Positions 1-63,015 of a stretch of DNA of 63,015 nt are shown here, one piece after another. The notes beneath the pieces are model-generated. The model saw nothing but the letters and a program-made list of their open reading frames with translations, was not told where the DNA came from and did not search any database. Source of the stretch: a virus. The translations under genes were made by a program, and so were the position numbers. The stretch spans positions 1-63,015 of the IMG/VR virus record IMGVR_UViG_3300009496_001865. One strand, given 5' to 3'. Position 1 is the stretch's first letter. Every line of letters starts with the position of its first letter.

Positions 1-1
1 A

Positions 2-307
2 ATGATTGAGATATTACAAGAAGTCACTGATTGGGGCAAATACCCAGTTGCAAATGGTGTTTATCATGTTAATAGTGCAGGACAACTTGTTCAGCACAAT
101 GATAAAGTATTCAAAAATCCAATAAAACAATTCTCTAAGAGTAGACGTAAGTTTAAGAAAATTGGCGAACGTCCTGAAACGTTTGATAGTGACGTTATCA
201 CTGTGCAAGGCAGTAACGGAAAAACATACACTATCCAAGATGGCAAATGTAGTTGCCCAGGTTATACTTTTAGAGGGAATTGCAAACATGTCAAAGAAAA
301 TAGTTGA
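2..307 (+). CDS. SWIM-type zinc-finger small protein
   Basis: The protein has 101 residues. Its C-terminus carries a CxC...CxH pattern (C83, C85, C94, H96) preceded by a short beta-rich stretch, which is the signature of a SWIM zinc finger, a module thought to bind nucleic acid or protein partners. The N-terminal 60 residues are basic (a cluster of K and R around residues 43-54), compatible with nucleic-acid contact. The start lies one base from the window edge, so an upstream in-frame extension cannot be excluded. The last 20 bases overlap the start of the next gene, which suggests coupled translation. The partner and role are unknown. Confidence 0.7.
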   Translation: MIEILQEVTDWGKYPVANGVYHVNSAGQLVQHNDKVFKNPIKQFSKSRRKFKKIGERPETFDSDVITVQGSNGKTYTIQDGKCSCPGYTFRGNCKHVKENS

Positions 308-2669
308 TATCATTTTAATCGGTGCAGTAATTTTTGCTGTAGTTGGTTGTGCTAGTGGCGGTGGGAGTGCTGGTGTAAGTGCTCCTATTACTCCTCCACC
401 TAGTGGCGGTGGCTCAACTACACCAACACAGCCATATCAAACAATAGACAAGTTTGACTACACTTATAATACTATCCATGGAGATATTAATGTAAGTTAT
501 GGTAGTGGTAGTTATCTAGATGACAGCAACTTTCCAAAAACAGACAAGTATAAGATAGCAGATTACGGATTCTTTCAAATTACCACACAGGGTAGGCATG
601 ACGGGACAAGTAGAAATCCGCAAGAAACACAAGACGCAGGACCTTTCCTGAATGCTGGTGTTATCCATAGAGCGGACTTGAACGGAGATGGCCACCAAGA
701 CTTCTACTATGAAGGATTTTTTGAAGGAGACAGAGATGATATGCCTCGTTCATATTTACATGTTTTCTTAAATGATGGTAATGGGCACTTTGTTTATAGT
801 CCGGAACTATTTGCAGGTGGCTCTAGTCCATGTATTAATTACGGTGATCTTGATTACAAATCAGATCCACAGCATGAATGTGGATATGTTAGACATTTAC
901 AAAGAAGTTTAGTCGCTGACTTTAATGGTGATGGTATAGATGACTTTATGAAACCTAGTATTTTACATTTAAGTAATAACGGTTCTATAGAAAACAAAGG
1001 CATTTCTAACTTACCAGATTGGATGTTTGCTATAGACAGTAACCCTAATAGTCAAAACGGAGCATATAGTCATGATATCGTTGCTGGTGACATAGACAAC
1101 GATGGGGACTTAGATATATTTGGTAACTGGAGCCACAATGACTCAAATACTCCTGTTGGCATGGGTGTTATTCTTAACAACGGCACAGGTAACTTTACAG
1201 ATACTAATTGGAACTTTTATAAGATGCCTGCTCCATATGAAATTGGTGCGGATCACATACTATGGAATACTACAGCCGCTATAGGCGACTTTGATAATGA
1301 TGGTTATGTTGACGTTAGTGTAGGCTGGGCAAATCCAACTGAAGCAAGAATATATGGCTTTGGAGATACATACGAGTTTAGTGCTGGTGCAGTATTTTGG
1401 AATGATGGTAACATGGACTGGTCTAAACTTTGGTCAGAATTACCTGATAATTACTACGGAGCAAATGGTATTGCTAATGATATGGAAACATTAGATATCA
1501 ACAATGATGGTTATTTAGATATTATCCTAGCATCTACTAAAGTAGACCCATACTATGATGGTAGAGTTATTCAATTATTTCTAAATAACGGAGACGGCAC
1601 ATTTACAGATGTATCAGAGCAATACGGTTCTATTACAAAATATAAAGACGGCACTGGTAATTGGTGGAATGGTGAAGGCTCATTACATGTATTAGACTTT
1701 GATAACGATGGTGACTTAGATATAGTTGATAGTGTCAATGGCACTTATGTATTAATCAACAATGGCGGCTCATTTGAACTCTATGACAACTTTCCTAATC
1801 AAGGTGAATGTGGTGGATGTAGATATTACCCTATTGAGATAGACGGCAAATGGCAGTATGACTTTATTGGATATACTGATGAGCGAACAGCAGACTCGCA
1901 AACATCAACATTCTTTCAAGTATTAGACCCACCTCTAATGCAAATGATGACCGATATAACTACTAAACCTTCAGGGTATGTCAACACCATATTTGAATCT
2001 AAAAGCCTGTTAGACGACCTTAGAGTAAGTGTAAGAAGGAATAATTTGCTATATAACCGTGTAGAAGGTGCTGAAATGTTGGGTGCTAGTTACGGAAACT
2101 TCTTTATTGCTGACTTTAACGGCGATATAGAAGGTGGTTTAGTTGGTTGGGATACTACTACAGACACCCTTCACTTCGGATATTACTACGCCAATAGAAC
2201 CATAAAAGCACAAAACGATACTGTTTGGTATGGCACAGGCACCGCAGATATCAAGGTCGAATCTATTAATTCATTTGTAGAATACAATAAAATATTAACT
2301 CCAAACCTTTTAACTTCAATAGGATATGGTATGTCATATTCAAGAGTAAACGGATTTACAGAGAAAGACAGTTCGTTTAATGTAAAAGTAGATGGATTTA
2401 CTATGTTAGATGCAAACATATTTGCTGATTTAACATATACTATACAGAGTAAATTTGGACTATCACTCTTAACTGCAGGAGTAGACTACCATACTACATT
2501 AGAAGACACAAAAGTGAAATTTGGTAATGGTCTTAAATATAATTTTAATAGCGATTTAACAGTAGGCAAACTTATGCTTACACATAAGTGGAATAATATT
2601 TACTTTAAATTAAAAACTGATACAGAAGATCGTGTAACCAGTGAATTAGGTTTTATAATAAACCTTTAA
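288..2669 (+). CDS. lipoprotein with FG-GAP/VCBS repeats and beta-barrel-like C-terminus
   Basis: The open frame runs back to 162, but the ATG at 288 is preferred. It gives a clean lipoprotein signal peptide: basic n-region, hydrophobic core, and lipobox V-V-G-C with the lipidated Cys at residue 21. A GAGGG ribosome site precedes it. After a Gly/Ser/Pro linker, six Ca2+-binding DxDxDG loops of FG-GAP/VCBS type occur near residues 130, 211, 268, 334, 403 and 470, as in beta-propeller adhesins. The last 200 residues are alternating polar/hydrophobic strands like an outer-membrane barrel. I infer a surface-exposed host-envelope protein made during infection, possibly of bacterial origin. Adhesion and superinfection exclusion are both only guesses. 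It converges with the next minus-strand gene with a 17-base overlap. Confidence 0.8.
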   Translation: MSKKIVDIILIGAVIFAVVGCASGGGSAGVSAPITPPPSGGGSTTPTQPYQTIDKFDYTYNTIHGDINVSYGSGSYLDDSNFPKTDKYKIADYGFFQITTQGRHDGTSRNPQETQDAGPFLNAGVIHRADLNGDGHQDFYYEGFFEGDRDDMPRSYLHVFLNDGNGHFVYSPELFAGGSSPCINYGDLDYKSDPQHECGYVRHLQRSLVADFNGDGIDDFMKPSILHLSNNGSIENKGISNLPDWMFAIDSNPNSQNGAYSHDIVAGDIDNDGDLDIFGNWSHNDSNTPVGMGVILNNGTGNFTDTNWNFYKMPAPYEIGADHILWNTTAAIGDFDNDGYVDVSVGWANPTEARIYGFGDTYEFSAGAVFWNDGNMDWSKLWSELPDNYYGANGIANDMETLDINNDGYLDIILASTKVDPYYDGRVIQLFLNNGDGTFTDVSEQYGSITKYKDGTGNWWNGEGSLHVLDFDNDGDLDIVDSVNGTYVLINNGGSFELYDNFPNQGECGGCRYYPIEIDGKWQYDFIGYTDERTADSQTSTFFQVLDPPLMQMMTDITTKPSGYVNTIFESKSLLDDLRVSVRRNNLLYNRVEGAEMLGASYGNFFIADFNGDIEGGLVGWDTTTDTLHFGYYYANRTIKAQNDTVWYGTGTADIKVESINSFVEYNKILTPNLLTSIGYGMSYSRVNGFTEKDSSFNVKVDGFTMLDANIFADLTYTIQSKFGLSLLTAGVDYHTTLEDTKVKFGNGLKYNFNSDLTVGKLMLTHKWNNIYFKLKTDTEDRVTSELGFIINL

Positions 2670-3540
2670 GTTTTGGAATAGCAAATTCGTTTGCCCATCT
2701 TTCTTGGGATTCAGCACTTAGGTGATGACAATGATCATGCGTAGGATAGTTTATAGGATCTTCCATTATTTCAAAGTCCCATTGTAGTGCATCTGATATA
2801 GTTTTATCATCAGGCTGAACAATTATATTTTCTTTTGGAATTATGTTCCACTCATTATACATTTCATCATATGGTGCCCTGTGTATTAATTCATGGTCAT
2901 CGATACTGTGGCCTTCTTTCATTGCATGAGCCTGAGCAAAATTAAATGTATTGGGAGACATAATAAACTTAGTTCCAGACTTTTGTAGTTTAGATACAGC
3001 ACTTTCTATAAGGTAATACTGTTTGTGTGCTTCTAAGTTATCATCATATAAATGAATATAGTAATCTCTAAATGCATAGAATTGTTTTTCACTCATATGA
3101 TGAGGCAACCAAGACCATTCTTCTATTGCTTCTTCATAAGTTCCCATTAAGTTACCAAATGAAACAAGACCTGTAATGCTTTGTGAAATAATTGTGGGAT
3201 CAAAATCTGGATCGTCTTTTGCAGGGTGGCAACGTTCATTATCAAAGAAGTCATCTACATCATAATCTAATTGTTTTAAACCATGTGTAGGATAATATCT
3301 TTTACCTTTATGGTTCCAGACTACTCTACAAGCAGTGGTCCAATTTACAAGTATTATATCTGCTTTAAGCACGTCTACAGCATAATCTATCTGTAATCGT
3401 ATACCAAAGTTATCACAGCCTACTCTAGCAATGTTGTGATACTCCCATCCAAAATGCTCAGCAATAAAATGACCATGTTCTGTTTTAGGAAAACTAGGGT
3501 CTCTACTGCTCCAACTACAACCACATACGACAAATTTCAT
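2653..3540 (-). CDS. SGNH/GDSL-fold protein, GCS variant (copy 1)
   Basis: The protein has 295 residues. Block I is VCGCSWSSRD near residues 5-14, where the usual GDS is replaced by GCS. A GxxN block (GCDN) follows near residue 41, and a C-terminal D-H-C-H-H stretch supplies the Asp/His of an SGNH triad. SGNH proteins are esterases or O-acyltransferases, so acyl editing of a glycan is plausible but unproven. It is closely related to the protein encoded at 4497-5342 and more distantly to three other SGNH proteins in the window. It is divergently transcribed from the glycosyltransferase-like gene at 3565, and its ATG lies five bases after a TAAATA late-promoter core. No leader or Shine-Dalgarno sequence is visible. 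Confidence 0.75.
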   Translation of the reverse strand: MKFVVCGCSWSSRDPSFPKTEHGHFIAEHFGWEYHNIARVGCDNFGIRLQIDYAVDVLKADIILVNWTTACRVVWNHKGKRYYPTHGLKQLDYDVDDFFDNERCHPAKDDPDFDPTIISQSITGLVSFGNLMGTYEEAIEEWSWLPHHMSEKQFYAFRDYYIHLYDDNLEAHKQYYLIESAVSKLQKSGTKFIMSPNTFNFAQAHAMKEGHSIDDHELIHRAPYDEMYNEWNIIPKENIIVQPDDKTISDALQWDFEIMEDPINYPTHDHCHHLSAESQERWANEFAIPKLKGLL

Positions 3541-3545
3541 AATAG

Positions 3546-3553
3546 TATTTAGT
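3546..3553 (-). promoter_or_regulatory. T4-like late promoter core
   Basis: On the minus strand this reads ACTAAATA, followed by CTATT and then the ATG of the SGNH gene. The T4 late consensus is TATAAATA, with transcription beginning about six bases downstream, so the message would start at or next to the start codon. It overlaps by two bases the oppositely directed motif of the plus-strand gene. Confidence 0.55.
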
Positions 3554-3559
3554 TAAATA
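3552..3559 (+). promoter_or_regulatory. T4-like late promoter core (divergent partner)
   Basis: This reads GTTAAATA, followed by ACAGT and then the ATG at 3565. It has the same five-base spacing as its minus-strand partner, so the 24-bp gap appears to hold two head-to-head late promoters. Confidence 0.5.
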
Positions 3560-3564
3560 ACAGT

Positions 3565-4551
3565 ATGGAAAAAATTTTTATAGGTAACAAATATTATATA
3601 GTAGTTAAACTTCCATGGATCCAAACCCCTAACTTAGATCATATACAAAACGATCTTAAGAGCAGAAAGGCTAAGTTGGCTATACACTATCCAGCAGAAG
3701 CAATGCTATATGATAATAGTATGTATAAAAAGAATATAGAATATGACCCATACGAAACTTGCTTATCATTCAGAAAGGAACATGAAATGATTAATAAGTT
3801 GCTGTCTAAATACAACTTAGATGAATATGTATTGCTAGATAATAATCCATTTAACGAAATAAATTTTCCTAATAATTGTATTTATATTCCTCAATTTGCA
3901 TTAGACTATAACGACCCTGTTGCAAAAAAAGATACAAGAGATGCAGTATTCAGTAGTTTCAATCGCAGACCTAGTGGATCTAGGCTTAAAATAATAGATC
4001 ATATACATAGTAAAGACTCTGTATGGAGTTGCAACATGCCACAAGGATATGAACTAACAAGACTTAGTCAATACAAGCATCTTTTTAAAATGTTGCCTAA
4101 AACAGTCGATGCAGAATTTACTCCTATAGGCACAGGAATGAAAACACCAGTATCTCTGTATCAAAAAGCATACTTTCATATAATTAACGAAACATCTACA
4201 TGGTATGATCCTAACTATTTGTTTATAACTGAAAAAACATATAATTGTATTAATAGCAAAACACCATTTTTACTAGTTGGGCAACCCTTCACTTTAAAAC
4301 ATCTAAGAGAATTAGGCTTTAAAACATTCGAAGAGTTTTGGCCTGAAGATTATGATAGAGAATTAAATACCGATAAACGTGCTGGTATGGTTTGCGACTT
4401 AATAGATTATATAGAAGCAGATCATATAAGTATTTTTTATAAAGTGCAATCTGTGTTAGAACACAATTATAATCATCTTAGACAGATAAAAGAACATTAC
4501 AATCTAGAAAGTAAGTTATCTACCTTAGGCTTTAATACAGTATTAAAGTAG
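3565..4551 (+). CDS. glycosyltransferase-like protein (GT10/exostosin-like C-terminal motif)
   Basis: The protein has 328 residues. From about residue 218 the pattern FITEKTYNCINSKTPFLLVG resembles the donor-binding 'TEK...A...G..P...G' region of GT-B fucosyltransferase-like (GT10) and exostosin-like enzymes. This is followed by an LGFKTFEEFW segment seen in many phage proteins of this kind. The N-terminal half is not recognisable. I infer sugar transfer from a nucleotide sugar, with unknown donor and acceptor. It is the only plus-strand gene in this part of the glycan block, is driven from the 24-bp divergent promoter, and its 3' end overlaps the convergent SGNH gene by 55 bases. Confidence 0.6.
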   Translation: MEKIFIGNKYYIVVKLPWIQTPNLDHIQNDLKSRKAKLAIHYPAEAMLYDNSMYKKNIEYDPYETCLSFRKEHEMINKLLSKYNLDEYVLLDNNPFNEINFPNNCIYIPQFALDYNDPVAKKDTRDAVFSSFNRRPSGSRLKIIDHIHSKDSVWSCNMPQGYELTRLSQYKHLFKMLPKTVDAEFTPIGTGMKTPVSLYQKAYFHIINETSTWYDPNYLFITEKTYNCINSKTPFLLVGQPFTLKHLRELGFKTFEEFWPEDYDRELNTDKRAGMVCDLIDYIEADHISIFYKVQSVLEHNYNHLRQIKEHYNLESKLSTLGFNTVLK

Positions 4552-5342
4552 TGCTTCTGTGCTTGAGGGGATATGTGATATGTTAGTTGTGCACCTGGAT
4601 TCCTACTATAGTCTTTCCAGCCTTTCATTTCTTCATCATGCTCTCTTAACATACTGGCCACACCTTTAATAGTATTTACGCCTGGTATAAATTCTACAAG
4701 TCTCTCCCAATAGTAAGCATTTTCGTTAACATCTTGCAAAAAGAATAATGTATTAGGGCTCATTAAAAAAGGCGTATCAGTTGTAATTAAATCAAATACA
4801 GCACTTTTTAATAAGTGTATTTGTTTTGCTAATTCTAATTTGCTATCATACCAATACAAATAATATTTTTTAAAACTATTAAACATTTCTTCTGTGATAG
4901 GCAACCCTTGTTCGCCCATAGTCGAAGTTTTGAAATGCTCGTATGATTCTTCATCTAACATAGTTGTTATGCTATTAAATGCCAATGGAGGATTGCAATC
5001 TACTACATGTTTCTTATTAACTTCTTCGTGTGGATTAATAGTGTAATCAAAATTTTCAATAGTTTGTGTAGGATTAAATGAGTTAGTTTTGTTATGATGC
5101 CATTCTATTCTTGTAGGAGTAGTCCAATTTACAATTACTAAATCAGCCTCATTTTTGATAGCAAAGTCAATTTGATTTCTTATAACAAAGTTGCTGGCAC
5201 CAACAGTAGCAAGATTTAAATAAAACGATTCTTCATACTCTCTGGTTAAATATTCTGCAACTATAGAGCCGAACTCTGTGTCTGGCACAGTCTCATCTCT
5301 ACTGCTCCAACTACATCCGCATATTGCAACTTTCAACTGCAT
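4497..5342 (-). CDS. SGNH/GDSL-fold protein, GCS variant (copy 2)
   Basis: The frame is open from 5384, but the internal Met at 5342 gives an N-terminus matching copy 1 (ICGCSWSSRD). A GASN block fills the GxxN position, and a C-terminal His (YHIS) follows a less clear Asp. It also shares the 'VNWTT' strand and 'MSPNT' motif with copy 1, so the two are paralogues. Activity is likely on O-acyl groups, by fold only; the nucleophilic Ser should be the one in GCS. The start overlaps the end of the ferredoxin gene by 32 bases, so the two are probably translated as one operon. Confidence 0.72.
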   Translation of the reverse strand: MQLKVAICGCSWSSRDETVPDTEFGSIVAEYLTREYEESFYLNLATVGASNFVIRNQIDFAIKNEADLVIVNWTTPTRIEWHHNKTNSFNPTQTIENFDYTINPHEEVNKKHVVDCNPPLAFNSITTMLDEESYEHFKTSTMGEQGLPITEEMFNSFKKYYLYWYDSKLELAKQIHLLKSAVFDLITTDTPFLMSPNTLFFLQDVNENAYYWERLVEFIPGVNTIKGVASMLREHDEEMKGWKDYSRNPGAQLTYHISPQAQKHYFNTVLKPKVDNLLSRL

Positions 5343-5490
5343 TCTCCAATAAAAGTCTTTTAACTGTTTCTTTACAAGTTCCACATTGCCTGCAGATACC
5401 TACTGTATTCATAAGATGCTCTATTGTATTCTCTTTTAGTAACTGCTTTAAATCAGTTTCATTTATATTTTTGCAAACACATACAATCAT
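5311..5490 (-). CDS. BFD-like [2Fe-2S] ferredoxin, 59 aa
   Basis: This is a 59-residue protein with the bacterioferritin-associated-ferredoxin pattern: C4-x-C6 near the N-terminus and C36-G-T-C39 in a QCGTC context, separated by a helical stretch. Bfd domains hold a [2Fe-2S] cluster and pass electrons to or from a partner. Cys33 and a Cys near residue 55 are additional. The start forms an ATGA overlap with the stop of the upstream P-loop gene, which argues that it is real. The nearby abundance of radical SAM enzymes, which need reducing equivalents, suggests a possible electron-donor role. A role in iron release from host bacterioferritin is an alternative. Both roles are inference. Confidence 0.8.
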   Translation of the reverse strand: MIVCVCKNINETDLKQLLKENTIEHLMNTVGICRQCGTCKETVKRLLLENAVESCNMRM

Positions 5491-6035
5491 TTTCCTCTCC
5501 TTGCCCTGCTTTGAACATATTCAAATGCTACATCAACAGCATTATCAGTAAGGTCTTTAAGATAAAAGAACGGAATGTTTAGTGTATGAAACTGTTCCAG
5601 TATAGCATAGTCAATATTTATACTACCTTCTTTATCTTGTGCCCTGCCAACTTGTTTAAAAAATTTAGGCCTATCTAGCATAAAGTTGATGTTGTTGTAT
5701 TTATTGTAACACTCTAAAGCAAGTTGATCTATCAAATCACTATATAATGCTCCGTCATACAGTTCTCTATAGATACCACTAAGCAATACAGGTGAGTCTG
5801 TGATCACATAATCAACTTTATTAACTAACCTAAGTATCTTTCTATGCTGATGTGCTAACATGTATAACTGATCTTTTAGCATAGGAACATTGTCTTCCCA
5901 AACACATTCTTTAGCAAACTCATTAACGAGTTCAACACTATAACCTGCCATGTTCATTTTGTAATATAATCCTGCGGCTTTAGTGCTCTTACCAGAGCCT
6001 GGCCCACCATAAAAATTTATTACTTTAGTTTTCAT
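5487..6035 (-). CDS. P-loop NTPase, AAA_28/nucleotide-kinase-like
   Basis: The protein has 182 residues. A Walker A motif, GGPGSGKST, spans residues 10-18. A Walker-B-like strand ending in TDSP (VDYVITDSP) follows near residue 95, and a DRP...R lid-like region near residue 140. This arrangement fits the AAA_28/NadR-like kinase group found in T4-like phages, so it probably phosphorylates a small nucleotide-type or cofactor substrate. The substrate cannot be read from sequence. Its start overlaps the stop of the methyltransferase gene (TAATG), and its stop overlaps the ferredoxin start (ATGA), so it sits mid-operon. Confidence 0.75.
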   Translation of the reverse strand: MKTKVINFYGGPGSGKSTKAAGLYYKMNMAGYSVELVNEFAKECVWEDNVPMLKDQLYMLAHQHRKILRLVNKVDYVITDSPVLLSGIYRELYDGALYSDLIDQLALECYNKYNNINFMLDRPKFFKQVGRAQDKEGSINIDYAILEQFHTLNIPFFYLKDLTDNAVDVAFEYVQSRARRGK

Positions 6036-6706
6036 TACTTATAACCTATTTGCATATATCGTGTATAAGCAGGAGTCTCTAATGATCCAATGTAAAGAAT
6101 TTTACTTAAAGGATATTTTTCCTGCATCTCTTCTACAGTATAACATACATTTATGTGCCCGTCAAACTCTTCTTTATTATTTGTTTGCATAACAATTAAC
6201 TGTTCGCTACCTGCAGACTCAAACCATTCAGTTCCCATGTGTTCACAACTAGTGTTTATTACCATACCTGGCGATACTGCTATAAGTTCGCCGCTTGTTT
6301 CAAACTCCATATGGTTAGTATCTAATAAAGTTGCATCTGCTACAACACCTTTAAACTTCCAATTGTTGGCTACATGTTTTTGATTAAACTTTTCTGCTAG
6401 TTCTATACTATTAGCATCTATATCTATTCCGTATATACGTTCTATCGGAATACTTTTTAATAATGGTTCAACTAAACTTCCTATCCAACAACCTAACAAT
6501 ACTGCTGTAGAATTAGTTTTAATAGTATAATGATATAACTTATCTAACAGCCAACTTTTACTTGCTAATTGGCCTTTACTAAAAGCATCACGTGGATATC
6601 TACTATCCATGATTGCCCGTTCAAAGTAACTAGGCGCAATCTTCATAAACCCATTGTCTATGTAGTTTTCTACATCATCCCAAGTATCTAATTTTATTCG
6701 TTCCAT
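6035..6706 (-). CDS. class I SAM-dependent methyltransferase
   Basis: The protein has 223 residues. A glycine-containing motif I (LGCWIGS, residues 71-77) is followed by a GIDID acidic loop (residues 93-97) that would hold the ribose of SAM. This is the usual Rossmann methyltransferase core. A later NTSCEH segment near residue 152 is typical of a small family of phage and surface-polysaccharide methyltransferases. Its place between a glycosyltransferase-like repeat protein and a kinase suggests methylation of a sugar or other small molecule rather than DNA, but no target-recognition domain is visible. It overlaps the upstream gene by 13 bases. Confidence 0.72.
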   Translation of the reverse strand: MERIKLDTWDDVENYIDNGFMKIAPSYFERAIMDSRYPRDAFSKGQLASKSWLLDKLYHYTIKTNSTAVLLGCWIGSLVEPLLKSIPIERIYGIDIDANSIELAEKFNQKHVANNWKFKGVVADATLLDTNHMEFETSGELIAVSPGMVINTSCEHMGTEWFESAGSEQLIVMQTNNKEEFDGHINVCYTVEEMQEKYPLSKILYIGSLETPAYTRYMQIGYK

Positions 6707-9700
6707 TGTTCTTCAAGCCATGTGTAATCGTTAATTTTACTTAACTGTTCTAAGTTATCTTTATTTGCAAGTGCAAATTGGTTCCCCTCTAGTGCTCCTC
6801 TTACTGCATCAGCAGTAAAGTCCTCTTCGCCCCTAGTGTTAAGCCAAGTGTCTAATCGACCTTGACTTTCTGCATCATCATTAAGTGTTAGTTTCACACA
6901 CTCTCTGAACGCACTCCTCCAAGTGCTAAATGCATCGGTATTAAATTTAGTAACACAACTAACCTCTGGCATAGACTTAAATCTATTACTAAGGCCAGTT
7001 GTGAAATCTATCCCCCAAGTGTTTGCGTCTTTAACCATTTCTGTTGGAAACAGTTTGACTCCTCCATAACCATATTCCAATCCATTTATAGGATTCTTAC
7101 TTGCCCATACGTGGACAACTTCTTCATCATATACATCAGGTATATAATCAAAGTTAAAACTTTCTGTAACCTCTGCATCAGCATCAACTACCCAAAACAT
7201 TTTAGTATCACATTGTTCTGCACATGCTTTGTGAGCCTCAAATATGCCCTTAACTCCTCTTACATGTTTTACTTCTAAACCTTTTTGCTCTAATATGTTT
7301 ATGTGTTCTTCTACTCTACGTAGATCTTCTTTATAACTTAATACAAATATTTCATTTGGAATTGATGTTGAACCTTCTTGTTTAACATATTTTAGATTTC
7401 TAAATTTATTCTGTTTTAGTATGTCCGATGTTAAATTAGTATAATCTGCATCTGTAGGCCAAAGTCTAAGTCCACCATAAGCATGAACTTTGTTTGTTTT
7501 AGGGTTTGTTTTCTGCCAAGTGTGAATTTTACCAACATCCATTATGTCAGGCATAAATCCGCTATCAAGCACCTTTTGATTCACTTTGATATCTGGGTCT
7601 GTAGTCCAAACAAAGGGCGTTTCTATGTCCTTTATTGCGTTTACAAACTCGTCTCTTTCTAAACTTTGCAAATGAATAACTGGCCATTTAGGCTTAAGGC
7701 TTGCTATAGTATTTATAAGTTTAAGGTTATCAAAACTATTATTTGCTATTTCTTTATCAGTATACTCTTTATCTAGTGCTGACTTTGGTATTAATCTAAC
7801 ATTTTTATATTCGCCGTCTTCGTCTGCAAACACATGGACATTCTTTTTATCCCATTGTGTAGGGTAGTAGTTAAAGTTGAAATCCTCATGTAATTGCGTA
7901 TATGCATCAACAATCCATAGCATATCAGCCTTAGACTGGCTTGCTAGACGCACATAGACGTCGTTTAAGCCGTCTTTGTAGTCATCTGGCTGTAAGTGAT
8001 ACACCGGATATGGTATTTGCACACATGCAGGTTCTCGTATATACTTAGGTCTACCTGTTGTTTGTGCTACTTTAGGACATAGTTTAATACCTGAATAATC
8101 ATATTGTTTTTGTGTAATTGGGTTAAGTTTTTGCCAAACATGTGTTTTGCCTTCGTCCCAAACCTCTGGTATAAAGTCAAAATCAAAATTATCTAAAACT
8201 GTAACATCTTCATCTATTACCCAAAACCAATTATTCCGACTCTTTAACCTGCCCTCTTCTTCGCTAGTAAACTTCTCAAACTCTACATCTGTAAATGGAG
8301 CAATTTGATGTATTACTATTCCTGCGTTACTGTATTCTTTTGGTATCCATCTTATTCCACCCATTTCATCTGGATACTTATGTTTAAGTTGATCTCCTAA
8401 ATGAAAAGTGTGTATCATATCTCTTTGAAAATCAGGTGGAACCCAATCTACTTCTTCGTCAAATTGATATTCTTTATCTATTATCCAACAGTCTTGTGTA
8501 ACTATACTGTAGTCATCTACATCTTCTACATACACTATTGGGTATTGTTTTGAACTTGTAGGCGAGTCTGTAATATACTTTGTTTCATCATGTTTAAGTG
8601 GAACAAGTTTTACACCACCACATCTATTATCACTTACGTTTGTAATACTTCTCGGATACTTGTGACTTAATTGATTTGGTATTTTAAATATGTGAATTGT
8701 TTTTTGATCATATTTGTGAGGAACGTAATCAAATACATTGTTTAATTCATGTTCTTCATCTATGAGCCAAAACATTTTAGTTCTACTTTTTCTTGCAAAT
8801 GAATCATAGTCATTTATATTATTAGAATAAAAAATATCAAATCTAACAGGACATATTCCTTGCTGGTATTTGTGTTTAGTAATATCAAAATCTTTATGGA
8901 CTAGCCTAACACCACCACAACGAGTATCCCATGGGTCAATAAAGTCTTTAGGATATCGTTCTTCTAAATGGCCAGGTATTTTAAATACATGAATGTAGTT
9001 ACGTTCATGTTCCTCAGGAACATATAATAGTTTACCATTAAAGTCAAACTCTCTATCTACTATCCAATACCAATCTGTTTTACTACGTTCAGCATAATCA
9101 CTATAGACATCTGATGTAAACTCATCTTCGTCTACATAGAATACATCATAGTTTTCATCTTCAACAGGACATGCAGGATGTATTTTTATTTCTGCTTTTT
9201 TCCAATCTTTAGGAACAAGTCTTACTCCGCCCATTGCCATAGGATACTTTTCTGTTAGTTGATAAGGCATTCTAAAAACATGTATCATACCTCCTTCAAA
9301 AGGATTAGGTATCCAGTCAACAGTCTTGGCATTTATTTTATGTTCTTGATCTATTAACCATACATACTCATCATCGAATATATCTCTTTGTTGCATATCG
9401 TTTACATCTTTAACATAAAGTATAGGATATGTAACATTTGCATCTAAGAAGTTATGATATTTTGTTTCGGCATTTTTCCAGTCTTTAGGAAACAGTTTAA
9501 TACCTCCTTCCTTCTCTGGATACTTGTGTTCTAGTTGACCTTTTAAATGAAAACTATGTATAAACGTAGGCTCAAAGTTTCCTGGTGCCCAATTGATGTC
9601 TGGGTCTAATTTGTAATCCTTATCCACACACCAAACATGGCTAGCATACGGATTGTTATCGAAATACTTTGCTGGTGTTTTAGTATTAAGTATATCAAAA

Positions 9701-9993
9701 CTTTTTTTACAAACAATCTTGTTTATCTGTTTAATACCATCGTTTGTTCTTTTTGGTATTAATCTTATTCCACCATAGTTGTTTGAATCCCACTTCCATA
9801 CATGTTCGTATTTTGTATCATACATATCAGGTCTATAATTAAACACATCATAATCTGTAACTTCAATGTTAGGCTCTACTAACCAATACATTTTAGTTTT
9901 AGGCAAGATTGTGTCAGCAGATTCAACTTGCTTTGCAAATGGTAATACTTCTTTTAGGCTAGTGTTACTGCCAATGTAAAATACATCAAACAT
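6694..9993 (-). CDS. ten-unit tandem repeat protein, glycosyltransferase-like
   Basis: The protein has 1,099 residues built almost wholly of ten related units. Each has a W-x-[VI]-D type strand (at residues 37, 121, 212, 310, 409, 503, 591, 693, 796 and 934), then an 'IH.F' or 'HVW' strand, then a GG[IV][RK]L..PK strand (near 75, 163, 255, 360, 459, 545, 634, 731, 840 and 977). Unit spacing is about 84-103 residues, and 138 before the last. The final unit reads VVDADAE, a DxD-like metal/nucleotide-sugar motif, and is preceded by an 'SYKED...VRGVKG...AHKA..EQ' region resembling a GT-A N-terminal half. The same unit occurs singly in the protein at 30117-31115. I infer glycosyltransferase ancestry. 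Most units look too short to be complete enzymes and may bind sugars. It lies between a methyltransferase and a carbamoyltransferase. Confidence 0.7.
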   Translation of the reverse strand: MFDVFYIGSNTSLKEVLPFAKQVESADTILPKTKMYWLVEPNIEVTDYDVFNYRPDMYDTKYEHVWKWDSNNYGGIRLIPKRTNDGIKQINKIVCKKSFDILNTKTPAKYFDNNPYASHVWCVDKDYKLDPDINWAPGNFEPTFIHSFHLKGQLEHKYPEKEGGIKLFPKDWKNAETKYHNFLDANVTYPILYVKDVNDMQQRDIFDDEYVWLIDQEHKINAKTVDWIPNPFEGGMIHVFRMPYQLTEKYPMAMGGVRLVPKDWKKAEIKIHPACPVEDENYDVFYVDEDEFTSDVYSDYAERSKTDWYWIVDREFDFNGKLLYVPEEHERNYIHVFKIPGHLEERYPKDFIDPWDTRCGGVRLVHKDFDITKHKYQQGICPVRFDIFYSNNINDYDSFARKSRTKMFWLIDEEHELNNVFDYVPHKYDQKTIHIFKIPNQLSHKYPRSITNVSDNRCGGVKLVPLKHDETKYITDSPTSSKQYPIVYVEDVDDYSIVTQDCWIIDKEYQFDEEVDWVPPDFQRDMIHTFHLGDQLKHKYPDEMGGIRWIPKEYSNAGIVIHQIAPFTDVEFEKFTSEEEGRLKSRNNWFWVIDEDVTVLDNFDFDFIPEVWDEGKTHVWQKLNPITQKQYDYSGIKLCPKVAQTTGRPKYIREPACVQIPYPVYHLQPDDYKDGLNDVYVRLASQSKADMLWIVDAYTQLHEDFNFNYYPTQWDKKNVHVFADEDGEYKNVRLIPKSALDKEYTDKEIANNSFDNLKLINTIASLKPKWPVIHLQSLERDEFVNAIKDIETPFVWTTDPDIKVNQKVLDSGFMPDIMDVGKIHTWQKTNPKTNKVHAYGGLRLWPTDADYTNLTSDILKQNKFRNLKYVKQEGSTSIPNEIFVLSYKEDLRRVEEHINILEQKGLEVKHVRGVKGIFEAHKACAEQCDTKMFWVVDADAEVTESFNFDYIPDVYDEEVVHVWASKNPINGLEYGYGGVKLFPTEMVKDANTWGIDFTTGLSNRFKSMPEVSCVTKFNTDAFSTWRSAFRECVKLTLNDDAESQGRLDTWLNTRGEEDFTADAVRGALEGNQFALANKDNLEQLSKINDYTWLEEQWNE
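7050..9890 (-). repeat. ten diverged tandem coding repeats
   Basis: This region encodes the ten units of the repeat protein, roughly 250-310 bases each (about 410 for the ninth-to-tenth interval). Units 2, 3 and 6 are the most alike (shared KYP-E/M-GG and IH-F spacing). Units 4 and 5 share a CGGV[RK]LV variant with an extra insert of about ten residues before it. Units 7, 9 and 10 share an 'NP' loop after HVW/HTW. This pattern suggests stepwise local duplications. Confidence 0.7.
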
Positions 9994-9994
9994 A

Positions 9995-11515
9995 TTAATC
10001 GTTTGTGTGAACTTTTACGCCGTAGTGCTTCTCGAATGCCTGTGCGTCTGCTATATCATTGACTATTGGTTGGCCTTTAATATTGAGACTTGTGTTTACT
10101 AGCATGGGACAGCCTGTTACTTTGTTGTATTCACTGAGCAACTTATACAATCCTGGGTGCTGTTTTTGGTTAACAGTTTGAACTCTACTTGTTCCATCCT
10201 CATGTATAATTGCAGGAAACTCCTCTGGTTTTTTGCACTTTGCAACGAATTGCATATATGGTGCATTGGTTATTCCTCCCGGCATGTCAAAATATTCATG
10301 GACATACTTCTCTAGTATCATTGGTGCAAATGGTCTAAACTTTTGACGATTCTTAATCGTGTTCATTTTGTCTTTAACTCTTGGTCCTCTAGGATCAGCA
10401 ACAAGTGATCTGTTGCCTAATGCCCTTGGTCCAAACTCCGCTCTGCCATTTGCTATTCCAAATAGTTCCCCTTTCTTCAAACTTGCTAATGCTTTCTTTA
10501 CTGGATATGGACCTTCTATGTTGTGGCCTAAATAAGGTCCATTCCAATTAACTTTCTTGCCTGTTGTATTATATAGATGTAGTGCCGCGGCACCTAGACT
10601 ACTTCCAGCATCACCTGGGTTAGGCATAATGTGTATATTTTTGTATCCTAATTCAAATAATCTACTATTAGCAACACAATTAAGAGCAACACCACCCATA
10701 CATACAATATTCTCACTTCCTGTAATATCTCTAGCATACTCGGCAAACGATAATATTCTCTTTTCAATTTGATGTTGTGCCGCGTATGCAATAGTAAAGT
10801 CATCATACTCTTTATATAAATTTGGATCTATGCCACGTTGTAAATTACCACTTCCTCTAATGCTCTGTCTATTAGATATCCATGCATGATGAAAAAAGAA
10901 AAAATCTTTGCCCATTTGCCTACTTAGTCTTTTACCTTCTACTGGATCACCATAAGCGGCCATGCCCATTAGAATGTATTCATCTTCCATAGGTTTAAGT
11001 CCAACTCGATGTGTTACTGCACTATAAAATAATCCTAAACTGCTAGGGAACCATACACTATGCAACTTTTTTAACTCGCCTTTTTTCCAGTGCCAGATGG
11101 TTGCTGTATCAAATTCTCCTATTGCGTCTATTACCATTACAGCACATTCGTCAAATCCACTAGTTAATACACCAGCGGCCGCATGTGTTTCATGATGCCA
11201 ATATTCTTTTGTTGGTATTTTTTTAAGTTCTGGATAAAACTGTTTTACCCATTTACGTTGTGACGGTTCTGATAATGCACTCCAGTTTCTCCCATAAATA
11301 TTTCTTAGACGTTTTGCCCAATCCTTTTCATGGAATACTATTTGGTCTGGAACACCATGTTCTAGAACAGCATTAATTAATTCTTTATTTAAAAAAGGAT
11401 CGTTTTTTTCCTTGCTATATCTTTCAGAGTGACCTGCAAAGACAATCTCATCGTCATCTAGAAGAGTAACTGCCGCATCGTGGAATCCAGAACTTATACC
11501 TAAAATCTTACTCAT
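9995..11515 (-). CDS. carbamoyltransferase, NodU/TobZ family
   Basis: The protein has 506 residues, near the full family length. The N-terminal domain has the HHETHAA metal/carbamoyl-adenylate motif (residues 107-113) and the D-[AG]-x-G-E-x-x-T nucleotide segment near residue 130. GGVALNC lies at 274-280. The C-terminal YrdC-like half has GRAEFGPRALGNRS (357-370), KFRPFAP and LNTSLN. The family makes carbamoyl-AMP from carbamoyl phosphate and ATP and moves the carbamoyl group to a hydroxyl of a sugar or antibiotic. Here the target is probably a sugar hydroxyl, given the glycan genes around it. The start overlaps the stop of the small upstream gene (ATGA). Confidence 0.92.
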   Translation of the reverse strand: MSKILGISSGFHDAAVTLLDDDEIVFAGHSERYSKEKNDPFLNKELINAVLEHGVPDQIVFHEKDWAKRLRNIYGRNWSALSEPSQRKWVKQFYPELKKIPTKEYWHHETHAAAGVLTSGFDECAVMVIDAIGEFDTATIWHWKKGELKKLHSVWFPSSLGLFYSAVTHRVGLKPMEDEYILMGMAAYGDPVEGKRLSRQMGKDFFFFHHAWISNRQSIRGSGNLQRGIDPNLYKEYDDFTIAYAAQHQIEKRILSFAEYARDITGSENIVCMGGVALNCVANSRLFELGYKNIHIMPNPGDAGSSLGAAALHLYNTTGKKVNWNGPYLGHNIEGPYPVKKALASLKKGELFGIANGRAEFGPRALGNRSLVADPRGPRVKDKMNTIKNRQKFRPFAPMILEKYVHEYFDMPGGITNAPYMQFVAKCKKPEEFPAIIHEDGTSRVQTVNQKQHPGLYKLLSEYNKVTGCPMLVNTSLNIKGQPIVNDIADAQAFEKHYGVKVHTND

Positions 11516-11688
11516 CTATATATAAAGGGATCCTTTTTCCTTAATTCTTTAATCTTTGCTTTTAACTTTTCTTCTTCTTCTTGAGTTAAACGTAGATCCT
11601 CACCGTCACTGCCTCGGTCTCTGTTACCCTCACCGTTTAATTCTGTTAAATCTTGTTGCTTGTTTTTATAGTTTTTATCTTCAGACAT
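11512..11688 (-). CDS. small charged protein, 58 aa, unknown
   Basis: The start has a strong Shine-Dalgarno sequence (AAGGAGAC, eight bases upstream edge to edge). It overlaps the preceding SGNH gene by eight bases (ATGTCTGA), and its stop overlaps the carbamoyltransferase start (ATGA). This double coupling is the main reason to accept it. The protein is very acidic in the middle, with an E-E-E-E-K helix near residue 37, and basic towards the end. It has no Cys and no membrane segment, and I see no known family. It could be a translational coupler or an adaptor for the carbamoyltransferase. Confidence 0.65.
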   Translation of the reverse strand: MSEDKNYKNKQQDLTELNGEGNRDRGSDGEDLRLTQEEEEKLKAKIKELRKKDPFIYR

Positions 11689-12304
11689 TTGGTCTCCTTA
11701 CAAATTCTATTAATTTATCACACATTGATTGATGTATTGCTGGATCTACTGCATGTTGCGTTTCACTCCAGCCTTCAGGGTATTCCTTCATTGCGTCTTC
11801 GATTAATGATGTATGATGTAAATAATACTTATCCAAATTTATAAGATTCCATATATTAGACTGGTATCCTTCAGGAATTGCATTATACATATTACAAAAC
11901 ATATAATCTATTTTGTTATTTTCTAAATATTGCTGTAATAAAAATATATATAAAATTGTATTTTCTTTACCTATTTCAAAATCACATACATTTAAATCTA
12001 AGTATCTATAAAATTTTTCTAAATCAGTATCATCAGAATGTTTATCTAATGTGTAGTCAGCACGTTCACCTTTCCAAGTAAATTCAAATCGTTCTTGAGT
12101 TGTCCAGCCAATTAAAACAAAATCTGGCTTGCCATTTTCTTCTATGTATTCTATTGTTGATCTTAATATTCTATGATTACTACCACCAGGATGTGATAAA
12201 TTTACACAATCTATATCTAAGTGTTTTGCAAAAAGGTCTGCTACAGATGTAGTGCTTTCAGAACCTGCCATATGGCTACAACCATTTGCTAACAACTTAC
12301 CCAT
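11681..12304 (-). CDS. SGNH/GDSL-fold protein (copy 3, short)
   Basis: The frame is open from 12325. The Met at 12304 is preferred because it gives the family-like N-terminus MGKLLANGCSHMAG and an eight-base overlap with the previous stop (ATGGGTAA), a spacing repeated across this operon. The GCSH block carries the presumed nucleophile, GGSN provides the GxxN block near residue 42, and DPAIH near the C-terminus could supply Asp and His. At 207 residues it is shorter than copies 1, 2 and 5. It is probably an esterase or acyltransferase on a glycan, by fold only. Confidence 0.68.
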   Translation of the reverse strand: MGKLLANGCSHMAGSESTTSVADLFAKHLDIDCVNLSHPGGSNHRILRSTIEYIEENGKPDFVLIGWTTQERFEFTWKGERADYTLDKHSDDTDLEKFYRYLDLNVCDFEIGKENTILYIFLLQQYLENNKIDYMFCNMYNAIPEGYQSNIWNLINLDKYYLHHTSLIEDAMKEYPEGWSETQHAVDPAIHQSMCDKLIEFVRRPNV

Positions 12305-13085
12305 GTATTTCTCCAAACTTCCCATCTAACACATCAGCCATTTTGAATTGGCCTTTAGGAGAGAAATGATTATAATGATCATGATATTCAGGAGGTAGTT
12401 CTCTGTTTTCACCTATAACATAATCATCCATGCTATGTGCAAAATGCTGTAAGCATTTATATCTTTTATTATCATACTCAAACGAATAACATTCATCTTC
12501 GTATTCTGCTGTATGATAAAAACAATGGTAACTTTGATAACTTGTTATATTATGCCGTTTTATATAAAAGGCCCATGCATCTTTAATAGTTGTAAGTTGT
12601 CTTTGAGCCTCTCCTGTTGTTTGACCCCATGGTTTTAAATAAAGCCAGTAAAGTTCAATTGCTTGTCTTACTCTCTGGTCAAATCTTTTTTCATCCTTTA
12701 ATAGCGGAGTATCCGGTCCTGGTAGTGACATTTCACCTGGATGTAGGCGGTCTTCGAACTCAGGTCTTGATTTGTTAGATATAACTCCTGTAGATCTAAC
12801 TATTTGTCTTGTTTCATCACTCCAACAAAATACAAAATGTGTTTCATTTATATACTCTTGGCTGTTTGATGCAAGCCACTCTCTGAATTCATGTATCATC
12901 CAATTAGGACCATGGCCAGGAGTTCCGTTGTGAACTATTTGTAAATTATGTTTCTCTGCAAATATATCCATGTAACTAGGTGTTGGTGGGTAAAACAACG
13001 TATCAGTTCCATTAGATATTTTTCTAGATACTGTATCAAAACAGTAACTATCGCCAAAAAATGCTACTTTATCTATTTGAGGCAT
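12297..13085 (-). CDS. SGNH/GDSL-fold protein (copy 4, classical GDS)
   Basis: The protein has 262 residues and is the only copy with the classical GDS block (FFGDSY, near residues 9-14). PGHGPN supplies the GxxN block near residue 60, and DHYNHFSPKG near the C-terminus supplies Asp and His in the form common to SGNH hydrolases. It lies immediately downstream of five consecutive radical SAM genes, overlaps the first of them by 17 bases and overlaps copy 3 by eight. It is therefore likely co-expressed with both groups. Removal or transfer of an acyl group is the likely chemistry; the substrate is unknown. Confidence 0.72.
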   Translation of the reverse strand: MPQIDKVAFFGDSYCFDTVSRKISNGTDTLFYPPTPSYMDIFAEKHNLQIVHNGTPGHGPNWMIHEFREWLASNSQEYINETHFVFCWSDETRQIVRSTGVISNKSRPEFEDRLHPGEMSLPGPDTPLLKDEKRFDQRVRQAIELYWLYLKPWGQTTGEAQRQLTTIKDAWAFYIKRHNITSYQSYHCFYHTAEYEDECYSFEYDNKRYKCLQHFAHSMDDYVIGENRELPPEYHDHYNHFSPKGQFKMADVLDGKFGEIHG

Positions 13086-14373
13086 ACATCAGTTTCCATA
13101 ATTCAGGCAATGCCTCTCTCATTGACTCTTTGCGTTGCTTATCTAACATCTCAGTATATTTCTTAAAAGTATCTAGTTCCTGTTCCCAATTATCTTTACG
13201 ATTTTCTTTTAGTGCTTTTATTGTTGCTTCTATGCTTTGCTTATTCTCAGGCCTATGTGCAAGTATCTTACTACGTTTAAGCCATTGCTCTAATCTACCT
13301 GCGGCAACTTCTCTTACTTGCTCAGGACAGTTTCTAAAATCTAAACTTGTTGGATAATCGCATATTAGAAATGTTAAGAATATTTTTCTACCATATTCTT
13401 CTTCTAGTTCTTCTGCAAAGTCTAATAGTTTTGTAATAGTTAATACATTATATATTTGTATTACAGGACTAAACAATACTGTTCCAACAACATCACTAGC
13501 ACAATATGTTCTTAAGTTTTTCTCAACTCTGCTCCAATGACTTGCTCCTCTAATGTATTCATTTTCATGTCCATAAGCATCTACACTTATACACATTAAT
13601 ACATCTTTGAACTGCTCTACTAAATCTAAGAAACGTTTTTGTATGTTAGTCATGTTACTATTAAATACTAATTCTATGTCCTTAGCAATACCCATTTCCA
13701 CACATTTTTCCATAATCCAGTATACACGTTCTATGATAGTAGGTTCTCCGCCTGTGAAATAAAGTTTATTAACTCCTGGCAACCACTCTTCAACTTGTCG
13801 TAAAAATTCTGGATCATCTTCCCAATTGGTTATATTCTCAGCAAAATGGCCCCATGTAAAATTATCTCTAATGAACTGACCTGCTTCAGCATCAGCATTT
13901 TCTATCTTTACATATTCTTTGTTTATCTGTGAACTGTTTTGAGGTTGGCACATTCTACACTTCAGGTTACACATATTGCCAAGCCTAAAATCTAAATACA
14001 TTGGAGGATCTTCTACTCTATATCCATTCCTTTTACTTTTTTCAATCCTTTCAATAATCTCCTCTCCTCGATCACTGTATTCAAACCAGTCTCTGATGTA
14101 GTTTGTTCGATAACTCGGAAATCCCATATCCTCTAAATCATAACAATGTTCGCAACCTTTTACCACTTCGCCATCTAACATCTGCTTACGGATTTTACGC
14201 ATATGATTGTTATTCCAAACAGATTCTATGCGATCTCCTTTATTGAGGTCGACCATACTTCCATCATCGTTTTTAAAATTATCACGTGCAACACAGCACC
14301 AACTTAATGTTCCTGTAGGTTGGGTCATTACATGTATCCAGGGATACGGACAAAATGTTTTACTGTATTCCAT
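13069..14373 (-). CDS. N-terminal-twitch radical SAM protein A1
   Basis: The protein has 434 residues. The N-terminal twitch/SPASM-like module has FCPYPW (C8), a CC pair (26-27) and CxxC (74, 77) that would bind an auxiliary Fe-S cluster. The radical SAM core follows with CNLKCRMC (C135, C139, C142) for the [4Fe-4S]-SAM cluster and FTGGEP (208-211) for SAM. The order, auxiliary module before the core, is the reverse of usual SPASM enzymes and fits the 'N-terminal twitch radical SAM' family of marine phages. The tail has an ALPELWKLM motif like its paralogues. Reaction and substrate are unknown. It overlaps A2 by 14 bases. Confidence 0.85.
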   Translation of the reverse strand: MEYSKTFCPYPWIHVMTQPTGTLSWCCVARDNFKNDDGSMVDLNKGDRIESVWNNNHMRKIRKQMLDGEVVKGCEHCYDLEDMGFPSYRTNYIRDWFEYSDRGEEIIERIEKSKRNGYRVEDPPMYLDFRLGNMCNLKCRMCQPQNSSQINKEYVKIENADAEAGQFIRDNFTWGHFAENITNWEDDPEFLRQVEEWLPGVNKLYFTGGEPTIIERVYWIMEKCVEMGIAKDIELVFNSNMTNIQKRFLDLVEQFKDVLMCISVDAYGHENEYIRGASHWSRVEKNLRTYCASDVVGTVLFSPVIQIYNVLTITKLLDFAEELEEEYGRKIFLTFLICDYPTSLDFRNCPEQVREVAAGRLEQWLKRSKILAHRPENKQSIEATIKALKENRKDNWEQELDTFKKYTEMLDKQRKESMREALPELWKLMYASNR

Positions 14374-15523
14374 TCCAATACTCTCTTATAAATTCATATA
14401 GTGTAGGAAACGTTTCTTCAAAACTTTCCTTTCTATATGTATCTCCAAATTTAGTTGTATGAATAAACTGATAAAACTTATCAGATTCATAATGTTCATT
14501 GTTCATATAATCTAATGTTCTCTTAACATAATCAGGTTGGTTACCACTATAGAAGTTTAAGATCTTATTCTTTACTTCCTTAGGTAAACATTTTGCTGAC
14601 ATGTGTTTAGGTTCAAACACCATATTATAGTGAATGTGCATAGGCAAATTTGCTTCTACATATTCTGTTAATTCTTTTAAGTTACATATATTTAGTATAC
14701 CTATTGTTTGAAAAATTGAAAACTCTAAGTTTCCTTCTAATTTTGTAAACTTTTCTATATTTTCAAATACTTCTTCAAACTTTCCAGGATGCCTAATATA
14801 ATTAAACCTTTCATCTACATCATCTATACTAAAAAATATTTGCACCTTTTTAAAGTGTTTCCATAAATGAACTTTTTCTTCCGGAAACACACTACCATTT
14901 GTGTTATATGATAAATGAATGTTTTTTGCGTATCCTTTCTCTATACACTTTTCTAGTATATCAAAATGTCTTTCTATTAGTAAAGGTTCGCCGCCAAAGA
15001 ATTCAAATTTAACAATAGCATGTAGCATTGTATCAAGATCTTCCCAAAAGTCGTTGTTATGCTTAGGCCACATCCCCTTATGATTAAATGCAAGTATGCT
15101 GTCTTTCTTACTAGGGTCTATCTTTATTTCTTCTTTTGCCCATTGGCTACTTGCAAAAGTTGTGCAAATTCTACATTTACTATTGCAAATATTTCCTAGT
15201 TTTAAATCTAATGATGCAGGTTGTTCTGTTGCTTTTGGGTCTTCGAAGTCAAACATGGATCTATACCAAACGTTTTCTCTTTGCCTTTTACTTCGTATTC
15301 CTGCTTCTTCCTCATTCCAGCAATTACGACATGCTTCAGGTCTTTCGTCTCTTAAAAATGCTTGCCTGTAATTCTCTAGCCATTCACTATTCCATACTTC
15401 GCTAAGTGTTCCACCTTCTGCTAATGTAACTCCTGCATCGTCTTGCATTATACAACAAGGAGAAATAGTGCCATCAGTTCTAGCCTCTAAGTTTACAAAT
15501 GGTAATACACAAAAGTTTTTCAT
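14360..15523 (-). CDS. N-terminal-twitch radical SAM protein A2
   Basis: This is the shortest paralogue, at 387 residues. FCVLPF (C5), CC (23-24) and CRNC (65, 68) form the N-terminal auxiliary-cluster module. CNSKCRIC (113, 117, 120) and FFGGEP (GGEP at 177-180) form the radical SAM core. The C-terminus ends with TFPTLYEF, matching the shared tail motif. The start and the previous stop overlap as ATGA, giving strong coupling to A3. Pairwise similarity to its neighbours is clear but low, so the copies are old duplications and not recent ones. The substrate is not evident. Confidence 0.85.
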   Translation of the reverse strand: MKNFCVLPFVNLEARTDGTISPCCIMQDDAGVTLAEGGTLSEVWNSEWLENYRQAFLRDERPEACRNCWNEEEAGIRSKRQRENVWYRSMFDFEDPKATEQPASLDLKLGNICNSKCRICTTFASSQWAKEEIKIDPSKKDSILAFNHKGMWPKHNNDFWEDLDTMLHAIVKFEFFGGEPLLIERHFDILEKCIEKGYAKNIHLSYNTNGSVFPEEKVHLWKHFKKVQIFFSIDDVDERFNYIRHPGKFEEVFENIEKFTKLEGNLEFSIFQTIGILNICNLKELTEYVEANLPMHIHYNMVFEPKHMSAKCLPKEVKNKILNFYSGNQPDYVKRTLDYMNNEHYESDKFYQFIHTTKFGDTYRKESFEETFPTLYEFIREYWNGIQ

Positions 15524-16743
15524 AGTTTTGCTAACTCCGGAAAAACATCTGCAAAGTTTTCTTCACGTAAATAATCAAACTCAATATTGAACCGTCTAAA
15601 CTCATCAAACAGTTCTGTATGATCATCATCTAAAAATTGAATTGAACTTTTATATCCTTCTGTTGCCCTACCTATATGATCTCTAGGTTCAAGCCATGCT
15701 AAATGTTTTTGCCATTTGTATTTTATCTCTTCTTTAAATTCTGCAGGCAATACACTCATTCTAAAACGTGGATTGTTTAGCAATACATTCATATACCAAT
15801 CACCTGGTTTAATATATCCTTTATCTACCCAACTCTTGTGAAAGTCAGTTATGTGCCAGGCGTTGTAGGCACTAACAGTAGCACTCACATAAAAATCTAT
15901 CTCAGGTGATTCTTCTCTTAATCGTTGTATGTTGTTTTCAACATCTGCCCATACTGTTCCTTTACGTTGATACTCCCCTCTGGCCCCTTCTGCATCTAGA
16001 CTTGCACCTACACTTATATGACTAAAGTTTTTCCATAAGTCTAATATGTCATACTTCTTATATTTTAATGTTGTAAAGTTTGTATTATAAAAAATGCGTA
16101 TATCTGTTTTACCCATTTCTACTAACTTGTTCATTATACCCCAATGCTCGTCCATCATAATAGGCTCACCACCTGCCCAATATATTTGTTCTATGTGTTC
16201 TAGCATAGGTTCAAATTCTTCCATAAAGCCGTCTACGTCTTTGCGAATTTGTATAATTTTTTCTGTTGGTGTTATATTAAAACTGCTCTTCACAGCATCT
16301 TTAAACCAGTTACTACTAAGTTCGGGACCACAATATCTACAACGTAGATTACATACATTGCTAAAACGAAAATCCAAATAAACAATAGTCAAATCATCTA
16401 AACTACCATCTGCATTTGTTTTCTCTACTTTATCCCAATGAGGTTCTAACCAGTCTCTATTACTTCTTACCCTTAAACTGTCGTGACCTTTTTCTTCCTT
16501 TTCGTAACACCTTACACATTGTTTACATTTCTTGCCTTGCAACATATTAAGACGGACTTCTTTCATGTCTTTGCTGTTCCATACTTCTTGTAAACTATTT
16601 TCTCGTAGATCACCTATATGTGATTCCCATGGTGAGTCACAGCAAAGCATTGTTTTACCATTAGGCCAAGGGTGCATATGAATCCATGGCAGGATACACA
16701 TTACATCATCATCGTGATCTTTAATATTTGTGCTGAATTCCAT
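15520..16743 (-). CDS. N-terminal-twitch radical SAM protein A3
   Basis: The start is taken at ATG 16743. A GTG three codons upstream (16752) is an alternative. From the ATG, MCILPW carries C16, CC lies at 34-35, and a CKQCVRC stretch gives C73, C76 and C79. CNLRCRYC (131, 135, 138) and a WAGGEP motif make up the radical SAM core. The tail has VFPELAKL. Most twitch modules here have a single CxxC in the middle; this copy has CxxCxxC, so its auxiliary-cluster ligation may differ. It overlaps the 3' end of A4 by 23 bases. Confidence 0.84.
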   Translation of the reverse strand: MEFSTNIKDHDDDVMCILPWIHMHPWPNGKTMLCCDSPWESHIGDLRENSLQEVWNSKDMKEVRLNMLQGKKCKQCVRCYEKEEKGHDSLRVRSNRDWLEPHWDKVEKTNADGSLDDLTIVYLDFRFSNVCNLRCRYCGPELSSNWFKDAVKSSFNITPTEKIIQIRKDVDGFMEEFEPMLEHIEQIYWAGGEPIMMDEHWGIMNKLVEMGKTDIRIFYNTNFTTLKYKKYDILDLWKNFSHISVGASLDAEGARGEYQRKGTVWADVENNIQRLREESPEIDFYVSATVSAYNAWHITDFHKSWVDKGYIKPGDWYMNVLLNNPRFRMSVLPAEFKEEIKYKWQKHLAWLEPRDHIGRATEGYKSSIQFLDDDHTELFDEFRRFNIEFDYLREENFADVFPELAKL

Positions 16744-17959
16744 TATTCTCACATAGGATTATTAGTTCTGGAAATACTGCTCTCCAGCCACTTTCATGCC
16801 CTCTAATTTTATCTAGTTCATCGTTATATCTACAAAACTGTTCCCATTTTAATTCATCCCAGTCATCGTTATTAAACATACTTAATAATGTTCCTAGTTC
16901 ATGTTTATTGCCCATTGTTGTTCTAAACTTATCATGCACATGGCGTCTAACGACGGGAGGCAGGATTGCTGGTGATAGGTAATCAGGATCATACACAAAG
17001 TTCATGTCAACTGGACATGGTGCCCAATTTAGAAACTCGTCTAAGTAAATATAATTATAAGCACTCACAGTTTGCGTAATTCTTATTGTAAGTGTATCTT
17101 CTGCTAATAGGCTATCCAAGTTCTTAGTAACGTCTAGCCATTTTGTAGGATATCTAATAAAATGATTTCTAGTATCTAAACAGTCTATACTAGGACATAC
17201 TCTTGCTTCTTTAAATTCTTTCCATATAGGAATTGCTTCTGGTGGCAAGTTTGTCATGTTAATATTATACCACAGTATAATATTTTTACTTCTGCCACTC
17301 TTAACTAACATATCTAAATATTTCCAATGTGCTTTTATAAGTGTAGGTTCGCCACCATTAATATAAAGAACTTCCATATTAGGGGCACATTCAAATAAGT
17401 CGTTATAAAAATTTTCATCTTCCGGCCATTGAAAGTCGTGCTTATGGTCTAACCAACTGTATCCATCATTAACAAAATCTAACGAGTCAACAATTTCTTT
17501 ATAATCTTTAACCCACCTTGAACTACTTGCTGGATTACAAGTGCGACAGCGGACATTACATACATTACCAAGACGCAACTCGACAAAACGAAGATCCAAA
17601 GGTATGCTACCATCCTCACTTGTAAGTCGGGATGCGTAACTGGAGTCAAAGTCCGGATAAACCTGGGACTCGTGTTCTCGTTTACTCTTAATTCCTTTTC
17701 TTTCTTCCTGGTAGCATCTCTCACATGCTTTAGGCTCCACATCATTTAACATCTCCAATCTAATTTGTTTAAAATAATCACTGTTCATATGTTTGTTTAT
17801 GCTGTGATCATTTAAGTTGAAAAACTGGTCGCCATCCTCAGTAAAATCTCTTGCTCTATTTTTGCCAGCAGTCATATCAGATATGCAACAAGGTGTTACA
17901 CCGCCATGAGGGTGTGTTCCCAAGTGCATCCAAGGTAAAGGACAAAATGTTTTGCTCAT
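16721..17959 (-). CDS. N-terminal-twitch radical SAM protein A4
   Basis: The protein has 412 residues. FCPLPW (C6), CC (24-25) and CERC (79, 82) belong to the twitch module, followed by the CNVRCRTC core motif (134, 138, 141) and INGGEP (GGEP at 202-205). The tail motif VFPELIIL is present. The N-terminal 'H.G..TPCC' segment is the closest of the set to SPASM-type modules in peptide-modifying enzymes, but no precursor-like peptide gene is adjacent. Start and upstream stop overlap as ATGA. The function beyond SAM radical chemistry is unknown. Confidence 0.85.
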   Translation of the reverse strand: MSKTFCPLPWMHLGTHPHGGVTPCCISDMTAGKNRARDFTEDGDQFFNLNDHSINKHMNSDYFKQIRLEMLNDVEPKACERCYQEERKGIKSKREHESQVYPDFDSSYASRLTSEDGSIPLDLRFVELRLGNVCNVRCRTCNPASSSRWVKDYKEIVDSLDFVNDGYSWLDHKHDFQWPEDENFYNDLFECAPNMEVLYINGGEPTLIKAHWKYLDMLVKSGRSKNIILWYNINMTNLPPEAIPIWKEFKEARVCPSIDCLDTRNHFIRYPTKWLDVTKNLDSLLAEDTLTIRITQTVSAYNYIYLDEFLNWAPCPVDMNFVYDPDYLSPAILPPVVRRHVHDKFRTTMGNKHELGTLLSMFNNDDWDELKWEQFCRYNDELDKIRGHESGWRAVFPELIILCENNGIQHKY

Positions 17960-19278
17960 ATCACTTTTCCTTTTTCTAACGAACCGTATGTTGTCGGCTC
18001 TTTCTCTGCAAGTTTCATTTCTTTATTATACAAAAAATCATCTTTTACAATTTCCCAAAGTTCTGGAAAAGCCTGTCTAAAGTTTTCTTTTCTATACAAG
18101 TCGCCACTTACAATCTGCTGTCTAAACAAATTCCATCTATGAATAATTTCGTTTTCAACTGTATCAGTTACCGCAATTCCATACGGTCTAACTGTTTCTG
18201 TTCTTGGAGTTAATACAAATTTTATTATACCATTTAATTCTTTACGCAATGCTTCTCCTAGTTCTGCATCTTTTAAAGGTTTCACAATAGCAGGTTTCAT
18301 ATCTTCTGGAAATACACTTGGATTAAACCAAGTTGGGAATCTTGCTATGTTGTGATAAATTTTAAATGTAGGCCAACGTTCTCTAAAAATTTTATGAAAC
18401 TCTGCAAGATACATTACATTCATTGCTGTAATAGTATGGCTTATACCTATACTTGCTTGATGTGTTTCATTTAGTGAATGGAAATAATCTAAGTTTTTAC
18501 TTACTTCATCCCAGTCACCTCCGTGCCTAAGGTATTCAAATCGTTCCTTTGTAGCACCGTCTATACTTACATTAAATCCTACACTTGCAAAATTTTCTAT
18601 TAAAGTTTTTAAAAACTTTTTATTTGCAAATGTTCCGTTTGTGCATGTATTAAGGTGTATATTTTTTGCAACACCTTTTTCTACTAAAGTGTTTACAAAT
18701 GTTCTAAACTCCTTCATATAGAATGGTTCACCGCCCATTACTTCTAATTGCGTAATAGAAGGTAACCATTCATCCATAGTAGTCCAAAACTTTGAATTCT
18801 CAAAATCTAGTAAAGGAATATCAACAACTTCTTCGTTATATGGCATTCCTCTGTCTTTTGCTTCTTTAACCCACTTACTACTATTATGAGGGTTACAACT
18901 TCTGCATTTTAAGTTACAAGTGTTGCTCAAAGTTAATTGTATGTCTGCAGGCATGTCTGGTTCCTTTTCATAATTGATTGGACCATAACGTGCTTTTGCA
19001 TATTCATTATACTGTTCTCTTTTGCTTTTATTTCCGTTTGCTTCGTCTTGCCAGCAAGGAGAACAATTATCAGGCAGTTTACCATCTCTGATTTCCTGCC
19101 TGATATTTTGATAATATTCACTATGGAATATATCTTTTATAGAGTGCGAACCTAGTGTAACTTCTTTGCCGTCAGTATCATACACACGATCACGTGCTAT
19201 GCAACACGTTCTAACATGACCTAAAGGTTCATTGCTGATATGTTTCCATAACAGACTACAATATCTTGGTTCGCTCAT
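17956..19278 (-). CDS. N-terminal-twitch radical SAM protein A5
   Basis: The protein has 440 residues. YCSLLW (C7), CC (25-26) and CSPC (72, 75) form the twitch module. CNLKCRSC (121, 125, 128) and VMGGEP (GGEP at 182-185) form the radical SAM core. The AFPELWEIV motif is followed by a charged tail of about 25 residues not seen in the others. It is the first of the five consecutive copies to be translated, three bases after the UDP-sugar dehydrogenase stop. It is therefore probably on the message that starts at the late promoter before that gene. Confidence 0.85.
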   Translation of the reverse strand: MSEPRYCSLLWKHISNEPLGHVRTCCIARDRVYDTDGKEVTLGSHSIKDIFHSEYYQNIRQEIRDGKLPDNCSPCWQDEANGNKSKREQYNEYAKARYGPINYEKEPDMPADIQLTLSNTCNLKCRSCNPHNSSKWVKEAKDRGMPYNEEVVDIPLLDFENSKFWTTMDEWLPSITQLEVMGGEPFYMKEFRTFVNTLVEKGVAKNIHLNTCTNGTFANKKFLKTLIENFASVGFNVSIDGATKERFEYLRHGGDWDEVSKNLDYFHSLNETHQASIGISHTITAMNVMYLAEFHKIFRERWPTFKIYHNIARFPTWFNPSVFPEDMKPAIVKPLKDAELGEALRKELNGIIKFVLTPRTETVRPYGIAVTDTVENEIIHRWNLFRQQIVSGDLYRKENFRQAFPELWEIVKDDFLYNKEMKLAEKEPTTYGSLEKGKVI

Positions 19279-19281
19279 TCT

Positions 19282-20610
19282 CTATCTTAAAGCCTCATTT
19301 CTAGTGTTTCCGTAATGAACTACTCTAACACCTTCCATAGGCGGTAACTTTCTCCATGGGTCTAATACAATACTTCCTTGTGCAAAATTAAGTTCTGTGC
19401 CATTAGCAGTAGCAACTGTTAAAGCCTCATCGGCGCCAGTTACTCTATGCTCGTCATACCATCCTTTGACAAAGTCTAATTGTTTACCATATGTTATTTC
19501 TGGGTTATGTGCTATAAGATATACCGCAGGATTATCTAAAACATCCTGTAACGGTGTTTCTCCCATTACTTCATCTAAGTAATATAACTCATGACCTGCT
19601 TTTTCTATGTAGTGACCTACTAACATACTTGGTGACCCTGCATCATAAGGAACTAATGGTTTATATGCTTTACCTACAATTATAATAGGCATGCTTGGTA
19701 TTAAACCAAATGCTGGGTGTTGATCACCTGCATATTCTATTAACTTATTTGCCATATTTTTTGCTTGAACTTCTCTCGAAAGCATTACAGCATCAAATAG
19801 GTCATATCCTAAGTCTAGTTCTTCTGCCATCCAACGTAAAGCGATATTATCTCTGGGGTGACATGCACCACCATCGCCCATACCTGGTTTCATGTAACCT
19901 GGTCCCATAATACGTCTGTCTGAGTTTGCAAGTGCATCACATACAACTTCTGCGTTTATGTTACCTGACTTTTCTGCAACGTCTTGTATCATGTTTACTA
20001 AACTTACTTTTGCTGATATAAATGTATTATAAAATACTTTGATACATTCTGTTTCGTCCCATGTTCCGATAACGTAACGTGGTTCGTTTTGCATGATTGT
20101 TTTATAAAAGTCTACAAGTTCCAATGCGTCACCTGTTTCACTTCCATCTTCTGTGCCAATCATTACCATTTCTGGATTAACCATATCCCACTTGACTGTG
20201 CCCATAGCAATTAAGTATGGATTATACACAAATCTGGTATTGGTCATTAAAGGAACAAATTCCCTTCGCGTTGTGCCCGGGAGCACGGTTGATATAAGGA
20301 CGATAAGTTGCTCGTTTGATGCAACCTCATTTACTTGCGAAAGAACTTTCTTAACTAATGTATAGTCAAAGTCTTTGTTAGGTAAATGGCTGGTTGGTGC
20401 TTTGCCATCATATTGAGGATCGTGTGGAGTTTGAACTGCAACAAAAACAATATCTTGTCCTATTACAGCATCCTTAAGATCTGAAACCATTGTAAAGTTT
20501 TCAGGCTCTCTAGGCTCTACATCGTATCCTACAACATCATGGACCTCAGCAACCATTTCGGCGCAGGCTTGTCCTAACTTGCCTACCCCAATGAATCCGA
20601 TTGAGGCCAT
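19282..20610 (-). CDS. UDP-glucose/GDP-mannose dehydrogenase family enzyme
   Basis: The protein has 442 residues, close to the family length. The N-terminal Rossmann domain has GVGKLG (8-13) for NAD+. 'VQTPHDP' (59-65) and 'STVLPGTT' (107-114) are family landmarks. The catalytic Cys is C250 in GGACHPRD, and Lys191 lies in the conserved K-x-F-x-N stretch. These enzymes oxidise a nucleotide-sugar C6 alcohol to the uronate with 2 NAD+. The exact sugar (UDP-glucose, UDP-ManNAc, GDP-mannose) cannot be read. AGGAGAG precedes the ATG, and a GATAAATA promoter lies 40 bases upstream, so this gene opens a transcript. Confidence 0.88.
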   Translation of the reverse strand: MASIGFIGVGKLGQACAEMVAEVHDVVGYDVEPREPENFTMVSDLKDAVIGQDIVFVAVQTPHDPQYDGKAPTSHLPNKDFDYTLVKKVLSQVNEVASNEQLIVLISTVLPGTTRREFVPLMTNTRFVYNPYLIAMGTVKWDMVNPEMVMIGTEDGSETGDALELVDFYKTIMQNEPRYVIGTWDETECIKVFYNTFISAKVSLVNMIQDVAEKSGNINAEVVCDALANSDRRIMGPGYMKPGMGDGGACHPRDNIALRWMAEELDLGYDLFDAVMLSREVQAKNMANKLIEYAGDQHPAFGLIPSMPIIIVGKAYKPLVPYDAGSPSMLVGHYIEKAGHELYYLDEVMGETPLQDVLDNPAVYLIAHNPEITYGKQLDFVKGWYDEHRVTGADEALTVATANGTELNFAQGSIVLDPWRKLPPMEGVRVVHYGNTRNEALR

Positions 20611-20649
20611 TTTTCTCTCCTATTGAGTTTGTTGTATTAAATACAGTTA

Positions 20650-20657
20650 TATTTATC
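20650..20657 (-). promoter_or_regulatory. T4-like late promoter GATAAATA
   Basis: It lies in the 60-bp gap between the SGNH copy 5 stop and the dehydrogenase start. It would give a leader of about 35 bases containing the AGGAGAG ribosome site. It probably drives the dehydrogenase and the five radical SAM genes downstream. Confidence 0.6.
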
Positions 20658-20670
20658 GGGTTTGTTTTAT

Positions 20671-21489
20671 CTACCAGTTTAAAGTAGGTAGCAGATATTT
20701 GTCTACAAATAGTTCTGCAGTATTAGTTCCTGGGTGATCACCATCATCGTAAGTGCCAGTTCTATCTGGAAAAGTAAGTGCTAGTTCCCAAATGCCGTTC
20801 TTATTGTCATCAATAAAACACCAATTGCTGAAGTCTATTTGATTTACAATACTATCTAATTGTTCAAAATCGCACATATATGGTTCTGCATTAAGACCAA
20901 ATGAAAATTGTTCTGTGATATCTATATTAAATTTTTGTTTTTGCACTTCTGCATGACTCTTATTTAAATGATTCCTATAATTCATAAATGTATATGGAAT
21001 ATCATTTGCTTTACAATACTGTTGCAAGTCTATTATTTGTTGTAATGATTCAGCATAGTGTTGTAGCCAATTGACATTGTCGTAGTAACCTTTAAACAAT
21101 TCTATAAGTATCTCATTAATTGCAGGGTCATAATATCGCCAATTCTTCCATGCTCCAGAGTTGCCTCCTGACGAAACCCATAAGTTATGCGAAGACTTAC
21201 ATCTGTATTTCTTACCTGTGTTTAATATGTTGTATTGTTCTTGTGATACTTCTACGTCATATCTTGAAAAGCCACTCCACATGATTAATACATGGTCAAC
21301 TTCATTATTTTTAAGATAATCTATAGACGAATCTTTTATATAAAAGTTTCCTGCACCTAGATGTGCAAGGTTAGTAAATTCGTGCTCTGGAAATCTGTTT
21401 GCTAATATTTCGGGCCATCTAATTTTATCTTGTCTAAATCTTTCATTAGTTTTCCAAGTATAACTGCACCCATTACATAATACTTTCAT
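20671..21489 (-). CDS. SGNH/GDSL-fold protein, GCS variant (copy 5)
   Basis: The protein has 272 residues from the Met at 21489, which gives MKVLCNGCSYT, in register with copies 1 and 2. A GAGN block follows near residue 45, and the C-terminal DGDHPGTNT segment contains the Asp-x-x-His-type motif (D-G-D-H-P-G), the clearest of the five copies. It is probably an esterase or acyltransferase. It overlaps the sulfotransferase gene by 17 bases, so an acyl-editing enzyme and a sulfating enzyme are translated together. This is the last gene before a fresh promoter. Confidence 0.75.
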   Translation of the reverse strand: MKVLCNGCSYTWKTNERFRQDKIRWPEILANRFPEHEFTNLAHLGAGNFYIKDSSIDYLKNNEVDHVLIMWSGFSRYDVEVSQEQYNILNTGKKYRCKSSHNLWVSSGGNSGAWKNWRYYDPAINEILIELFKGYYDNVNWLQHYAESLQQIIDLQQYCKANDIPYTFMNYRNHLNKSHAEVQKQKFNIDITEQFSFGLNAEPYMCDFEQLDSIVNQIDFSNWCFIDDNKNGIWELALTFPDRTGTYDDGDHPGTNTAELFVDKYLLPTLNW

Positions 21490-22159
21490 ATCTATCAATC
21501 TCTGGTCTTAGGAACTTGTCTATTAAGTAATAATGCTTACATTCAAGCAATGCTCTTTCGACACATTCTATATCTTTTTTGCGTGACGTGTTTTCTCTTT
21601 TACCCGGTTCTATCTCTAATACTTCAGACATGAACCAATCTAAGTTACTGCTATCTATATACGATATGTTTTTAAACTGTTCGCAAAAGTCAATATAATT
21701 GCATGTATGGTAATTGGTATGCAATGTAAATGCTCTGCCCCAACTATGTGTTGCTTGTTGTTGTCCATCACAAATAAATTGTGTCAAGTAAAATAGTCTG
21801 TCTATGTATTCAACTAGTCTATCATGATCATAAACAACTTTTTCCCATAAAGGCAAAAACTCATCTCCAGGAGCAATTCCACTAATGTAATCTTGTAGTA
21901 TTTCTTTAAAGCCACTTACATATCTCTGCCATGGTTCTCTGATTATAAAAATTATTTCATAGTTTTCTTTATGCAAGTGTTCTACTATATCTTCTTGCCT
22001 GCTCATTCCACTAAAGTGTTCTGGGCCTATGCCATACCAATCGACATCTCCTTCCCCAATTGTTTTCCAATCAGTGCTTAATCTATTTTGTAGAGTTGTT
22101 GTTCCAGTCTTACCTTTACTGAATATACATATTTTCTTATCGTCGTTTATTGCTAACAT
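21473..22159 (-). CDS. PAPS-dependent sulfotransferase-like
   Basis: The protein has 228 residues. SKGKTGTTT (residues 14-22) matches the 5'-phosphosulfate loop, and IIREPWQRYVSGF (from residue 72) matches the 3'-phosphate-binding R...S segment of sulfotransferases. The size fits small bacterial and phage members. It would transfer sulfate from PAPS to a carbohydrate or other hydroxyl, and the surrounding genes favour a carbohydrate. No PAPS-synthesis gene is in the window, so the donor would come from the host. The start overlaps the previous radical SAM stop by one base (TAATG). Confidence 0.82.
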   Translation of the reverse strand: MLAINDDKKICIFSKGKTGTTTLQNRLSTDWKTIGEGDVDWYGIGPEHFSGMSRQEDIVEHLHKENYEIIFIIREPWQRYVSGFKEILQDYISGIAPGDEFLPLWEKVVYDHDRLVEYIDRLFYLTQFICDGQQQATHSWGRAFTLHTNYHTCNYIDFCEQFKNISYIDSSNLDWFMSEVLEIEPGKRENTSRKKDIECVERALLECKHYYLIDKFLRPEIDRYESIM

Positions 22160-23562
22160 TATCTTTGATTATGCTTTTTATCTACTCGCATCCACCAATC
22201 AAATAGTTCAGAATCTTTTGCATAGATGTCTTGTATTCTAAGTTTTTCTTTTGGTCTTATTTCTGCAATTTTATCCTGCCAGCCTCTACCATTAAAGAAA
22301 CTGTCTTCATGTTGATCAGGCCATTGTTCTTCAAATGTAGGAGTAATTTTCATATTCTCCAATTCGTTAATTAGTGTTTGCTGTTTTTGTGTTGCTCTTG
22401 GTTTTATGTATTCTAAATTTTCGTCTATAATTCTATTAAGTATATGTCTTGGCCAAGCCATTGCACTCATTACAATATCAGGATGGAAAGCGAACATGCG
22501 TTTTGTTTCTATTTTAACATCTAGTTCTAATGCGTAATCAAAAAAGTTTTTGAGATCAAACATACCGGGACCTGTAAGTGTTAAATCCATTAACATTTTG
22601 TCATTACCACCTGGCAATGCTACACCTTCTCTAAAGTTTTTATCCCACTCTTCCCAATTGAGCCCTGTTCTTATAAACTCGCCTATATCTCCTGTGCCGT
22701 CTATACTTGCACACATGGTCCAGTCCTTTGCTTGTGGTAGCCAATCATACAGGTAATGCTTACCAAATCTAACTCTGCTAAGATTACTATTGTATCTTAA
22801 ATGAACTTTATGTAAATTATTATCTTGTGCAAGTCTATCCATAGACTTCCAGTGTATATCATACATTAGTGGCTCACCGCCTACCCAATATATTTCCTCA
22901 ACTGTTCCTGATTTAATGTATTCCCAAAACTCTTCTTCAACTACTTCCTTCTGAAAAGTCTCGATGACCTCCTTGTTCTCAGGAACCATAAACGGCTGTT
23001 GTTCCGGAGTCCAAAGGTCATGCTTTCTTTTTTCTGCCTCCCATGTTGAGCTGAGAGGTTCGCCGCACATACGGCACTTAAAATTACACAGGTTACTGAC
23101 CCGGTAATCAAAAGAAATTGGTTCCATAGTAGTATATCCATCATCATTTGTATCCTCAAAACATTTATCAATTTTATTTTCGAATAAGTATCCTGTAAAC
23201 CATTGACGGTATGTGCTTTGGCTTAGAATACTATCATTACATACTGCACATTGTGGTATTTCCTCACCGGCCATAAGTTTCTTTCTTATGTCCATCATGT
23301 AAGGTGAATTCCAATGTTCTTTTAAACTTATTGGTTTATAATCTTCTATTGTTCCTACGTCTTTATATTTGCCAGTGCTCTTATCATTACTAGCATCTAT
23401 ATACTGACGTTGCATCATATGTTCTTCTCTACTAGCACAACACATACGTCGTTCTGATTGCGGACTAATATAGGTATGAGTCCAAGGAGCCGTGCAGAAA
23501 ACTTTGTTCTCTGAGTCGGGGCTCATTTGTCCTCTTTCCCATTTAGGTTTTATTCTAGCCAT
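22159..23562 (-). CDS. N-terminal-twitch radical SAM protein A6
   Basis: The start is set at Met 23562 (not 23568) because it gives the eight-base ATGGCTAG overlap seen elsewhere. The protein has 467 residues: FCTAPW (C23), CC (41-42), CAVC (105, 108), CNFKCRMC core (159, 163, 166) and VGGEP (GGEP at 228-231). It has a longer insert between twitch and core than A1-A5 and lacks their FPEL tail motif, ending in a basic helix. It stands alone between the sulfotransferase and the NeuB-like gene, so it may act in a different step from the five-copy array. Confidence 0.84.
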   Translation of the reverse strand: MARIKPKWERGQMSPDSENKVFCTAPWTHTYISPQSERRMCCASREEHMMQRQYIDASNDKSTGKYKDVGTIEDYKPISLKEHWNSPYMMDIRKKLMAGEEIPQCAVCNDSILSQSTYRQWFTGYLFENKIDKCFEDTNDDGYTTMEPISFDYRVSNLCNFKCRMCGEPLSSTWEAEKRKHDLWTPEQQPFMVPENKEVIETFQKEVVEEEFWEYIKSGTVEEIYWVGGEPLMYDIHWKSMDRLAQDNNLHKVHLRYNSNLSRVRFGKHYLYDWLPQAKDWTMCASIDGTGDIGEFIRTGLNWEEWDKNFREGVALPGGNDKMLMDLTLTGPGMFDLKNFFDYALELDVKIETKRMFAFHPDIVMSAMAWPRHILNRIIDENLEYIKPRATQKQQTLINELENMKITPTFEEQWPDQHEDSFFNGRGWQDKIAEIRPKEKLRIQDIYAKDSELFDWWMRVDKKHNQR

Positions 23563-24319
23563 TTGCAATCTCTAATTGGTTCATGTTAATAAAGAAGTCG
23601 TAAAATTTCTTAGGTGATAATACTGCTCCTTCTGAGTCGTCATCTCCTAGAAACTTTTCTATAAAGTCTATATTTTTAAATACTACAGCACAATCGGGGA
23701 ATATATCTTCACATCTTCCTTCATATCCGACACCGACATGTGGTCTACTCTTATATTTTTCTAAAACATCTAAATTAAGTTCCTCTATTTGAGGAGGAAA
23801 TTTAGGAGTGGAGTGATATAATTTTATTCTCTTTTTATACTTTGGTTTATCTAGTATTGTTAATAATCTATCTATTAACTCATCGTTGCCACCATAAGTA
23901 ATCCATAAAAAATTATTTGCAACAAACTCTACTAATCCTTCATCATCTCTGGAATTGTAATGTATTTTTATTTCTTCTGTTCCTGTATGGTCCTTAACCC
24001 ATTGGGCAGACTCTACATCAGTTACACTCCATTTTAAAGGAATGCCTATTTCATCTACTAATTTTAATATTTTTTGACATGTAAATTCATCTATCTCACT
24101 ACGTTTAGCAACTTCTAAATAAGGCAATGTTCCCCATTTAGAATCCATTTTAATATATTGTTGATTGGGCTGAATTGCAAGGTGTGGTGTAGACTTAGAC
24201 AGCACTACAGCATCAGCATTACATTGTGCCGCGGCAATGATCCTTTTTTCAAGGATACTGAAATCATTTTCGTGTCCTATGCTAATGTTTGCATATAATT
24301 CTATATCTCGTTCTCTCAA
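23555..24319 (-). CDS. NeuB-like TIM-barrel paralogue, degenerate
   Basis: The protein has 254 residues from a TTG start overlapping the preceding stop (TTGA), with GGAGAT just upstream. Its first strand and helix (ISIGHENDFSILEKRI) parallel the EIGINHNGD region of the true NeuB encoded two genes upstream, and later strands follow the same layout. However, the Glu, Asn and His that NeuB uses near the N-terminus are altered, and the usual EKHFT and DxxxS regions are missing. It also ends without a SAF domain. It may be an accessory barrel or a changed-specificity aldolase. It could also be unrelated at the level of activity. Confidence 0.55.
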   Translation of the reverse strand: MRERDIELYANISIGHENDFSILEKRIIAAAQCNADAVVLSKSTPHLAIQPNQQYIKMDSKWGTLPYLEVAKRSEIDEFTCQKILKLVDEIGIPLKWSVTDVESAQWVKDHTGTEEIKIHYNSRDDEGLVEFVANNFLWITYGGNDELIDRLLTILDKPKYKKRIKLYHSTPKFPPQIEELNLDVLEKYKSRPHVGVGYEGRCEDIFPDCAVVFKNIDFIEKFLGDDDSEGAVLSPKKFYDFFINMNQLEIANG

Positions 24320-25134
24320 TTTTTATCTCCGTAAAAAGGAATTAAATCTTGTTCTTCTGCTCGAAGTCTTGATATATTTCCGCTAATAGGTGCGGTAATA
24401 ATGTATATACCTTCTTCTTGCATAATCTTTGACCATATAAGTGGACTTTGAATACTAAATTCAGAATCTATTTTAATATCCATTGCTTTTCTTATTACAT
24501 ATTCTATATCTAGATTTTTTAGAATACTAAATGCTTTGTTATTCATTGTCCAACTAAAGTCGTCAAAGGAAGCACCATGCATTGGGTCTACCATTCTTAA
24601 TGGTGACCATACTATAGGTTTAAGTTCCATTACTCTATTATCAAGTTCATCTTGATTTATTAATAGGCTTTCTAAGTTATCAGGAACAAGTTGTCTCCAT
24701 GTTTCCTGATCTGTTGTTTGTTTAATCGCATGCCAAGTCCATCTTCTTAAATCTTTATACTGTTTATGATCCTCTGTAAAGAAATTAAGTATATCACTTT
24801 GATATCCAATGTCTGTTCGTGTTCTAAAATAGTAATCGTATTCACCTTCGACTAATTTAAAACTTTTTAATACTGTATAAAATTGTGCAAACTCATATCT
24901 AAGTTTATCAGATGTAATATTTCTGTATTGCTTATATTTGTCAAAATGATCTTCATACTTTTCTATTTCTATAGTAGCATCAGGAAAGAACTTTTGTAAC
25001 TTGTCCCAATGAGGATTGTGCTCATGTTCCCATGTATGAAAATAAAAATCTTTATTTGCATCTGCAAATGCTTTATTAAGATGAGTCCTTTTCAGTTTCC
25101 TGCATTGACCACTTCCTATAATAGCAAGTTTCAT
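24316..25134 (-). CDS. WavE-like glycosyltransferase
   Basis: The protein has 272 residues. The N-terminus MKLAIIGSGQ precedes an 'FHTW' strand (residues 32-35) and a Y-Y-F-R-T-R-T-D-I motif (residues 101-109), which is the hallmark of WavE/capsular GT-like proteins, where the [KR]xRxDI segment holds the nucleotide sugar. It sits between NeuB and its barrel paralogue, so nonulosonic-acid transfer is a tempting guess without direct support. ATGA overlaps with NeuB upstream. Confidence 0.6.
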   Translation of the reverse strand: MKLAIIGSGQCRKLKRTHLNKAFADANKDFYFHTWEHEHNPHWDKLQKFFPDATIEIEKYEDHFDKYKQYRNITSDKLRYEFAQFYTVLKSFKLVEGEYDYYFRTRTDIGYQSDILNFFTEDHKQYKDLRRWTWHAIKQTTDQETWRQLVPDNLESLLINQDELDNRVMELKPIVWSPLRMVDPMHGASFDDFSWTMNNKAFSILKNLDIEYVIRKAMDIKIDSEFSIQSPLIWSKIMQEEGIYIITAPISGNISRLRAEEQDLIPFYGDKN

Positions 25135-25961
25135 CTCATTTTCCTCAAATTTTCTTTTTCACAATCTAAAACACCTTCTCTAACACCCAATGTTTTTTCT
25201 AACATTCTAATTGTGCCTACTAGTTCTGACATGTCTTGTGGGTCACTACTAGCACCTTGATCAGTTCCCCACATCTCCTTATCTAATGTGAAGTGTCGTT
25301 CTAACCAATCTATTCCTTTGTAAACACTTGCTGATGCACTAATAACATTCTGTTCATGACTGCTATATCCATAACTGTAACCACTATGTTTGCTTTGCAT
25401 CCAATCTATCGTATCCATTCTTAATGTATCTAATTCTGCAGGATATGAACTTACTGTATGCATTAATACTAGTTTATTTTTATCCGTTGCTGATTTAAAT
25501 AAATTACAAATATTTTCAATCTCAGTCTGTGTTGTCATTCCTGTGCTTACTATTACTTTTTTATATAGGTCTTTTGCTGTTTTAATCAATTCTAATTCTG
25601 TTGCTTTAGCACTAGGAATTTTAGTAAGTTCATTACTAAAGTTTTCATGCATAAATTTTAAACTATTAATATCCCATACACTTACAAACCAGCCTATGCC
25701 AATGTGTTGACAAAACTTATTAATTATGTTATAATCATTAAGTCCAAATTCTATTCTATGTTTGTATTCCAAATATGTCATATCTCCCCATGGGGTAGAC
25801 TTAGATTGATTTTTTTGTAGTTCAGGCACACAAATATCTGGATCACGTTTTTGAAACTTAACATAATCGGCGCCGGAATCTTTAGCCGCCTGTATCATTT
25901 CTAAACATTTTTCTATATCACCGTTGTGATTTATTCCGATCTCTGCTATAATATTAACCAT
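25131..25961 (-). CDS. sialic/nonulosonic acid synthase (NeuB family), lacks SAF domain
   Basis: The start is taken at Met 25961, which gives the eight-base ATGGTTAA overlap with the cytidylyltransferase stop; the frame is open to 25994. The protein has 276 residues with AEIGINHNG (6-14), KFQ (35-37), an H-T-V-S-x-Y-P segment, GYSSHE, ERHFTLDK and DQGASSDP, all diagnostic of the NeuB aldolase barrel that joins phosphoenolpyruvate to a ManNAc-type sugar. Typical NeuB has about 350 residues with a C-terminal antifreeze-like SAF domain, which is absent here. The product should be a nonulosonic acid; which one is unknown. Confidence 0.88.
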   Translation of the reverse strand: MVNIIAEIGINHNGDIEKCLEMIQAAKDSGADYVKFQKRDPDICVPELQKNQSKSTPWGDMTYLEYKHRIEFGLNDYNIINKFCQHIGIGWFVSVWDINSLKFMHENFSNELTKIPSAKATELELIKTAKDLYKKVIVSTGMTTQTEIENICNLFKSATDKNKLVLMHTVSSYPAELDTLRMDTIDWMQSKHSGYSYGYSSHEQNVISASASVYKGIDWLERHFTLDKEMWGTDQGASSDPQDMSELVGTIRMLEKTLGVREGVLDCEKENLRKMR

Positions 25962-26643
25962 AAAGTTTTGTCCAATAGTGTGTGTATAATTCAAACTGCC
26001 ATTCGTAATCTATGTCTAAACATTCAAACTCAGATACTTCAAATAGTTTAGGATTATTTTTGCTATATGGAGGTCTGCCCATCCATACACCATTTTTAAT
26101 TTTATCTAATTTACCTGCATATAAAACATGGCCTGCTTCGTAGATAGTTTCTACTGCTTTGGTATTCATTATGTTATTTCCAATTGGCCATTTTGAGATT
26201 AAATTTCCTGCGGTATCCCAAAAGTATTGTTTCTTTGGTATAACTGCAAACTGTCCATCATAAGGGTTAGTAAGATACTCGTCTATAAAATTATCTATTG
26301 TTTCTACTTCTAGGAATAAGTTACAAGCATTTATAAGTATTGCATACTTGTATTGTGGAAATTGATCATGCCATTCGTATATCTTCTGCAAACTTGTGTC
26401 ATTGTTTGCACTCTCAACACTTCTCTTGTAATGCTTTACACCATTGTTATCGCATATATCTATAAGTTCTTGTTCGCATACACTAGCACGGAATTGTTCT
26501 AAGGGTATTTTAGATTTCTTAATTTTTTTAAGTGCAATATCAAATAAGTTTGTGCCTGCAAAAGGCCTAATCATTTTTTGAGGTGCTCGTTCGCTATTAA
26601 CTCTTGCTTGAATTATAAAAAGTATATCGTTTAGATTTTTCAT
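25954..26643 (-). CDS. cytidylyltransferase-like protein (NeuA/SpsF type)
   Basis: The protein has 229 residues. IIQARVNSERAPQKMIRPF (from residue 10) is a diverged form of the nucleotide-binding P-A-R-x-G-S-[KR]-x-x-x-x-K loop of acylneuraminate cytidylyltransferases, and CLDIDYEW near the C-terminus matches their D-I-D metal/end motif. NeuA activates the nonulosonic acid as its CMP derivative, and its place directly before NeuB supports that. The middle is quite changed, so nucleotide and sugar specificity are uncertain. It overlaps the previous radical SAM stop (ATGA). Confidence 0.75.
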   Translation of the reverse strand: MKNLNDILFIIQARVNSERAPQKMIRPFAGTNLFDIALKKIKKSKIPLEQFRASVCEQELIDICDNNGVKHYKRSVESANNDTSLQKIYEWHDQFPQYKYAILINACNLFLEVETIDNFIDEYLTNPYDGQFAVIPKKQYFWDTAGNLISKWPIGNNIMNTKAVETIYEAGHVLYAGKLDKIKNGVWMGRPPYSKNNPKLFEVSEFECLDIDYEWQFELYTHYWTKLYG

Positions 26644-28307
26644 TCATCTTGTGCCCCGCCTAGGCCATCTGTTTCTGTATCCCAACCTATACTACTACCA
26701 CCTATTTTTTTAAGTAAATTCTTTCTTGCTTCTGGGTCTAAAGGATTATCATACCATTCATCGCTTTCACCTGTCTTGCGACCTCGCATTTTCATTTCAA
26801 CAACTTTAACTTCACCATCTTCTGAAACTACACGTTTTGCAAATAAACCATCTTTGACTCCAGCAGTTTTAGGTGCTTGGACTTCTTCGTTCGGATCTAG
26901 TTCCATAACTTTTATATTGTCATAAAAGTCTGCTATTCTAGGAAATGTTTCTTTAAAATTCATAAATCTTCTTGCATCATATTGCTCATAAAATACTTTA
27001 AAATCATGTTCTAATAATGTTCTGTCAGCAGTATTTCTATGAGGCGTTTTAACAACATCTAAGTATTCTATTAATCTACTTAATTGATCTTGTTCCCAAT
27101 CTGCTAATAGCAATCTACCTTCTGAATCAACTTCTGCTTTTCTTCTAACATTTTCTAACCATGCTTGTAATTCGTCATGATATAGTTTACGCAAATTATC
27201 TGGCAATGTAAGTGGACTTTGGAAACTAGGAAAACGTAATATGTTTACACTTATGCCTGGTTTGTTGTGACCATACTTGCGTTTCATTTCTAAAACCCAA
27301 TCTAAAAATTCTGTTATAGAATCTAGACACAATGCATTAATAGTCATCATCATATGTAATCCTTCTATTCGTGCTTCTTTACATATACGTTCAAACTGCA
27401 TAGTCCATACGTCCCACTTTAATCCATCTCTAATGTATTCTGCTTGTTTACCATATGCTTCACAACTTGTATATAAATGAAAGTGATTAATGTGCTGAGT
27501 TGATTCAATTAATTTATTAAGTAATCCTTCTTTAGCCATTAAGTTACTGTTAATAGCAAGCCTCATGTGTTCTTTATTTGGTTCATCAGTTGTTTCAAAC
27601 CAATCAAACAATTGATAAATGTCCGGAGTCATTAATGGCTCACCGCCTGTAACACGAATCTCTTCTAATTCTTTACTTAGTTCAGGCCACCATCTCCAAA
27701 ATGCATCTTTGTAAGGATTTGTTTCTAAATCATCAAAAGGCTCGGCATATGGTGCGTCATCAATAAAGTGACCTCTTGCGTCGGACTTAATACCTTGATA
27801 TCCTCCGTTGTTCCTAATATCTTTTACCCATGTGCTACTAAATGCAGGGTTACAATAACTACATGCTAATTGGCATGTTCTATTAAAGGCAACTTCTAGT
27901 GTTTTTAAATTTACATCTGTGCTTGTAGGCATAGCGGCCGCTTTACGCAAATCGTTGTCTTGGTATATTACTGTTTTGTATGTTCTATCTGATACAGGCT
28001 CGTTACCATCTGCATCTTTTTCCATGTCTTCAATTTTCCAACAGTATTCACACTCTTTGGGTCTCTGCCCATTGATCATCATTTCACGCATTTTCTTTTT
28101 ATGCTTTGTGTTATGAATTGCAGATGGATTGGTTTTAATTTCTTCTAAATCAATTTGGTGTGCTGGAGGGTGATGACAACTTGTAGTTCCGCCATGGCCT
28201 AACCATATAGTAGCATTATACCATTTAGCACCACAGAAGGATTCTGAAACAGGATCAATCATCCTTGCTTTAAATTCTCTGTGAGTTTCTCCGGGTTTTC
28301 TACTCAT
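26640..28307 (-). CDS. N-terminal-twitch radical SAM protein B1 (CHH variant)
   Basis: The protein has 555 residues, the longest copy. In the twitch module, FCGAKW carries C25, the usual CC pair becomes CHHPP (C44), and CEYC lies at 86 and 89. The core is CQLACSYC (145, 149, 152) with TGGEP (GGEP at 221-224). B1 and B2 share HPPxHxIDLEE, an HNTK segment and inserts missing from A1-A6, so they form a second subfamily. The FPRIADFY tail motif is followed by about 100 extra charged residues with no known domain. ATGA overlap with the DUF2693-like gene. Confidence 0.85.
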   Translation of the reverse strand: MSRKPGETHREFKARMIDPVSESFCGAKWYNATIWLGHGGTTSCHHPPAHQIDLEEIKTNPSAIHNTKHKKKMREMMINGQRPKECEYCWKIEDMEKDADGNEPVSDRTYKTVIYQDNDLRKAAAMPTSTDVNLKTLEVAFNRTCQLACSYCNPAFSSTWVKDIRNNGGYQGIKSDARGHFIDDAPYAEPFDDLETNPYKDAFWRWWPELSKELEEIRVTGGEPLMTPDIYQLFDWFETTDEPNKEHMRLAINSNLMAKEGLLNKLIESTQHINHFHLYTSCEAYGKQAEYIRDGLKWDVWTMQFERICKEARIEGLHMMMTINALCLDSITEFLDWVLEMKRKYGHNKPGISVNILRFPSFQSPLTLPDNLRKLYHDELQAWLENVRRKAEVDSEGRLLLADWEQDQLSRLIEYLDVVKTPHRNTADRTLLEHDFKVFYEQYDARRFMNFKETFPRIADFYDNIKVMELDPNEEVQAPKTAGVKDGLFAKRVVSEDGEVKVVEMKMRGRKTGESDEWYDNPLDPEARKNLLKKIGGSSIGWDTETDGLGGAQDE

Positions 28308-28555
28308 TTGCTTTCCTCTTTTGGCATTCCTTCATACCATTCTATTATAGTATTTATTCTTACATCACGCCAACCCTTTTTATCTAGGGCATACATAACT
28401 ACATTATCCGGACTATTATATGCTTTTATTTGCATAGTCTGTTTATGTATGTCTTTATTTAGTGTGCATGGCATTGTTCTAATTTCACCTGTGTCAATTT
28501 TTTCAAACACAACTGTGACTATTCCTTTAAACAAACTGTCTATTAATTGTTTCAT
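28304..28555 (-). CDS. DUF2693-like small SH3-barrel protein
   Basis: The protein has 83 residues with a strand pattern of 'VTVVFEKIDTGEIRTMPCTL' and 'NVVMYALDKKGWRDVRINTI', typical of the small phage family DUF2693 (SH3-like barrel, widespread in T4-like phages, function unknown). It is fitted by ATGA overlaps on both sides between B2 and B1. It therefore travels with the B-type radical SAM pair and may be a partner of theirs, although the family elsewhere is not tied to radical SAM genes. Confidence 0.68.
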   Translation of the reverse strand: MKQLIDSLFKGIVTVVFEKIDTGEIRTMPCTLNKDIHKQTMQIKAYNSPDNVVMYALDKKGWRDVRINTIIEWYEGMPKEESK

Positions 28556-30087
28556 ATTAGTGCATCTGCTTCTTTACAAATATTCCACCAGTCTTCTATT
28601 TCGGGAAACTTTGACAAGAAATCAGTATTACGTCTTTCATCATGTTGCGTAAAAAATCTATAAAAGTTTGCTCTTGCTTTAAGAAGTTCGTCTTTATCCA
28701 TATTAGAACCTGCTTTCATCCATTCTAAGTTTCTACGAACTTTATCAATTTCAAAATCTTTGAACCCTCTATAGTCTATATTTACTTCATCTGCTTGATT
28801 CATCTCCATGAATACGATAGCCTCTTCTAAGTAATCCTGATAGTATTCTGGCATAATTTGTATGCATTGCCAAAGAGGTGCTCTTAGTAATGGAATATCA
28901 AACCAAATACGTTGTTTAGGTCTTACTTCGTAATCATCATGTTTATGATCGCCGTTATCTGGAATAGGTATATATTTTATACCCTGTCTATCTTTTGCAA
29001 ACTCGTCCCTTAAATCTAATATCCATTGTAAATAATCACGTAAACTGGGTAAACTTAATATATTAAATGTATTAATAAATGTTATTGTTGAGTTATCTGT
29101 TTCGGTTAAAATTCTTTTAACATTTTTTTGTAGTAGTGAGAAATCCATACCGTTACGCATATACTCTGCTTGAGAACCGTAACCATCTACACTTACAAAT
29201 GTGGCAAAGTTCTTACATGCTGGTGCTACATACCAGTTGTTCCCTGAGTTTGGATTAAACTTTTCTGGGTCTTCCCATATTTGTATTTCTTCTAATCTTT
29301 GTAGCGATTCTATAAACATATCCATAAGCACTGGCTTAGGTGGACACATATTTGAAGTCACTGAAATCTCTAACCAAGCATTTGGATTTTGATACACATA
29401 GTCTAATACTTTAAAAGTATTACTGTCCATCAATGGCTCGCCGCCAGTCATACGAAATACTTCTAATGACTTATACATTTCAGGCCACCATTTCCAAAAT
29501 GCTGTAAGATATGGATTTTCATCTTGTGCCAATTTCAATGGCATAAGTCCTGCGTTGTTTAAACTTTCTAAATTGTTATGCTCTCCTTGAGCAATTTGAT
29601 AAGGGCCATGTTCTTTTATTTCTTTGTGCCATGATGTTGATAAATGAGGTGAGCAGTAACTACATTTAAAGTTACAGGCTTGATTAAAGTTTACTTCTAC
29701 ATAACGTGGATTTATATTTCCGTCTGCACCTGCTTCTGCTATTTCTTCTCTGGCATTTTGTGCCCAGTATTCACCACTACGATATACACGATCACTTCTG
29801 CCGCCTACATCTTCTATACGCCAGCAGTAACTACAACCTTCTGGTCTCTCACCTGCTAACATTTGTGCTCGTTGCTCTTTCTTTTCTTTTGTGTTATGTA
29901 ATGCTGTAGGATTATCAGCAAGTTCTTCTAGATCTATTTTGTGTGTAGGTGGATGATAGCAACTGTGAGTCATGCCGTTATGCATGTGCATAGAAACCTG
30001 GGTCCATTTTGCATAACACATTGTTGGACTTATAGCATCTAATTGTTCTTTGGCCTTGTCAGCGGCCTGATCGTATATGCTAGACAT
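28552..30087 (-). CDS. N-terminal-twitch radical SAM protein B2 (CYH variant)
   Basis: The start is set at ATG 30087, since AGAGAGG lies eight bases before it; the two codons upstream are GTG. The protein has 511 residues. MCYAKW carries C24, CYHPP replaces CC (C43), CSYC lies at 85 and 88, and the core is CNFKCSYC (138, 142, 145) with MTGGEP (GGEP at 215-218). KFPEIEDWW ends the protein in the shared tail style. It is clearly sister to B1. Having His near the auxiliary Cys suggests different cluster ligation from A-type copies, but only by inference. The gap to the upstream gene is 29 bases. Confidence 0.85.
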   Translation of the reverse strand: MSSIYDQAADKAKEQLDAISPTMCYAKWTQVSMHMHNGMTHSCYHPPTHKIDLEELADNPTALHNTKEKKEQRAQMLAGERPEGCSYCWRIEDVGGRSDRVYRSGEYWAQNAREEIAEAGADGNINPRYVEVNFNQACNFKCSYCSPHLSTSWHKEIKEHGPYQIAQGEHNNLESLNNAGLMPLKLAQDENPYLTAFWKWWPEMYKSLEVFRMTGGEPLMDSNTFKVLDYVYQNPNAWLEISVTSNMCPPKPVLMDMFIESLQRLEEIQIWEDPEKFNPNSGNNWYVAPACKNFATFVSVDGYGSQAEYMRNGMDFSLLQKNVKRILTETDNSTITFINTFNILSLPSLRDYLQWILDLRDEFAKDRQGIKYIPIPDNGDHKHDDYEVRPKQRIWFDIPLLRAPLWQCIQIMPEYYQDYLEEAIVFMEMNQADEVNIDYRGFKDFEIDKVRRNLEWMKAGSNMDKDELLKARANFYRFFTQHDERRNTDFLSKFPEIEDWWNICKEADALI

Positions 30088-30116
30088 CACCACAGCCTCT
30101 CTGCTTAAATTTCATT

Positions 30117-31115
30117 TTACTGTATTAACCCTTTTTCGAGAAGTTCTTGTATTTGTTGTTCTCGAATCATTACTCCCCATCGTCTTGGATTAACATAAGT
30201 TTTTTTAAAAAATTTACACATTTGTTCATTAGGATCAAACAACATCATTTCATTAATGGTTTCATTTAGTGTTACACCTAAATCTTGTATTGCTATGTAA
30301 AGCATTTCTGGATTGTATGAAACTTTAGAGTATCTACAAACCACATCGCCTGGAAAACGTGGGAGTATAGTATTATCAAAAAAGTCTTTAAACCAATCAT
30401 AATCTGATATAAGGTTAGTGTCCCATGAACTGTTTACTGTCATATCGCAACCTAGTCTTGCACCGTAAATTGCCCATAAGCCATTCTCTACATCACTACC
30501 AATGTTGCACCATGTTTGCAACCTATCATAATTTTGCCACCAAATCTTTTCTTTAAATTCTTCTGGTGCAACTCTTACACCTTGATCCAAACTCATCTTA
30601 ACACCTTCGCGGAAGCCTGCTCTAAATGCTTGGAAAGGACTGGCAGTTTGATGCACTTCGCTAAATGTGTCGTTAAGTTGTATGTAGTTAAGTTTCCAGC
30701 AAAATTCCATACCTTCACCGTCTGTTGCGGCTTCATGTGTGTTAATAGTTTTAGTATATTCTGTGGGCCAACATTTAAGTCCGCCGTTGCCATACACTAA
30801 TCCATTTAGAATATTTTTAGCATTCCAACTGAATATACTTTCTGATATATTATTACCGTCATGATCTTCGTCTGGAACATCTAATACTTGTTCAAAAAAA
30901 TCATCCATTACAATATTATCACCATCTACAGTGATAAAACGTTCTGTTTCACTTTGTTCTGCCGCGGCCTTATGTGCGGCATCGAATCCTTTTACTGAAT
31001 CTATTCTTTTTGCCCAGGGGACTTTGTTAAGTAGGTCTGCCCAATGCTCTTCCTTATTAGGCTCATCGTATGAAATGTAAAATATGTCTAGTTCTGTGAC
31101 ATCAATCTTTGCCAT
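30117..31115 (-). CDS. single-unit glycosyltransferase-like protein, relative of the ten-unit protein
   Basis: The protein has 332 residues. An N-terminal IFYISYDEP strand, 'VKGFDAAHKAAAEQ' (residues 41-54), VDGD (63-66) and GNGGLKCWPTE match the last unit of the ten-unit protein piece by piece. The later 'F.A.RAGFREGVKMSL' helix matches its 'STWRSAFRECVKLTL'. This looks like a complete GT-A-like catalytic domain with a DxD-type acidic motif, followed by about 150 residues unique to it. It probably transfers a sugar; donor and acceptor are unknown. It has its own late promoter 30 bases upstream. Confidence 0.7.
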   Translation of the reverse strand: MAKIDVTELDIFYISYDEPNKEEHWADLLNKVPWAKRIDSVKGFDAAHKAAAEQSETERFITVDGDNIVMDDFFEQVLDVPDEDHDGNNISESIFSWNAKNILNGLVYGNGGLKCWPTEYTKTINTHEAATDGEGMEFCWKLNYIQLNDTFSEVHQTASPFQAFRAGFREGVKMSLDQGVRVAPEEFKEKIWWQNYDRLQTWCNIGSDVENGLWAIYGARLGCDMTVNSSWDTNLISDYDWFKDFFDNTILPRFPGDVVCRYSKVSYNPEMLYIAIQDLGVTLNETINEMMLFDPNEQMCKFFKKTYVNPRRWGVMIREQQIQELLEKGLIQ

Positions 31116-31133
31116 GTGCGTGTTCCGTAAAAA

Positions 31134-31784
31134 TTATATACGCACATATTTATCAAATAATTTTACAGTATATATACTGCTCTGGTCCATTTTATAAGGT
31201 AGTGTTACAGTAACTTCCTTATTTTCTAGTAATTTTCTAAACGATACATTAAAGTTATACTCTAAAAAACTAGGTTCTTTGTATGTTGTAAAATAAAACT
31301 TTAGTGTTGTTTGACCTCTAACAACTGCTGTAGTAGGATCAATATCTTTGTATGCTTTTATAGCCTTAGGACACAATGCAACTATAAAAGTTTTGCCTGT
31401 TACTTTGACTTTAATGTCTGCTCCTCTAACAGAGCCCTTTTCTATTTCACTTAAAAAATCATGTTGCTTTGTAATGATTTCATCAATAGGCCTAAGTTCT
31501 ATGTAATGAACAGTCTCTTCTTTATCATCTGTTCTAACTCTATACATGCCCCAATTTGAATTTTTAAAAATTGCAACTTCGTCATCAGTAAACTGTGCTG
31601 ATTTAAACTTTTTATCAAATACTTTATTAGGTTCTTTACTACAGCATTTAATTTCGCCATCGTCATCATACCATACAGTAAATTTTGTTGTATGAAATGC
31701 TTTGGTCATTTCTTCTATGTTTCCAAATTCTTTTTTAGATGCTAAGAATTCTTTTCGTCTTGCTTGTGCTACTTTAGTTACCAT
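31134..31784 (-). CDS. conserved phage protein of unknown function, 216 aa
   Basis: The first 60 residues are basic and contain 'VWYDDDGEIKCCSKEP'. The rest is beta-strand rich ('VVRGQTTLKFYFTT', 'VTVTLPY'), which resembles a small virion or head-tail accessory protein, but no motif identifies it. The ATG lies five bases after GGTAAATA, so a leaderless late message is likely. The promoter for the next gene lies inside its last codons. No enzymatic residues stand out. Confidence 0.55.
   Translation of the reverse strand: MVTKVAQARRKEFLASKKEFGNIEEMTKAFHTTKFTVWYDDDGEIKCCSKEPNKVFDKKFKSAQFTDDEVAIFKNSNWGMYRVRTDDKEETVHYIELRPIDEIITKQHDFLSEIEKGSVRGADIKVKVTGKTFIVALCPKAIKAYKDIDPTTAVVRGQTTLKFYFTTYKEPSFLEYNFNVSFRKLLENKEVTVTLPYKMDQSSIYTVKLFDKYVRI
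31147..31154 (-). promoter_or_regulatory. T4-like late promoter GATAAATA
   Basis: It lies within the 3' end of the 216-residue gene and 31 bases before the ATG of the single-unit glycosyltransferase-like gene. An eight-base inverted repeat (ATGTGCGT / ACGCACAT) runs from the promoter's last base to the start codon. Confidence 0.6.
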
Positions 31785-31788
31785 AATA

Positions 31789-32652
31789 CTATTTACCTAT
31801 TGCTTTTTCCATTTGTTCAATTTTCTGTTTACTCATCCAATCTTTTTCTACATAATGAAATGGATACATCTGTTGAAAGGAGCCTATTTTAAAACTATCA
31901 AAACTTTTATAATAAGTAGGCAAACTTTGACTCCACTTTTCACTTATATTACTATGCGGAATATTCTGTATCATGCTTTTCATATGAGTAAATGTTGGAA
32001 CAGTATCTATATTTTCTCGTGTGCATAAATGCTCAATTCCTAAAATTTGCATTGCTAAAGCAAATGCTACATCTCCACTTAACCAATCTGGTTTACCATT
32101 AGGCATATATTTAAAATACATGCGTTGCCAATGCTGGAAAATTATTTCTATCATTGCAAATAGTTCACTTGCAAGATCACTTTTCTTAAAATAAAAGAAT
32201 GCTGTATATACATTTGGCAAATTGTTTGCAGTAAACCATTCTCTGTAATAGTCACTAGTTACAACCTCTCCTCTATATGTTCTAACTTTTGTAGTTGCCC
32301 ATATATCACGTTGTGACATAATATCCCACCAATGGCTTACATCTGTAGGAAAAATCATATCAGTATCGAGTATTACAGTCTCATCATACGGGGTCATATA
32401 GTAATACTTCCACTTGTTGTTTATCTTCCATTGCTCGTCTTTTGCATCGTCTTGCCATGGTATATCAACAATATTATCAAAAACTTTTCTATGTTTTGCT
32501 GTAATAAGTTTCTTAGTTTTGGCGTCAACACATACTGTAAGATTGCTTACGACCGTCTGTGTTAGTTTTAAATTGAGTGCGAGTGCATACGCCTGCTCTA
32601 GATAATTAACATTGTCGTTATTTTGTGCTATAACTATATAACCTTTGCTCAA
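31789..32652 (-). CDS. GT8-like glycosyltransferase (DTD motif)
   Basis: The protein has 287 residues from a TTG start; GGAG lies seven bases upstream, and the upstream stop is immediately adjacent. ILDTDMIFP (DTD at 96-98) after 'YYYMTPYDET' is the metal-binding DxD strand of GT-A, GT8-like transferases. A matching 'TPVFTH' style region and 'FYKSFD' segment follow. It shares 'PYxETxxIDxDxx' with the protein at 33323-34222, so these are paralogues. This type is common beside structural genes of marine T4-like phages. The acceptor is unknown. Confidence 0.65.
   Translation of the reverse strand: MSKGYIVIAQNNDNVNYLEQAYALALNLKLTQTVVSNLTVCVDAKTKKLITAKHRKVFDNIVDIPWQDDAKDEQWKINNKWKYYYMTPYDETVILDTDMIFPTDVSHWWDIMSQRDIWATTKVRTYRGEVVTSDYYREWFTANNLPNVYTAFFYFKKSDLASELFAMIEIIFQHWQRMYFKYMPNGKPDWLSGDVAFALAMQILGIEHLCTRENIDTVPTFTHMKSMIQNIPHSNISEKWSQSLPTYYKSFDSFKIGSFQQMYPFHYVEKDWMSKQKIEQMEKAIGK
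31790..31797 (-). promoter_or_regulatory. candidate late promoter GGTAAATA
   Basis: It overlaps the last codons (Gly-Lys-stop) of the GT8-like gene and sits five bases before the ATG of the 216-residue gene. It is weaker than the GATAAATA sites because coding constraint could also explain it. Confidence 0.4.
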
Positions 32653-33000
32653 TTACCATCTCCAAGGCAACATTGACATGCCAAACATGTTAAGAACAGT
32701 TTCACAAATAATTACTGTGATTGTTCCGCCTATAATTTGCCAAGTCCACCATTTCCATCCATCTAAACTGTCGCCCCATTTTCTTATCTTGCTGTTTCTT
32801 GCTTTGTCATAAGCACCACTCTTTTCGCCTAATTTATTTGCCCAGTGATTTGGGTCTATCCATTCTTTTAATTTAATTAAAGGCCAAAAGATTTTTTTCA
32901 TTACATCCATTGCTTTAGTATCTTGAAGCACTACATTAAGATATATTGCTCCTCCAAACAAGATCAATGCTATTGCTGTAATCCAAAAATCTTCACTCAT
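32653..33000 (-). CDS. small membrane protein, two transmembrane segments
   Basis: The start is taken at ATG 33000 (the third of three nearby ATGs) because AAGGA lies eight bases before it and it gives an eight-base overlap with the 51-residue gene (ATGAGTGA). The 115-residue protein has hydrophobic stretches near residues 5-23 and 84-107, with a basic, Trp-rich loop between them. A host inner-membrane location is likely. It resembles short membrane proteins carried by many marine T4-like phages, but the role (for example lysis, exclusion, envelope remodelling) is not readable. Confidence 0.62.
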   Translation of the reverse strand: MSEDFWITAIALILFGGAIYLNVVLQDTKAMDVMKKIFWPLIKLKEWIDPNHWANKLGEKSGAYDKARNSKIRKWGDSLDGWKWWTWQIIGGTITVIICETVLNMFGMSMLPWRW

Positions 33001-33148
33001 CATGATCATCCTTTTTTAATTCGTAGCCATCTGCTGGATCTATTTCAGCATCGGCATTCATAAATCTCATGCGTTGAATCAAATCCCAATCAATATCCTT
33101 CCAGTTATCTCTAATACTTGTATACTCTTCTTTTTTATTCTTACCCAT
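32993..33148 (-). CDS. small acidic protein, 51 aa, unknown
   Basis: The 51-codon frame starts with ATGGGTAA overlapping the preceding stop by eight bases, and its own stop overlaps the membrane-protein start in the same way. The protein is charged with a 'DWDLIQRMRF' amphipathic helix and an acidic end, with no Cys. Acceptance rests on the tight overlaps at both ends. No family is recognised. Confidence 0.6.
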   Translation of the reverse strand: MGKNKKEEYTSIRDNWKDIDWDLIQRMRFMNADAEIDPADGYELKKDDHDE

Positions 33149-33326
33149 CTATATATCTCCAATCTTCTTTGAACAGGCAAAATCTACTATGACCTTCTTT
33201 AGTTTCATAAACAAATTGCATTGATAATAGTTGCACAACCTTACCTTCAAACTTTCCGTTAAGTCTACAAGTGTGCTCTATTGTGTCGCCTATTTCTGGT
33301 GCTCTTGTTTTTTTCTTCTTAATCAT
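33141..33326 (-). CDS. small basic protein, SH3-like fold, unknown
   Basis: The 61-residue protein has an N-terminal K-K-K-K-T-R stretch followed by beta strands ('GDTIEHTCRLNGKFEGKVVQLL', 'MQFVYETKEG'), the look of a tiny SH3-like barrel frequent in marine T4-like phages. A nucleic-acid or ribonucleoprotein contact is possible because of the basic N-terminus, but nothing proves it. ATGA overlaps with the GT8-like gene upstream. Confidence 0.58.
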   Translation of the reverse strand: MIKKKKTRAPEIGDTIEHTCRLNGKFEGKVVQLLSMQFVYETKEGHSRFCLFKEDWRYIDG

Positions 33327-34222
33327 GTTGCATGTTCTAATAATTCGTCACTAATTCTATTTATCGCCCATTTGTTCATGACATGAACATCTATATTATC
33401 TATTTTAGATAAAATATAATCTCCGGGACTACGAGGTTTTTCTAAATACATAATTAAGGATCGATGATTTACAGCACTATGCACATCATCAGTATCAAAG
33501 GTTTTATACAAAGTAGTAGGTAACTGTGGCAATCCTTTATCAACAAACCCACTCATTATATGAGCGGCTATAGAAAAACTGTAATCGTTCCTATATAATG
33601 AGCCTTGCCATCTATAGAGGTCTCTGTAAAACTGTGGGTTATCTCTAACATGTTTAACGAAGTTAAAGAAACTTTCTACATATTCTGTTTTGCGGAAGTA
33701 GACCACAGTTGCCCAATACATTGTTATACCCATGTTAAACAATCTATCTAATGTAGGATCTTTTCGCTCTCTCATCACATCTTGAAACTTCCAATTCATC
33801 ATCAATTCGTTATTGTGTCCCCAACAATGATTTAATGTATCGCTTAATATTAAGTAATCTACATCTATTAAAAGTGTTTCTTTGTAAGGAGAAAGTTCAT
33901 ATGCATCACATCTATTAGCATTATAAAACTGTAATCTTTTTGCTGTATGACTTGTATCTTTATAAAGTCTTTGATTTTTTCTTTTGAATTCTTTGTCTTT
34001 ATCTACAACTATAATATTATTGATTGCTTTTTTAATAAGACGTTTACCTAGTGTTTTCTCACCATGTTTTAAACTAAAAGGATCAGTTACCACTGTAACA
34101 TTTTTTATTCCTAAGTTTTTTTGAACTAGTAAAGCATTTACAACTGCCAAACGAAAATAATCTATCTCACTATTATTGTGAGCAAACATTATTACGCCTT
34201 TATCGTTATTCGCCTTTTTCAT
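33323..34222 (-). CDS. GT8-like glycosyltransferase (DVD motif)
   Basis: The protein has 299 residues. GVIMFAHNN at the N-terminus is the first strand, 'VTVVTDP' follows near residue 42, and LLIDVDYLI (DVD at 120-122) after 'SPYKET' is the DxD strand of a GT-A fold. It is paralogous to the protein at 31789-32652. The region 'FRKTEYVESFF' is like the acceptor-side helix of GT8-type enzymes. Sugar transfer is likely; donor and acceptor are unknown. It overlaps the upstream gene by 17 bases. Confidence 0.66.
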   Translation of the reverse strand: MKKANNDKGVIMFAHNNSEIDYFRLAVVNALLVQKNLGIKNVTVVTDPFSLKHGEKTLGKRLIKKAINNIIVVDKDKEFKRKNQRLYKDTSHTAKRLQFYNANRCDAYELSPYKETLLIDVDYLILSDTLNHCWGHNNELMMNWKFQDVMRERKDPTLDRLFNMGITMYWATVVYFRKTEYVESFFNFVKHVRDNPQFYRDLYRWQGSLYRNDYSFSIAAHIMSGFVDKGLPQLPTTLYKTFDTDDVHSAVNHRSLIMYLEKPRSPGDYILSKIDNIDVHVMNKWAINRISDELLEHAT

Positions 34223-34565
34223 TTAGATCCAACACTTTATGAACTTTTCTTGCCTTACGAAGTTTTTCATACTCAGCATAGTATTCATTTGTAACTTCAT
34301 AGTATCTACTTTTGATTTCGTCATAAAATGATTCTAGATCTATATTGATAGGATTGTTATAGATGTCTAACAATATTGCTTCTTTGTCACCTTCATCTAT
34401 AAGAATCTTACAAAATGTAATTAAGGTAGTATCTATAGTGAATGTTCCACCATTAATGCTATAACTGAGGAGGCTCTCAACTTTTGCTTTAAGTTGGGCC
34501 TGCTGATTGTTTAGAGTAATACGGTAATTAGCAAACTCTAAAGCCTTCGTTAAACGTGTGCTCAT
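34206..34565 (-). CDS. conserved phage protein of unknown function, 119 aa
   Basis: Mostly helical, with 'ALEFANYRITLNNQQAQLKAK' near the N-terminus and a basic 'EKLRKARKVHK' helix at the end. The style matches short conserved genes in the structural region of marine T4-like phages, but I recognise no function. The ATG is five bases after CTTAAATA, which overlaps the upstream stop codon, so it may be transcribed separately as a leaderless late message. Confidence 0.55.
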   Translation of the reverse strand: MSTRLTKALEFANYRITLNNQQAQLKAKVESLLSYSINGGTFTIDTTLITFCKILIDEGDKEAILLDIYNNPINIDLESFYDEIKSRYYEVTNEYYAEYEKLRKARKVHKVLDLNEKGE

Positions 34566-34570
34566 GCTAG

Positions 34571-34578
34571 TATTTAAG
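34571..34578 (-). promoter_or_regulatory. candidate late promoter CTTAAATA
   Basis: It covers the TAA stop of the upstream 206-residue gene and lies exactly five bases before the ATG of the 119-residue gene, the same spacing as the stronger sites. Confidence 0.4.
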
Positions 34579-35194
34579 GTAATGTGAAGTGTTTTGCTAG
34601 TAGTTCTGGTTCAGTGCCTGGTGTAAGTGTTAGCATGCCTTCAAAGCCTGCCTCTCTTAGTTCTTCTTCACTTGATAATTGCCAACCTGGATTGTTTGGA
34701 AACACACAACAAGGCATACAATTATAGTATGTTCCAACCTCATCGTCCCAGCCTCTTTTGTAAATGTTAGTTCCGTCTGTTTCAAAAATACCTACACCCT
34801 CGAATCTATCAATATCTCCCATCAGCATAGCCTCTCTGTTCTGTAAAAGCCAGCCTGGTCGTGCTAATCTATCATATACTTCGTAGTCATCTTTACTGTA
34901 TGGTGTTCTAAATCCCCATGCTGGATAGGCTGGGCAACCAGTTACTTCCATAAACTCTTTTGCTTCTTCATCTGTTAGTTCTGGTGGTATTATAAGTTCG
35001 CCTACTTCTTCTGAGTAATTATCACTTATCCATTGTAATTCTGTCGGCCAATCATCATAACTTATAGTTGAAGTTTCTTTGCCTTGGGTTTTAATTACAC
35101 CATCTTTTGCACCTGAGAGTGCTGTATAAACAATGTCGTCTAGTGTAAGGCTTAATTTATTTTCTGGAATATTAAAGTGCCAATCTAATTTCAT
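34574..35194 (-). CDS. phage protein of unknown function, 206 aa
   Basis: A Met at 35212 is in frame, but that start would read through a perfect TATAAATA promoter; ATG 35194 is preferred. The protein begins MKLDWHFNIP and contains a central 'CPAYPAWGFRTPY' stretch and a C-P-C-C cluster (NCMPCCVFPN), unusual for a phage cytoplasmic protein and possibly a metal or disulfide site. It is the first gene after a strong terminator and therefore depends on its own promoter. No family is recognised. Its context is virion assembly. Confidence 0.6.
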   Translation of the reverse strand: MKLDWHFNIPENKLSLTLDDIVYTALSGAKDGVIKTQGKETSTISYDDWPTELQWISDNYSEEVGELIIPPELTDEEAKEFMEVTGCPAYPAWGFRTPYSKDDYEVYDRLARPGWLLQNREAMLMGDIDRFEGVGIFETDGTNIYKRGWDDEVGTYYNCMPCCVFPNNPGWQLSSEEELREAGFEGMLTLTPGTEPELLAKHFTLP

Positions 35195-35199
35195 AATAC

Positions 35200-35207
35200 T
35201 ATTTATA
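35200..35207 (-). promoter_or_regulatory. T4 late promoter, perfect TATAAATA
   Basis: An exact match to the T4 late consensus, located between a Rho-independent terminator and the gene it serves, five bases before the ATG. This is the most secure promoter in the window. Confidence 0.75.
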
Positions 35208-35214
35208 TCCATAA

Positions 35215-35244
35215 AAAAAGCCAGTTTTTAAAAACTGGCTTTTT
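35215..35244. terminator. bidirectional Rho-independent terminator
   Basis: A perfect 15-base inverted repeat (arms 35215-35229 and 35230-35244) made of a GCCAGTTTTT/AAAAACTGGC core flanked by A and T runs, so a U-tract follows the hairpin in both directions. On the minus strand it closes the fibre/baseplate transcript after the 342-residue gene. Confidence 0.85.
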
Positions 35245-35274
35245 AATAAGTTCGAATCTCGTCTCGTCTCGTTC

Positions 35275-36303
35275 TTATGAACCTGATATTGCTCCCATAC
35301 TATCTGTCGGCTTAGTAATAGTAAGTCCTGAACCACTTGCATCTGGTGTATGCGTTCTTGCATTTAATGTAAATGTTCCATCAATGTAGTCATTTCCAAA
35401 TCCGTCATCACCATTTCCTGGAACACCATCTGGACCTGTTCCTGAACCTTCTGCGTGAGGATCACTGCATTCCATTCTTAGTGTAACCACTGTTGGGTTA
35501 GTAGTTGAGTTTACTCTACCTAAAATTCTTATATAGTTACTTGCATAACTACCTGAACCAAACTTCTTCCAAAGTTCCTGGTTACTTGTAGTTAATTCGT
35601 AAAATCCTTTTCCTTGGCCTGCTCCTGAACTTGCTGATGCTGTAATGTGATCAATATACACATCGCCCATAGCACTTAGCAAATCTGTCCAGTTAGTGTT
35701 CTGTGTAGTAGATGAACCACCACTTCTTGAAGCACTAAATCCTAATCTTCCGCCTGCATTAAAAAATGCTCTACATTCGCTTTCTGAAGAGAAACTAAAT
35801 GCTGTTTCTTCTGTTAAACTTGAATACCATGTGCTAGTATAAGTTACTGATGCCTCTGTTGCACTTGTTCTACTTGCTGGTGAAAATCTATTATCCCAAC
35901 AATCTTTAATATTAAGCATAACATTTGACCATACAGTTGCTGAAATAACGCCGCCATCTGCAACATCACTTCCGACATCAGTCCTAACTGTTTGCCCTAA
36001 AAATGCACATAAAGCCTGCACATCATCTTGTAATCGTTTAAATCCGCCTGTGGCATTATCGGCGTAAACTAATCCGCCTGCACTTGCGGCATTAACACCA
36101 GCACCACCTTGATGATAGCCATATCTTGTGTTTGTTGCTGGTCCGCCTCCACTTGCTGTTAAAGTGATATCATTAGCATTACCCAGCATTAAATTTACGT
36201 TTGTGCGGCTATTATTGAAATCCGCGTCATCTATTACATCGGTTGCAACGACCTGCGTCATATTAGTTCCGCCGTCTATTGTTACTGAACTTCCTGATGC
36301 CAT
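35275..36303 (-). CDS. virion structural protein (fibre/baseplate-associated), 342 aa
   Basis: Rich in Ser, Thr, Gly and Asn, with strands typical of phage fibres. The N-terminus 'SSVTIDGGTNMTQVV' and a central Gly/Ala-rich stretch resemble virion proteins that follow the baseplate genes in marine T4-like phages. The C-terminus contains an Asp/Gly-rich, possibly Ca2+-binding, stretch ('GPDGVPGNGDDGFGND'). TAGGAGAT precedes the ATG, and GGTAAATA lies about 28 bases upstream. The exact place in the particle is unknown. Confidence 0.7.
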   Translation of the reverse strand: MASGSSVTIDGGTNMTQVVATDVIDDADFNNSRTNVNLMLGNANDITLTASGGGPATNTRYGYHQGGAGVNAASAGGLVYADNATGGFKRLQDDVQALCAFLGQTVRTDVGSDVADGGVISATVWSNVMLNIKDCWDNRFSPASRTSATEASVTYTSTWYSSLTEETAFSFSSESECRAFFNAGGRLGFSASRSGGSSTTQNTNWTDLLSAMGDVYIDHITASASSGAGQGKGFYELTTSNQELWKKFGSGSYASNYIRILGRVNSTTNPTVVTLRMECSDPHAEGSGTGPDGVPGNGDDGFGNDYIDGTFTLNARTHTPDASGSGLTITKPTDSMGAISGS

Positions 36304-36331
36304 TTTTATCTCCTAAAACTTGTTATATTAC

Positions 36332-36339
36332 TATTTACC
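36332..36339 (-). promoter_or_regulatory. candidate late promoter GGTAAATA
   Basis: It overlaps the stop codon of the fibre gene by one base and is followed by a 28-base leader containing TAGGAGAT before the 342-residue gene. Confidence 0.4.
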
Positions 36340-38273
36340 TATTTAACACCAATTACTGCTTCTACTATGCCAGACTCACCGTCTGTCTTATCTTCTAAGG
36401 ATCTTCCTATAATTGCTCTTGCGTCATAGTCATCTGACCCTATTCCCCAAGCAAATCCTTCCATATCTGCACTAACTAGTCTTTCGCCTTTTTTAACTTT
36501 GCCTATAACTTTAACTTGAACTCTTCCTGTTAAAGCAACTGGTAAACCTTCAGCGTCTTTATTCATTAAGTATGCTGGATTTTCTGATATAACTCCAAAT
36601 ACTTCGTTATCAAATGCTTCTGTTGTTTGTGTAATTTCTTCTGCACCGCCAATCTTTACAACTGTTCCTGGTGCATAATCTCTGTCTGCTTTATATATCT
36701 CAGCCAAGTCAGCATATTTTGCCGAACTAGCCACACCATCAAACAAGGTAGCAGTAATAGTTCCTGATGCTGTAATAGTTGACCCACTACTTAATGAGCC
36801 TGCACTTACTAATCCGCTGAATGAGCCTGTAGTAGCACCTGAAAGTGCTCCACTACCATTTAATGTTGCAGTTCCATCTGTTAGTGAACCACCACTAATT
36901 TGACCTGATGCAGTAATAGTAGTTACACCTGTCAATGCTCCACTGCTCATTGTAGCAGTTCCGTCACTAACTCCTGCACTACCTGTTAATAAAGTTGTAA
37001 ACGTCTTAGCACCTGCAATTGAAGCCTGCGTTCCTGTTGTTCTTACAACGTTGGTTGAACTAACTGCTGATGCAATTTCTGTATCCACATACGTCTTATT
37101 AGTAATATGTGTTCCTGCACTTGGCGTTGCACTAACTATTGCAGTTCCACTTAATGTTGCATTAGCGGCATACAAGTTTTCTACTGGTGCTACACTTGTT
37201 CCAAAGTTTTGTGTGCCTGCACCAAATGTTACGTTTCCACTTACATCTAAGTTTACAAAATAACCATCTTGGAATCTATTACTTGATGTTCCTATATCAA
37301 CTGCTGTTCCGTTTGCAAATATACCACTTCCTGTTGAGCCACCTGGGCCAACATTTAATGCATCTAAATATGCATAACTAAATCTTGTTCCTGTTAAACC
37401 TATTGTGTAAGCACCGTCAGTATCTGGAACAACATTTGTATTGTTTCTAAAAATATCTTTACCAGCAATTCTACCTGCCGCTGTAGCAACTGGTGCCGGA
37501 TCTGTTAAGTCAATAGCATAAGCAATATTTGCCAATGATGCTGTATCTGATCTTGCATTTGGGTTATTTGCGTATTCACTTCTTAGTGATATACCTGATT
37601 TAACTGTAGTTCCAATTCCAGTGGCTCCATTAAGTTCTGCATAATGAGGATCTGTTGAATCTACTGCAAATTCGGCATGATCACTGAACAAAGCCATAAT
37701 AGATGAGTTACCATCACCATAATCGTTATGTCCTGGATTATCACTACCGTTACTGTAATATTTTAAAGCAATTACTGGAACAATTTTTGCACCTGATGTT
37801 TTTAAAAATAGTGTATCTAATTTAGCACCATAGATACTTGAACTACCAGTCATTGCATTACCAGTGTAGATATCTGTTACTGTTCCACCTGGTATAACTG
37901 CTGACTTAAATGCCGAGTTGGCGTAAACTTTTAATTCGTCATCTTTTGTATCGAAATACATTGAACCTTCTGTGAGGTTTGTGCTGATTGCTGTGCTTTT
38001 AACTTCTACTGCACTTGTTCTTTCCCAATCAGAACCATTATAAACTCTTAGTGTGCTATCATTCTTATTGAACCAAACTTGCCCGGTAAGTGGTGTTGAA
38101 GGAGCAGTAGTATGAGCAAAGTTTTCTAAATGCTTGATTGTGTTTTCTGCAATGTATTCGCCGTAATTTGTAGTATTACGTCCTATTAATGTTAGACTAG
38201 AGGTAGTATTAATTGCTCCGTCGGCAACGGATGCAAATACCGAACCATCTGTCTTATTTACTGTATATGCCAC
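36339..38273 (-). CDS. tail-fibre-type protein with C-terminal chaperone-like domain
   Basis: The protein has 644 residues from a GTG start, with AAGGAG eight bases upstream. The N-terminus 'AYTVNKTDGSVFASVADGAI' and 'PLTGQVWFN' are like virion-attached ends of marine T4-like tail fibres. The middle consists of Thr/Ser/Gly/Ala repeats of trimeric-fibre type. From about residue 525, 'YKADRDYAPGTVVKIGG' and 'VFGVISENPAYLMN' match the C-terminal cap found on many phage fibres, sometimes self-cleaving. It probably contacts the host surface. Whether the cap cleaves cannot be told. Confidence 0.8.
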   Translation of the reverse strand: MAYTVNKTDGSVFASVADGAINTTSSLTLIGRNTTNYGEYIAENTIKHLENFAHTTAPSTPLTGQVWFNKNDSTLRVYNGSDWERTSAVEVKSTAISTNLTEGSMYFDTKDDELKVYANSAFKSAVIPGGTVTDIYTGNAMTGSSSIYGAKLDTLFLKTSGAKIVPVIALKYYSNGSDNPGHNDYGDGNSSIMALFSDHAEFAVDSTDPHYAELNGATGIGTTVKSGISLRSEYANNPNARSDTASLANIAYAIDLTDPAPVATAAGRIAGKDIFRNNTNVVPDTDGAYTIGLTGTRFSYAYLDALNVGPGGSTGSGIFANGTAVDIGTSSNRFQDGYFVNLDVSGNVTFGAGTQNFGTSVAPVENLYAANATLSGTAIVSATPSAGTHITNKTYVDTEIASAVSSTNVVRTTGTQASIAGAKTFTTLLTGSAGVSDGTATMSSGALTGVTTITASGQISGGSLTDGTATLNGSGALSGATTGSFSGLVSAGSLSSGSTITASGTITATLFDGVASSAKYADLAEIYKADRDYAPGTVVKIGGAEEITQTTEAFDNEVFGVISENPAYLMNKDAEGLPVALTGRVQVKVIGKVKKGERLVSADMEGFAWGIGSDDYDARAIIGRSLEDKTDGESGIVEAVIGVK

Positions 38274-38284
38274 TTGTTATCTCC

Positions 38285-38896
38285 TTAACTTAATTGTATT
38301 CTTACCGTATATACAATTTCTATAATTCTGTTTTGACTCTTTTGCACTGGGTGGAAAATAACGTGTGTCAACATTGTTGCGTCGTTAATATCTGTTGCAT
38401 TTGTGAATAAACCTAATTCATCAAAAACATAATCTCCTTCATTGTCCGTGCTAGTGTCGAATAACTCTTGTCCGCTTGGTTCTGCGTATCCAAGAGTTGA
38501 TGTAATTTTTAAATCGCTGTAAGATGCACCTTGTATAACTTCTATCTTATTACTGTCATCTTGTGTTGTAAAACTTTTTTGATGCGTTCTATTATAAAGT
38601 GATCCTGATGCATCATATGACTCACTTACTCTAGGATTTTTATATATAACTTTTCCTGAAGTATCAACAGTAGTTCCACCACTGCCATATGCAATAAAGT
38701 TTATGTATTCGTTATCTGCATTACTTAAAGCAAGAGCAACTACTCTGGCCATATTACCATAGTGGATAGCATTCCTTTTATTAACAAGTTCCTCACCGGA
38801 TTCTTTATCTCTAATTAGGATATGTCCGCTGACGTTTAAACCAGCCTCATCGACTATTTCATCATTGTCTTTTTTCATATCTTTCTCTTCTTGCAT
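38285..38896 (-). CDS. virion-associated protein of unknown function, about 203 aa
   Basis: The in-frame Met at 38914 would include the GATAAATA promoter. ATG 38896 is preferred, and ATG 38878 (after GAGAAAG) is a possible later start. 'GHILIRDKESGEELVNKRNAIHYGNMARV' is a segment I associate with conserved structural-region genes of marine T4-like phages; the rest is beta-rich. Located between the giant protein and the fibre, it may link fibre to baseplate. The role is inferred from position only. Confidence 0.6.
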   Translation of the reverse strand: MQEEKDMKKDNDEIVDEAGLNVSGHILIRDKESGEELVNKRNAIHYGNMARVVALALSNADNEYINFIAYGSGGTTVDTSGKVIYKNPRVSESYDASGSLYNRTHQKSFTTQDDSNKIEVIQGASYSDLKITSTLGYAEPSGQELFDTSTDNEGDYVFDELGLFTNATDINDATMLTHVIFHPVQKSQNRIIEIVYTVRIQLS

Positions 38897-38904
38897 ATTG
38901 TAAC

Positions 38905-38912
38905 TATTTATC
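38905..38912 (-). promoter_or_regulatory. T4-like late promoter GATAAATA
   Basis: It sits in the 29-base gap after the giant gene, eight bases before the preferred ATG. It probably drives the 203-residue protein, the fibre gene and the 342-residue gene down to the terminator. Confidence 0.6.
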
Positions 38913-38943
38913 ACTTTTCATTATAAGATGTTTTAAACTTCGT

Positions 38944-41900
38944 TTAAATACCATCCCATGGGTCAGCATCAAAGCCTCTTACATCAAATCCTGTTGCTGA
39001 TGCAGAATCACCATGTAAAAATGCCGCGATAGTAACAGTTGTTGACCTATTTGTAATATCTGTAAGTCCTTGTGTAGAGCCATCTTCTTTTAACCAAACC
39101 TGAGTTCTTGGATCTCTATCACCATATCCTGATGTTCCTGGGTCATCAAATATTTGTGTTTTAGCCCCTGATACTACAGCAACACCTTGATTATGTGTTT
39201 GTATGGTTGTTCCTCTTGTTCCTCTTGTTAAAGATTTAATAGTATTGCCTACAACTAATCTATATTCAACTCTTTCTGTGCCGTCTATCCAAACAATTCC
39301 AGGTTTGCCTGGTGCTGGTTTAGGCAGTTTAGTTGCATCTGCAACATGTATTTCATCATCAAATATATTAAATTTCTGAGTAGTTGTTGATGATGTGGAG
39401 CCGTCTCTTAAAACTCTTAAATATTCTTCTCCACCAAACATATCATGATGCACAATATATTCAACTTCTGTAGTTTGTGGTCCTTTCTGGAATGTAACAT
39501 CACCCGCGGCACTAACATCACTTGCTGTAAGTCCGGGTATATTAACAGTGAATGATGTTGACGCAACATTAGAAACTGTAAATGAATTTCCTGTTATGTT
39601 TGCACTACTACTAGAAAGCGAAATAACATCTGCGTTTGACAGTAAATTTATTCCAACATCATTATTAATTGTTAATGTATCTCCTACTCTACTTATATTT
39701 GAAGTAGTATATGGGCCAACTGATATCGCACTAACAATTTGATTATTAGTATCGTAGGCATATGGTGATGTAGTAATATCAAATACTAAGTTTTCTAATG
39801 GTGATAATAATGCAAGTTCTTCTGGTCTTTCTTCACCGTATAATACTCTCTGGAATGTTACGCCGTCAAATCCTTCTACAGTCTCATTATTTTTTCTGTA
39901 AGTAATGTTACCTGTGAATGTTCCTATATAATTGTTTACTTCGATACTGCTATCAAAAGAACCACCTATACTATTAACATCATCCCAGCCTGCTGAATCC
40001 CAACCAAAGGCTTGTTCATACATGTCCTTACCAAAACTACTTCCTGAGTTCTTTGTAAATACATTTGCATCTATTTCTTCACCTCTAAAACCACCACCTA
40101 CTTTTGTTTTAACTAGTCCTAATGTTTTAACTAATGCTCCACTATTGACTGCCGCAAACATATTTGTAGCATCTTGTGTGTAACTTACATTTGAACTTGC
40201 ACCTGCACCGTAATAAGTATCAATATCTTTTACAAATTGTGTTCTAACTTCTTGATCATATTTAAATATTCTTGCTGATGATGTAAAGTTTGCGTTTGCT
40301 TGAACATCTGTATTTGATGTTAGGTTAAGTAATACTATATTATCTGCTATTAGTTTATTGTAACTACTTGCTGATATATTGCTATTGGCGCCTAGCAATC
40401 TCCAATCAACTCTGTCAAATACTAATTTAACTTTTCCTGATCTAACAATAGTATTAGCCTGTGCATAATTATTATACCAATTTTTATAATCAGTATCTGT
40501 AGACATTATTGTTTGATCGTCACTATTACCAGGATCAAGTATTCTAACTTTACCTACTATTGGATCTGGATATGGCGGTTTATCATAGTCACTAATCATT
40601 TGACCAGTGATGTATTCTATTGGAGTTTTCTTACCATCTTTGTATTCTCTAATTTTTGCAGTATAAGCCTTTGCTTCTTCCATGTATTCTAATACAGGAT
40701 TAAAGTTATCCGGACTAAAGTCTATTCTTGTATTTAAATCTTGCTCTTCTTTTTCTATAAACAAGTAACTTGTTTTAAATGCCCAATCTATTTGTTTTTG
40801 TTCGCCATAAACATATTTTAACATTTCAAAGAAGAATTTGTTCCAATACTCTGTTCCTGCAAATACTTTATCTCTTAATATTACAAGGAATGCTCTTAAT
40901 TCTGCTTGTAATTTTGCATTGTTAGTATCTGAATAAATTTCTTTTTTAATTCTTACAGTTTCATTTTCTATTGCAATTTTTGTAAATTTAAGAGACTTAG
41001 CATTCCATCTCCAAAGATGGAATCTATCTGTTGCTGAACCTCTTACCATTATAACCGCACCGTCTGGTAATCCGCTTTGTTTTAATGATTCTAATTCTTT
41101 TTCACTTTGAACATTCATTATTGCTTTTTCTTGAGAAGTATATCTAATTTTTTTATTATTAGAATTATCTACTCTTTCAATTGCATACCAATTTGCATCT
41201 ATAATGTAATCTCTAGTTGGCATTGAGGCCGCCCAATTAGGATTTAGAGATTTAAGTTTTTCATCTGCAAGTATTTCATTTAATACTTCTCTCATTAACC
41301 TTCTTGCTTCTTTAGGATTTTTAAATAAAGTTTGTCTTGGTCTAAACTTAACACCATATTTTTCTGCTTCGCTAAGTTTACTATTAGGAACTTCATCGCC
41401 TACTGAATTCACTTCACATAAACTGTCTATAAGTTTGTTACTAATATCTGCAGGAACTGTGCTGTTGTTATCACCTTCCCGTAATAGTTTCCAAGAGTTA
41501 TGTTTTAATCCTAAAGGATTAAGATTTCTACTTATATTAATTTGTAGTATGTCGTCTTCTTCTCTTAAAGAACTTCCTAAGTTACCTGCAACAACTGATG
41601 TGTTACTTACAAATGATAATGTATGTAGTCCTTGCCCGATTGGGTCTGCTAAGTATCTAGCAAGTTCTACTGTTGAGAACTTCCTATTATTTTTAATTCC
41701 TGCATACCCTGTAATTTCTTCTTTGTTTTGTATCCAGTAATAATAATATGTTTTAAAATCGCCTGAACGAGAATCGTATTTTACATCTGTAAGATAATGC
41801 GAACCATTCCTAGGAGTTCCTGTTCCTGTATACTCTATTGGTAATTGCTCTGTCTCACACCATTCGTAAAGTGTAATACCACTGCCTGGCATTGCTTTAC

Positions 41901-44900
41901 CCCAATCCAACCATCGTTGTCTGTTTGATCCTTGCTCATACCACTTGTATCTTATAGTTGATGTATCCCACCAAACTTCGCCTACGTTGTCTTTTCCAAA
42001 ACTTGATCTTGCATTATTATATGCCACAGGGTCATTTTCACTTACATAATCTATTTCTGTTTCTATAAATGCTGGAATAACTCCTTTAAAAGGATCCCAC
42101 ATATGATAATCAAATTCTTTTGCACCAGTATCGTCATCATACAATAATGCATTCTTAACAAATTTAGAATCCACTAATTGTTCTTGTTCTCTTATTAATG
42201 TTCCGTTCTCGTAATATGACCATTTGCCATTTACATCATCAATCCATACATTTGCAAATTCATTTTTATTTGTTGTGCTAATGCCGGCAAACTCTACTGC
42301 CGCATTTGCAATATCTGTTTCTTTATTATATCTTAAACTTTCTAATACAGCAACTCTTGAACTTTGACTAATACCTCTATTAAGTCTTACTGGGCCACCG
42401 GTTTGTGCAGAACGTAATTCGTATTGATACAAGTCACCTGTAAATGTAACTATTGCATTACCAAACAAACTACTTGGGTCTGCTGTTAATGTGTCAACAC
42501 ATATAATAGATAGTTCTTCTTCTACTTCTGTTTGATCTAATTTATATCCATCATCGTCTACATAGTCTGATGCTGATCCTTTAACAGGATTCTTTTCATT
42601 TACTGATGTCTCATCAGTCATATACATACATAATAAATCGTTGTTATAATCACCTCCAGGAAGACCTAAATTTTCTAGCATACCTGGTGTAACTTCATCA
42701 AATGCAATACCGTCAAATATTGGTGATTCTATTCCTAAGAATCCAATACCGCCACTACCTGGACTATAAGTAACAACTAAATCTTTGGGATCGTAGCCAC
42801 TGCCTATTAATCCTTCGTTTATGTCATTTGCTAAACTGAAAGGAATGTCTGTATCAGTAATTGCATCAGGTAAACCTAAGGCACTTTTTGCATCTCCTCT
42901 TTCAGAACAGTCTGGTATTTCTCTAGATGTTAAAAATACTCTTGCACCAGTTCCGCCGCCAAACTGACCTCTAATTGGATCATACCCGCCTGGGGATTCT
43001 AATTTTGCATTTTGTCTTAATGGATCATATTGTCCTAATCCTGAACCTGCGCCAGTGCCATCGTCTTCGTCGCCAAAGTTTATGTTATCATATTCTAAAG
43101 GAATACCATTTGTTAAATCACTTGGGAATATTTTATATACACCTCTGTCTATAATTCTAATACTAATAATTTCGCCTACTGGTCTACCTTCATTTAAATG
43201 TAATAATGAGTCTGCTGTTACAACACTAACAACTTCAAATTTAGCAACCCTTTCTGGGAAGCCTTTGCCGCCGCCTATTTTTGCTGTTAATGTGGCTGGT
43301 GTTGCCGTTGAACTAGGATCTAAATCTATAACTCTAACTTTAGGTGGGTTCTCCATTGAGTAACCACTACCTCTATTTGATAGGTTAACTGAAGTTATTT
43401 GTCCGTCTTGGTTTAAGTTTACTCCACTAACTATAGCACCTGATCCTGGAGTTGTTCCGTCTCCAATATAAATTTTAACATTTGCCGCAGAACTATAGCC
43501 TAAACCTGGTATGCTTACACAAACTTCTGTAATACCACCATGTGGACTAGGAACTGGAGTTCCGCCAACTGCTCTTAACCTGTCACCTACTGAATACCCA
43601 TCTCCGCCTGATTGTTGCGTCTTACTAACATTAAAGTAAGTAGCACCCTGTGTAGATGATGTGCTACCTGAGAACGAAGCAGTAGTGCCATCTTCTAAAT
43701 ATCTTGTATAGTTTGCAGTAATACTACTAACGGTTGAACTTGTTGGTATTCCGTTAGCATTATATGTAGTTTCTGTAACTCCGCTTGTTGGAGGAATTAT
43801 AACCGCATCATTAGTTCTAGTTTCACCTGAAGAAAAACTTCTAACAACATGGAAGTCCAATACTTCTTTGTATGCTCCGCCTCTACATCCATCTCTGAAT
43901 GTAAGTGGTGCGTTTGTGCAACTTGTAATTCTTACTGCTGGTTGTTTATCCTTTGCACTCTTACTTGCCTTATAACCATTGCCTGATTGACATAGTATTG
44001 CATTCATTGTTGCATCTACTCCGCCACCTGGTATAACAATTCTTGTTCCATTAATAATTAATTCATCACCTGGTGTAAGGCCTCCCATATCATTCATAGG
44101 AATACATGCTTGTGGTGTAGGATATTTTATAGGTGCATAAATTGGTTTAGATGCTCTAAATATTCCATCTACCTTTTTCTTAGGTATTAGTTTTAATACA
44201 GGATTAGTATTAAAGTCTGCATCTCTATCATTAAATGCTCTTCCATCGACTTCTACAGGTGGTGCTGATTGATTTAGACCATCTGCTATTCCTGTTCCTG
44301 GAATATAACCAGGCATACCTGGATACTGAACTAGGCTTACAATATTACCTGAGCCTATTCCTGACATACTATCCATCTTGTTTATGTCATATTTACTTGT
44401 AAATCTCTGCGTTGTAGGGTTCCACATCAAGTCTAAGTTGCCTGATAGACTAGCATAACGTGAATAACTTCTTCCTCTAATAGGCCTTGGTGCTATCTGT
44501 ATTGGTGCTGGAACCGGAGCACTCAGAGGTATAACTATACCACCTGATACTCTTTGATAACTTGTATTAACATATTTGTCTGCACCTAATGGTGTGTTAT
44601 CTGGAGTAGAAGGTTGCCAAGTTTGTTTAACTTTTTTCCTGTAAACACTTGGTAAGTAATTAAATCCGCTTCCTGACGAGTTACCAAATCCTCCAAAGTT
44701 ATGCTGGAATGCATATTTATGATGTTGATAACGGCCGCCACCGCCTCCTATTTGTTTCTTAGTTTGTGGTGCACCTGCTGGTTGAACAAATGGACTTTGA
44801 TATCCTGTTCCGCCTGGGGCACCTGGGTTACCAGAACCATAATTTGTTTGTCCGTTGTTTGCTGGTAAGTTTGCTCCACCTGGTGTTACACCGCTTGTAG

Positions 44901-47900
44901 ATGCTAAACCTTTATCAGTATCACTTGGATACTCAATATAATATCTATAAACACTACTGTTTTTATCTACATCTAATCTTACATATTCTCCCATTGTAGG
45001 GTCAAAGTCAAATTCTAAAACACCACAATACTTAACTCTACCTGAACCACCATCTTGGAAATCTGTTAAACTGCCTACTGAACCTGATCTTGCAACTGGC
45101 TGGCCATATGGACTACCTGCTGAACCTGCCTGATAAATGCTACCAGCATTTGCAGAAGCATAAGCACCTGCACGTGAACTGTATGAATTATATCCGCCTT
45201 GGTTTGTGCCTGTTTGCCCTATTGACGTGCTTAGTGCAGGACCTAGTAATTCTTGTTTCTCTACATTTGTTGCCTTTCTTATAGATGAGAACGAAGCAGT
45301 TGTTGATAACAATCTGCCGCCTGAGGTTGCCTTTGTTGTTGTTTGGAAAAATTCAAATTTATCTGCCGCACTATACATATCAAATACAACTTTAACTCTA
45401 CCTTTACATTTAAGTCTGTAATGCCATGTATCGTTTACTTTCCATGTTGACGTTGACTGCTGATTCTTTTCTCTTGCTACAAACGAACATGGTATTGGAT
45501 TTGAAACAACAACATTTCCGTTTCCTGGTGTTGTAGGAACACTTGTATTGCCGGGTGGAACCGATACATTTGAATTTGATGTTGGCGGATCCGGTGCTAC
45601 ATATACTGGAGGTAGGTCTGTTCCACACGGTGTTTTAGCAGTATGTGTAACTGCCGCCGATGGAATAATTACAACTGCACCTGTATTAGTTACTGTGCCT
45701 TGTGCTACTGTGCTTGTTGCCGGTGGTGCTGATGTTCCTTGACTTCCTGCAGGACCACTTCCTGTTGGCGTAACCAAATTTGGAACTTTAATAATTGTAT
45801 TAATGTTAGGACCTTGAGTTGCTACTCCGCCTAAATTAATTAAGAAATTTTCAGGTATAAAATGCTTTTGTCCGTTAATATCTACTTCTCTTGAACCAGG
45901 TCCGCCAAATGTTAATCCTGAGAATGAGCTCTGTATTCCTTTTAAGAAATATCCCGGATGTATAGCAACCTTTGAACCATTTGAAATACCTGTTTTCCAA
46001 GTGCTTGTTTGATTGTCTACTTTGCGTTTACTATTAATTGCTGATGCATTAACTTGTTTAACAAATTGTGATCTTGTTCTAATCCAATTTTGTTTTAATT
46101 TATTTGCTTTATTGCCTTGCTGTTTACTAAAGTAATTTCCTATGCCACCAATGTATGCTTTACCATACTGGCCAAAGTCTACTAATGCATCATCGCCTTT
46201 AAGTGCATCAGCATAGTTTACAATATTAAGTTCGTTACTTCCAATATATGCTTTAGGTGGTCCTATAAGATTAGGTATAGTTGTTACACCTTGTCCCGGT
46301 GCTCCGCCCATTATTGATGTAAGAGGAGGAATAACAACTCCTGCTGTTATTGGACTTGTATTTTTCCAACCAGTTGTTAATGCTGTTCCAACGTTATATG
46401 GTATTTTTCCAATTACCGGAGGAACTTTTATATGGTTACGAATCTTGCCTACATCTTTAGGCTTAGTTGTGGCTAAGCCTAATACTGGACTACCTGCCAT
46501 TAATCCATGTTGTATATTGGTTAAATATGGCATCTTACCAATTACTTGTTTAGGATTAATATTTAAGCCTGGCAATGCCAAGTTATTAAGCATTGGTATA
46601 GATAATGAAAAACTTCCTTCATGGACCATAAATCCACGTTTAACTTCTTGTTGGAAGTTAAAGTCTTGCACCATTGCATCTATACTGTTTGTATTATTAA
46701 ATTTAATTTCACTATTGTTTAAATGTATAACATCATGATCTAGTGTAGTTATAGTTGGAAGATTAGATGCGTCTTGACTTATATTTTGATGATCATATGG
46801 AAAAACACCACTTGTAATAATTGTGTTAGCATCTGGAATTGATTTTACTTTATAAACAACATTATAGTATCTAGGGTCTATATTATGAACTGCAATTTTC
46901 TTACCGGCGTATCCGGCATTAATACCATGTGCTGGTGCTGTTATTTTAACTTCTGATAGTAATACATTTCCTGTGTTAGTAGATGAATTTGTAATATATT
47001 TCCTGTCGATTACAAAACTGTTATTATTTACTGCTTCTGTTGTAAAGTAACCGCTATACTCTTTTGCATTGATTTTTACAACTTCATTAGAACCAATATC
47101 AATATTACTACTACATGTTATTCTTGTTTTACCAAAGTAAGTATATGACAAACTTGCTGATGTATTTTCTATATTAGAAAGTGCTGTATTAGCCGCCATG
47201 TCATTAACTGCTTGGACACTAACACCAGTTTGATCTGTTTCTTTAATTTTAAACGAATCTGCGGTAACTTCACTAACAATAAATGCGTTTGCATGTAATG
47301 AACAGTTTGCATTACCTTCTGCATGTCCAAATGATACAGTTTCGCCATCTTCTAATGTAAATGGTATTGTGTTAATTAATATAACGTTAGCACCAGGCAC
47401 TTGTGATGTCAATGCTTCTGCTGATGCAAATCCACTGGCCGCTGGTGTTATACTTGAAATTGGCAATACTGCTGTTGGATTTGGACCAATAGCACTAATT
47501 GTTTTTTCTGTCATAACAGGCGGATATAAGTTTTTTAATCTAGCCTGTTTATTTTCTATTAATTCTTCGTTTGTCCAAACAACAAATTTATCACTGAGTT
47601 CAGCGTCTTTTATAATTAAATGATAATCTAAGTAACGTCCTGTATCTGAACCTTGAATAAAGTTAGTATCTATGTAATTAAATAAACTATCGCCATTTTT
47701 ATATAGATATGATGTAGCATCTCCTTGATCTTGTTCTACAAAACTCACTGTGGTATTAGCAACTTCTCTAACCTTATAAACATTAAAATCGTTATTTTCT
47801 GCTACACCAACATGTATAGTTTCATTAATGTCAGGCTGGAAACGTTGGTTCTCACCAAACAGTCCAGCAATATCTGTTATGCCAAATGTTTGATAATCTA

Positions 47901-50900
47901 CTGTTCTTTCGTCTACATAACCTGCATTAGGTATGTCAAAATATTTAGAATCAGTTAAACCAGTGTAGTCAACTTTTCCTGTTGTTGGCCATAAGTTACT
48001 TTCTCTTACGCCAATCGGCTTTCTTAAGAATCTAGTTTGATCGTCAATATCAATCAATATAGTTTCGTCGCCTTTTATGTCTGGAGTAATTTCAAATGTT
48101 TGTATGCTCTTAGTTCTAATTGCAATACTATCTTTTGTAGTAGTTTTAATACTGACCTTAGCACCAGGTATATCACTTTTTACTGTATTAGTAAACTCAA
48201 TTGTTCCAGACTCTACAAGCAAAACTGTATCGTCGTTTTTAATTGAACCACCTAGTAATTCATTAACATTATGTATTGTTAATTCTGTAGTAGTTGCTGT
48301 AAATTGACGTTTATAGTTTGTATTAAGTAATTTATTTCCATTAACAAAAACATCTAAATGTGGGTATGACAAATTAAACAGTTCAATATTTTCTGTTGCT
48401 AATGTTATAGGTAATGCAATATTTACATCGCCTGTGAAAACTGTATCGTCACTTACTGCACCTGTAGAATCATTAGGGTCAACACGTTGTATATCTGCTG
48501 GCACTGATGATGCACTAACAACAAAACTTATTTCGTTTCTTGATCCTGCATGATATGTATAATCTGTTGTAGGTGTTAATGTTGTTGAACCTATTTTAAC
48601 ATCTATATCATTTATTGTTGTTGCGCCTGTTCCTAATGTTGCTTCGTTATCTACTGTTGCTACACTATATCTTTGTCTTGTAGTGTAGTCTCCTTTAGTG
48701 ATGTTAATGTTTGCCCAACTGCCGTCGCTATCATTAAGATTAAATTCTTTACCTGATATTACTACCTTATAATCAAGTAATGAGTTACCAGTAGATGCGT
48801 CTACAGTTTCTGCAACTACAGTAGTTGCTGATACATTTGGCAAACTAGCATGAGCATTAATTGTATTAGCAACATCTGTTATCAATGTTGTTGATGAAAA
48901 ATTAAAACTTATTGCATTTGCAGGATTTGTAAAATTATCTGTTACTGTTACTGTTCCTAATTTTCCTGTAACATCTATATTACTTAATTTGCTACCTTCT
49001 GCTGTTGGAGTTTTAAGTGTTGTTTGTGAATCTGATAATACAATATTACCTGCCACCACTGTAGCCGTCACAGGCTCTGTGTAACCTTTTCCTTGATTGG
49101 TTATAGTAAATGCATTAATCGAACCGTTACTTGCTATTATAGGGTTTGCTGTTGCTTGTATACCGCCATTTGCAATAGTAATCTCAGTTGGTGTGCTAAT
49201 TTCTAATGTAGGTGCAGTATAATACTTGTGCTGTGGTTGTAGCACGTCAATTCTATCTATAGCACCTGTTGTATCTTCTGGGAATGCCAAAGTAATTAAC
49301 TGTGGATTCTGATTAACATCTGCTTTATCTATTTTAAGTTCTATAGGTTGATCATTTTCTAGATCACCAAATTCACCTGTTTTAATTGCCCACTCTGAGT
49401 ATAAATTTATATTACCTTGAACAATACTATCACTCTTAGCAAGTTTTACAATACTGTTTGCTGTTCCTTTACCTTGCAAGAAACCTGTATAGAATTCAAA
49501 TTGTGTGTCATCATCAATATCTAAATTATTTAAATAGTCTCTTTCTTGATACCCAAATAGTTTTCTTGAAGTATCATAAATTTGTTTCTCTACTGGTATA
49601 AACCCTAGTTCATAATATCTGCCCATTGTTTGAGCCATATTATCTAAGTTAGGTTTAAGTTCATCGTCTTGTATAATGTAACCTTCTGATAAAAGTTTAC
49701 CCTGCCAATTTGCAGTTTTTTTACCTTTAATTTTTAATCTGTTTTGCTTTTGACCTATTACTGAATCAAATATTGTATCATTAAAATTTGTTTTATTATC
49801 TAAAATTAAAGCATGTTCCATTTGTTGTGTGAATAACATGCAACCATAAATTTGAGAACCTACTGGTGGTTCTATTTCTATTTTATTATCTGTTCTTATA
49901 ATTGTGCAGTCTTGTGGTGTTATTGCTTTCCCGGCCTGATCTAATAATGCAAACTGGTTTCTATCTACTCTGTTTATCTTAGATATAAATTCTTTATCTT
50001 TTTCAAATACAACTTTTGAAGCAAGTGGTGATATTTCTAAAACATTATTTGCTTCCCAGCCTCCTGCAACAAAAAATAAAAATTGCTTACCTGAATATAA
50101 CCAATCACGTTCTTCATTAATATCTGAATCATAAGTTTCAAAATTAAAGCCTTGTAGTTTTTGATAATTTCCTAAGTCTATTAAAAATTGAAAAACTTCT
50201 TGATAAGTTGTAAATTCTGTGTTATAATTAACTCGTTTAACTTCGCCTGTGGTTTCTGTAAACCCTGTTGCCCTAATGGCACCTTCTTGTGGTAAACTTG
50301 CTAACGAAGTCCACAACGTAGACATAAATGATTCTGAACTTGGAACTAATGTAGGTGCTATGTAATATCTATCTAAATATTCTACAATAGTATCTTTTGC
50401 ATAACTAGTATTAGGTAACCATGAAGTATACGAAGCAGGTGTTCCTGCAACTTCTTCTGTAAATGACTGCCCACTAGTATTAGGTGCTAGTGTATTAAAG
50501 TATCCAAAGTTTTTATCATAGCCTTTAACTTTATACCCATCAACTGTTTTTTCTATAATTACTCCACTATAAAAGTTTCTACTCTTATAAGGTGAATTAT
50601 GTATAAGCAAGTCTATATTTTCATTTGGAATAATTAAACTGCCTGAACGGCCCGTTGGACTAAATTGGTCTGTTCTTAATATTAATGTATCTTTATCTGT
50701 ATACCCTGCTAGTCTATGTCCTAATTTAACATCAACTGATTGAAGTTTTTTAATAAAGTCAGTTGTAATATCTAATCCTTGGAACTTTAACCAACTGTAA
50801 ATAAATTGTGTATATCCAATATTAGTTTGTATATCATCAGAGTCGTCTATTTTAACACCATGGACTTTGAAGTCTGTGCTACTTCTAAAGTCAAATGGTT

Positions 50901-53900
50901 TTCTAGTATCTTTGTCTACCAGTTTAAATTCTTCTGCACTAGGTATTATTACATCTAATGGCTCTGCATATACACTTGCAAATTTACCTGGATGTTTTAA
51001 TAGTAATGCTTCTGTAACTGCAAATGGATAATCCTCTGAATACTTCCATGCATTTTCTACAGGAGCACCATCGCCAAGTTGCCATGGATTATTAATTAAT
51101 GTTATGTCTTTAGAAACTGAGTCAGTTGCTGTGCTTGTTATTGCACTTGACGTTCCTGTCGGTATAGTAGCACTTGCATTCTTATTATTAGCAATATCGT
51201 GTGATGCAATATAATACTTGCCTTTGTAAGTTAGGTCTGAGCCTTCATTAACAACTCCTCCGATTACAAATGGGAAGTTACTGTTTGCAACATAGTGCCA
51301 AACTTTTGTAGTTGGACTATCAACAGTATAAGAATAACGTAAATTATATGCATTTGTAACATACCCGTCTGTTCCTGCTAATGCAGTATTGGCTTGATAA
51401 TCTTCTACAAAGTGACCTGTATATGTTCCTCCAGGTCCCGATGCTCTTGTTCCTGTTTTAAGTTCAAATATACTACTGATAGCAACAACATTGCTAGAAA
51501 CATTACTTGCATCACTGTAACCATATGGCCCATAAATTGGTAAGCCATCAAATGCCCACCCTACTTTTGGTGAAGCCTCTGTGGTGCTCCATGCTTCGAG
51601 CCCTGCACTTGCTGGTGTAATTTGATAAACTCCTTCTTCAAGAGTTTCATTATTTTTAACTGCATTATAATTCCAAATACCTTCTGACTTCCAACTACCT
51701 TTTGCAGGATTCACAATTGGGACACCTGTAACTGTTACACCAATATATTCACTTGGAATATTTTCACTTGCTTGAGTAATAGTATTATAACTTGCTAGTA
51801 AAGGTATATTATATGTATTATCTAAACTGCCGCTTTTTATATAAGTGTTATTGCTGTCATAACTGCTTGTAACCTGATTAGTTAAAACAATACTATTTGT
51901 AATAACATTTGTATTAGATGACCTACCATTATTATAAATTGTTGTTAATGTTGTAGATCCTGTGTTTGTAATCTCGCCTGGAGACTTTAAAGCACCGCTG
52001 GAATTAATTGGGTAGTAATTACTTAACCCTGTTCTTGCATATGGATTATTGTTTTTGTATTTGTTTCCTGTAACATTTTCTCCACCGCCTTGTCTAATTA
52101 TACCTGCTTCTAGATCACTCCACATAGCAGTATTACTTAAATCATAAGTTGTTCCGTATTGTGTATCCCACCACGACGGTTTGTCAAAAAAGCCTAACAT
52201 TTCCCACGGATGTGTATGAGGTCTTACTGTATCGTAATAGTATTCATACCAGCCTCTCCAGTGCCCTGGTTTATTTTCTGTTCCCTTATAGTTCCAAGTC
52301 CATTTATCTGTTTCGTCATAAAATTCGTTTGTTACAGCATCAACTTTATTAGAACTTGACCAATTTGTAAAACTGTTACGCAACATGTCGTTGTATTCAT
52401 TAACTTTTACACCGTCTCTAAAAGCACCCGGTCTTACATTATGCACACTTAATTTTGAATGTTGGTCTGCGTCTCTTAAACTTTTTAATGCAGAGTTATA
52501 AATCCTTTTTTCTAATTCTAATAAAACATCATCTCTTTTATCTCCTAGCAACGGAGTTTTACTTCCGTCGTGCCCTACTAATAATTTAATAGGAGTCTGA
52601 AAACTATTATCTGTTTCTATTTGAGGATGAAATAAAGGATACAATCCCATTGTGCTAGGTGTTGGTGGACACTCTGCACTATCTCTGTCTTTGTCGTAAA
52701 ATTTTGCTATAATATTATCATCTAGTTTAAAATCAGCAATAGTTGAAGCAGTAAATGTTATTTTAATTGGGTTAGCATTATCAATAGTGTAATCGTCATC
52801 TACAAGTAATAATTTATTTTTAGAAGTATCTCTTACATGGTATATTAATAAACTGTTTTCTAAAGTGTTTAAGTCTACATACTTTGATAGTGTGTATTCT
52901 GTTCTTGCTACATCATTTATAATTATTGTTTCTTTTGTAAAATTATCACCAAATGGTAATACGTATGATGTATCAAATACTCCTTTGCCTACACTAAATG
53001 ATTTTAAATTTCTTAAAATTGTCTCTAAAGCAGTTTCCATTGATAGTCCTGCTTTGTTGAGATCAAAATTATTATTATACTTGTCTATCTCTTTGATCAA
53101 ACGTTTTTTATACTTTGTATATTCTCTGCCTGTAAATCTTAAAGAGTCAACTAAGTTATGTGGCTGGTCATCTAATAAGAAAGCACCGTGTATTAAGTCG
53201 TCATTAGTTTTTACAATTAAATCTGCTTTGGAAATATCTTTATCGATACTGTTAAAATTATTTTTTCCTAAAGCATGTCCTGTAAAGTCATCTTGCATTT
53301 CCATATACTTTTTAAAATGCGGTAAGTATTCTGGTTCTGCAATGTTTGTAAATTCAGTATTAAATGGATTTGATTTCCAACTTAAAGGAATATCATATCT
53401 ACTGTTGTTTAAAAATGTAATACCATCAGTAGTATTTGCTTCTATTTCAATAATGTCGCCTTTCTTTAAATTAAACGTTGAAAATTGTATTGCTCTATTG
53501 CTATATGAATATGCTGTTTGTATTGTATCATTGACTCTTACAATTAAATCTCTACCGCTAGGAGCAGATGTTTTTATAACAGGCACACAACCTGCATCAT
53601 AAATTGTTCTTTTATCAGAGACATCAGTTATGCTTACAACATGTTTTGTTTTTACATTCTGTCTTGATTCTTCAACAGCACTTTTAAAATTACTATGATA
53701 TTCAGTGCCTTCTTTATAATAGTATTCGCCTTTAATAAGAGTAGCCTGTGAACTACCAAATGCTGTATAAGTGTATTGATCGTTCTTTAAGAAATCTGTA
53801 AATGTAATTTCACTTACAGTTTTATAATTACTGTAAGAAAGAGGAAATCCTAATTCTGTGTCACTAGTGCCAGTGCCTTGTTTGTATCCGAATATTTTTC

Positions 53901-55155
53901 CACCTTTAAAACTTGCTTGAGGATATGATCCAGCATCATCTAATGCAATCGTTTTATCATCATAAAGTTTAAATAATGGATCTTGGTTTAATCTTGTTTT
54001 TTGTTGAACCTCTTTTAATTCTCCTGATTTAAGAATTAACTCTTTACCTAATTGATTAAAACCTTTATTAATATTGTATACATCATTTTCTGCTATTGTA
54101 ACCGAACTTGTTAGTGTAATAGAACTGCCTACGCCTGCTACTGTCCAAATTTTAACTCTATCTGTTGCACTCTCATTTGGAAATACTATTGTGTCTCCAT
54201 TTACAAGTGTCCTAGTATCTACAGTAGCATTTTGCTGACCTATGATAGCATTCTTATTAAAACTTGTGCTTGATACAGTAACTTTACCTTTGTATGTTCC
54301 GCCATGATTATAAAGTTCTAAATCTTTATTAAACTCTAATATTGGTCTTTTTGCTCTATATTTTTTAGCAGGTAAACTGTCGCCTGCATCTAAAAAATTG
54401 TCTTCATGGAACCAATGATTAACTCTGCTCCATGCTGTTCCTGTTGTTGTGCCATGTTCTATAACAATATAATCTTTATTATCAAGTGTAGAACTACCAT
54501 ATGTAGTAGATGTGCTTAACTCGTAGTCAACAAGTCTAATTGATGTCCCTACACCTTGAACTATATATTTTTTATCTATGGAAACATTATCACCTGGAAT
54601 AATATTTGTTCCAGTAAACTTAACTACCATTCCGCTTCTAAATGCTTTACCACCTGCAGGTGTATATGTTTTCTTGCCTATAATATCTTTATCAATTGCA
54701 ATAGCATTTGAAATACCCGTAGGAGAAATTGTAATCTCTGTTGGACCTGTTATGCTCCAGAAATATTCTTGATAGTTAATAAACTTATCAATATTAATTG
54801 GTGGTAAAAATGTTTGATAGTTACTTGCAAATAAATGATTGTGGTCTCTAACAGGAGCACCATAGTTTCTTAATGTGTCTACAAATTCATCGTAAAATAA
54901 AACACTATCACTGTTTCCTGTTACAGCATTAGTTGTAGTTAGAACAGGACTTAATGCATAATGCTGTCTATCTGCATTATACTCGCTAATAAAAGAACCT
55001 GGTAATGCAGACTCTTCTCCAGACTGGTTACCTATATATCCTGTAAGTGGTATAGTATTTGCTTTACTGAATAACTGTTCTACTGTGCCTTCGAAGAAAT
55101 TCTTTAGTGCAGGCGTCTGCAGAATCGTTGGTAAAGTTTCTATAATTTTGGCCAT
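38944..55155 (-). CDS. giant virion protein (baseplate/tail), 5,403 aa, with YHYH domain
   Basis: A single uninterrupted frame covers a quarter of the window. The N-terminus (residues 1-140, 'LPTILQTPALKNFFEGTVEQLF') is of the type found in giant proteins encoded after gp6 in marine T4-like phages. A YHYH domain is marked by GWAFDGLPIYGPYGY near residue 1205. 'GxGY..P' beta-repeats occur near residues 2000 and 3870-3960. A Gly/Tyr/Ser/Pro-rich low-complexity part spans roughly 2950-3560. The last 700 residues include long charged helices and a strand-rich end. It may replace T4 gp7/gp8 and carry extra host-contact parts; that is inference. There is no clear Shine-Dalgarno sequence: the ATG follows the gp6 stop by a TAA triplet, so re-initiation is likely. 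Confidence 0.85.
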   Translation of the reverse strand: MAKIIETLPTILQTPALKNFFEGTVEQLFSKANTIPLTGYIGNQSGEESALPGSFISEYNADRQHYALSPVLTTTNAVTGNSDSVLFYDEFVDTLRNYGAPVRDHNHLFASNYQTFLPPINIDKFINYQEYFWSITGPTEITISPTGISNAIAIDKDIIGKKTYTPAGGKAFRSGMVVKFTGTNIIPGDNVSIDKKYIVQGVGTSIRLVDYELSTSTTYGSSTLDNKDYIVIEHGTTTGTAWSRVNHWFHEDNFLDAGDSLPAKKYRAKRPILEFNKDLELYNHGGTYKGKVTVSSTSFNKNAIIGQQNATVDTRTLVNGDTIVFPNESATDRVKIWTVAGVGSSITLTSSVTIAENDVYNINKGFNQLGKELILKSGELKEVQQKTRLNQDPLFKLYDDKTIALDDAGSYPQASFKGGKIFGYKQGTGTSDTELGFPLSYSNYKTVSEITFTDFLKNDQYTYTAFGSSQATLIKGEYYYKEGTEYHSNFKSAVEESRQNVKTKHVVSITDVSDKRTIYDAGCVPVIKTSAPSGRDLIVRVNDTIQTAYSYSNRAIQFSTFNLKKGDIIEIEANTTDGITFLNNSRYDIPLSWKSNPFNTEFTNIAEPEYLPHFKKYMEMQDDFTGHALGKNNFNSIDKDISKADLIVKTNDDLIHGAFLLDDQPHNLVDSLRFTGREYTKYKKRLIKEIDKYNNNFDLNKAGLSMETALETILRNLKSFSVGKGVFDTSYVLPFGDNFTKETIIINDVARTEYTLSKYVDLNTLENSLLIYHVRDTSKNKLLLVDDDYTIDNANPIKITFTASTIADFKLDDNIIAKFYDKDRDSAECPPTPSTMGLYPLFHPQIETDNSFQTPIKLLVGHDGSKTPLLGDKRDDVLLELEKRIYNSALKSLRDADQHSKLSVHNVRPGAFRDGVKVNEYNDMLRNSFTNWSSSNKVDAVTNEFYDETDKWTWNYKGTENKPGHWRGWYEYYYDTVRPHTHPWEMLGFFDKPSWWDTQYGTTYDLSNTAMWSDLEAGIIRQGGGENVTGNKYKNNNPYARTGLSNYYPINSSGALKSPGEITNTGSTTLTTIYNNGRSSNTNVITNSIVLTNQVTSSYDSNNTYIKSGSLDNTYNIPLLASYNTITQASENIPSEYIGVTVTGVPIVNPAKGSWKSEGIWNYNAVKNNETLEEGVYQITPASAGLEAWSTTEASPKVGWAFDGLPIYGPYGYSDASNVSSNVVAISSIFELKTGTRASGPGGTYTGHFVEDYQANTALAGTDGYVTNAYNLRYSYTVDSPTTKVWHYVANSNFPFVIGGVVNEGSDLTYKGKYYIASHDIANNKNASATIPTGTSSAITSTATDSVSKDITLINNPWQLGDGAPVENAWKYSEDYPFAVTEALLLKHPGKFASVYAEPLDVIIPSAEEFKLVDKDTRKPFDFRSSTDFKVHGVKIDDSDDIQTNIGYTQFIYSWLKFQGLDITTDFIKKLQSVDVKLGHRLAGYTDKDTLILRTDQFSPTGRSGSLIIPNENIDLLIHNSPYKSRNFYSGVIIEKTVDGYKVKGYDKNFGYFNTLAPNTSGQSFTEEVAGTPASYTSWLPNTSYAKDTIVEYLDRYYIAPTLVPSSESFMSTLWTSLASLPQEGAIRATGFTETTGEVKRVNYNTEFTTYQEVFQFLIDLGNYQKLQGFNFETYDSDINEERDWLYSGKQFLFFVAGGWEANNVLEISPLASKVVFEKDKEFISKINRVDRNQFALLDQAGKAITPQDCTIIRTDNKIEIEPPVGSQIYGCMLFTQQMEHALILDNKTNFNDTIFDSVIGQKQNRLKIKGKKTANWQGKLLSEGYIIQDDELKPNLDNMAQTMGRYYELGFIPVEKQIYDTSRKLFGYQERDYLNNLDIDDDTQFEFYTGFLQGKGTANSIVKLAKSDSIVQGNINLYSEWAIKTGEFGDLENDQPIELKIDKADVNQNPQLITLAFPEDTTGAIDRIDVLQPQHKYYTAPTLEISTPTEITIANGGIQATANPIIASNGSINAFTITNQGKGYTEPVTATVVAGNIVLSDSQTTLKTPTAEGSKLSNIDVTGKLGTVTVTDNFTNPANAISFNFSSTTLITDVANTINAHASLPNVSATTVVAETVDASTGNSLLDYKVVISGKEFNLNDSDGSWANINITKGDYTTRQRYSVATVDNEATLGTGATTINDIDVKIGSTTLTPTTDYTYHAGSRNEISFVVSASSVPADIQRVDPNDSTGAVSDDTVFTGDVNIALPITLATENIELFNLSYPHLDVFVNGNKLLNTNYKRQFTATTTELTIHNVNELLGGSIKNDDTVLLVESGTIEFTNTVKSDIPGAKVSIKTTTKDSIAIRTKSIQTFEITPDIKGDETILIDIDDQTRFLRKPIGVRESNLWPTTGKVDYTGLTDSKYFDIPNAGYVDERTVDYQTFGITDIAGLFGENQRFQPDINETIHVGVAENNDFNVYKVREVANTTVSFVEQDQGDATSYLYKNGDSLFNYIDTNFIQGSDTGRYLDYHLIIKDAELSDKFVVWTNEELIENKQARLKNLYPPVMTEKTISAIGPNPTAVLPISSITPAASGFASAEALTSQVPGANVILINTIPFTLEDGETVSFGHAEGNANCSLHANAFIVSEVTADSFKIKETDQTGVSVQAVNDMAANTALSNIENTSASLSYTYFGKTRITCSSNIDIGSNEVVKINAKEYSGYFTTEAVNNNSFVIDRKYITNSSTNTGNVLLSEVKITAPAHGINAGYAGKKIAVHNIDPRYYNVVYKVKSIPDANTIITSGVFPYDHQNISQDASNLPTITTLDHDVIHLNNSEIKFNNTNSIDAMVQDFNFQQEVKRGFMVHEGSFSLSIPMLNNLALPGLNINPKQVIGKMPYLTNIQHGLMAGSPVLGLATTKPKDVGKIRNHIKVPPVIGKIPYNVGTALTTGWKNTSPITAGVVIPPLTSIMGGAPGQGVTTIPNLIGPPKAYIGSNELNIVNYADALKGDDALVDFGQYGKAYIGGIGNYFSKQQGNKANKLKQNWIRTRSQFVKQVNASAINSKRKVDNQTSTWKTGISNGSKVAIHPGYFLKGIQSSFSGLTFGGPGSREVDINGQKHFIPENFLINLGGVATQGPNINTIIKVPNLVTPTGSGPAGSQGTSAPPATSTVAQGTVTNTGAVVIIPSAAVTHTAKTPCGTDLPPVYVAPDPPTSNSNVSVPPGNTSVPTTPGNGNVVVSNPIPCSFVAREKNQQSTSTWKVNDTWHYRLKCKGRVKVVFDMYSAADKFEFFQTTTKATSGGRLLSTTASFSSIRKATNVEKQELLGPALSTSIGQTGTNQGGYNSYSSRAGAYASANAGSIYQAGSAGSPYGQPVARSGSVGSLTDFQDGGSGRVKYCGVLEFDFDPTMGEYVRLDVDKNSSVYRYYIEYPSDTDKGLASTSGVTPGGANLPANNGQTNYGSGNPGAPGGTGYQSPFVQPAGAPQTKKQIGGGGGRYQHHKYAFQHNFGGFGNSSGSGFNYLPSVYRKKVKQTWQPSTPDNTPLGADKYVNTSYQRVSGGIVIPLSAPVPAPIQIAPRPIRGRSYSRYASLSGNLDLMWNPTTQRFTSKYDINKMDSMSGIGSGNIVSLVQYPGMPGYIPGTGIADGLNQSAPPVEVDGRAFNDRDADFNTNPVLKLIPKKKVDGIFRASKPIYAPIKYPTPQACIPMNDMGGLTPGDELIINGTRIVIPGGGVDATMNAILCQSGNGYKASKSAKDKQPAVRITSCTNAPLTFRDGCRGGAYKEVLDFHVVRSFSSGETRTNDAVIIPPTSGVTETTYNANGIPTSSTVSSITANYTRYLEDGTTASFSGSTSSTQGATYFNVSKTQQSGGDGYSVGDRLRAVGGTPVPSPHGGITEVCVSIPGLGYSSAANVKIYIGDGTTPGSGAIVSGVNLNQDGQITSVNLSNRGSGYSMENPPKVRVIDLDPSSTATPATLTAKIGGGKGFPERVAKFEVVSVVTADSLLHLNEGRPVGEIISIRIIDRGVYKIFPSDLTNGIPLEYDNINFGDEDDGTGAGSGLGQYDPLRQNAKLESPGGYDPIRGQFGGGTGARVFLTSREIPDCSERGDAKSALGLPDAITDTDIPFSLANDINEGLIGSGYDPKDLVVTYSPGSGGIGFLGIESPIFDGIAFDEVTPGMLENLGLPGGDYNNDLLCMYMTDETSVNEKNPVKGSASDYVDDDGYKLDQTEVEEELSIICVDTLTADPSSLFGNAIVTFTGDLYQYELRSAQTGGPVRLNRGISQSSRVAVLESLRYNKETDIANAAVEFAGISTTNKNEFANVWIDDVNGKWSYYENGTLIREQEQLVDSKFVKNALLYDDDTGAKEFDYHMWDPFKGVIPAFIETEIDYVSENDPVAYNNARSSFGKDNVGEVWWDTSTIRYKWYEQGSNRQRWLDWGKAMPGSGITLYEWCETEQLPIEYTGTGTPRNGSHYLTDVKYDSRSGDFKTYYYYWIQNKEEITGYAGIKNNRKFSTVELARYLADPIGQGLHTLSFVSNTSVVAGNLGSSLREEDDILQINISRNLNPLGLKHNSWKLLREGDNNSTVPADISNKLIDSLCEVNSVGDEVPNSKLSEAEKYGVKFRPRQTLFKNPKEARRLMREVLNEILADEKLKSLNPNWAASMPTRDYIIDANWYAIERVDNSNNKKIRYTSQEKAIMNVQSEKELESLKQSGLPDGAVIMVRGSATDRFHLWRWNAKSLKFTKIAIENETVRIKKEIYSDTNNAKLQAELRAFLVILRDKVFAGTEYWNKFFFEMLKYVYGEQKQIDWAFKTSYLFIEKEEQDLNTRIDFSPDNFNPVLEYMEEAKAYTAKIREYKDGKKTPIEYITGQMISDYDKPPYPDPIVGKVRILDPGNSDDQTIMSTDTDYKNWYNNYAQANTIVRSGKVKLVFDRVDWRLLGANSNISASSYNKLIADNIVLLNLTSNTDVQANANFTSSARIFKYDQEVRTQFVKDIDTYYGAGASSNVSYTQDATNMFAAVNSGALVKTLGLVKTKVGGGFRGEEIDANVFTKNSGSSFGKDMYEQAFGWDSAGWDDVNSIGGSFDSSIEVNNYIGTFTGNITYRKNNETVEGFDGVTFQRVLYGEERPEELALLSPLENLVFDITTSPYAYDTNNQIVSAISVGPYTTSNISRVGDTLTINNDVGINLLSNADVISLSSSSANITGNSFTVSNVASTSFTVNIPGLTASDVSAAGDVTFQKGPQTTEVEYIVHHDMFGGEEYLRVLRDGSTSSTTTQKFNIFDDEIHVADATKLPKPAPGKPGIVWIDGTERVEYRLVVGNTIKSLTRGTRGTTIQTHNQGVAVVSGAKTQIFDDPGTSGYGDRDPRTQVWLKEDGSTQGLTDITNRSTTVTIAAFLHGDSASATGFDVRGFDADPWDGI

Positions 55156-55158
55156 TTA

Positions 55159-58100
55159 TTATCTGTCCGTTCTTAATACTTGTTGGTTTATTTTATCTAC
55201 TATTTCTATGTCATTCACTGTTGCTGTGCTTAAAAACAACTGATATGGTTCTGCTTTAACCTGGAATAAGTCTCCAAATGCTCCGGAAGTATTTTTAGGA
55301 AGTATAACAATACTGCCTATGTTACTACCTAATCGCTGATGCACAAAACTTGATAATTCTGTAAAGTAAAAAGTCTCACCGTAGTCCCAATTCTTAACAT
55401 CGAAGTAAGTGTTAAATGCACTAATAATCTTAGACTTAATTTCATTATCACTCATTGTTGTTCCTGGAAGTTTTACTACTTTAAATTTTGCTTGGTTAGT
55501 TGCCTCTGCATCTGTTCCAAACAATAACTTAAACTCTGCACTCTTATAAACAATAGCATCACTGGCATTTTTAAACTCATCTAATTTCTTAAACTCTGTT
55601 GCCAATTCTGCACTTGTTGGTGGTAGCGGATATGTTGTTCCTAAAATATTTTTATATTTTTGTATTTCAGTGTTGTATGACTCTGTTAAAACAAGCATCT
55701 CAACTATGTTGCTAATACTAGGATCAATTCTTACATCTTTAGGAGCAACATGTTTCCATTTTAAAACAACTTCGTCGTCACTCTGAATTGCTGTATTTTG
55801 TCCTGATGCTCTACCATTTCTAACAAAGTAATCTTTTGTTTCATATGCGGCAATAACATTTGTATTGGTGCTACTTTTAACTAGTTCATAAATTTTTTCA
55901 TTTGCATTATCGTATAATACTAGTCCTGAAAATAAACCTGATGTATTATTAAAACTATTAATGTAAGTTGAATCTTTAAGTATAATAACTTTTTGATCTG
56001 ATATTGCTACAGGACTAGAAAAACTAGTAGGGCCAACGGTATCTGCGGCTACGTCTACTTTAATAACTGTTTCTTTTCTTAGATCTTGTATGCTTCCTGT
56101 TAAAGGTCTATCGTAAGTATAACCATCAAAGTCTTTGTAATACTCAAAGAATATTAAATCATCTGCACTAACAAAATCTTCAAACTGCAACGGTTCATTA
56201 GGAACTTTGTCGCCGTCTGTGTCCACTGGTGATACTATAACCTTTCTGTTATCTGTATACCCGTCATCATATTTTACAACATCTGTTATTTCCCAAACTA
56301 TGTCTTTATCAAGTTTTCTTCTGTCTTGCTTGTATATAACATCAAATTTATCTTGACTAATAGCACCAGTTCTATCTGTTACAAAACTGTGTCGCATAAC
56401 AGTTGGCTTTAAATTTCCATCCCAGTTAGTCACTGACAATGTTCCTTCACCAGCCGCTATTTGTGTTGCATTTGCAAAGTTTCTTATTCTACCTTGAACT
56501 AATCCTGTTGCTTTGTCTAATGTTGTTCCATTAGATTGTGCTATGAAAACTTTTTCACTGCCGTCTGTCATTTGATCTCGGTATACAACATTACCACCCG
56601 AATTATAAATGTTGCTATTAAATGTTGTAATACTGAACGATACGTTTACATTATTTGGCCAAAAGTTTACAATACCTGAACTATTAGAAAGTGTTGCTTT
56701 TTGAAAATTCGAATTTACTGTATAAATTCCTGATTCTGTTTTACTGTATGGTGCTGTTTGGATTGATATTGATTGTGCATCAACAAACAGGTTTCCTGTT
56801 GTTGGATCGTCATCACCGTTTCTGTAAATCCCTAAATTAGTTCTCCACTGTATTTCTACGTCATGATATTTTGTGTCTCTAGTTCTTAAAGGCAGTTGAG
56901 GATTACCATTTATCGGTTTATAATATTCGCCTGTTTCACTACTAATGTATACATTACCTATACCGTCCTGATAATCTGGATGCATACTCCATGTAAATGT
57001 TTCTTTACCGCCTGGTTTAAAGTTTACTTTAGTTAAAATAATTTGATCTTTACTTGCTGAATTAGTTGTATCTGTTACTTTAATATTTGTAATATTATAA
57101 AACTTAAGATCTTTTTTACTTTGAATTATATATTTTTGTCCTCTGCAAGTTACATTATAACTATAATTTGATCCTACGCCTGGTTGGTAAGTAAACATTA
57201 GTAACCAACTAGCATCTAATCCTGCATCTGTAGTATTTTGATTATATTGTGCATTCCAGTCGCTTGTTTTGTTTAAATTATTATTAGTAATAACATACCA
57301 ATTATCTAATTCAGGATCGTAACCTAAACCAAATGTTTTTCTATTTTCTAACTCGCTAACAACTGCTGTTGTTTCACTCGATTTAAATGTTCTTCTAAGT
57401 GTTGACACAAATTCATCTACTCTCCAACCATGTTGAACTTTTGCACTTAATTTTATAGGACCAACTGATGTTGATATTCCGCTTGATAAGTCGCCGTTGT
57501 TATCTACACTAATAATTCTTACCCACTTGTATTCTGATACATTAGAAGGATTTACAAATTTAAAATAATTGTTTGGTGCAAACATTTTGAATTGATTGTA
57601 ATCTGTTCTAAGAACATTATCTATTCCTGTCTTGTCTTCTAGGAAGTAACCTGTAATGCTATCACTTACTACTGTAGGCAATGTCATCCATCTAATGTTT
57701 GCTCCGGTTAGTTCCCATTTTGTTTCGTCTTCGGTTTTCCATGACTTTCTAAATTTGTCATATCCAAAATTTATAAGTTCTTGTGATTTTAGTAATTCAG
57801 GAATTTGAACTGCTGTTGCTTCTAAAGGCGTAATACTATTGCTAAGACTTAAAATTTTACTTGTATTTTTAATTTCCGAATACAATGCACCGTCATTAGC
57901 AAAAGTATCTACATTTTGATATGTTCCAGTAGGATCGTTAATATCAATGTATCTACTATGCCCTGCATGTGTTTTATTAATTGCTTTTAATTTTTTAATG
58001 TTTGCACTTTGACTGAATGGAAACACATTATAGTCTTGAGCACTTACCATTCTGTTTTGTGTATAATAAGTTTGTGGTGCCCTTTCTTTAATTGCTTCTA

Positions 58101-59340
58101 AGTCTTCACCACCTACACTATTACCAACTGATTCTCTTAAAGAAAATGTTACTGTTAATGTGTGGTTCTCGCCTGTTTGTGAAACATAAGGTATGCCAAC
58201 TGTCTGAAGTCTTGCATCATCTGGATATATAGTGTATGATTCTGCATCACTAACTCTGTAATAAAACCTAAAGTTGCCAAAAGGTATGTTACCAAAGTTG
58301 CTGTCTGGAAATCTTATTCTTATTCCGTCATTGTCTAAGTTCTCAATTGAATACAGATTTCTTTGATCAAATGCAAGATTATTATAATATAGTGTTTGAC
58401 CTACAGTATTTGGAATCTTTTTCCATTCATTAATTACTGCACCTGTGCTGTCAACTTCTTGCAAGAAGCAATCTGTTTCATTAATGCCTGCAACTTCTAT
58501 ATCTACTGTTCTATTTTCTACAGGTGTAGTAAAGTTTAAATTAGCAACTTTAAAGTCGCCTTGCTTAAACAATAAGAAAAATCCTGTTGAATTACTGCTA
58601 ACACCTAATCCATCGTTTTGATAGATTAGATTAAAATTGTTTGTAGGATTTGGATGTCTTTCAAAATATACATCATTATCTAAAAAGTCTGGGTTTACTA
58701 TTTCAAAGTTTCTATCCACACCTGATGTTGATAAGTTAAAGTCAAACGCCAATGCGTTTGTTACAGGAGTATTAATCTCATACAGTTCTGTATTGATGCC
58801 TGCAACTTTACCTGCTTTAGCAGGTTGTGAAAATCTATTGTATGAAGCCATCGCAGAATTTAAAATTGTTATAAACTGCTCATATGCTTCTGGATTGTTT
58901 GCATCATCCCAGAAAACATTTACATTATTAATGTCATTGCCTATACTATCTTGTATTGGTTCTGTTGTTGATACTGCATCAATTTTCATTAATCCACTTG
59001 CAGGAATATTTCTTTTAGGATTGTATCCTAACATTCTTGCAAGTTTAAATACTGAGTCTCTTCTTTCAGCAGTTTCTAAAAAGTTTTCTCTTGTATTGAC
59101 ATCCATTCTAAATGCAAGTGACTGAGAAAGAAATGATAGCATTTCTATAATTGCTATGAACTCTGAACTTTCTATGTAATCGTTAAATGTCTCTGGAAAA
59201 TTTGTTCTGATATATTCTATGAGGGACGCTCTGACAGTATCAAAATCATAGGCTTGAAAATCTACTTCACTGAATGCTTTATATGCCACTTTCCAATCTT
59301 CTGCGGCAAATAAATTATTTTGTCTTGATATAAGTGCCAT
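55159..59340 (-). CDS. 6: baseplate wedge protein, gp6-like
   Basis: The protein has 1,393 residues, about twice T4 gp6 (660). The N-terminus 'YDFDTVRASLIEYIRTNFPETFNDY' with 'ESSEFIAIIEMLSFLSQSLAFR' and 'NTRENFLETAERRDSVFKLARMLGY' is the conserved gp6/baseplate-J-type wedge signature, including the 'GYNPKRNIPA' turn. The extra length lies in the middle, between the gp6-like head and an end containing 'FNTYFDVKNWDYGETFYFTEL'. Its role is to form the wedge ring of the contractile-tail baseplate with gp25 and a gp53-type partner. GAGGAG lies in the last gp25 codons, and one base separates the two genes. Confidence 0.92.
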   Translation of the reverse strand: MALISRQNNLFAAEDWKVAYKAFSEVDFQAYDFDTVRASLIEYIRTNFPETFNDYIESSEFIAIIEMLSFLSQSLAFRMDVNTRENFLETAERRDSVFKLARMLGYNPKRNIPASGLMKIDAVSTTEPIQDSIGNDINNVNVFWDDANNPEAYEQFITILNSAMASYNRFSQPAKAGKVAGINTELYEINTPVTNALAFDFNLSTSGVDRNFEIVNPDFLDNDVYFERHPNPTNNFNLIYQNDGLGVSSNSTGFFLLFKQGDFKVANLNFTTPVENRTVDIEVAGINETDCFLQEVDSTGAVINEWKKIPNTVGQTLYYNNLAFDQRNLYSIENLDNDGIRIRFPDSNFGNIPFGNFRFYYRVSDAESYTIYPDDARLQTVGIPYVSQTGENHTLTVTFSLRESVGNSVGGEDLEAIKERAPQTYYTQNRMVSAQDYNVFPFSQSANIKKLKAINKTHAGHSRYIDINDPTGTYQNVDTFANDGALYSEIKNTSKILSLSNSITPLEATAVQIPELLKSQELINFGYDKFRKSWKTEDETKWELTGANIRWMTLPTVVSDSITGYFLEDKTGIDNVLRTDYNQFKMFAPNNYFKFVNPSNVSEYKWVRIISVDNNGDLSSGISTSVGPIKLSAKVQHGWRVDEFVSTLRRTFKSSETTAVVSELENRKTFGLGYDPELDNWYVITNNNLNKTSDWNAQYNQNTTDAGLDASWLLMFTYQPGVGSNYSYNVTCRGQKYIIQSKKDLKFYNITNIKVTDTTNSASKDQIILTKVNFKPGGKETFTWSMHPDYQDGIGNVYISSETGEYYKPINGNPQLPLRTRDTKYHDVEIQWRTNLGIYRNGDDDPTTGNLFVDAQSISIQTAPYSKTESGIYTVNSNFQKATLSNSSGIVNFWPNNVNVSFSITTFNSNIYNSGGNVVYRDQMTDGSEKVFIAQSNGTTLDKATGLVQGRIRNFANATQIAAGEGTLSVTNWDGNLKPTVMRHSFVTDRTGAISQDKFDVIYKQDRRKLDKDIVWEITDVVKYDDGYTDNRKVIVSPVDTDGDKVPNEPLQFEDFVSADDLIFFEYYKDFDGYTYDRPLTGSIQDLRKETVIKVDVAADTVGPTSFSSPVAISDQKVIILKDSTYINSFNNTSGLFSGLVLYDNANEKIYELVKSSTNTNVIAAYETKDYFVRNGRASGQNTAIQSDDEVVLKWKHVAPKDVRIDPSISNIVEMLVLTESYNTEIQKYKNILGTTYPLPPTSAELATEFKKLDEFKNASDAIVYKSAEFKLLFGTDAEATNQAKFKVVKLPGTTMSDNEIKSKIISAFNTYFDVKNWDYGETFYFTELSSFVHQRLGSNIGSIVILPKNTSGAFGDLFQVKAEPYQLFLSTATVNDIEIVDKINQQVLRTDR

Positions 59341-59341
59341 G

Positions 59342-59710
59342 TTATACTAACTCCTCATTTATAAATTCTAGATAAAGTGTATCAGAGGATCGTAAAACGT
59401 TAAATGAGATATCAACTTCACATCTTACTGTATGGTCTAATACTACTACTCTAATGTCGTTGAGACTAACTCTACTATCTGACTCTATTATTCTTTCTAC
59501 ATCTTCTCTAATATCGCTTTCGGTCATACCATCTAAAGGATTCATTATGATATCATGTATAATACTTCCAAAGTTAGGTCGCATAAGACGTTCACCTCTT
59601 TTTGTATAAAAATGATTGAGCAAATCTCTTTTAATTAATTCCTCATCACTTAAAGTATACGGGGCCTTGCTTTTGCCGATTGTGTTAAATCCTCTAAATA
59701 TTGTAGCCAT
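59342..59710 (-). CDS. 25: baseplate wedge protein, gp25-like
   Basis: The frame is open from 59731, but that start would include the GATAAATA motif. ATG 59710 begins MATIFRGF and is preferred, giving 122 residues against 132 in T4. 'RDLLNHFYTKRGERLMRPNFGSIIHDIIMNPLDG' is the GPW_gp25 core with its conserved R-P-x-[FY]-G-[ST]. In T4 this protein bridges wedge and sheath start. The short leaderless-type promoter just upstream suggests it heads the baseplate transcript that continues into gp6 and the giant protein. Confidence 0.92.
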   Translation of the reverse strand: MATIFRGFNTIGKSKAPYTLSDEELIKRDLLNHFYTKRGERLMRPNFGSIIHDIIMNPLDGMTESDIREDVERIIESDSRVSLNDIRVVVLDHTVRCEVDISFNVLRSSDTLYLEFINEELV

Positions 59711-59715
59711 ACTTG

Positions 59716-59723
59716 TATTTATC
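59716..59723 (-). promoter_or_regulatory. T4-like late promoter GATAAATA
   Basis: Exactly five bases (CAAGT) separate it from the gp25 ATG. It lies at the left end of a 116-base divergent gap and probably drives gp25, gp6 and the giant protein. Confidence 0.65.
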
Positions 59724-59788
59724 AAAATCATTAAAAGAAGTTTTAATAAAGATATATGCCAGAATTCCGTGCTTTAAACAACAAATAT

Positions 59789-59796
59789 AGTAAATA
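59789..59796 (+). promoter_or_regulatory. candidate late promoter AGTAAATA
   Basis: It is followed by a 30-base AT-rich leader holding GAGGAAA before the ATG at 59827. The match is weaker, but it is the only such site before the plus-strand operon. Confidence 0.35.
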
Positions 59797-59826
59797 TTAT
59801 TTTTAATTAATCACATTGAGGAAACA

Positions 59827-60081
59827 ATGTATAACATTCAAAAAGAGTTTGACAAAATATGGTCCAAGGCCAGAGAGGCAAATAAAACCGCAGGCATGGA
59901 ACGTTTTCGCAAAATAGAAGAAGCAAAAGGTTCAAAATTTAAAACATATGGAATTTATGATGTAAAGACTCATAAGTATGTGCTTTTCGATAGTATCAAC
60001 TTTGCTGGTAACTTTAGGTATGACAAAAATACACGACCTGATGAACTTTTACAAATGGGTATGCTTATAAGCAATGCCTAA
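59827..60081 (+). CDS. small protein of unknown function, 84 aa
   Basis: The start has a good ribosome site (GAGGAAA, four bases gap). The protein is a charged helix (residues 1-35, 'FDKIWSKAREANKTAGMERFRKIEEAKG') followed by beta strands ('YGIYDVKTHKYVLFDS'). No family is recognised. It is the first gene of a three-gene plus-strand operon that interrupts the minus-strand baseplate block, and it overlaps the hydrolase gene by eight bases (ATGCCTAA). Confidence 0.6.
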   Translation: MYNIQKEFDKIWSKAREANKTAGMERFRKIEEAKGSKFKTYGIYDVKTHKYVLFDSINFAGNFRYDKNTRPDELLQMGMLISNA

Positions 60082-60709
60082 TGTAATTTATATACATGGT
60101 GCTAATGCTGATTCAGACAACTTTAATTACTACAAACTAAAACTACCTGAGCACAAATCTATTGCTCCTAATTACGATATGTCGGAAGATCCGTTTGATC
60201 TCGTCATGGCATTTAAAAACAGAAAAGATAAAGAATTTGGTGACGAAAAAGTTATATTAGTAGGACACAGTTTTGGTGGAATAATTGCTTCTTGGTATGC
60301 CAGTGTATTTCAAGAACATGTAAGCCATTTAGTAACTATAGCAACACCATGGGAAGGAACACCAGTAGCAAGAATTTTTGGTTACTTTTGGCGTAATTCA
60401 GATGTTTTTAAAAACACAATGCCTGGTGCTACAGTTTTAGCAATGTTACAAGAAAAAAAGTATAACGGGCCACACACAAATATAATTTGCACAAGAGGAG
60501 CAAACCCAGTTGCAGGTATAGGTGGAAAAGCAAACGATGGAATGATATCTTGTGACAGCCAAAGTAAAACTCCTGCAGGCTTTAAAAACACTCAAACGCA
60601 CCACATAGAAGCAGGACATAGTGGAGTTTTGTTAAATAATACTGTAACAGAAATGTTACACAAAATATTAATCGGTGATAACAATGAACGATTGGTCGAC
60701 ACTGAATGA
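60074..60709 (+). CDS. alpha/beta hydrolase (lipase/PGAP1-like)
   Basis: The protein has 211 residues. YIHGAN near the N-terminus gives the oxyanion-hole HG. GHSFGG (64-69) is the nucleophile elbow with Ser66. ATPWEGTP (89-96) is like lipases of the PGAP1/DUF676 type. Asp154 (NDGMIS) and His181 (EAGHSG) are good candidates for the remaining triad members. It is small, with no lid or signal peptide, so it is cytoplasmic or virion-packed. An esterase acting on lipid or a host ester is likely; the substrate is unknown. Similar genes occur near baseplate genes in other marine T4-like phages. Confidence 0.8.
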   Translation: MPNVIYIHGANADSDNFNYYKLKLPEHKSIAPNYDMSEDPFDLVMAFKNRKDKEFGDEKVILVGHSFGGIIASWYASVFQEHVSHLVTIATPWEGTPVARIFGYFWRNSDVFKNTMPGATVLAMLQEKKYNGPHTNIICTRGANPVAGIGGKANDGMISCDSQSKTPAGFKNTQTHHIEAGHSGVLLNNTVTEMLHKILIGDNNERLVDTE

Positions 60710-60884
60710 CACTCTAGAAGAGCAACTTCGTAGAGAATTAATAGATCTTAAGAAGCATAACGATGCATTACAAAATCGTATAGCAATGCTTGAAAACTCT
60801 GTCAAAACAGAACAAGAGCAAAAGTATAATGCTTATAAAAGAATAAGTGAATTAGTTAAAACTACCCATAACGAGCAAACTTAA
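60684..60884 (+). CDS. small coiled-coil protein, 66 aa
   Basis: ATG 60684 is preferred over the in-frame GTG three codons upstream. It starts inside the hydrolase gene, with a 26-base overlap. The whole protein is a helix with heptads ('LEEQLRRELIDLKKHNDAL', 'IAMLENSVKTEQ'), so an oligomerising or adaptor role is likely. The 3' end overlaps the convergent gp5-like gene by 23 bases. It is common in this spot in T4-like marine phages, in my memory, but the function is unknown. Confidence 0.62.
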   Translation: MNDWSTLNDTLEEQLRRELIDLKKHNDALQNRIAMLENSVKTEQEQKYNAYKRISELVKTTHNEQT

Positions 60885-63015
60885 TAGCCTTAGCCATTGC
60901 TCCAAAACTAGAACCATCTTCAAATTTAGGTATAGTTACACTATCAGGAGTTTGAAATAACTCGCCATACAGCATACCTCTTTCAATATAATCTCGTCTA
61001 GTCTTAGGACGTCTGCTATAACCTACGGTTCCTTTATTAAAGTCTAGCATACTGTTAGGAACTTTAGAATATTCAGCCGCTTTTACAAACTGCAATGCTC
61101 TGCTGTTTTTAAAGTTTTCTATCCCTACATGATCTGCTAATAAAGTTAATGATGCTAGTTGATTGTCTGATAATTGACTGTTACCAACATATTCGCTTAC
61201 AACATTACTTGTTCTTCTTAAATCAGATGCAGTCATAAGATTGTTTGCTACAGCACCTACTCCACCTCTAGTGTCTATTATGAAACTGCCGTCCTTAGAA
61301 GTATAAATTTTGCTTAGTCCATCTCTAGAAACATTAATCCCTAATTTACTTAAAAGAGGACCTGTATCTTCGCCTGACTTTTCTGCGGCCTGTATTAATG
61401 CTATACCTCTAGTTAGATCGCCCATGGATATATCATTAGTATCAACTCTTTCGCTGTTGGCGTTCACTGCTACTGTTTTTGTTATTGCTTCTATGTCACT
61501 AATCTTTCTACCTGAGCCAAGTATTTTATAATTACCTGGAGTCTTAGTGGGTGCTTGTAATGGTTTTACACCTGCTGTTATAGCCGATACTGCTGTGGCC
61601 ATTGCATTTGTTTCTTCTAACTTTTTATTAAATGCAGGAGTAAAGTTTGATGATACATTCTTATCTGGTTCATTGTATAAAGGATTATTGTTGTTGTCAT
61701 ACCCTGGTGATGATTGATATCCTGCAGGTGAATTACTATCTGCAGGTGTTTCGCCTAGAGGTCCGATAACACCATTTGAATTTGGTGCCATTGCATCTGC
61801 AATACTTTCGTCTGGAACAATACTGTTTTGATTCTCATTTTCCGGATCAGCCGAGGCATGTCCGGCAAATGGTTCTGATGTAATTAAATTACTAACAATT
61901 GACTTCATCTTATACTTGTCTCTTCTGCCACCAGTAGGCAGTAATGTATCGCCTTCTCTGTCATACTCTGGCTGTTTGTTTAGATGGTCTTCGTAATCAT
62001 GTGCAAGTATGTTTTCTAACTCTGCCGCGTCATTTTCTCCTGGTTCTGTGGGGTCGGAGCCTCCGCTATTCATTAATACTTTCGAACCTTTTTCAACAAT
62101 CTGTGCGCCTTTCATAGTTACATCACCTCCGGCTTTTATACTATATTTTGCACCTGATTTATTTGAAATTTCGTTTGATGCTAGTATTTCTATATCTCCG
62201 TTGGCCGCTTCTTGTTTAATACTACCTGAAGCATGTGTTGTAACATCACCGGCAATAGACCTATTTAAAATACTTGCGCCTGCAATATTTTTTATTTCGC
62301 CTTCTGCATCTATGTGTATATTGCCCCCAGAGCCATTGCCTGCTCCTTTAAAATCACTGCCTAATGTATCCATGGCCGCTTTAATATTAATGTCTTTACC
62401 TGCTTCTATGTTTATATTATAGTCTGCTCTAAGATTAAAATTTTGTTTTGCTCTCATGTTAATAGAGCCTTCACCGAATACATGTATGTCCCCTAATGAA
62501 TTCATCTCTATCCATGCTCTACCGCTTTTATTAATTAGATAAATTATACCCTCGTTGTCATCTAGTAATACTTGATTGCCTTCTGCACTTCTAATTCGAA
62601 TCTGCCTTGAATCTAAATTATCATCCATTACAAATTGATGTCCGCCCAATCTAACGTCAAAGTCTTTATCTGCTCCTGTTATTGCACTCTTACGAGGACC
62701 AGGTGTTAGTATACCAAAAACTTCACTTGGAGATTCTCTTCTTGAGCCACTATCTCCTGCACCTCTTGTTGCATCGCCGATTAGTCCTTGTTTTACTATT
62801 GCTTCTGAAAGTGTATGTTGAATTGGTCTAAATGTATCGTTATGCCTTACATCTGCTGTTCTTTTATTTTTTTCTACAGTAGGTAATAATTTTGTAGGGT
62901 CTTGATAATTTTTTCCTGCTGGTAACCCTGGAACCATATTAGCAAACATGTCTGGGTATAAACAACTTATAACAAATGGAAATTTAGTATTGCCGTCACC
63001 AAAAGCAACTAATAC
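60862..63015 (-). CDS. 5: baseplate hub/spike protein, gp5-like, 5' end outside the window
   Basis: Although a Met lies at 62949, the frame stays open to the window edge, and the 22 upstream codons read VLVAFGDGN..FPFVIS, the OB-fold 'VaF.dGd...P.v.G' end of gp5. The gene is therefore partial, with 717 residues visible. 'GHQFVMDDNLDSRQIRIRS', 'LLDDNEGIIYLINKSG' and 'INMRAKQNFNLRADYNINIEAGKDINIKA' form the beta-prism of VgrG/gp5 spikes. No lysozyme domain is seen between the OB-fold end and the prism, unlike T4. The C-terminal 350 residues are a different, helical part. It would form the membrane-piercing needle of the contractile tail. Confidence 0.85.
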   Translation of the reverse strand, partial: VLVAFGDGNTKFPFVISCLYPDMFANMVPGLPAGKNYQDPTKLLPTVEKNKRTADVRHNDTFRPIQHTLSEAIVKQGLIGDATRGAGDSGSRRESPSEVFGILTPGPRKSAITGADKDFDVRLGGHQFVMDDNLDSRQIRIRSAEGNQVLLDDNEGIIYLINKSGRAWIEMNSLGDIHVFGEGSINMRAKQNFNLRADYNINIEAGKDINIKAAMDTLGSDFKGAGNGSGGNIHIDAEGEIKNIAGASILNRSIAGDVTTHASGSIKQEAANGDIEILASNEISNKSGAKYSIKAGGDVTMKGAQIVEKGSKVLMNSGGSDPTEPGENDAAELENILAHDYEDHLNKQPEYDREGDTLLPTGGRRDKYKMKSIVSNLITSEPFAGHASADPENENQNSIVPDESIADAMAPNSNGVIGPLGETPADSNSPAGYQSSPGYDNNNNPLYNEPDKNVSSNFTPAFNKKLEETNAMATAVSAITAGVKPLQAPTKTPGNYKILGSGRKISDIEAITKTVAVNANSERVDTNDISMGDLTRGIALIQAAEKSGEDTGPLLSKLGINVSRDGLSKIYTSKDGSFIIDTRGGVGAVANNLMTASDLRRTSNVVSEYVGNSQLSDNQLASLTLLADHVGIENFKNSRALQFVKAAEYSKVPNSMLDFNKGTVGYSRRPKTRRDYIERGMLYGELFQTPDSVTIPKFEDGSSFGAMAKAIKFARYG

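Follow-up and report, generated by a model that had tools for sequence, protein, structure and literature searches.

A pathway usually contains one, two or three radical SAM enzymes. What, then, does a phage do with eight of them in one region, and do the eight belong together? We addressed these questions in a 63,015-nt stretch of viral DNA (IMG/VR record IMGVR_UViG_3300009496_001865), referred to here as the window.

Eight intact radical SAM genes

The eight radical SAM genes in the window are open, uninterrupted and on the minus strand. A1 (13069-14373; 434 aa), A2 (14360-15523; 387 aa; overlapping A1), A3 (15520-16752; 410 aa; overlapping A2), A4 (16721-17959; 412 aa) and A5 (17956-19278; 440 aa) are consecutive. 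A6 (22159-23568; 469 aa) is apart from these, and B1 (26640-28307; 555 aa) and B2 (28552-30093; 513 aa) form one clade in the tree. An in-frame ATG at 30087 is the end given for B2 previously. The gene coordinates and the B clade agree with the original prediction, made from the DNA sequence alone, of six A-type copies (five consecutive and one apart) and two B-type copies.

All eight proteins matched the family model NF033640 (N_Twi_rSAM) from end to end at 301-400 bits (E = 1.3e-89 to 8e-120; curated whole-protein cut-off, 170 bits). The scores were 360.5, 354.1, 400.5, 349.4, 308.1 and 301.1 bits for A1 through A6, and 313 and 322.3 bits for B1 and B2. Chance can be excluded because there was no match above the family cut-off in 14 control genomes. 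The eight genes are thus intact paralogues encoding N-terminal-twitch radical SAM enzymes, as had been proposed.

The motifs were also as described: in all eight, a cysteine-rich N-terminal twitch is followed by C-x3-C-x2-C and then GGEP, the motifs of the radical SAM core. The A-type N-terminus has C-x17-CC with C-x2-C further on, and the B-type has C-x18-C-x41-C-x2-C. That is, a four-cysteine twitch precedes the core, a trait of NF033640. PF04055 was detected in seven of the eight enzymes and was above its cut-off in five. Among 43 sequences, the only invariant cysteines were the eight of the twitch and core; none lay past the core, where a SPASM domain would carry its additional auxiliary clusters, and we found no such domain in this set.

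The twitch module, that of A3 included, matched that of BtrN in sequence (E = 4e-4), with all four ligand cysteines aligned. This likeness was confined to the twitch domain and the E-values were modest. An AlphaFold2 model of A3 (pLDDT 94.2) had a radical SAM fold in a structure search. The top matches were peptide-bound anSMEcpe and the sactipeptide synthase CteB. Nearby folds also included BlsE, viperin and MoaA; DesII ranked 41.

Conservation of the array among phages and bacteria

We found an ordered array of about eight distinct radical SAM enzymes in large uncultured, mostly marine phages. The viral comparison set comprised 55 dereplicated groups; an alignment of all eight sequences was too diverse to serve as a locus-search query. 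The array is not a collection of scattered copies: each of the eight genes, including A1, A2 and A5, has its own orthologous lineage across related viral contigs. The order B2-B1-A6-A4 was kept in 41 of 42 testable cases, and this quartet was on a single strand in all of them (42/42). Most neighbouring pairs (172/246) were at most 30 nt apart. Count, identity and order were thus conserved in many phages, the outcome named originally as one that would support a pathway. Some phages had extra or shuffled A-type copies, and one (G026) had 19 family matches. The NF033640 model is silent on arrays, order and function; here, up to eight sub-lineages of the family occur as a set.

Complete ligands were present in 541 of 555 viral enzymes, as in A1, A2 and the other copies in the window, and purifying selection acts on each of the eight genes (dN/dS 0.04-0.16). 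Judged from these sequence data, all eight enzymes are likely active, as originally suggested. Pairwise identity among the eight is 20-31% and their lineages are ancient; we therefore rejected gene dosage or recent duplication as the origin of the array.

Among cultured phages, A3 matched only Vibrio K566/K567, A4 matched these and one marine single-cell contig, and B2 had no match. Vibrio phage K566 has six copies of the enzyme. Bdellovibrionota chromosomes carry homologous arrays made of the same enzyme lineages. We found no sugar pathway genes adjacent to the Bdellovibrionota arrays.

Tail and sugar genes around the array

The array is in a region with tail genes. A baseplate wedge gene (55159-59340, minus strand; phrog_10646, 1055 bits), with its nearest cultured homologues in PA5oct-type and Atu_ph07 jumbo phages, is by its sequence the mark of a T4-like jumbo myophage. 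A gene for a tail-fibre-like protein (36339-38273; phrog_19602 tail fiber, E = 4.5e-13), also on the minus strand, is a conserved neighbour upstream of the array, and tail genes were upstream in all groups with enough flank (7/7). When two phages of 250 and 608 kb (G014/G031) were compared, their longest collinear block consisted of the array, tail genes and a glycosyltransferase gene. Glycosyltransferases are linked to virion genes at this locus. We considered a 5403-aa ORF adjoining the baseplate wedge gene as a radical SAM substrate and set it aside, as nothing singled it out. An A-type iron-sulfur carrier was present in six of nine large records.

Sugar genes were the dominant neighbours, found near the array in 50 of 55 viral groups; three of the five groups without a known sugar gene are short contigs. 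Of the two outcomes that would have refuted the original proposal, scattered copies lacking carbohydrate genes and loss of cluster ligands in most homologues, we saw neither in phages.

The constant partners (all on the minus strand in the window, as are the microprotein and variable genes below) are a GT-A-like gene, two GT8-like genes, and genes for a UDP-glucose/GDP-mannose dehydrogenase, a carbamoyltransferase and a methyltransferase. The candidate GT-A-type glycosyltransferase (30117-31115; 31/55 groups) is directly upstream of B2 and has an invariant DGDN. An ortholog matched Glycos_transf_2 (E = 0.003), and the protein model (pLDDT 88.6) had weak Foldseek matches to glycosyltransferases or nucleotidyltransferases, including the PBCV-1 capsid glycosyltransferase and SunS. 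The single protein had no match among PDB sequences, and a search with its profile brought up nothing beyond ankyrin-type noise. One GT8-like gene (31789-32652; invariant D96/D98) had a profile match to glycogenins (E = 2e-5); the ortholog of the second (33323-34222), at 157588-158472 in G014, falls in the same cluster. A 1099-aa protein (6694-9993, minus strand) consists of repeated units like the 30117 product, and its relatives cluster with that gene; its last unit resembles Glycos_transf_2 (PF00535, a weak match at E = 0.037).

The dehydrogenase (19282-20610; PF00984, E = 2.5e-18; PF03721, E = 1.6e-14) is 78-84% identical in relatives that have one. The O-carbamoyltransferase (9995-11515; NodU/CmcH type; PF16861, E = 4.6e-53; PF02543, E = 8.6e-37) was found in 25 of 55 groups, and the methyltransferase (6035-6706; PF08242, E = 2e-4, below cut-off) in 14 of 55. 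The start of the carbamoyltransferase gene has a 4-base overlap with a gene for a 58-aa microprotein (11512-11688) whose C-terminus is KKDPFIYR, and the same ending adjoins the carbamoyltransferase in many other groups. This DPFIY microprotein was the one recurrent small ORF, and it tracks the carbamoyltransferase, not the radical SAM enzymes. No small ORF resembling a RiPP precursor beside the arrays tracked the enzymes; an 83-aa ORF between B1 and B2 (28304-28555; phrog_1086 match) was beside few arrays.

Other neighbours vary. They include DUF6071-like (20671-21498; PF19547, E = 5.7e-6, below cut-off) and sulfotransferase-like (21473-22159; PF03567, E = 0.0013, below cut-off) genes, neither conserved, and variable sugar genes: NeuB-like (23555-24319; PF03102, E = 1.6e-12), GT-like (24316-25134), NeuB (25131-25994; PF03102, E = 6e-60) and CMP-sugar synthetase-like (25954-26643; PF02348, E = 1.2e-10). 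The full NeuB/GT/CMP-sugar set (23555-26643) was retained only in G002. The sugar neighbourhood described originally therefore held in general, but its sulfo and nonulosonic-acid genes were not conserved. In another lineage, a GT7 galactosyltransferase gene adjoins the first radical SAM gene. An unassigned GT10-like cluster was also present among array neighbours.

Possible functions of the array

The array probably serves to build an unusual sugar coat. We put roughly even weight on a specific form of this reading, in which the eight genes form the heart of a pathway that tailors a phage-made glycan by stepwise oxidation and is encoded in a tail/host-recognition island. The two GT8-like proteins, the GT-A-type protein and the repeated GT-A units would assemble the glycan, and each ordered enzyme, with a presumed order of action, would have its own target, a distinct position or residue in the glycan or its sugar precursor. 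The CxxxCxxC cluster would cleave SAM, and a hydrogen atom would then be taken from the substrate. The four-cysteine twitch cluster at the N-terminus would accept the substrate electron. The net result would be a two-electron oxidation that might convert an alcohol to a ketone or be coupled to epimerisation or elimination. The dehydrogenase, carbamoyl- and methyltransferases would complete the product; the sulfotransferase, NeuB and others may be lineage-specific decorations.

BtrN oxidises a cyclitol alcohol, and two-electron oxidations go with fully ligated low-potential auxiliary clusters (PMC9012708). BtrN (2-deoxy-scyllo-inosamine dehydrogenase) shares with the array enzymes a radical SAM core and a single four-cysteine twitch cluster. 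In contrast to the array enzymes (387-555 aa, in arrays), it is ~250 aa and its twitch is C-terminal rather than N-terminal. Therefore, the array enzymes may work like a BtrN-type dehydrogenase without being members of that group.

Several findings argue against this reading: the Bdellovibrionota arrays have no adjacent sugar pathway, peptide-modifying enzymes (anSME, CteB) are among the best fold matches of A3, the BtrN likeness is modest and limited to the twitch, and five viral groups have no known sugar gene. It is possible, if doubtful, that the enzymes instead make radical changes (oxidised Ser/Cys, cross-links or epimers) at several tail-fibre or baseplate sites, which neighbouring enzymes then glycosylate. 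The constant upstream tail genes fit this, and the glycosyltransferases could target protein, with SunS among the weak matches. However, anSME and the sactipeptide synthases, the nearest solved folds, have a C-terminal SPASM domain, further auxiliary clusters and peptide substrates, whereas the array enzymes have no second motif. In addition, UDP-glucose dehydrogenase and carbamoyltransferase are sugar enzymes, and no conserved small precursor-like ORF accompanies the enzymes, which still allows a distant or large substrate.

A glycan pathway might also alter the host surface polysaccharide rather than the virion, masking receptors or excluding superinfection. Such a role was proposed for glycosyltransferases in pelagimyophage host-recognition islands (PMC7029224), and a part in receptor biology would also agree with the linkage to tail genes. 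We consider this unlikely, as the location within the tail/structural block favours virion decoration, if not conclusively. That the genes are independent cassettes with unrelated single-copy roles, sharing an island by chance, would fit the extra and shuffled A-type copies and an island termed hypervariable (PMC7029224), but is very unlikely given the conserved order, co-retention and near-zero spacing. To hypermodification of DNA bases we give next to no credence. Phage DNA hypermodification systems with carbamoyl- and glycosyltransferases are known, but there was no TET/JBP match above cut-off in the nine large records, and the array is in a tail block and occurs in bacterial chromosomes as well.

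If the glycan reading is right, a viral precedent is capsid glycosylation in chlorovirus PBCV-1, in which virus-encoded glycosyltransferases make an unusual virion glycan. We know of no radical SAM array in PBCV-1, and its glycan is on the virion, a placement that is proposed for the array phages. Previously, 12 radical SAM genes were noted in a 183-kb T4-like environmental viral genome (PMC5332604), and radical SAM cassettes with glycosyltransferases, and UDP-glucose dehydrogenase among LPS-type genes, in the pelagimyophage tail island (PMC7029224). Those reports mention the radical SAM genes in passing and the island was seen as hypervariable; here the genes form an ordered orthologous array. 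In the literature we found neither the ordered array, nor its deep orthology, nor its bacterial counterpart described.

Up to eight paralogues, kept in order and under selection in viral records of ~200 to 600 kb and matched by a chromosomal counterpart in Bdellovibrionota, suggest a novel multi-step radical chemistry. Tentatively, the pathway could be ancient and could have passed between jumbo phages and Bdellovibrionota. Its product might be a new class of polymer, a glycan or glycoprotein oxidised or epimerised at many sites, displayed on phage tails and on or within bacteria of the predatory type. If the array decorates tails or the host surface, it bears on host recognition by uncultured jumbo phages. 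The enzymes themselves are compact, confidently modelled and open to experiment.

Conservation of the radical SAM array

We found that the minus strand of the window, a 63-kb viral contig of IMG/VR, contains eight intact genes (A1-A6, B1 and B2; 13069-30093), all matching NF033640, the N-terminal-twitch radical SAM family model. The motifs CxxxCxxC and GGEP occur in each of the eight, as do the N-terminal ligands. Gene calls, NF033640 matches and a motif check bore out the copy number, the division into A- and B-type forms and the coordinates of the original prediction. The nearest cultured homologues of the baseplate wedge encoded in the window (55159-59340; phrog_10646 match, 1055 bits) are in jumbo myophages, e.g., PA5oct, SCTP-2 and Atu_ph07 (36-39% identity). 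A single ORF of 5403 aa (38944-55155, minus strand) adjoins the wedge gene.

Pairwise identity among the eight enzymes is only 20-31%, indicating that they are old paralogues. A tree of 146 proteins, drawn from 20 contigs (the window plus 18 viral contigs and one cultured phage), placed every one of the eight with orthologs from other phages. Lineage profiles across 55 dereplicated viral groups gave the recurrent reading B2 B1 A6 (A5) A4 A3 A2 (A1). We tested order in the 42 groups that have at least three of B2, B1, A6 and A4. Order was kept in 41 and strand in all 42; loci were retrieved via B2 or A4, so the presence of these two is biased and the order is not. Adjacent enzyme genes overlapped or were no more than 30 nt apart in 172 of 246 pairs. 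All ligands were retained in 541 of the 555 copies from viruses and in 46 of the 48 from bacteria, and dN/dS lay between 0.04 and 0.16 in each of the eight genes. Whole records (at least 40 kb) mostly had 4-14 copies, with a maximum of 19. One 66-kb viral contig (G026; L033, L069, L070) has 19 NF033640 matches, several of them highly divergent.

The N-terminal-twitch family is already catalogued. Twelve radical SAM genes were counted in a T4-like environmental genome (PMC5332604), and radical SAM cassettes with glycosyltransferases were recorded in a tail island (PMC7029224). In the literature searched, we found no earlier description of such an orthologous array with its set order, of the purifying selection on it, of its linkage in phages of different size or of its homologue in bacteria.

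Tail and sugar genes around the array

A 250-kb phage (G014) and a 608-kb phage (G031) share 93 reciprocal best hits. Their longest stretch of collinear genes (13, with a mean identity of 43%) passes from tail genes through the radical SAM enzymes to a carbamoyltransferase. This conservation was unexpected, as it is at odds with the description of the island holding the array as hypervariable (PMC7029224).

The recurrent layout is a tail fibre gene, a 119-aa gene, two GT8-like genes (profile match to glycogenins, E 2e-5) and the GT-A-like candidate at 30117-31115 (minus strand), followed by B2, B1, A6 onward. A UDP-glucose/GDP-mannose dehydrogenase family gene (UGDH) lies inside the array, and genes for a carbamoyltransferase, a protein of repeats resembling the 30117 product and a methyltransferase lie downstream. 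The model of the 30117 product (pLDDT 88.6) had weak fold matches, consistently to glycosyltransferases or nucleotidyltransferases. Confidently sugar-related genes were present in 50 of the 55 groups, and of the five groups lacking them three are short contigs. In G014, the sole full record examined, there were no GT-A, GT8 or carbamoyltransferase homologues outside the array block. One further UGDH homologue lies beyond it, beside an N-twitch-like radical SAM gene (236623-238384; L204).

Other neighbours vary, with lineage-specific genes in the window for a sulfotransferase, NeuB and a CMP-transferase. In another lineage, the array opens with a radical SAM gene that is overlapped by a gene for a GT7 galactosyltransferase carrying a fused Laminin_G_3 lectin-like domain (L168, 3632-5047; L163, 2277-5110), and after the array comes the tail sheath gene. 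In the window, a 58-aa microprotein gene (11512-11688, minus strand; C-terminal KKDPFIYR) overlaps the carbamoyltransferase start by 4 bases. A Pfam search gave it no credible match; the identical ending recurs next to the carbamoyltransferase gene in many viral groups. A 1099-aa protein (6694-9993, minus strand) is built from numerous degenerate copies of a glycosyltransferase-like unit.

Twitch module and possible chemistry

The first 86 residues of the A3 profile align with the C-terminal twitch of BtrN (E 4e-4; four of four ligand cysteines). Therefore, the module is a twitch relocated to the front, N-terminal in the array enzymes whereas it is C-terminal in BtrN. The BtrN cluster, with four cysteines and a low potential, accompanies a two-electron oxidation; this also holds for SuiB and PqqE, whose clusters are low in potential, whereas it does not for the open-site cluster of MoaA (PMC9012708). 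On this basis, we infer that the array enzymes catalyse net oxidation.

A3 was modelled with confidence (pLDDT 94.2). Among the solved structures closest to it in fold are anSME, CteB, BlsE, viperin and MoaA; DesII ranks lower. Thus fold alone does not decide between a sugar and a peptide. Considering the neighbouring genes too, we give an even chance to the leading candidate, that the enzymes act on a glycan or on the sugar precursor of one. An A-type iron-sulfur carrier is present in six of nine large records, in agreement with PMC5332604.

A counterpart in Bdellovibrionota

A Bacteriovoracaceae MAG contig reads B1 A6 A4 A3 A2, then B2 B1, flanked by obg/rplU and lgt, and its enzymes cluster with phage lineages. 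We looked for an adjacent sugar pathway at the Bacteriovoracaceae and other Bdellovibrionota loci and found none. Beside B-type genes in Bdellovibrionota is a gene (L091, 15697-16659; L107, 8148-9125; L106, 5321-7408) that has no Pfam match and that we read, from an SDxDL motif, as putatively nucleotidyltransferase-like. Of the 29 genomes that have this gene, 28 also have NF033640 genes, compared to 55 of the 192 Bdellovibrionota genomes sampled overall.
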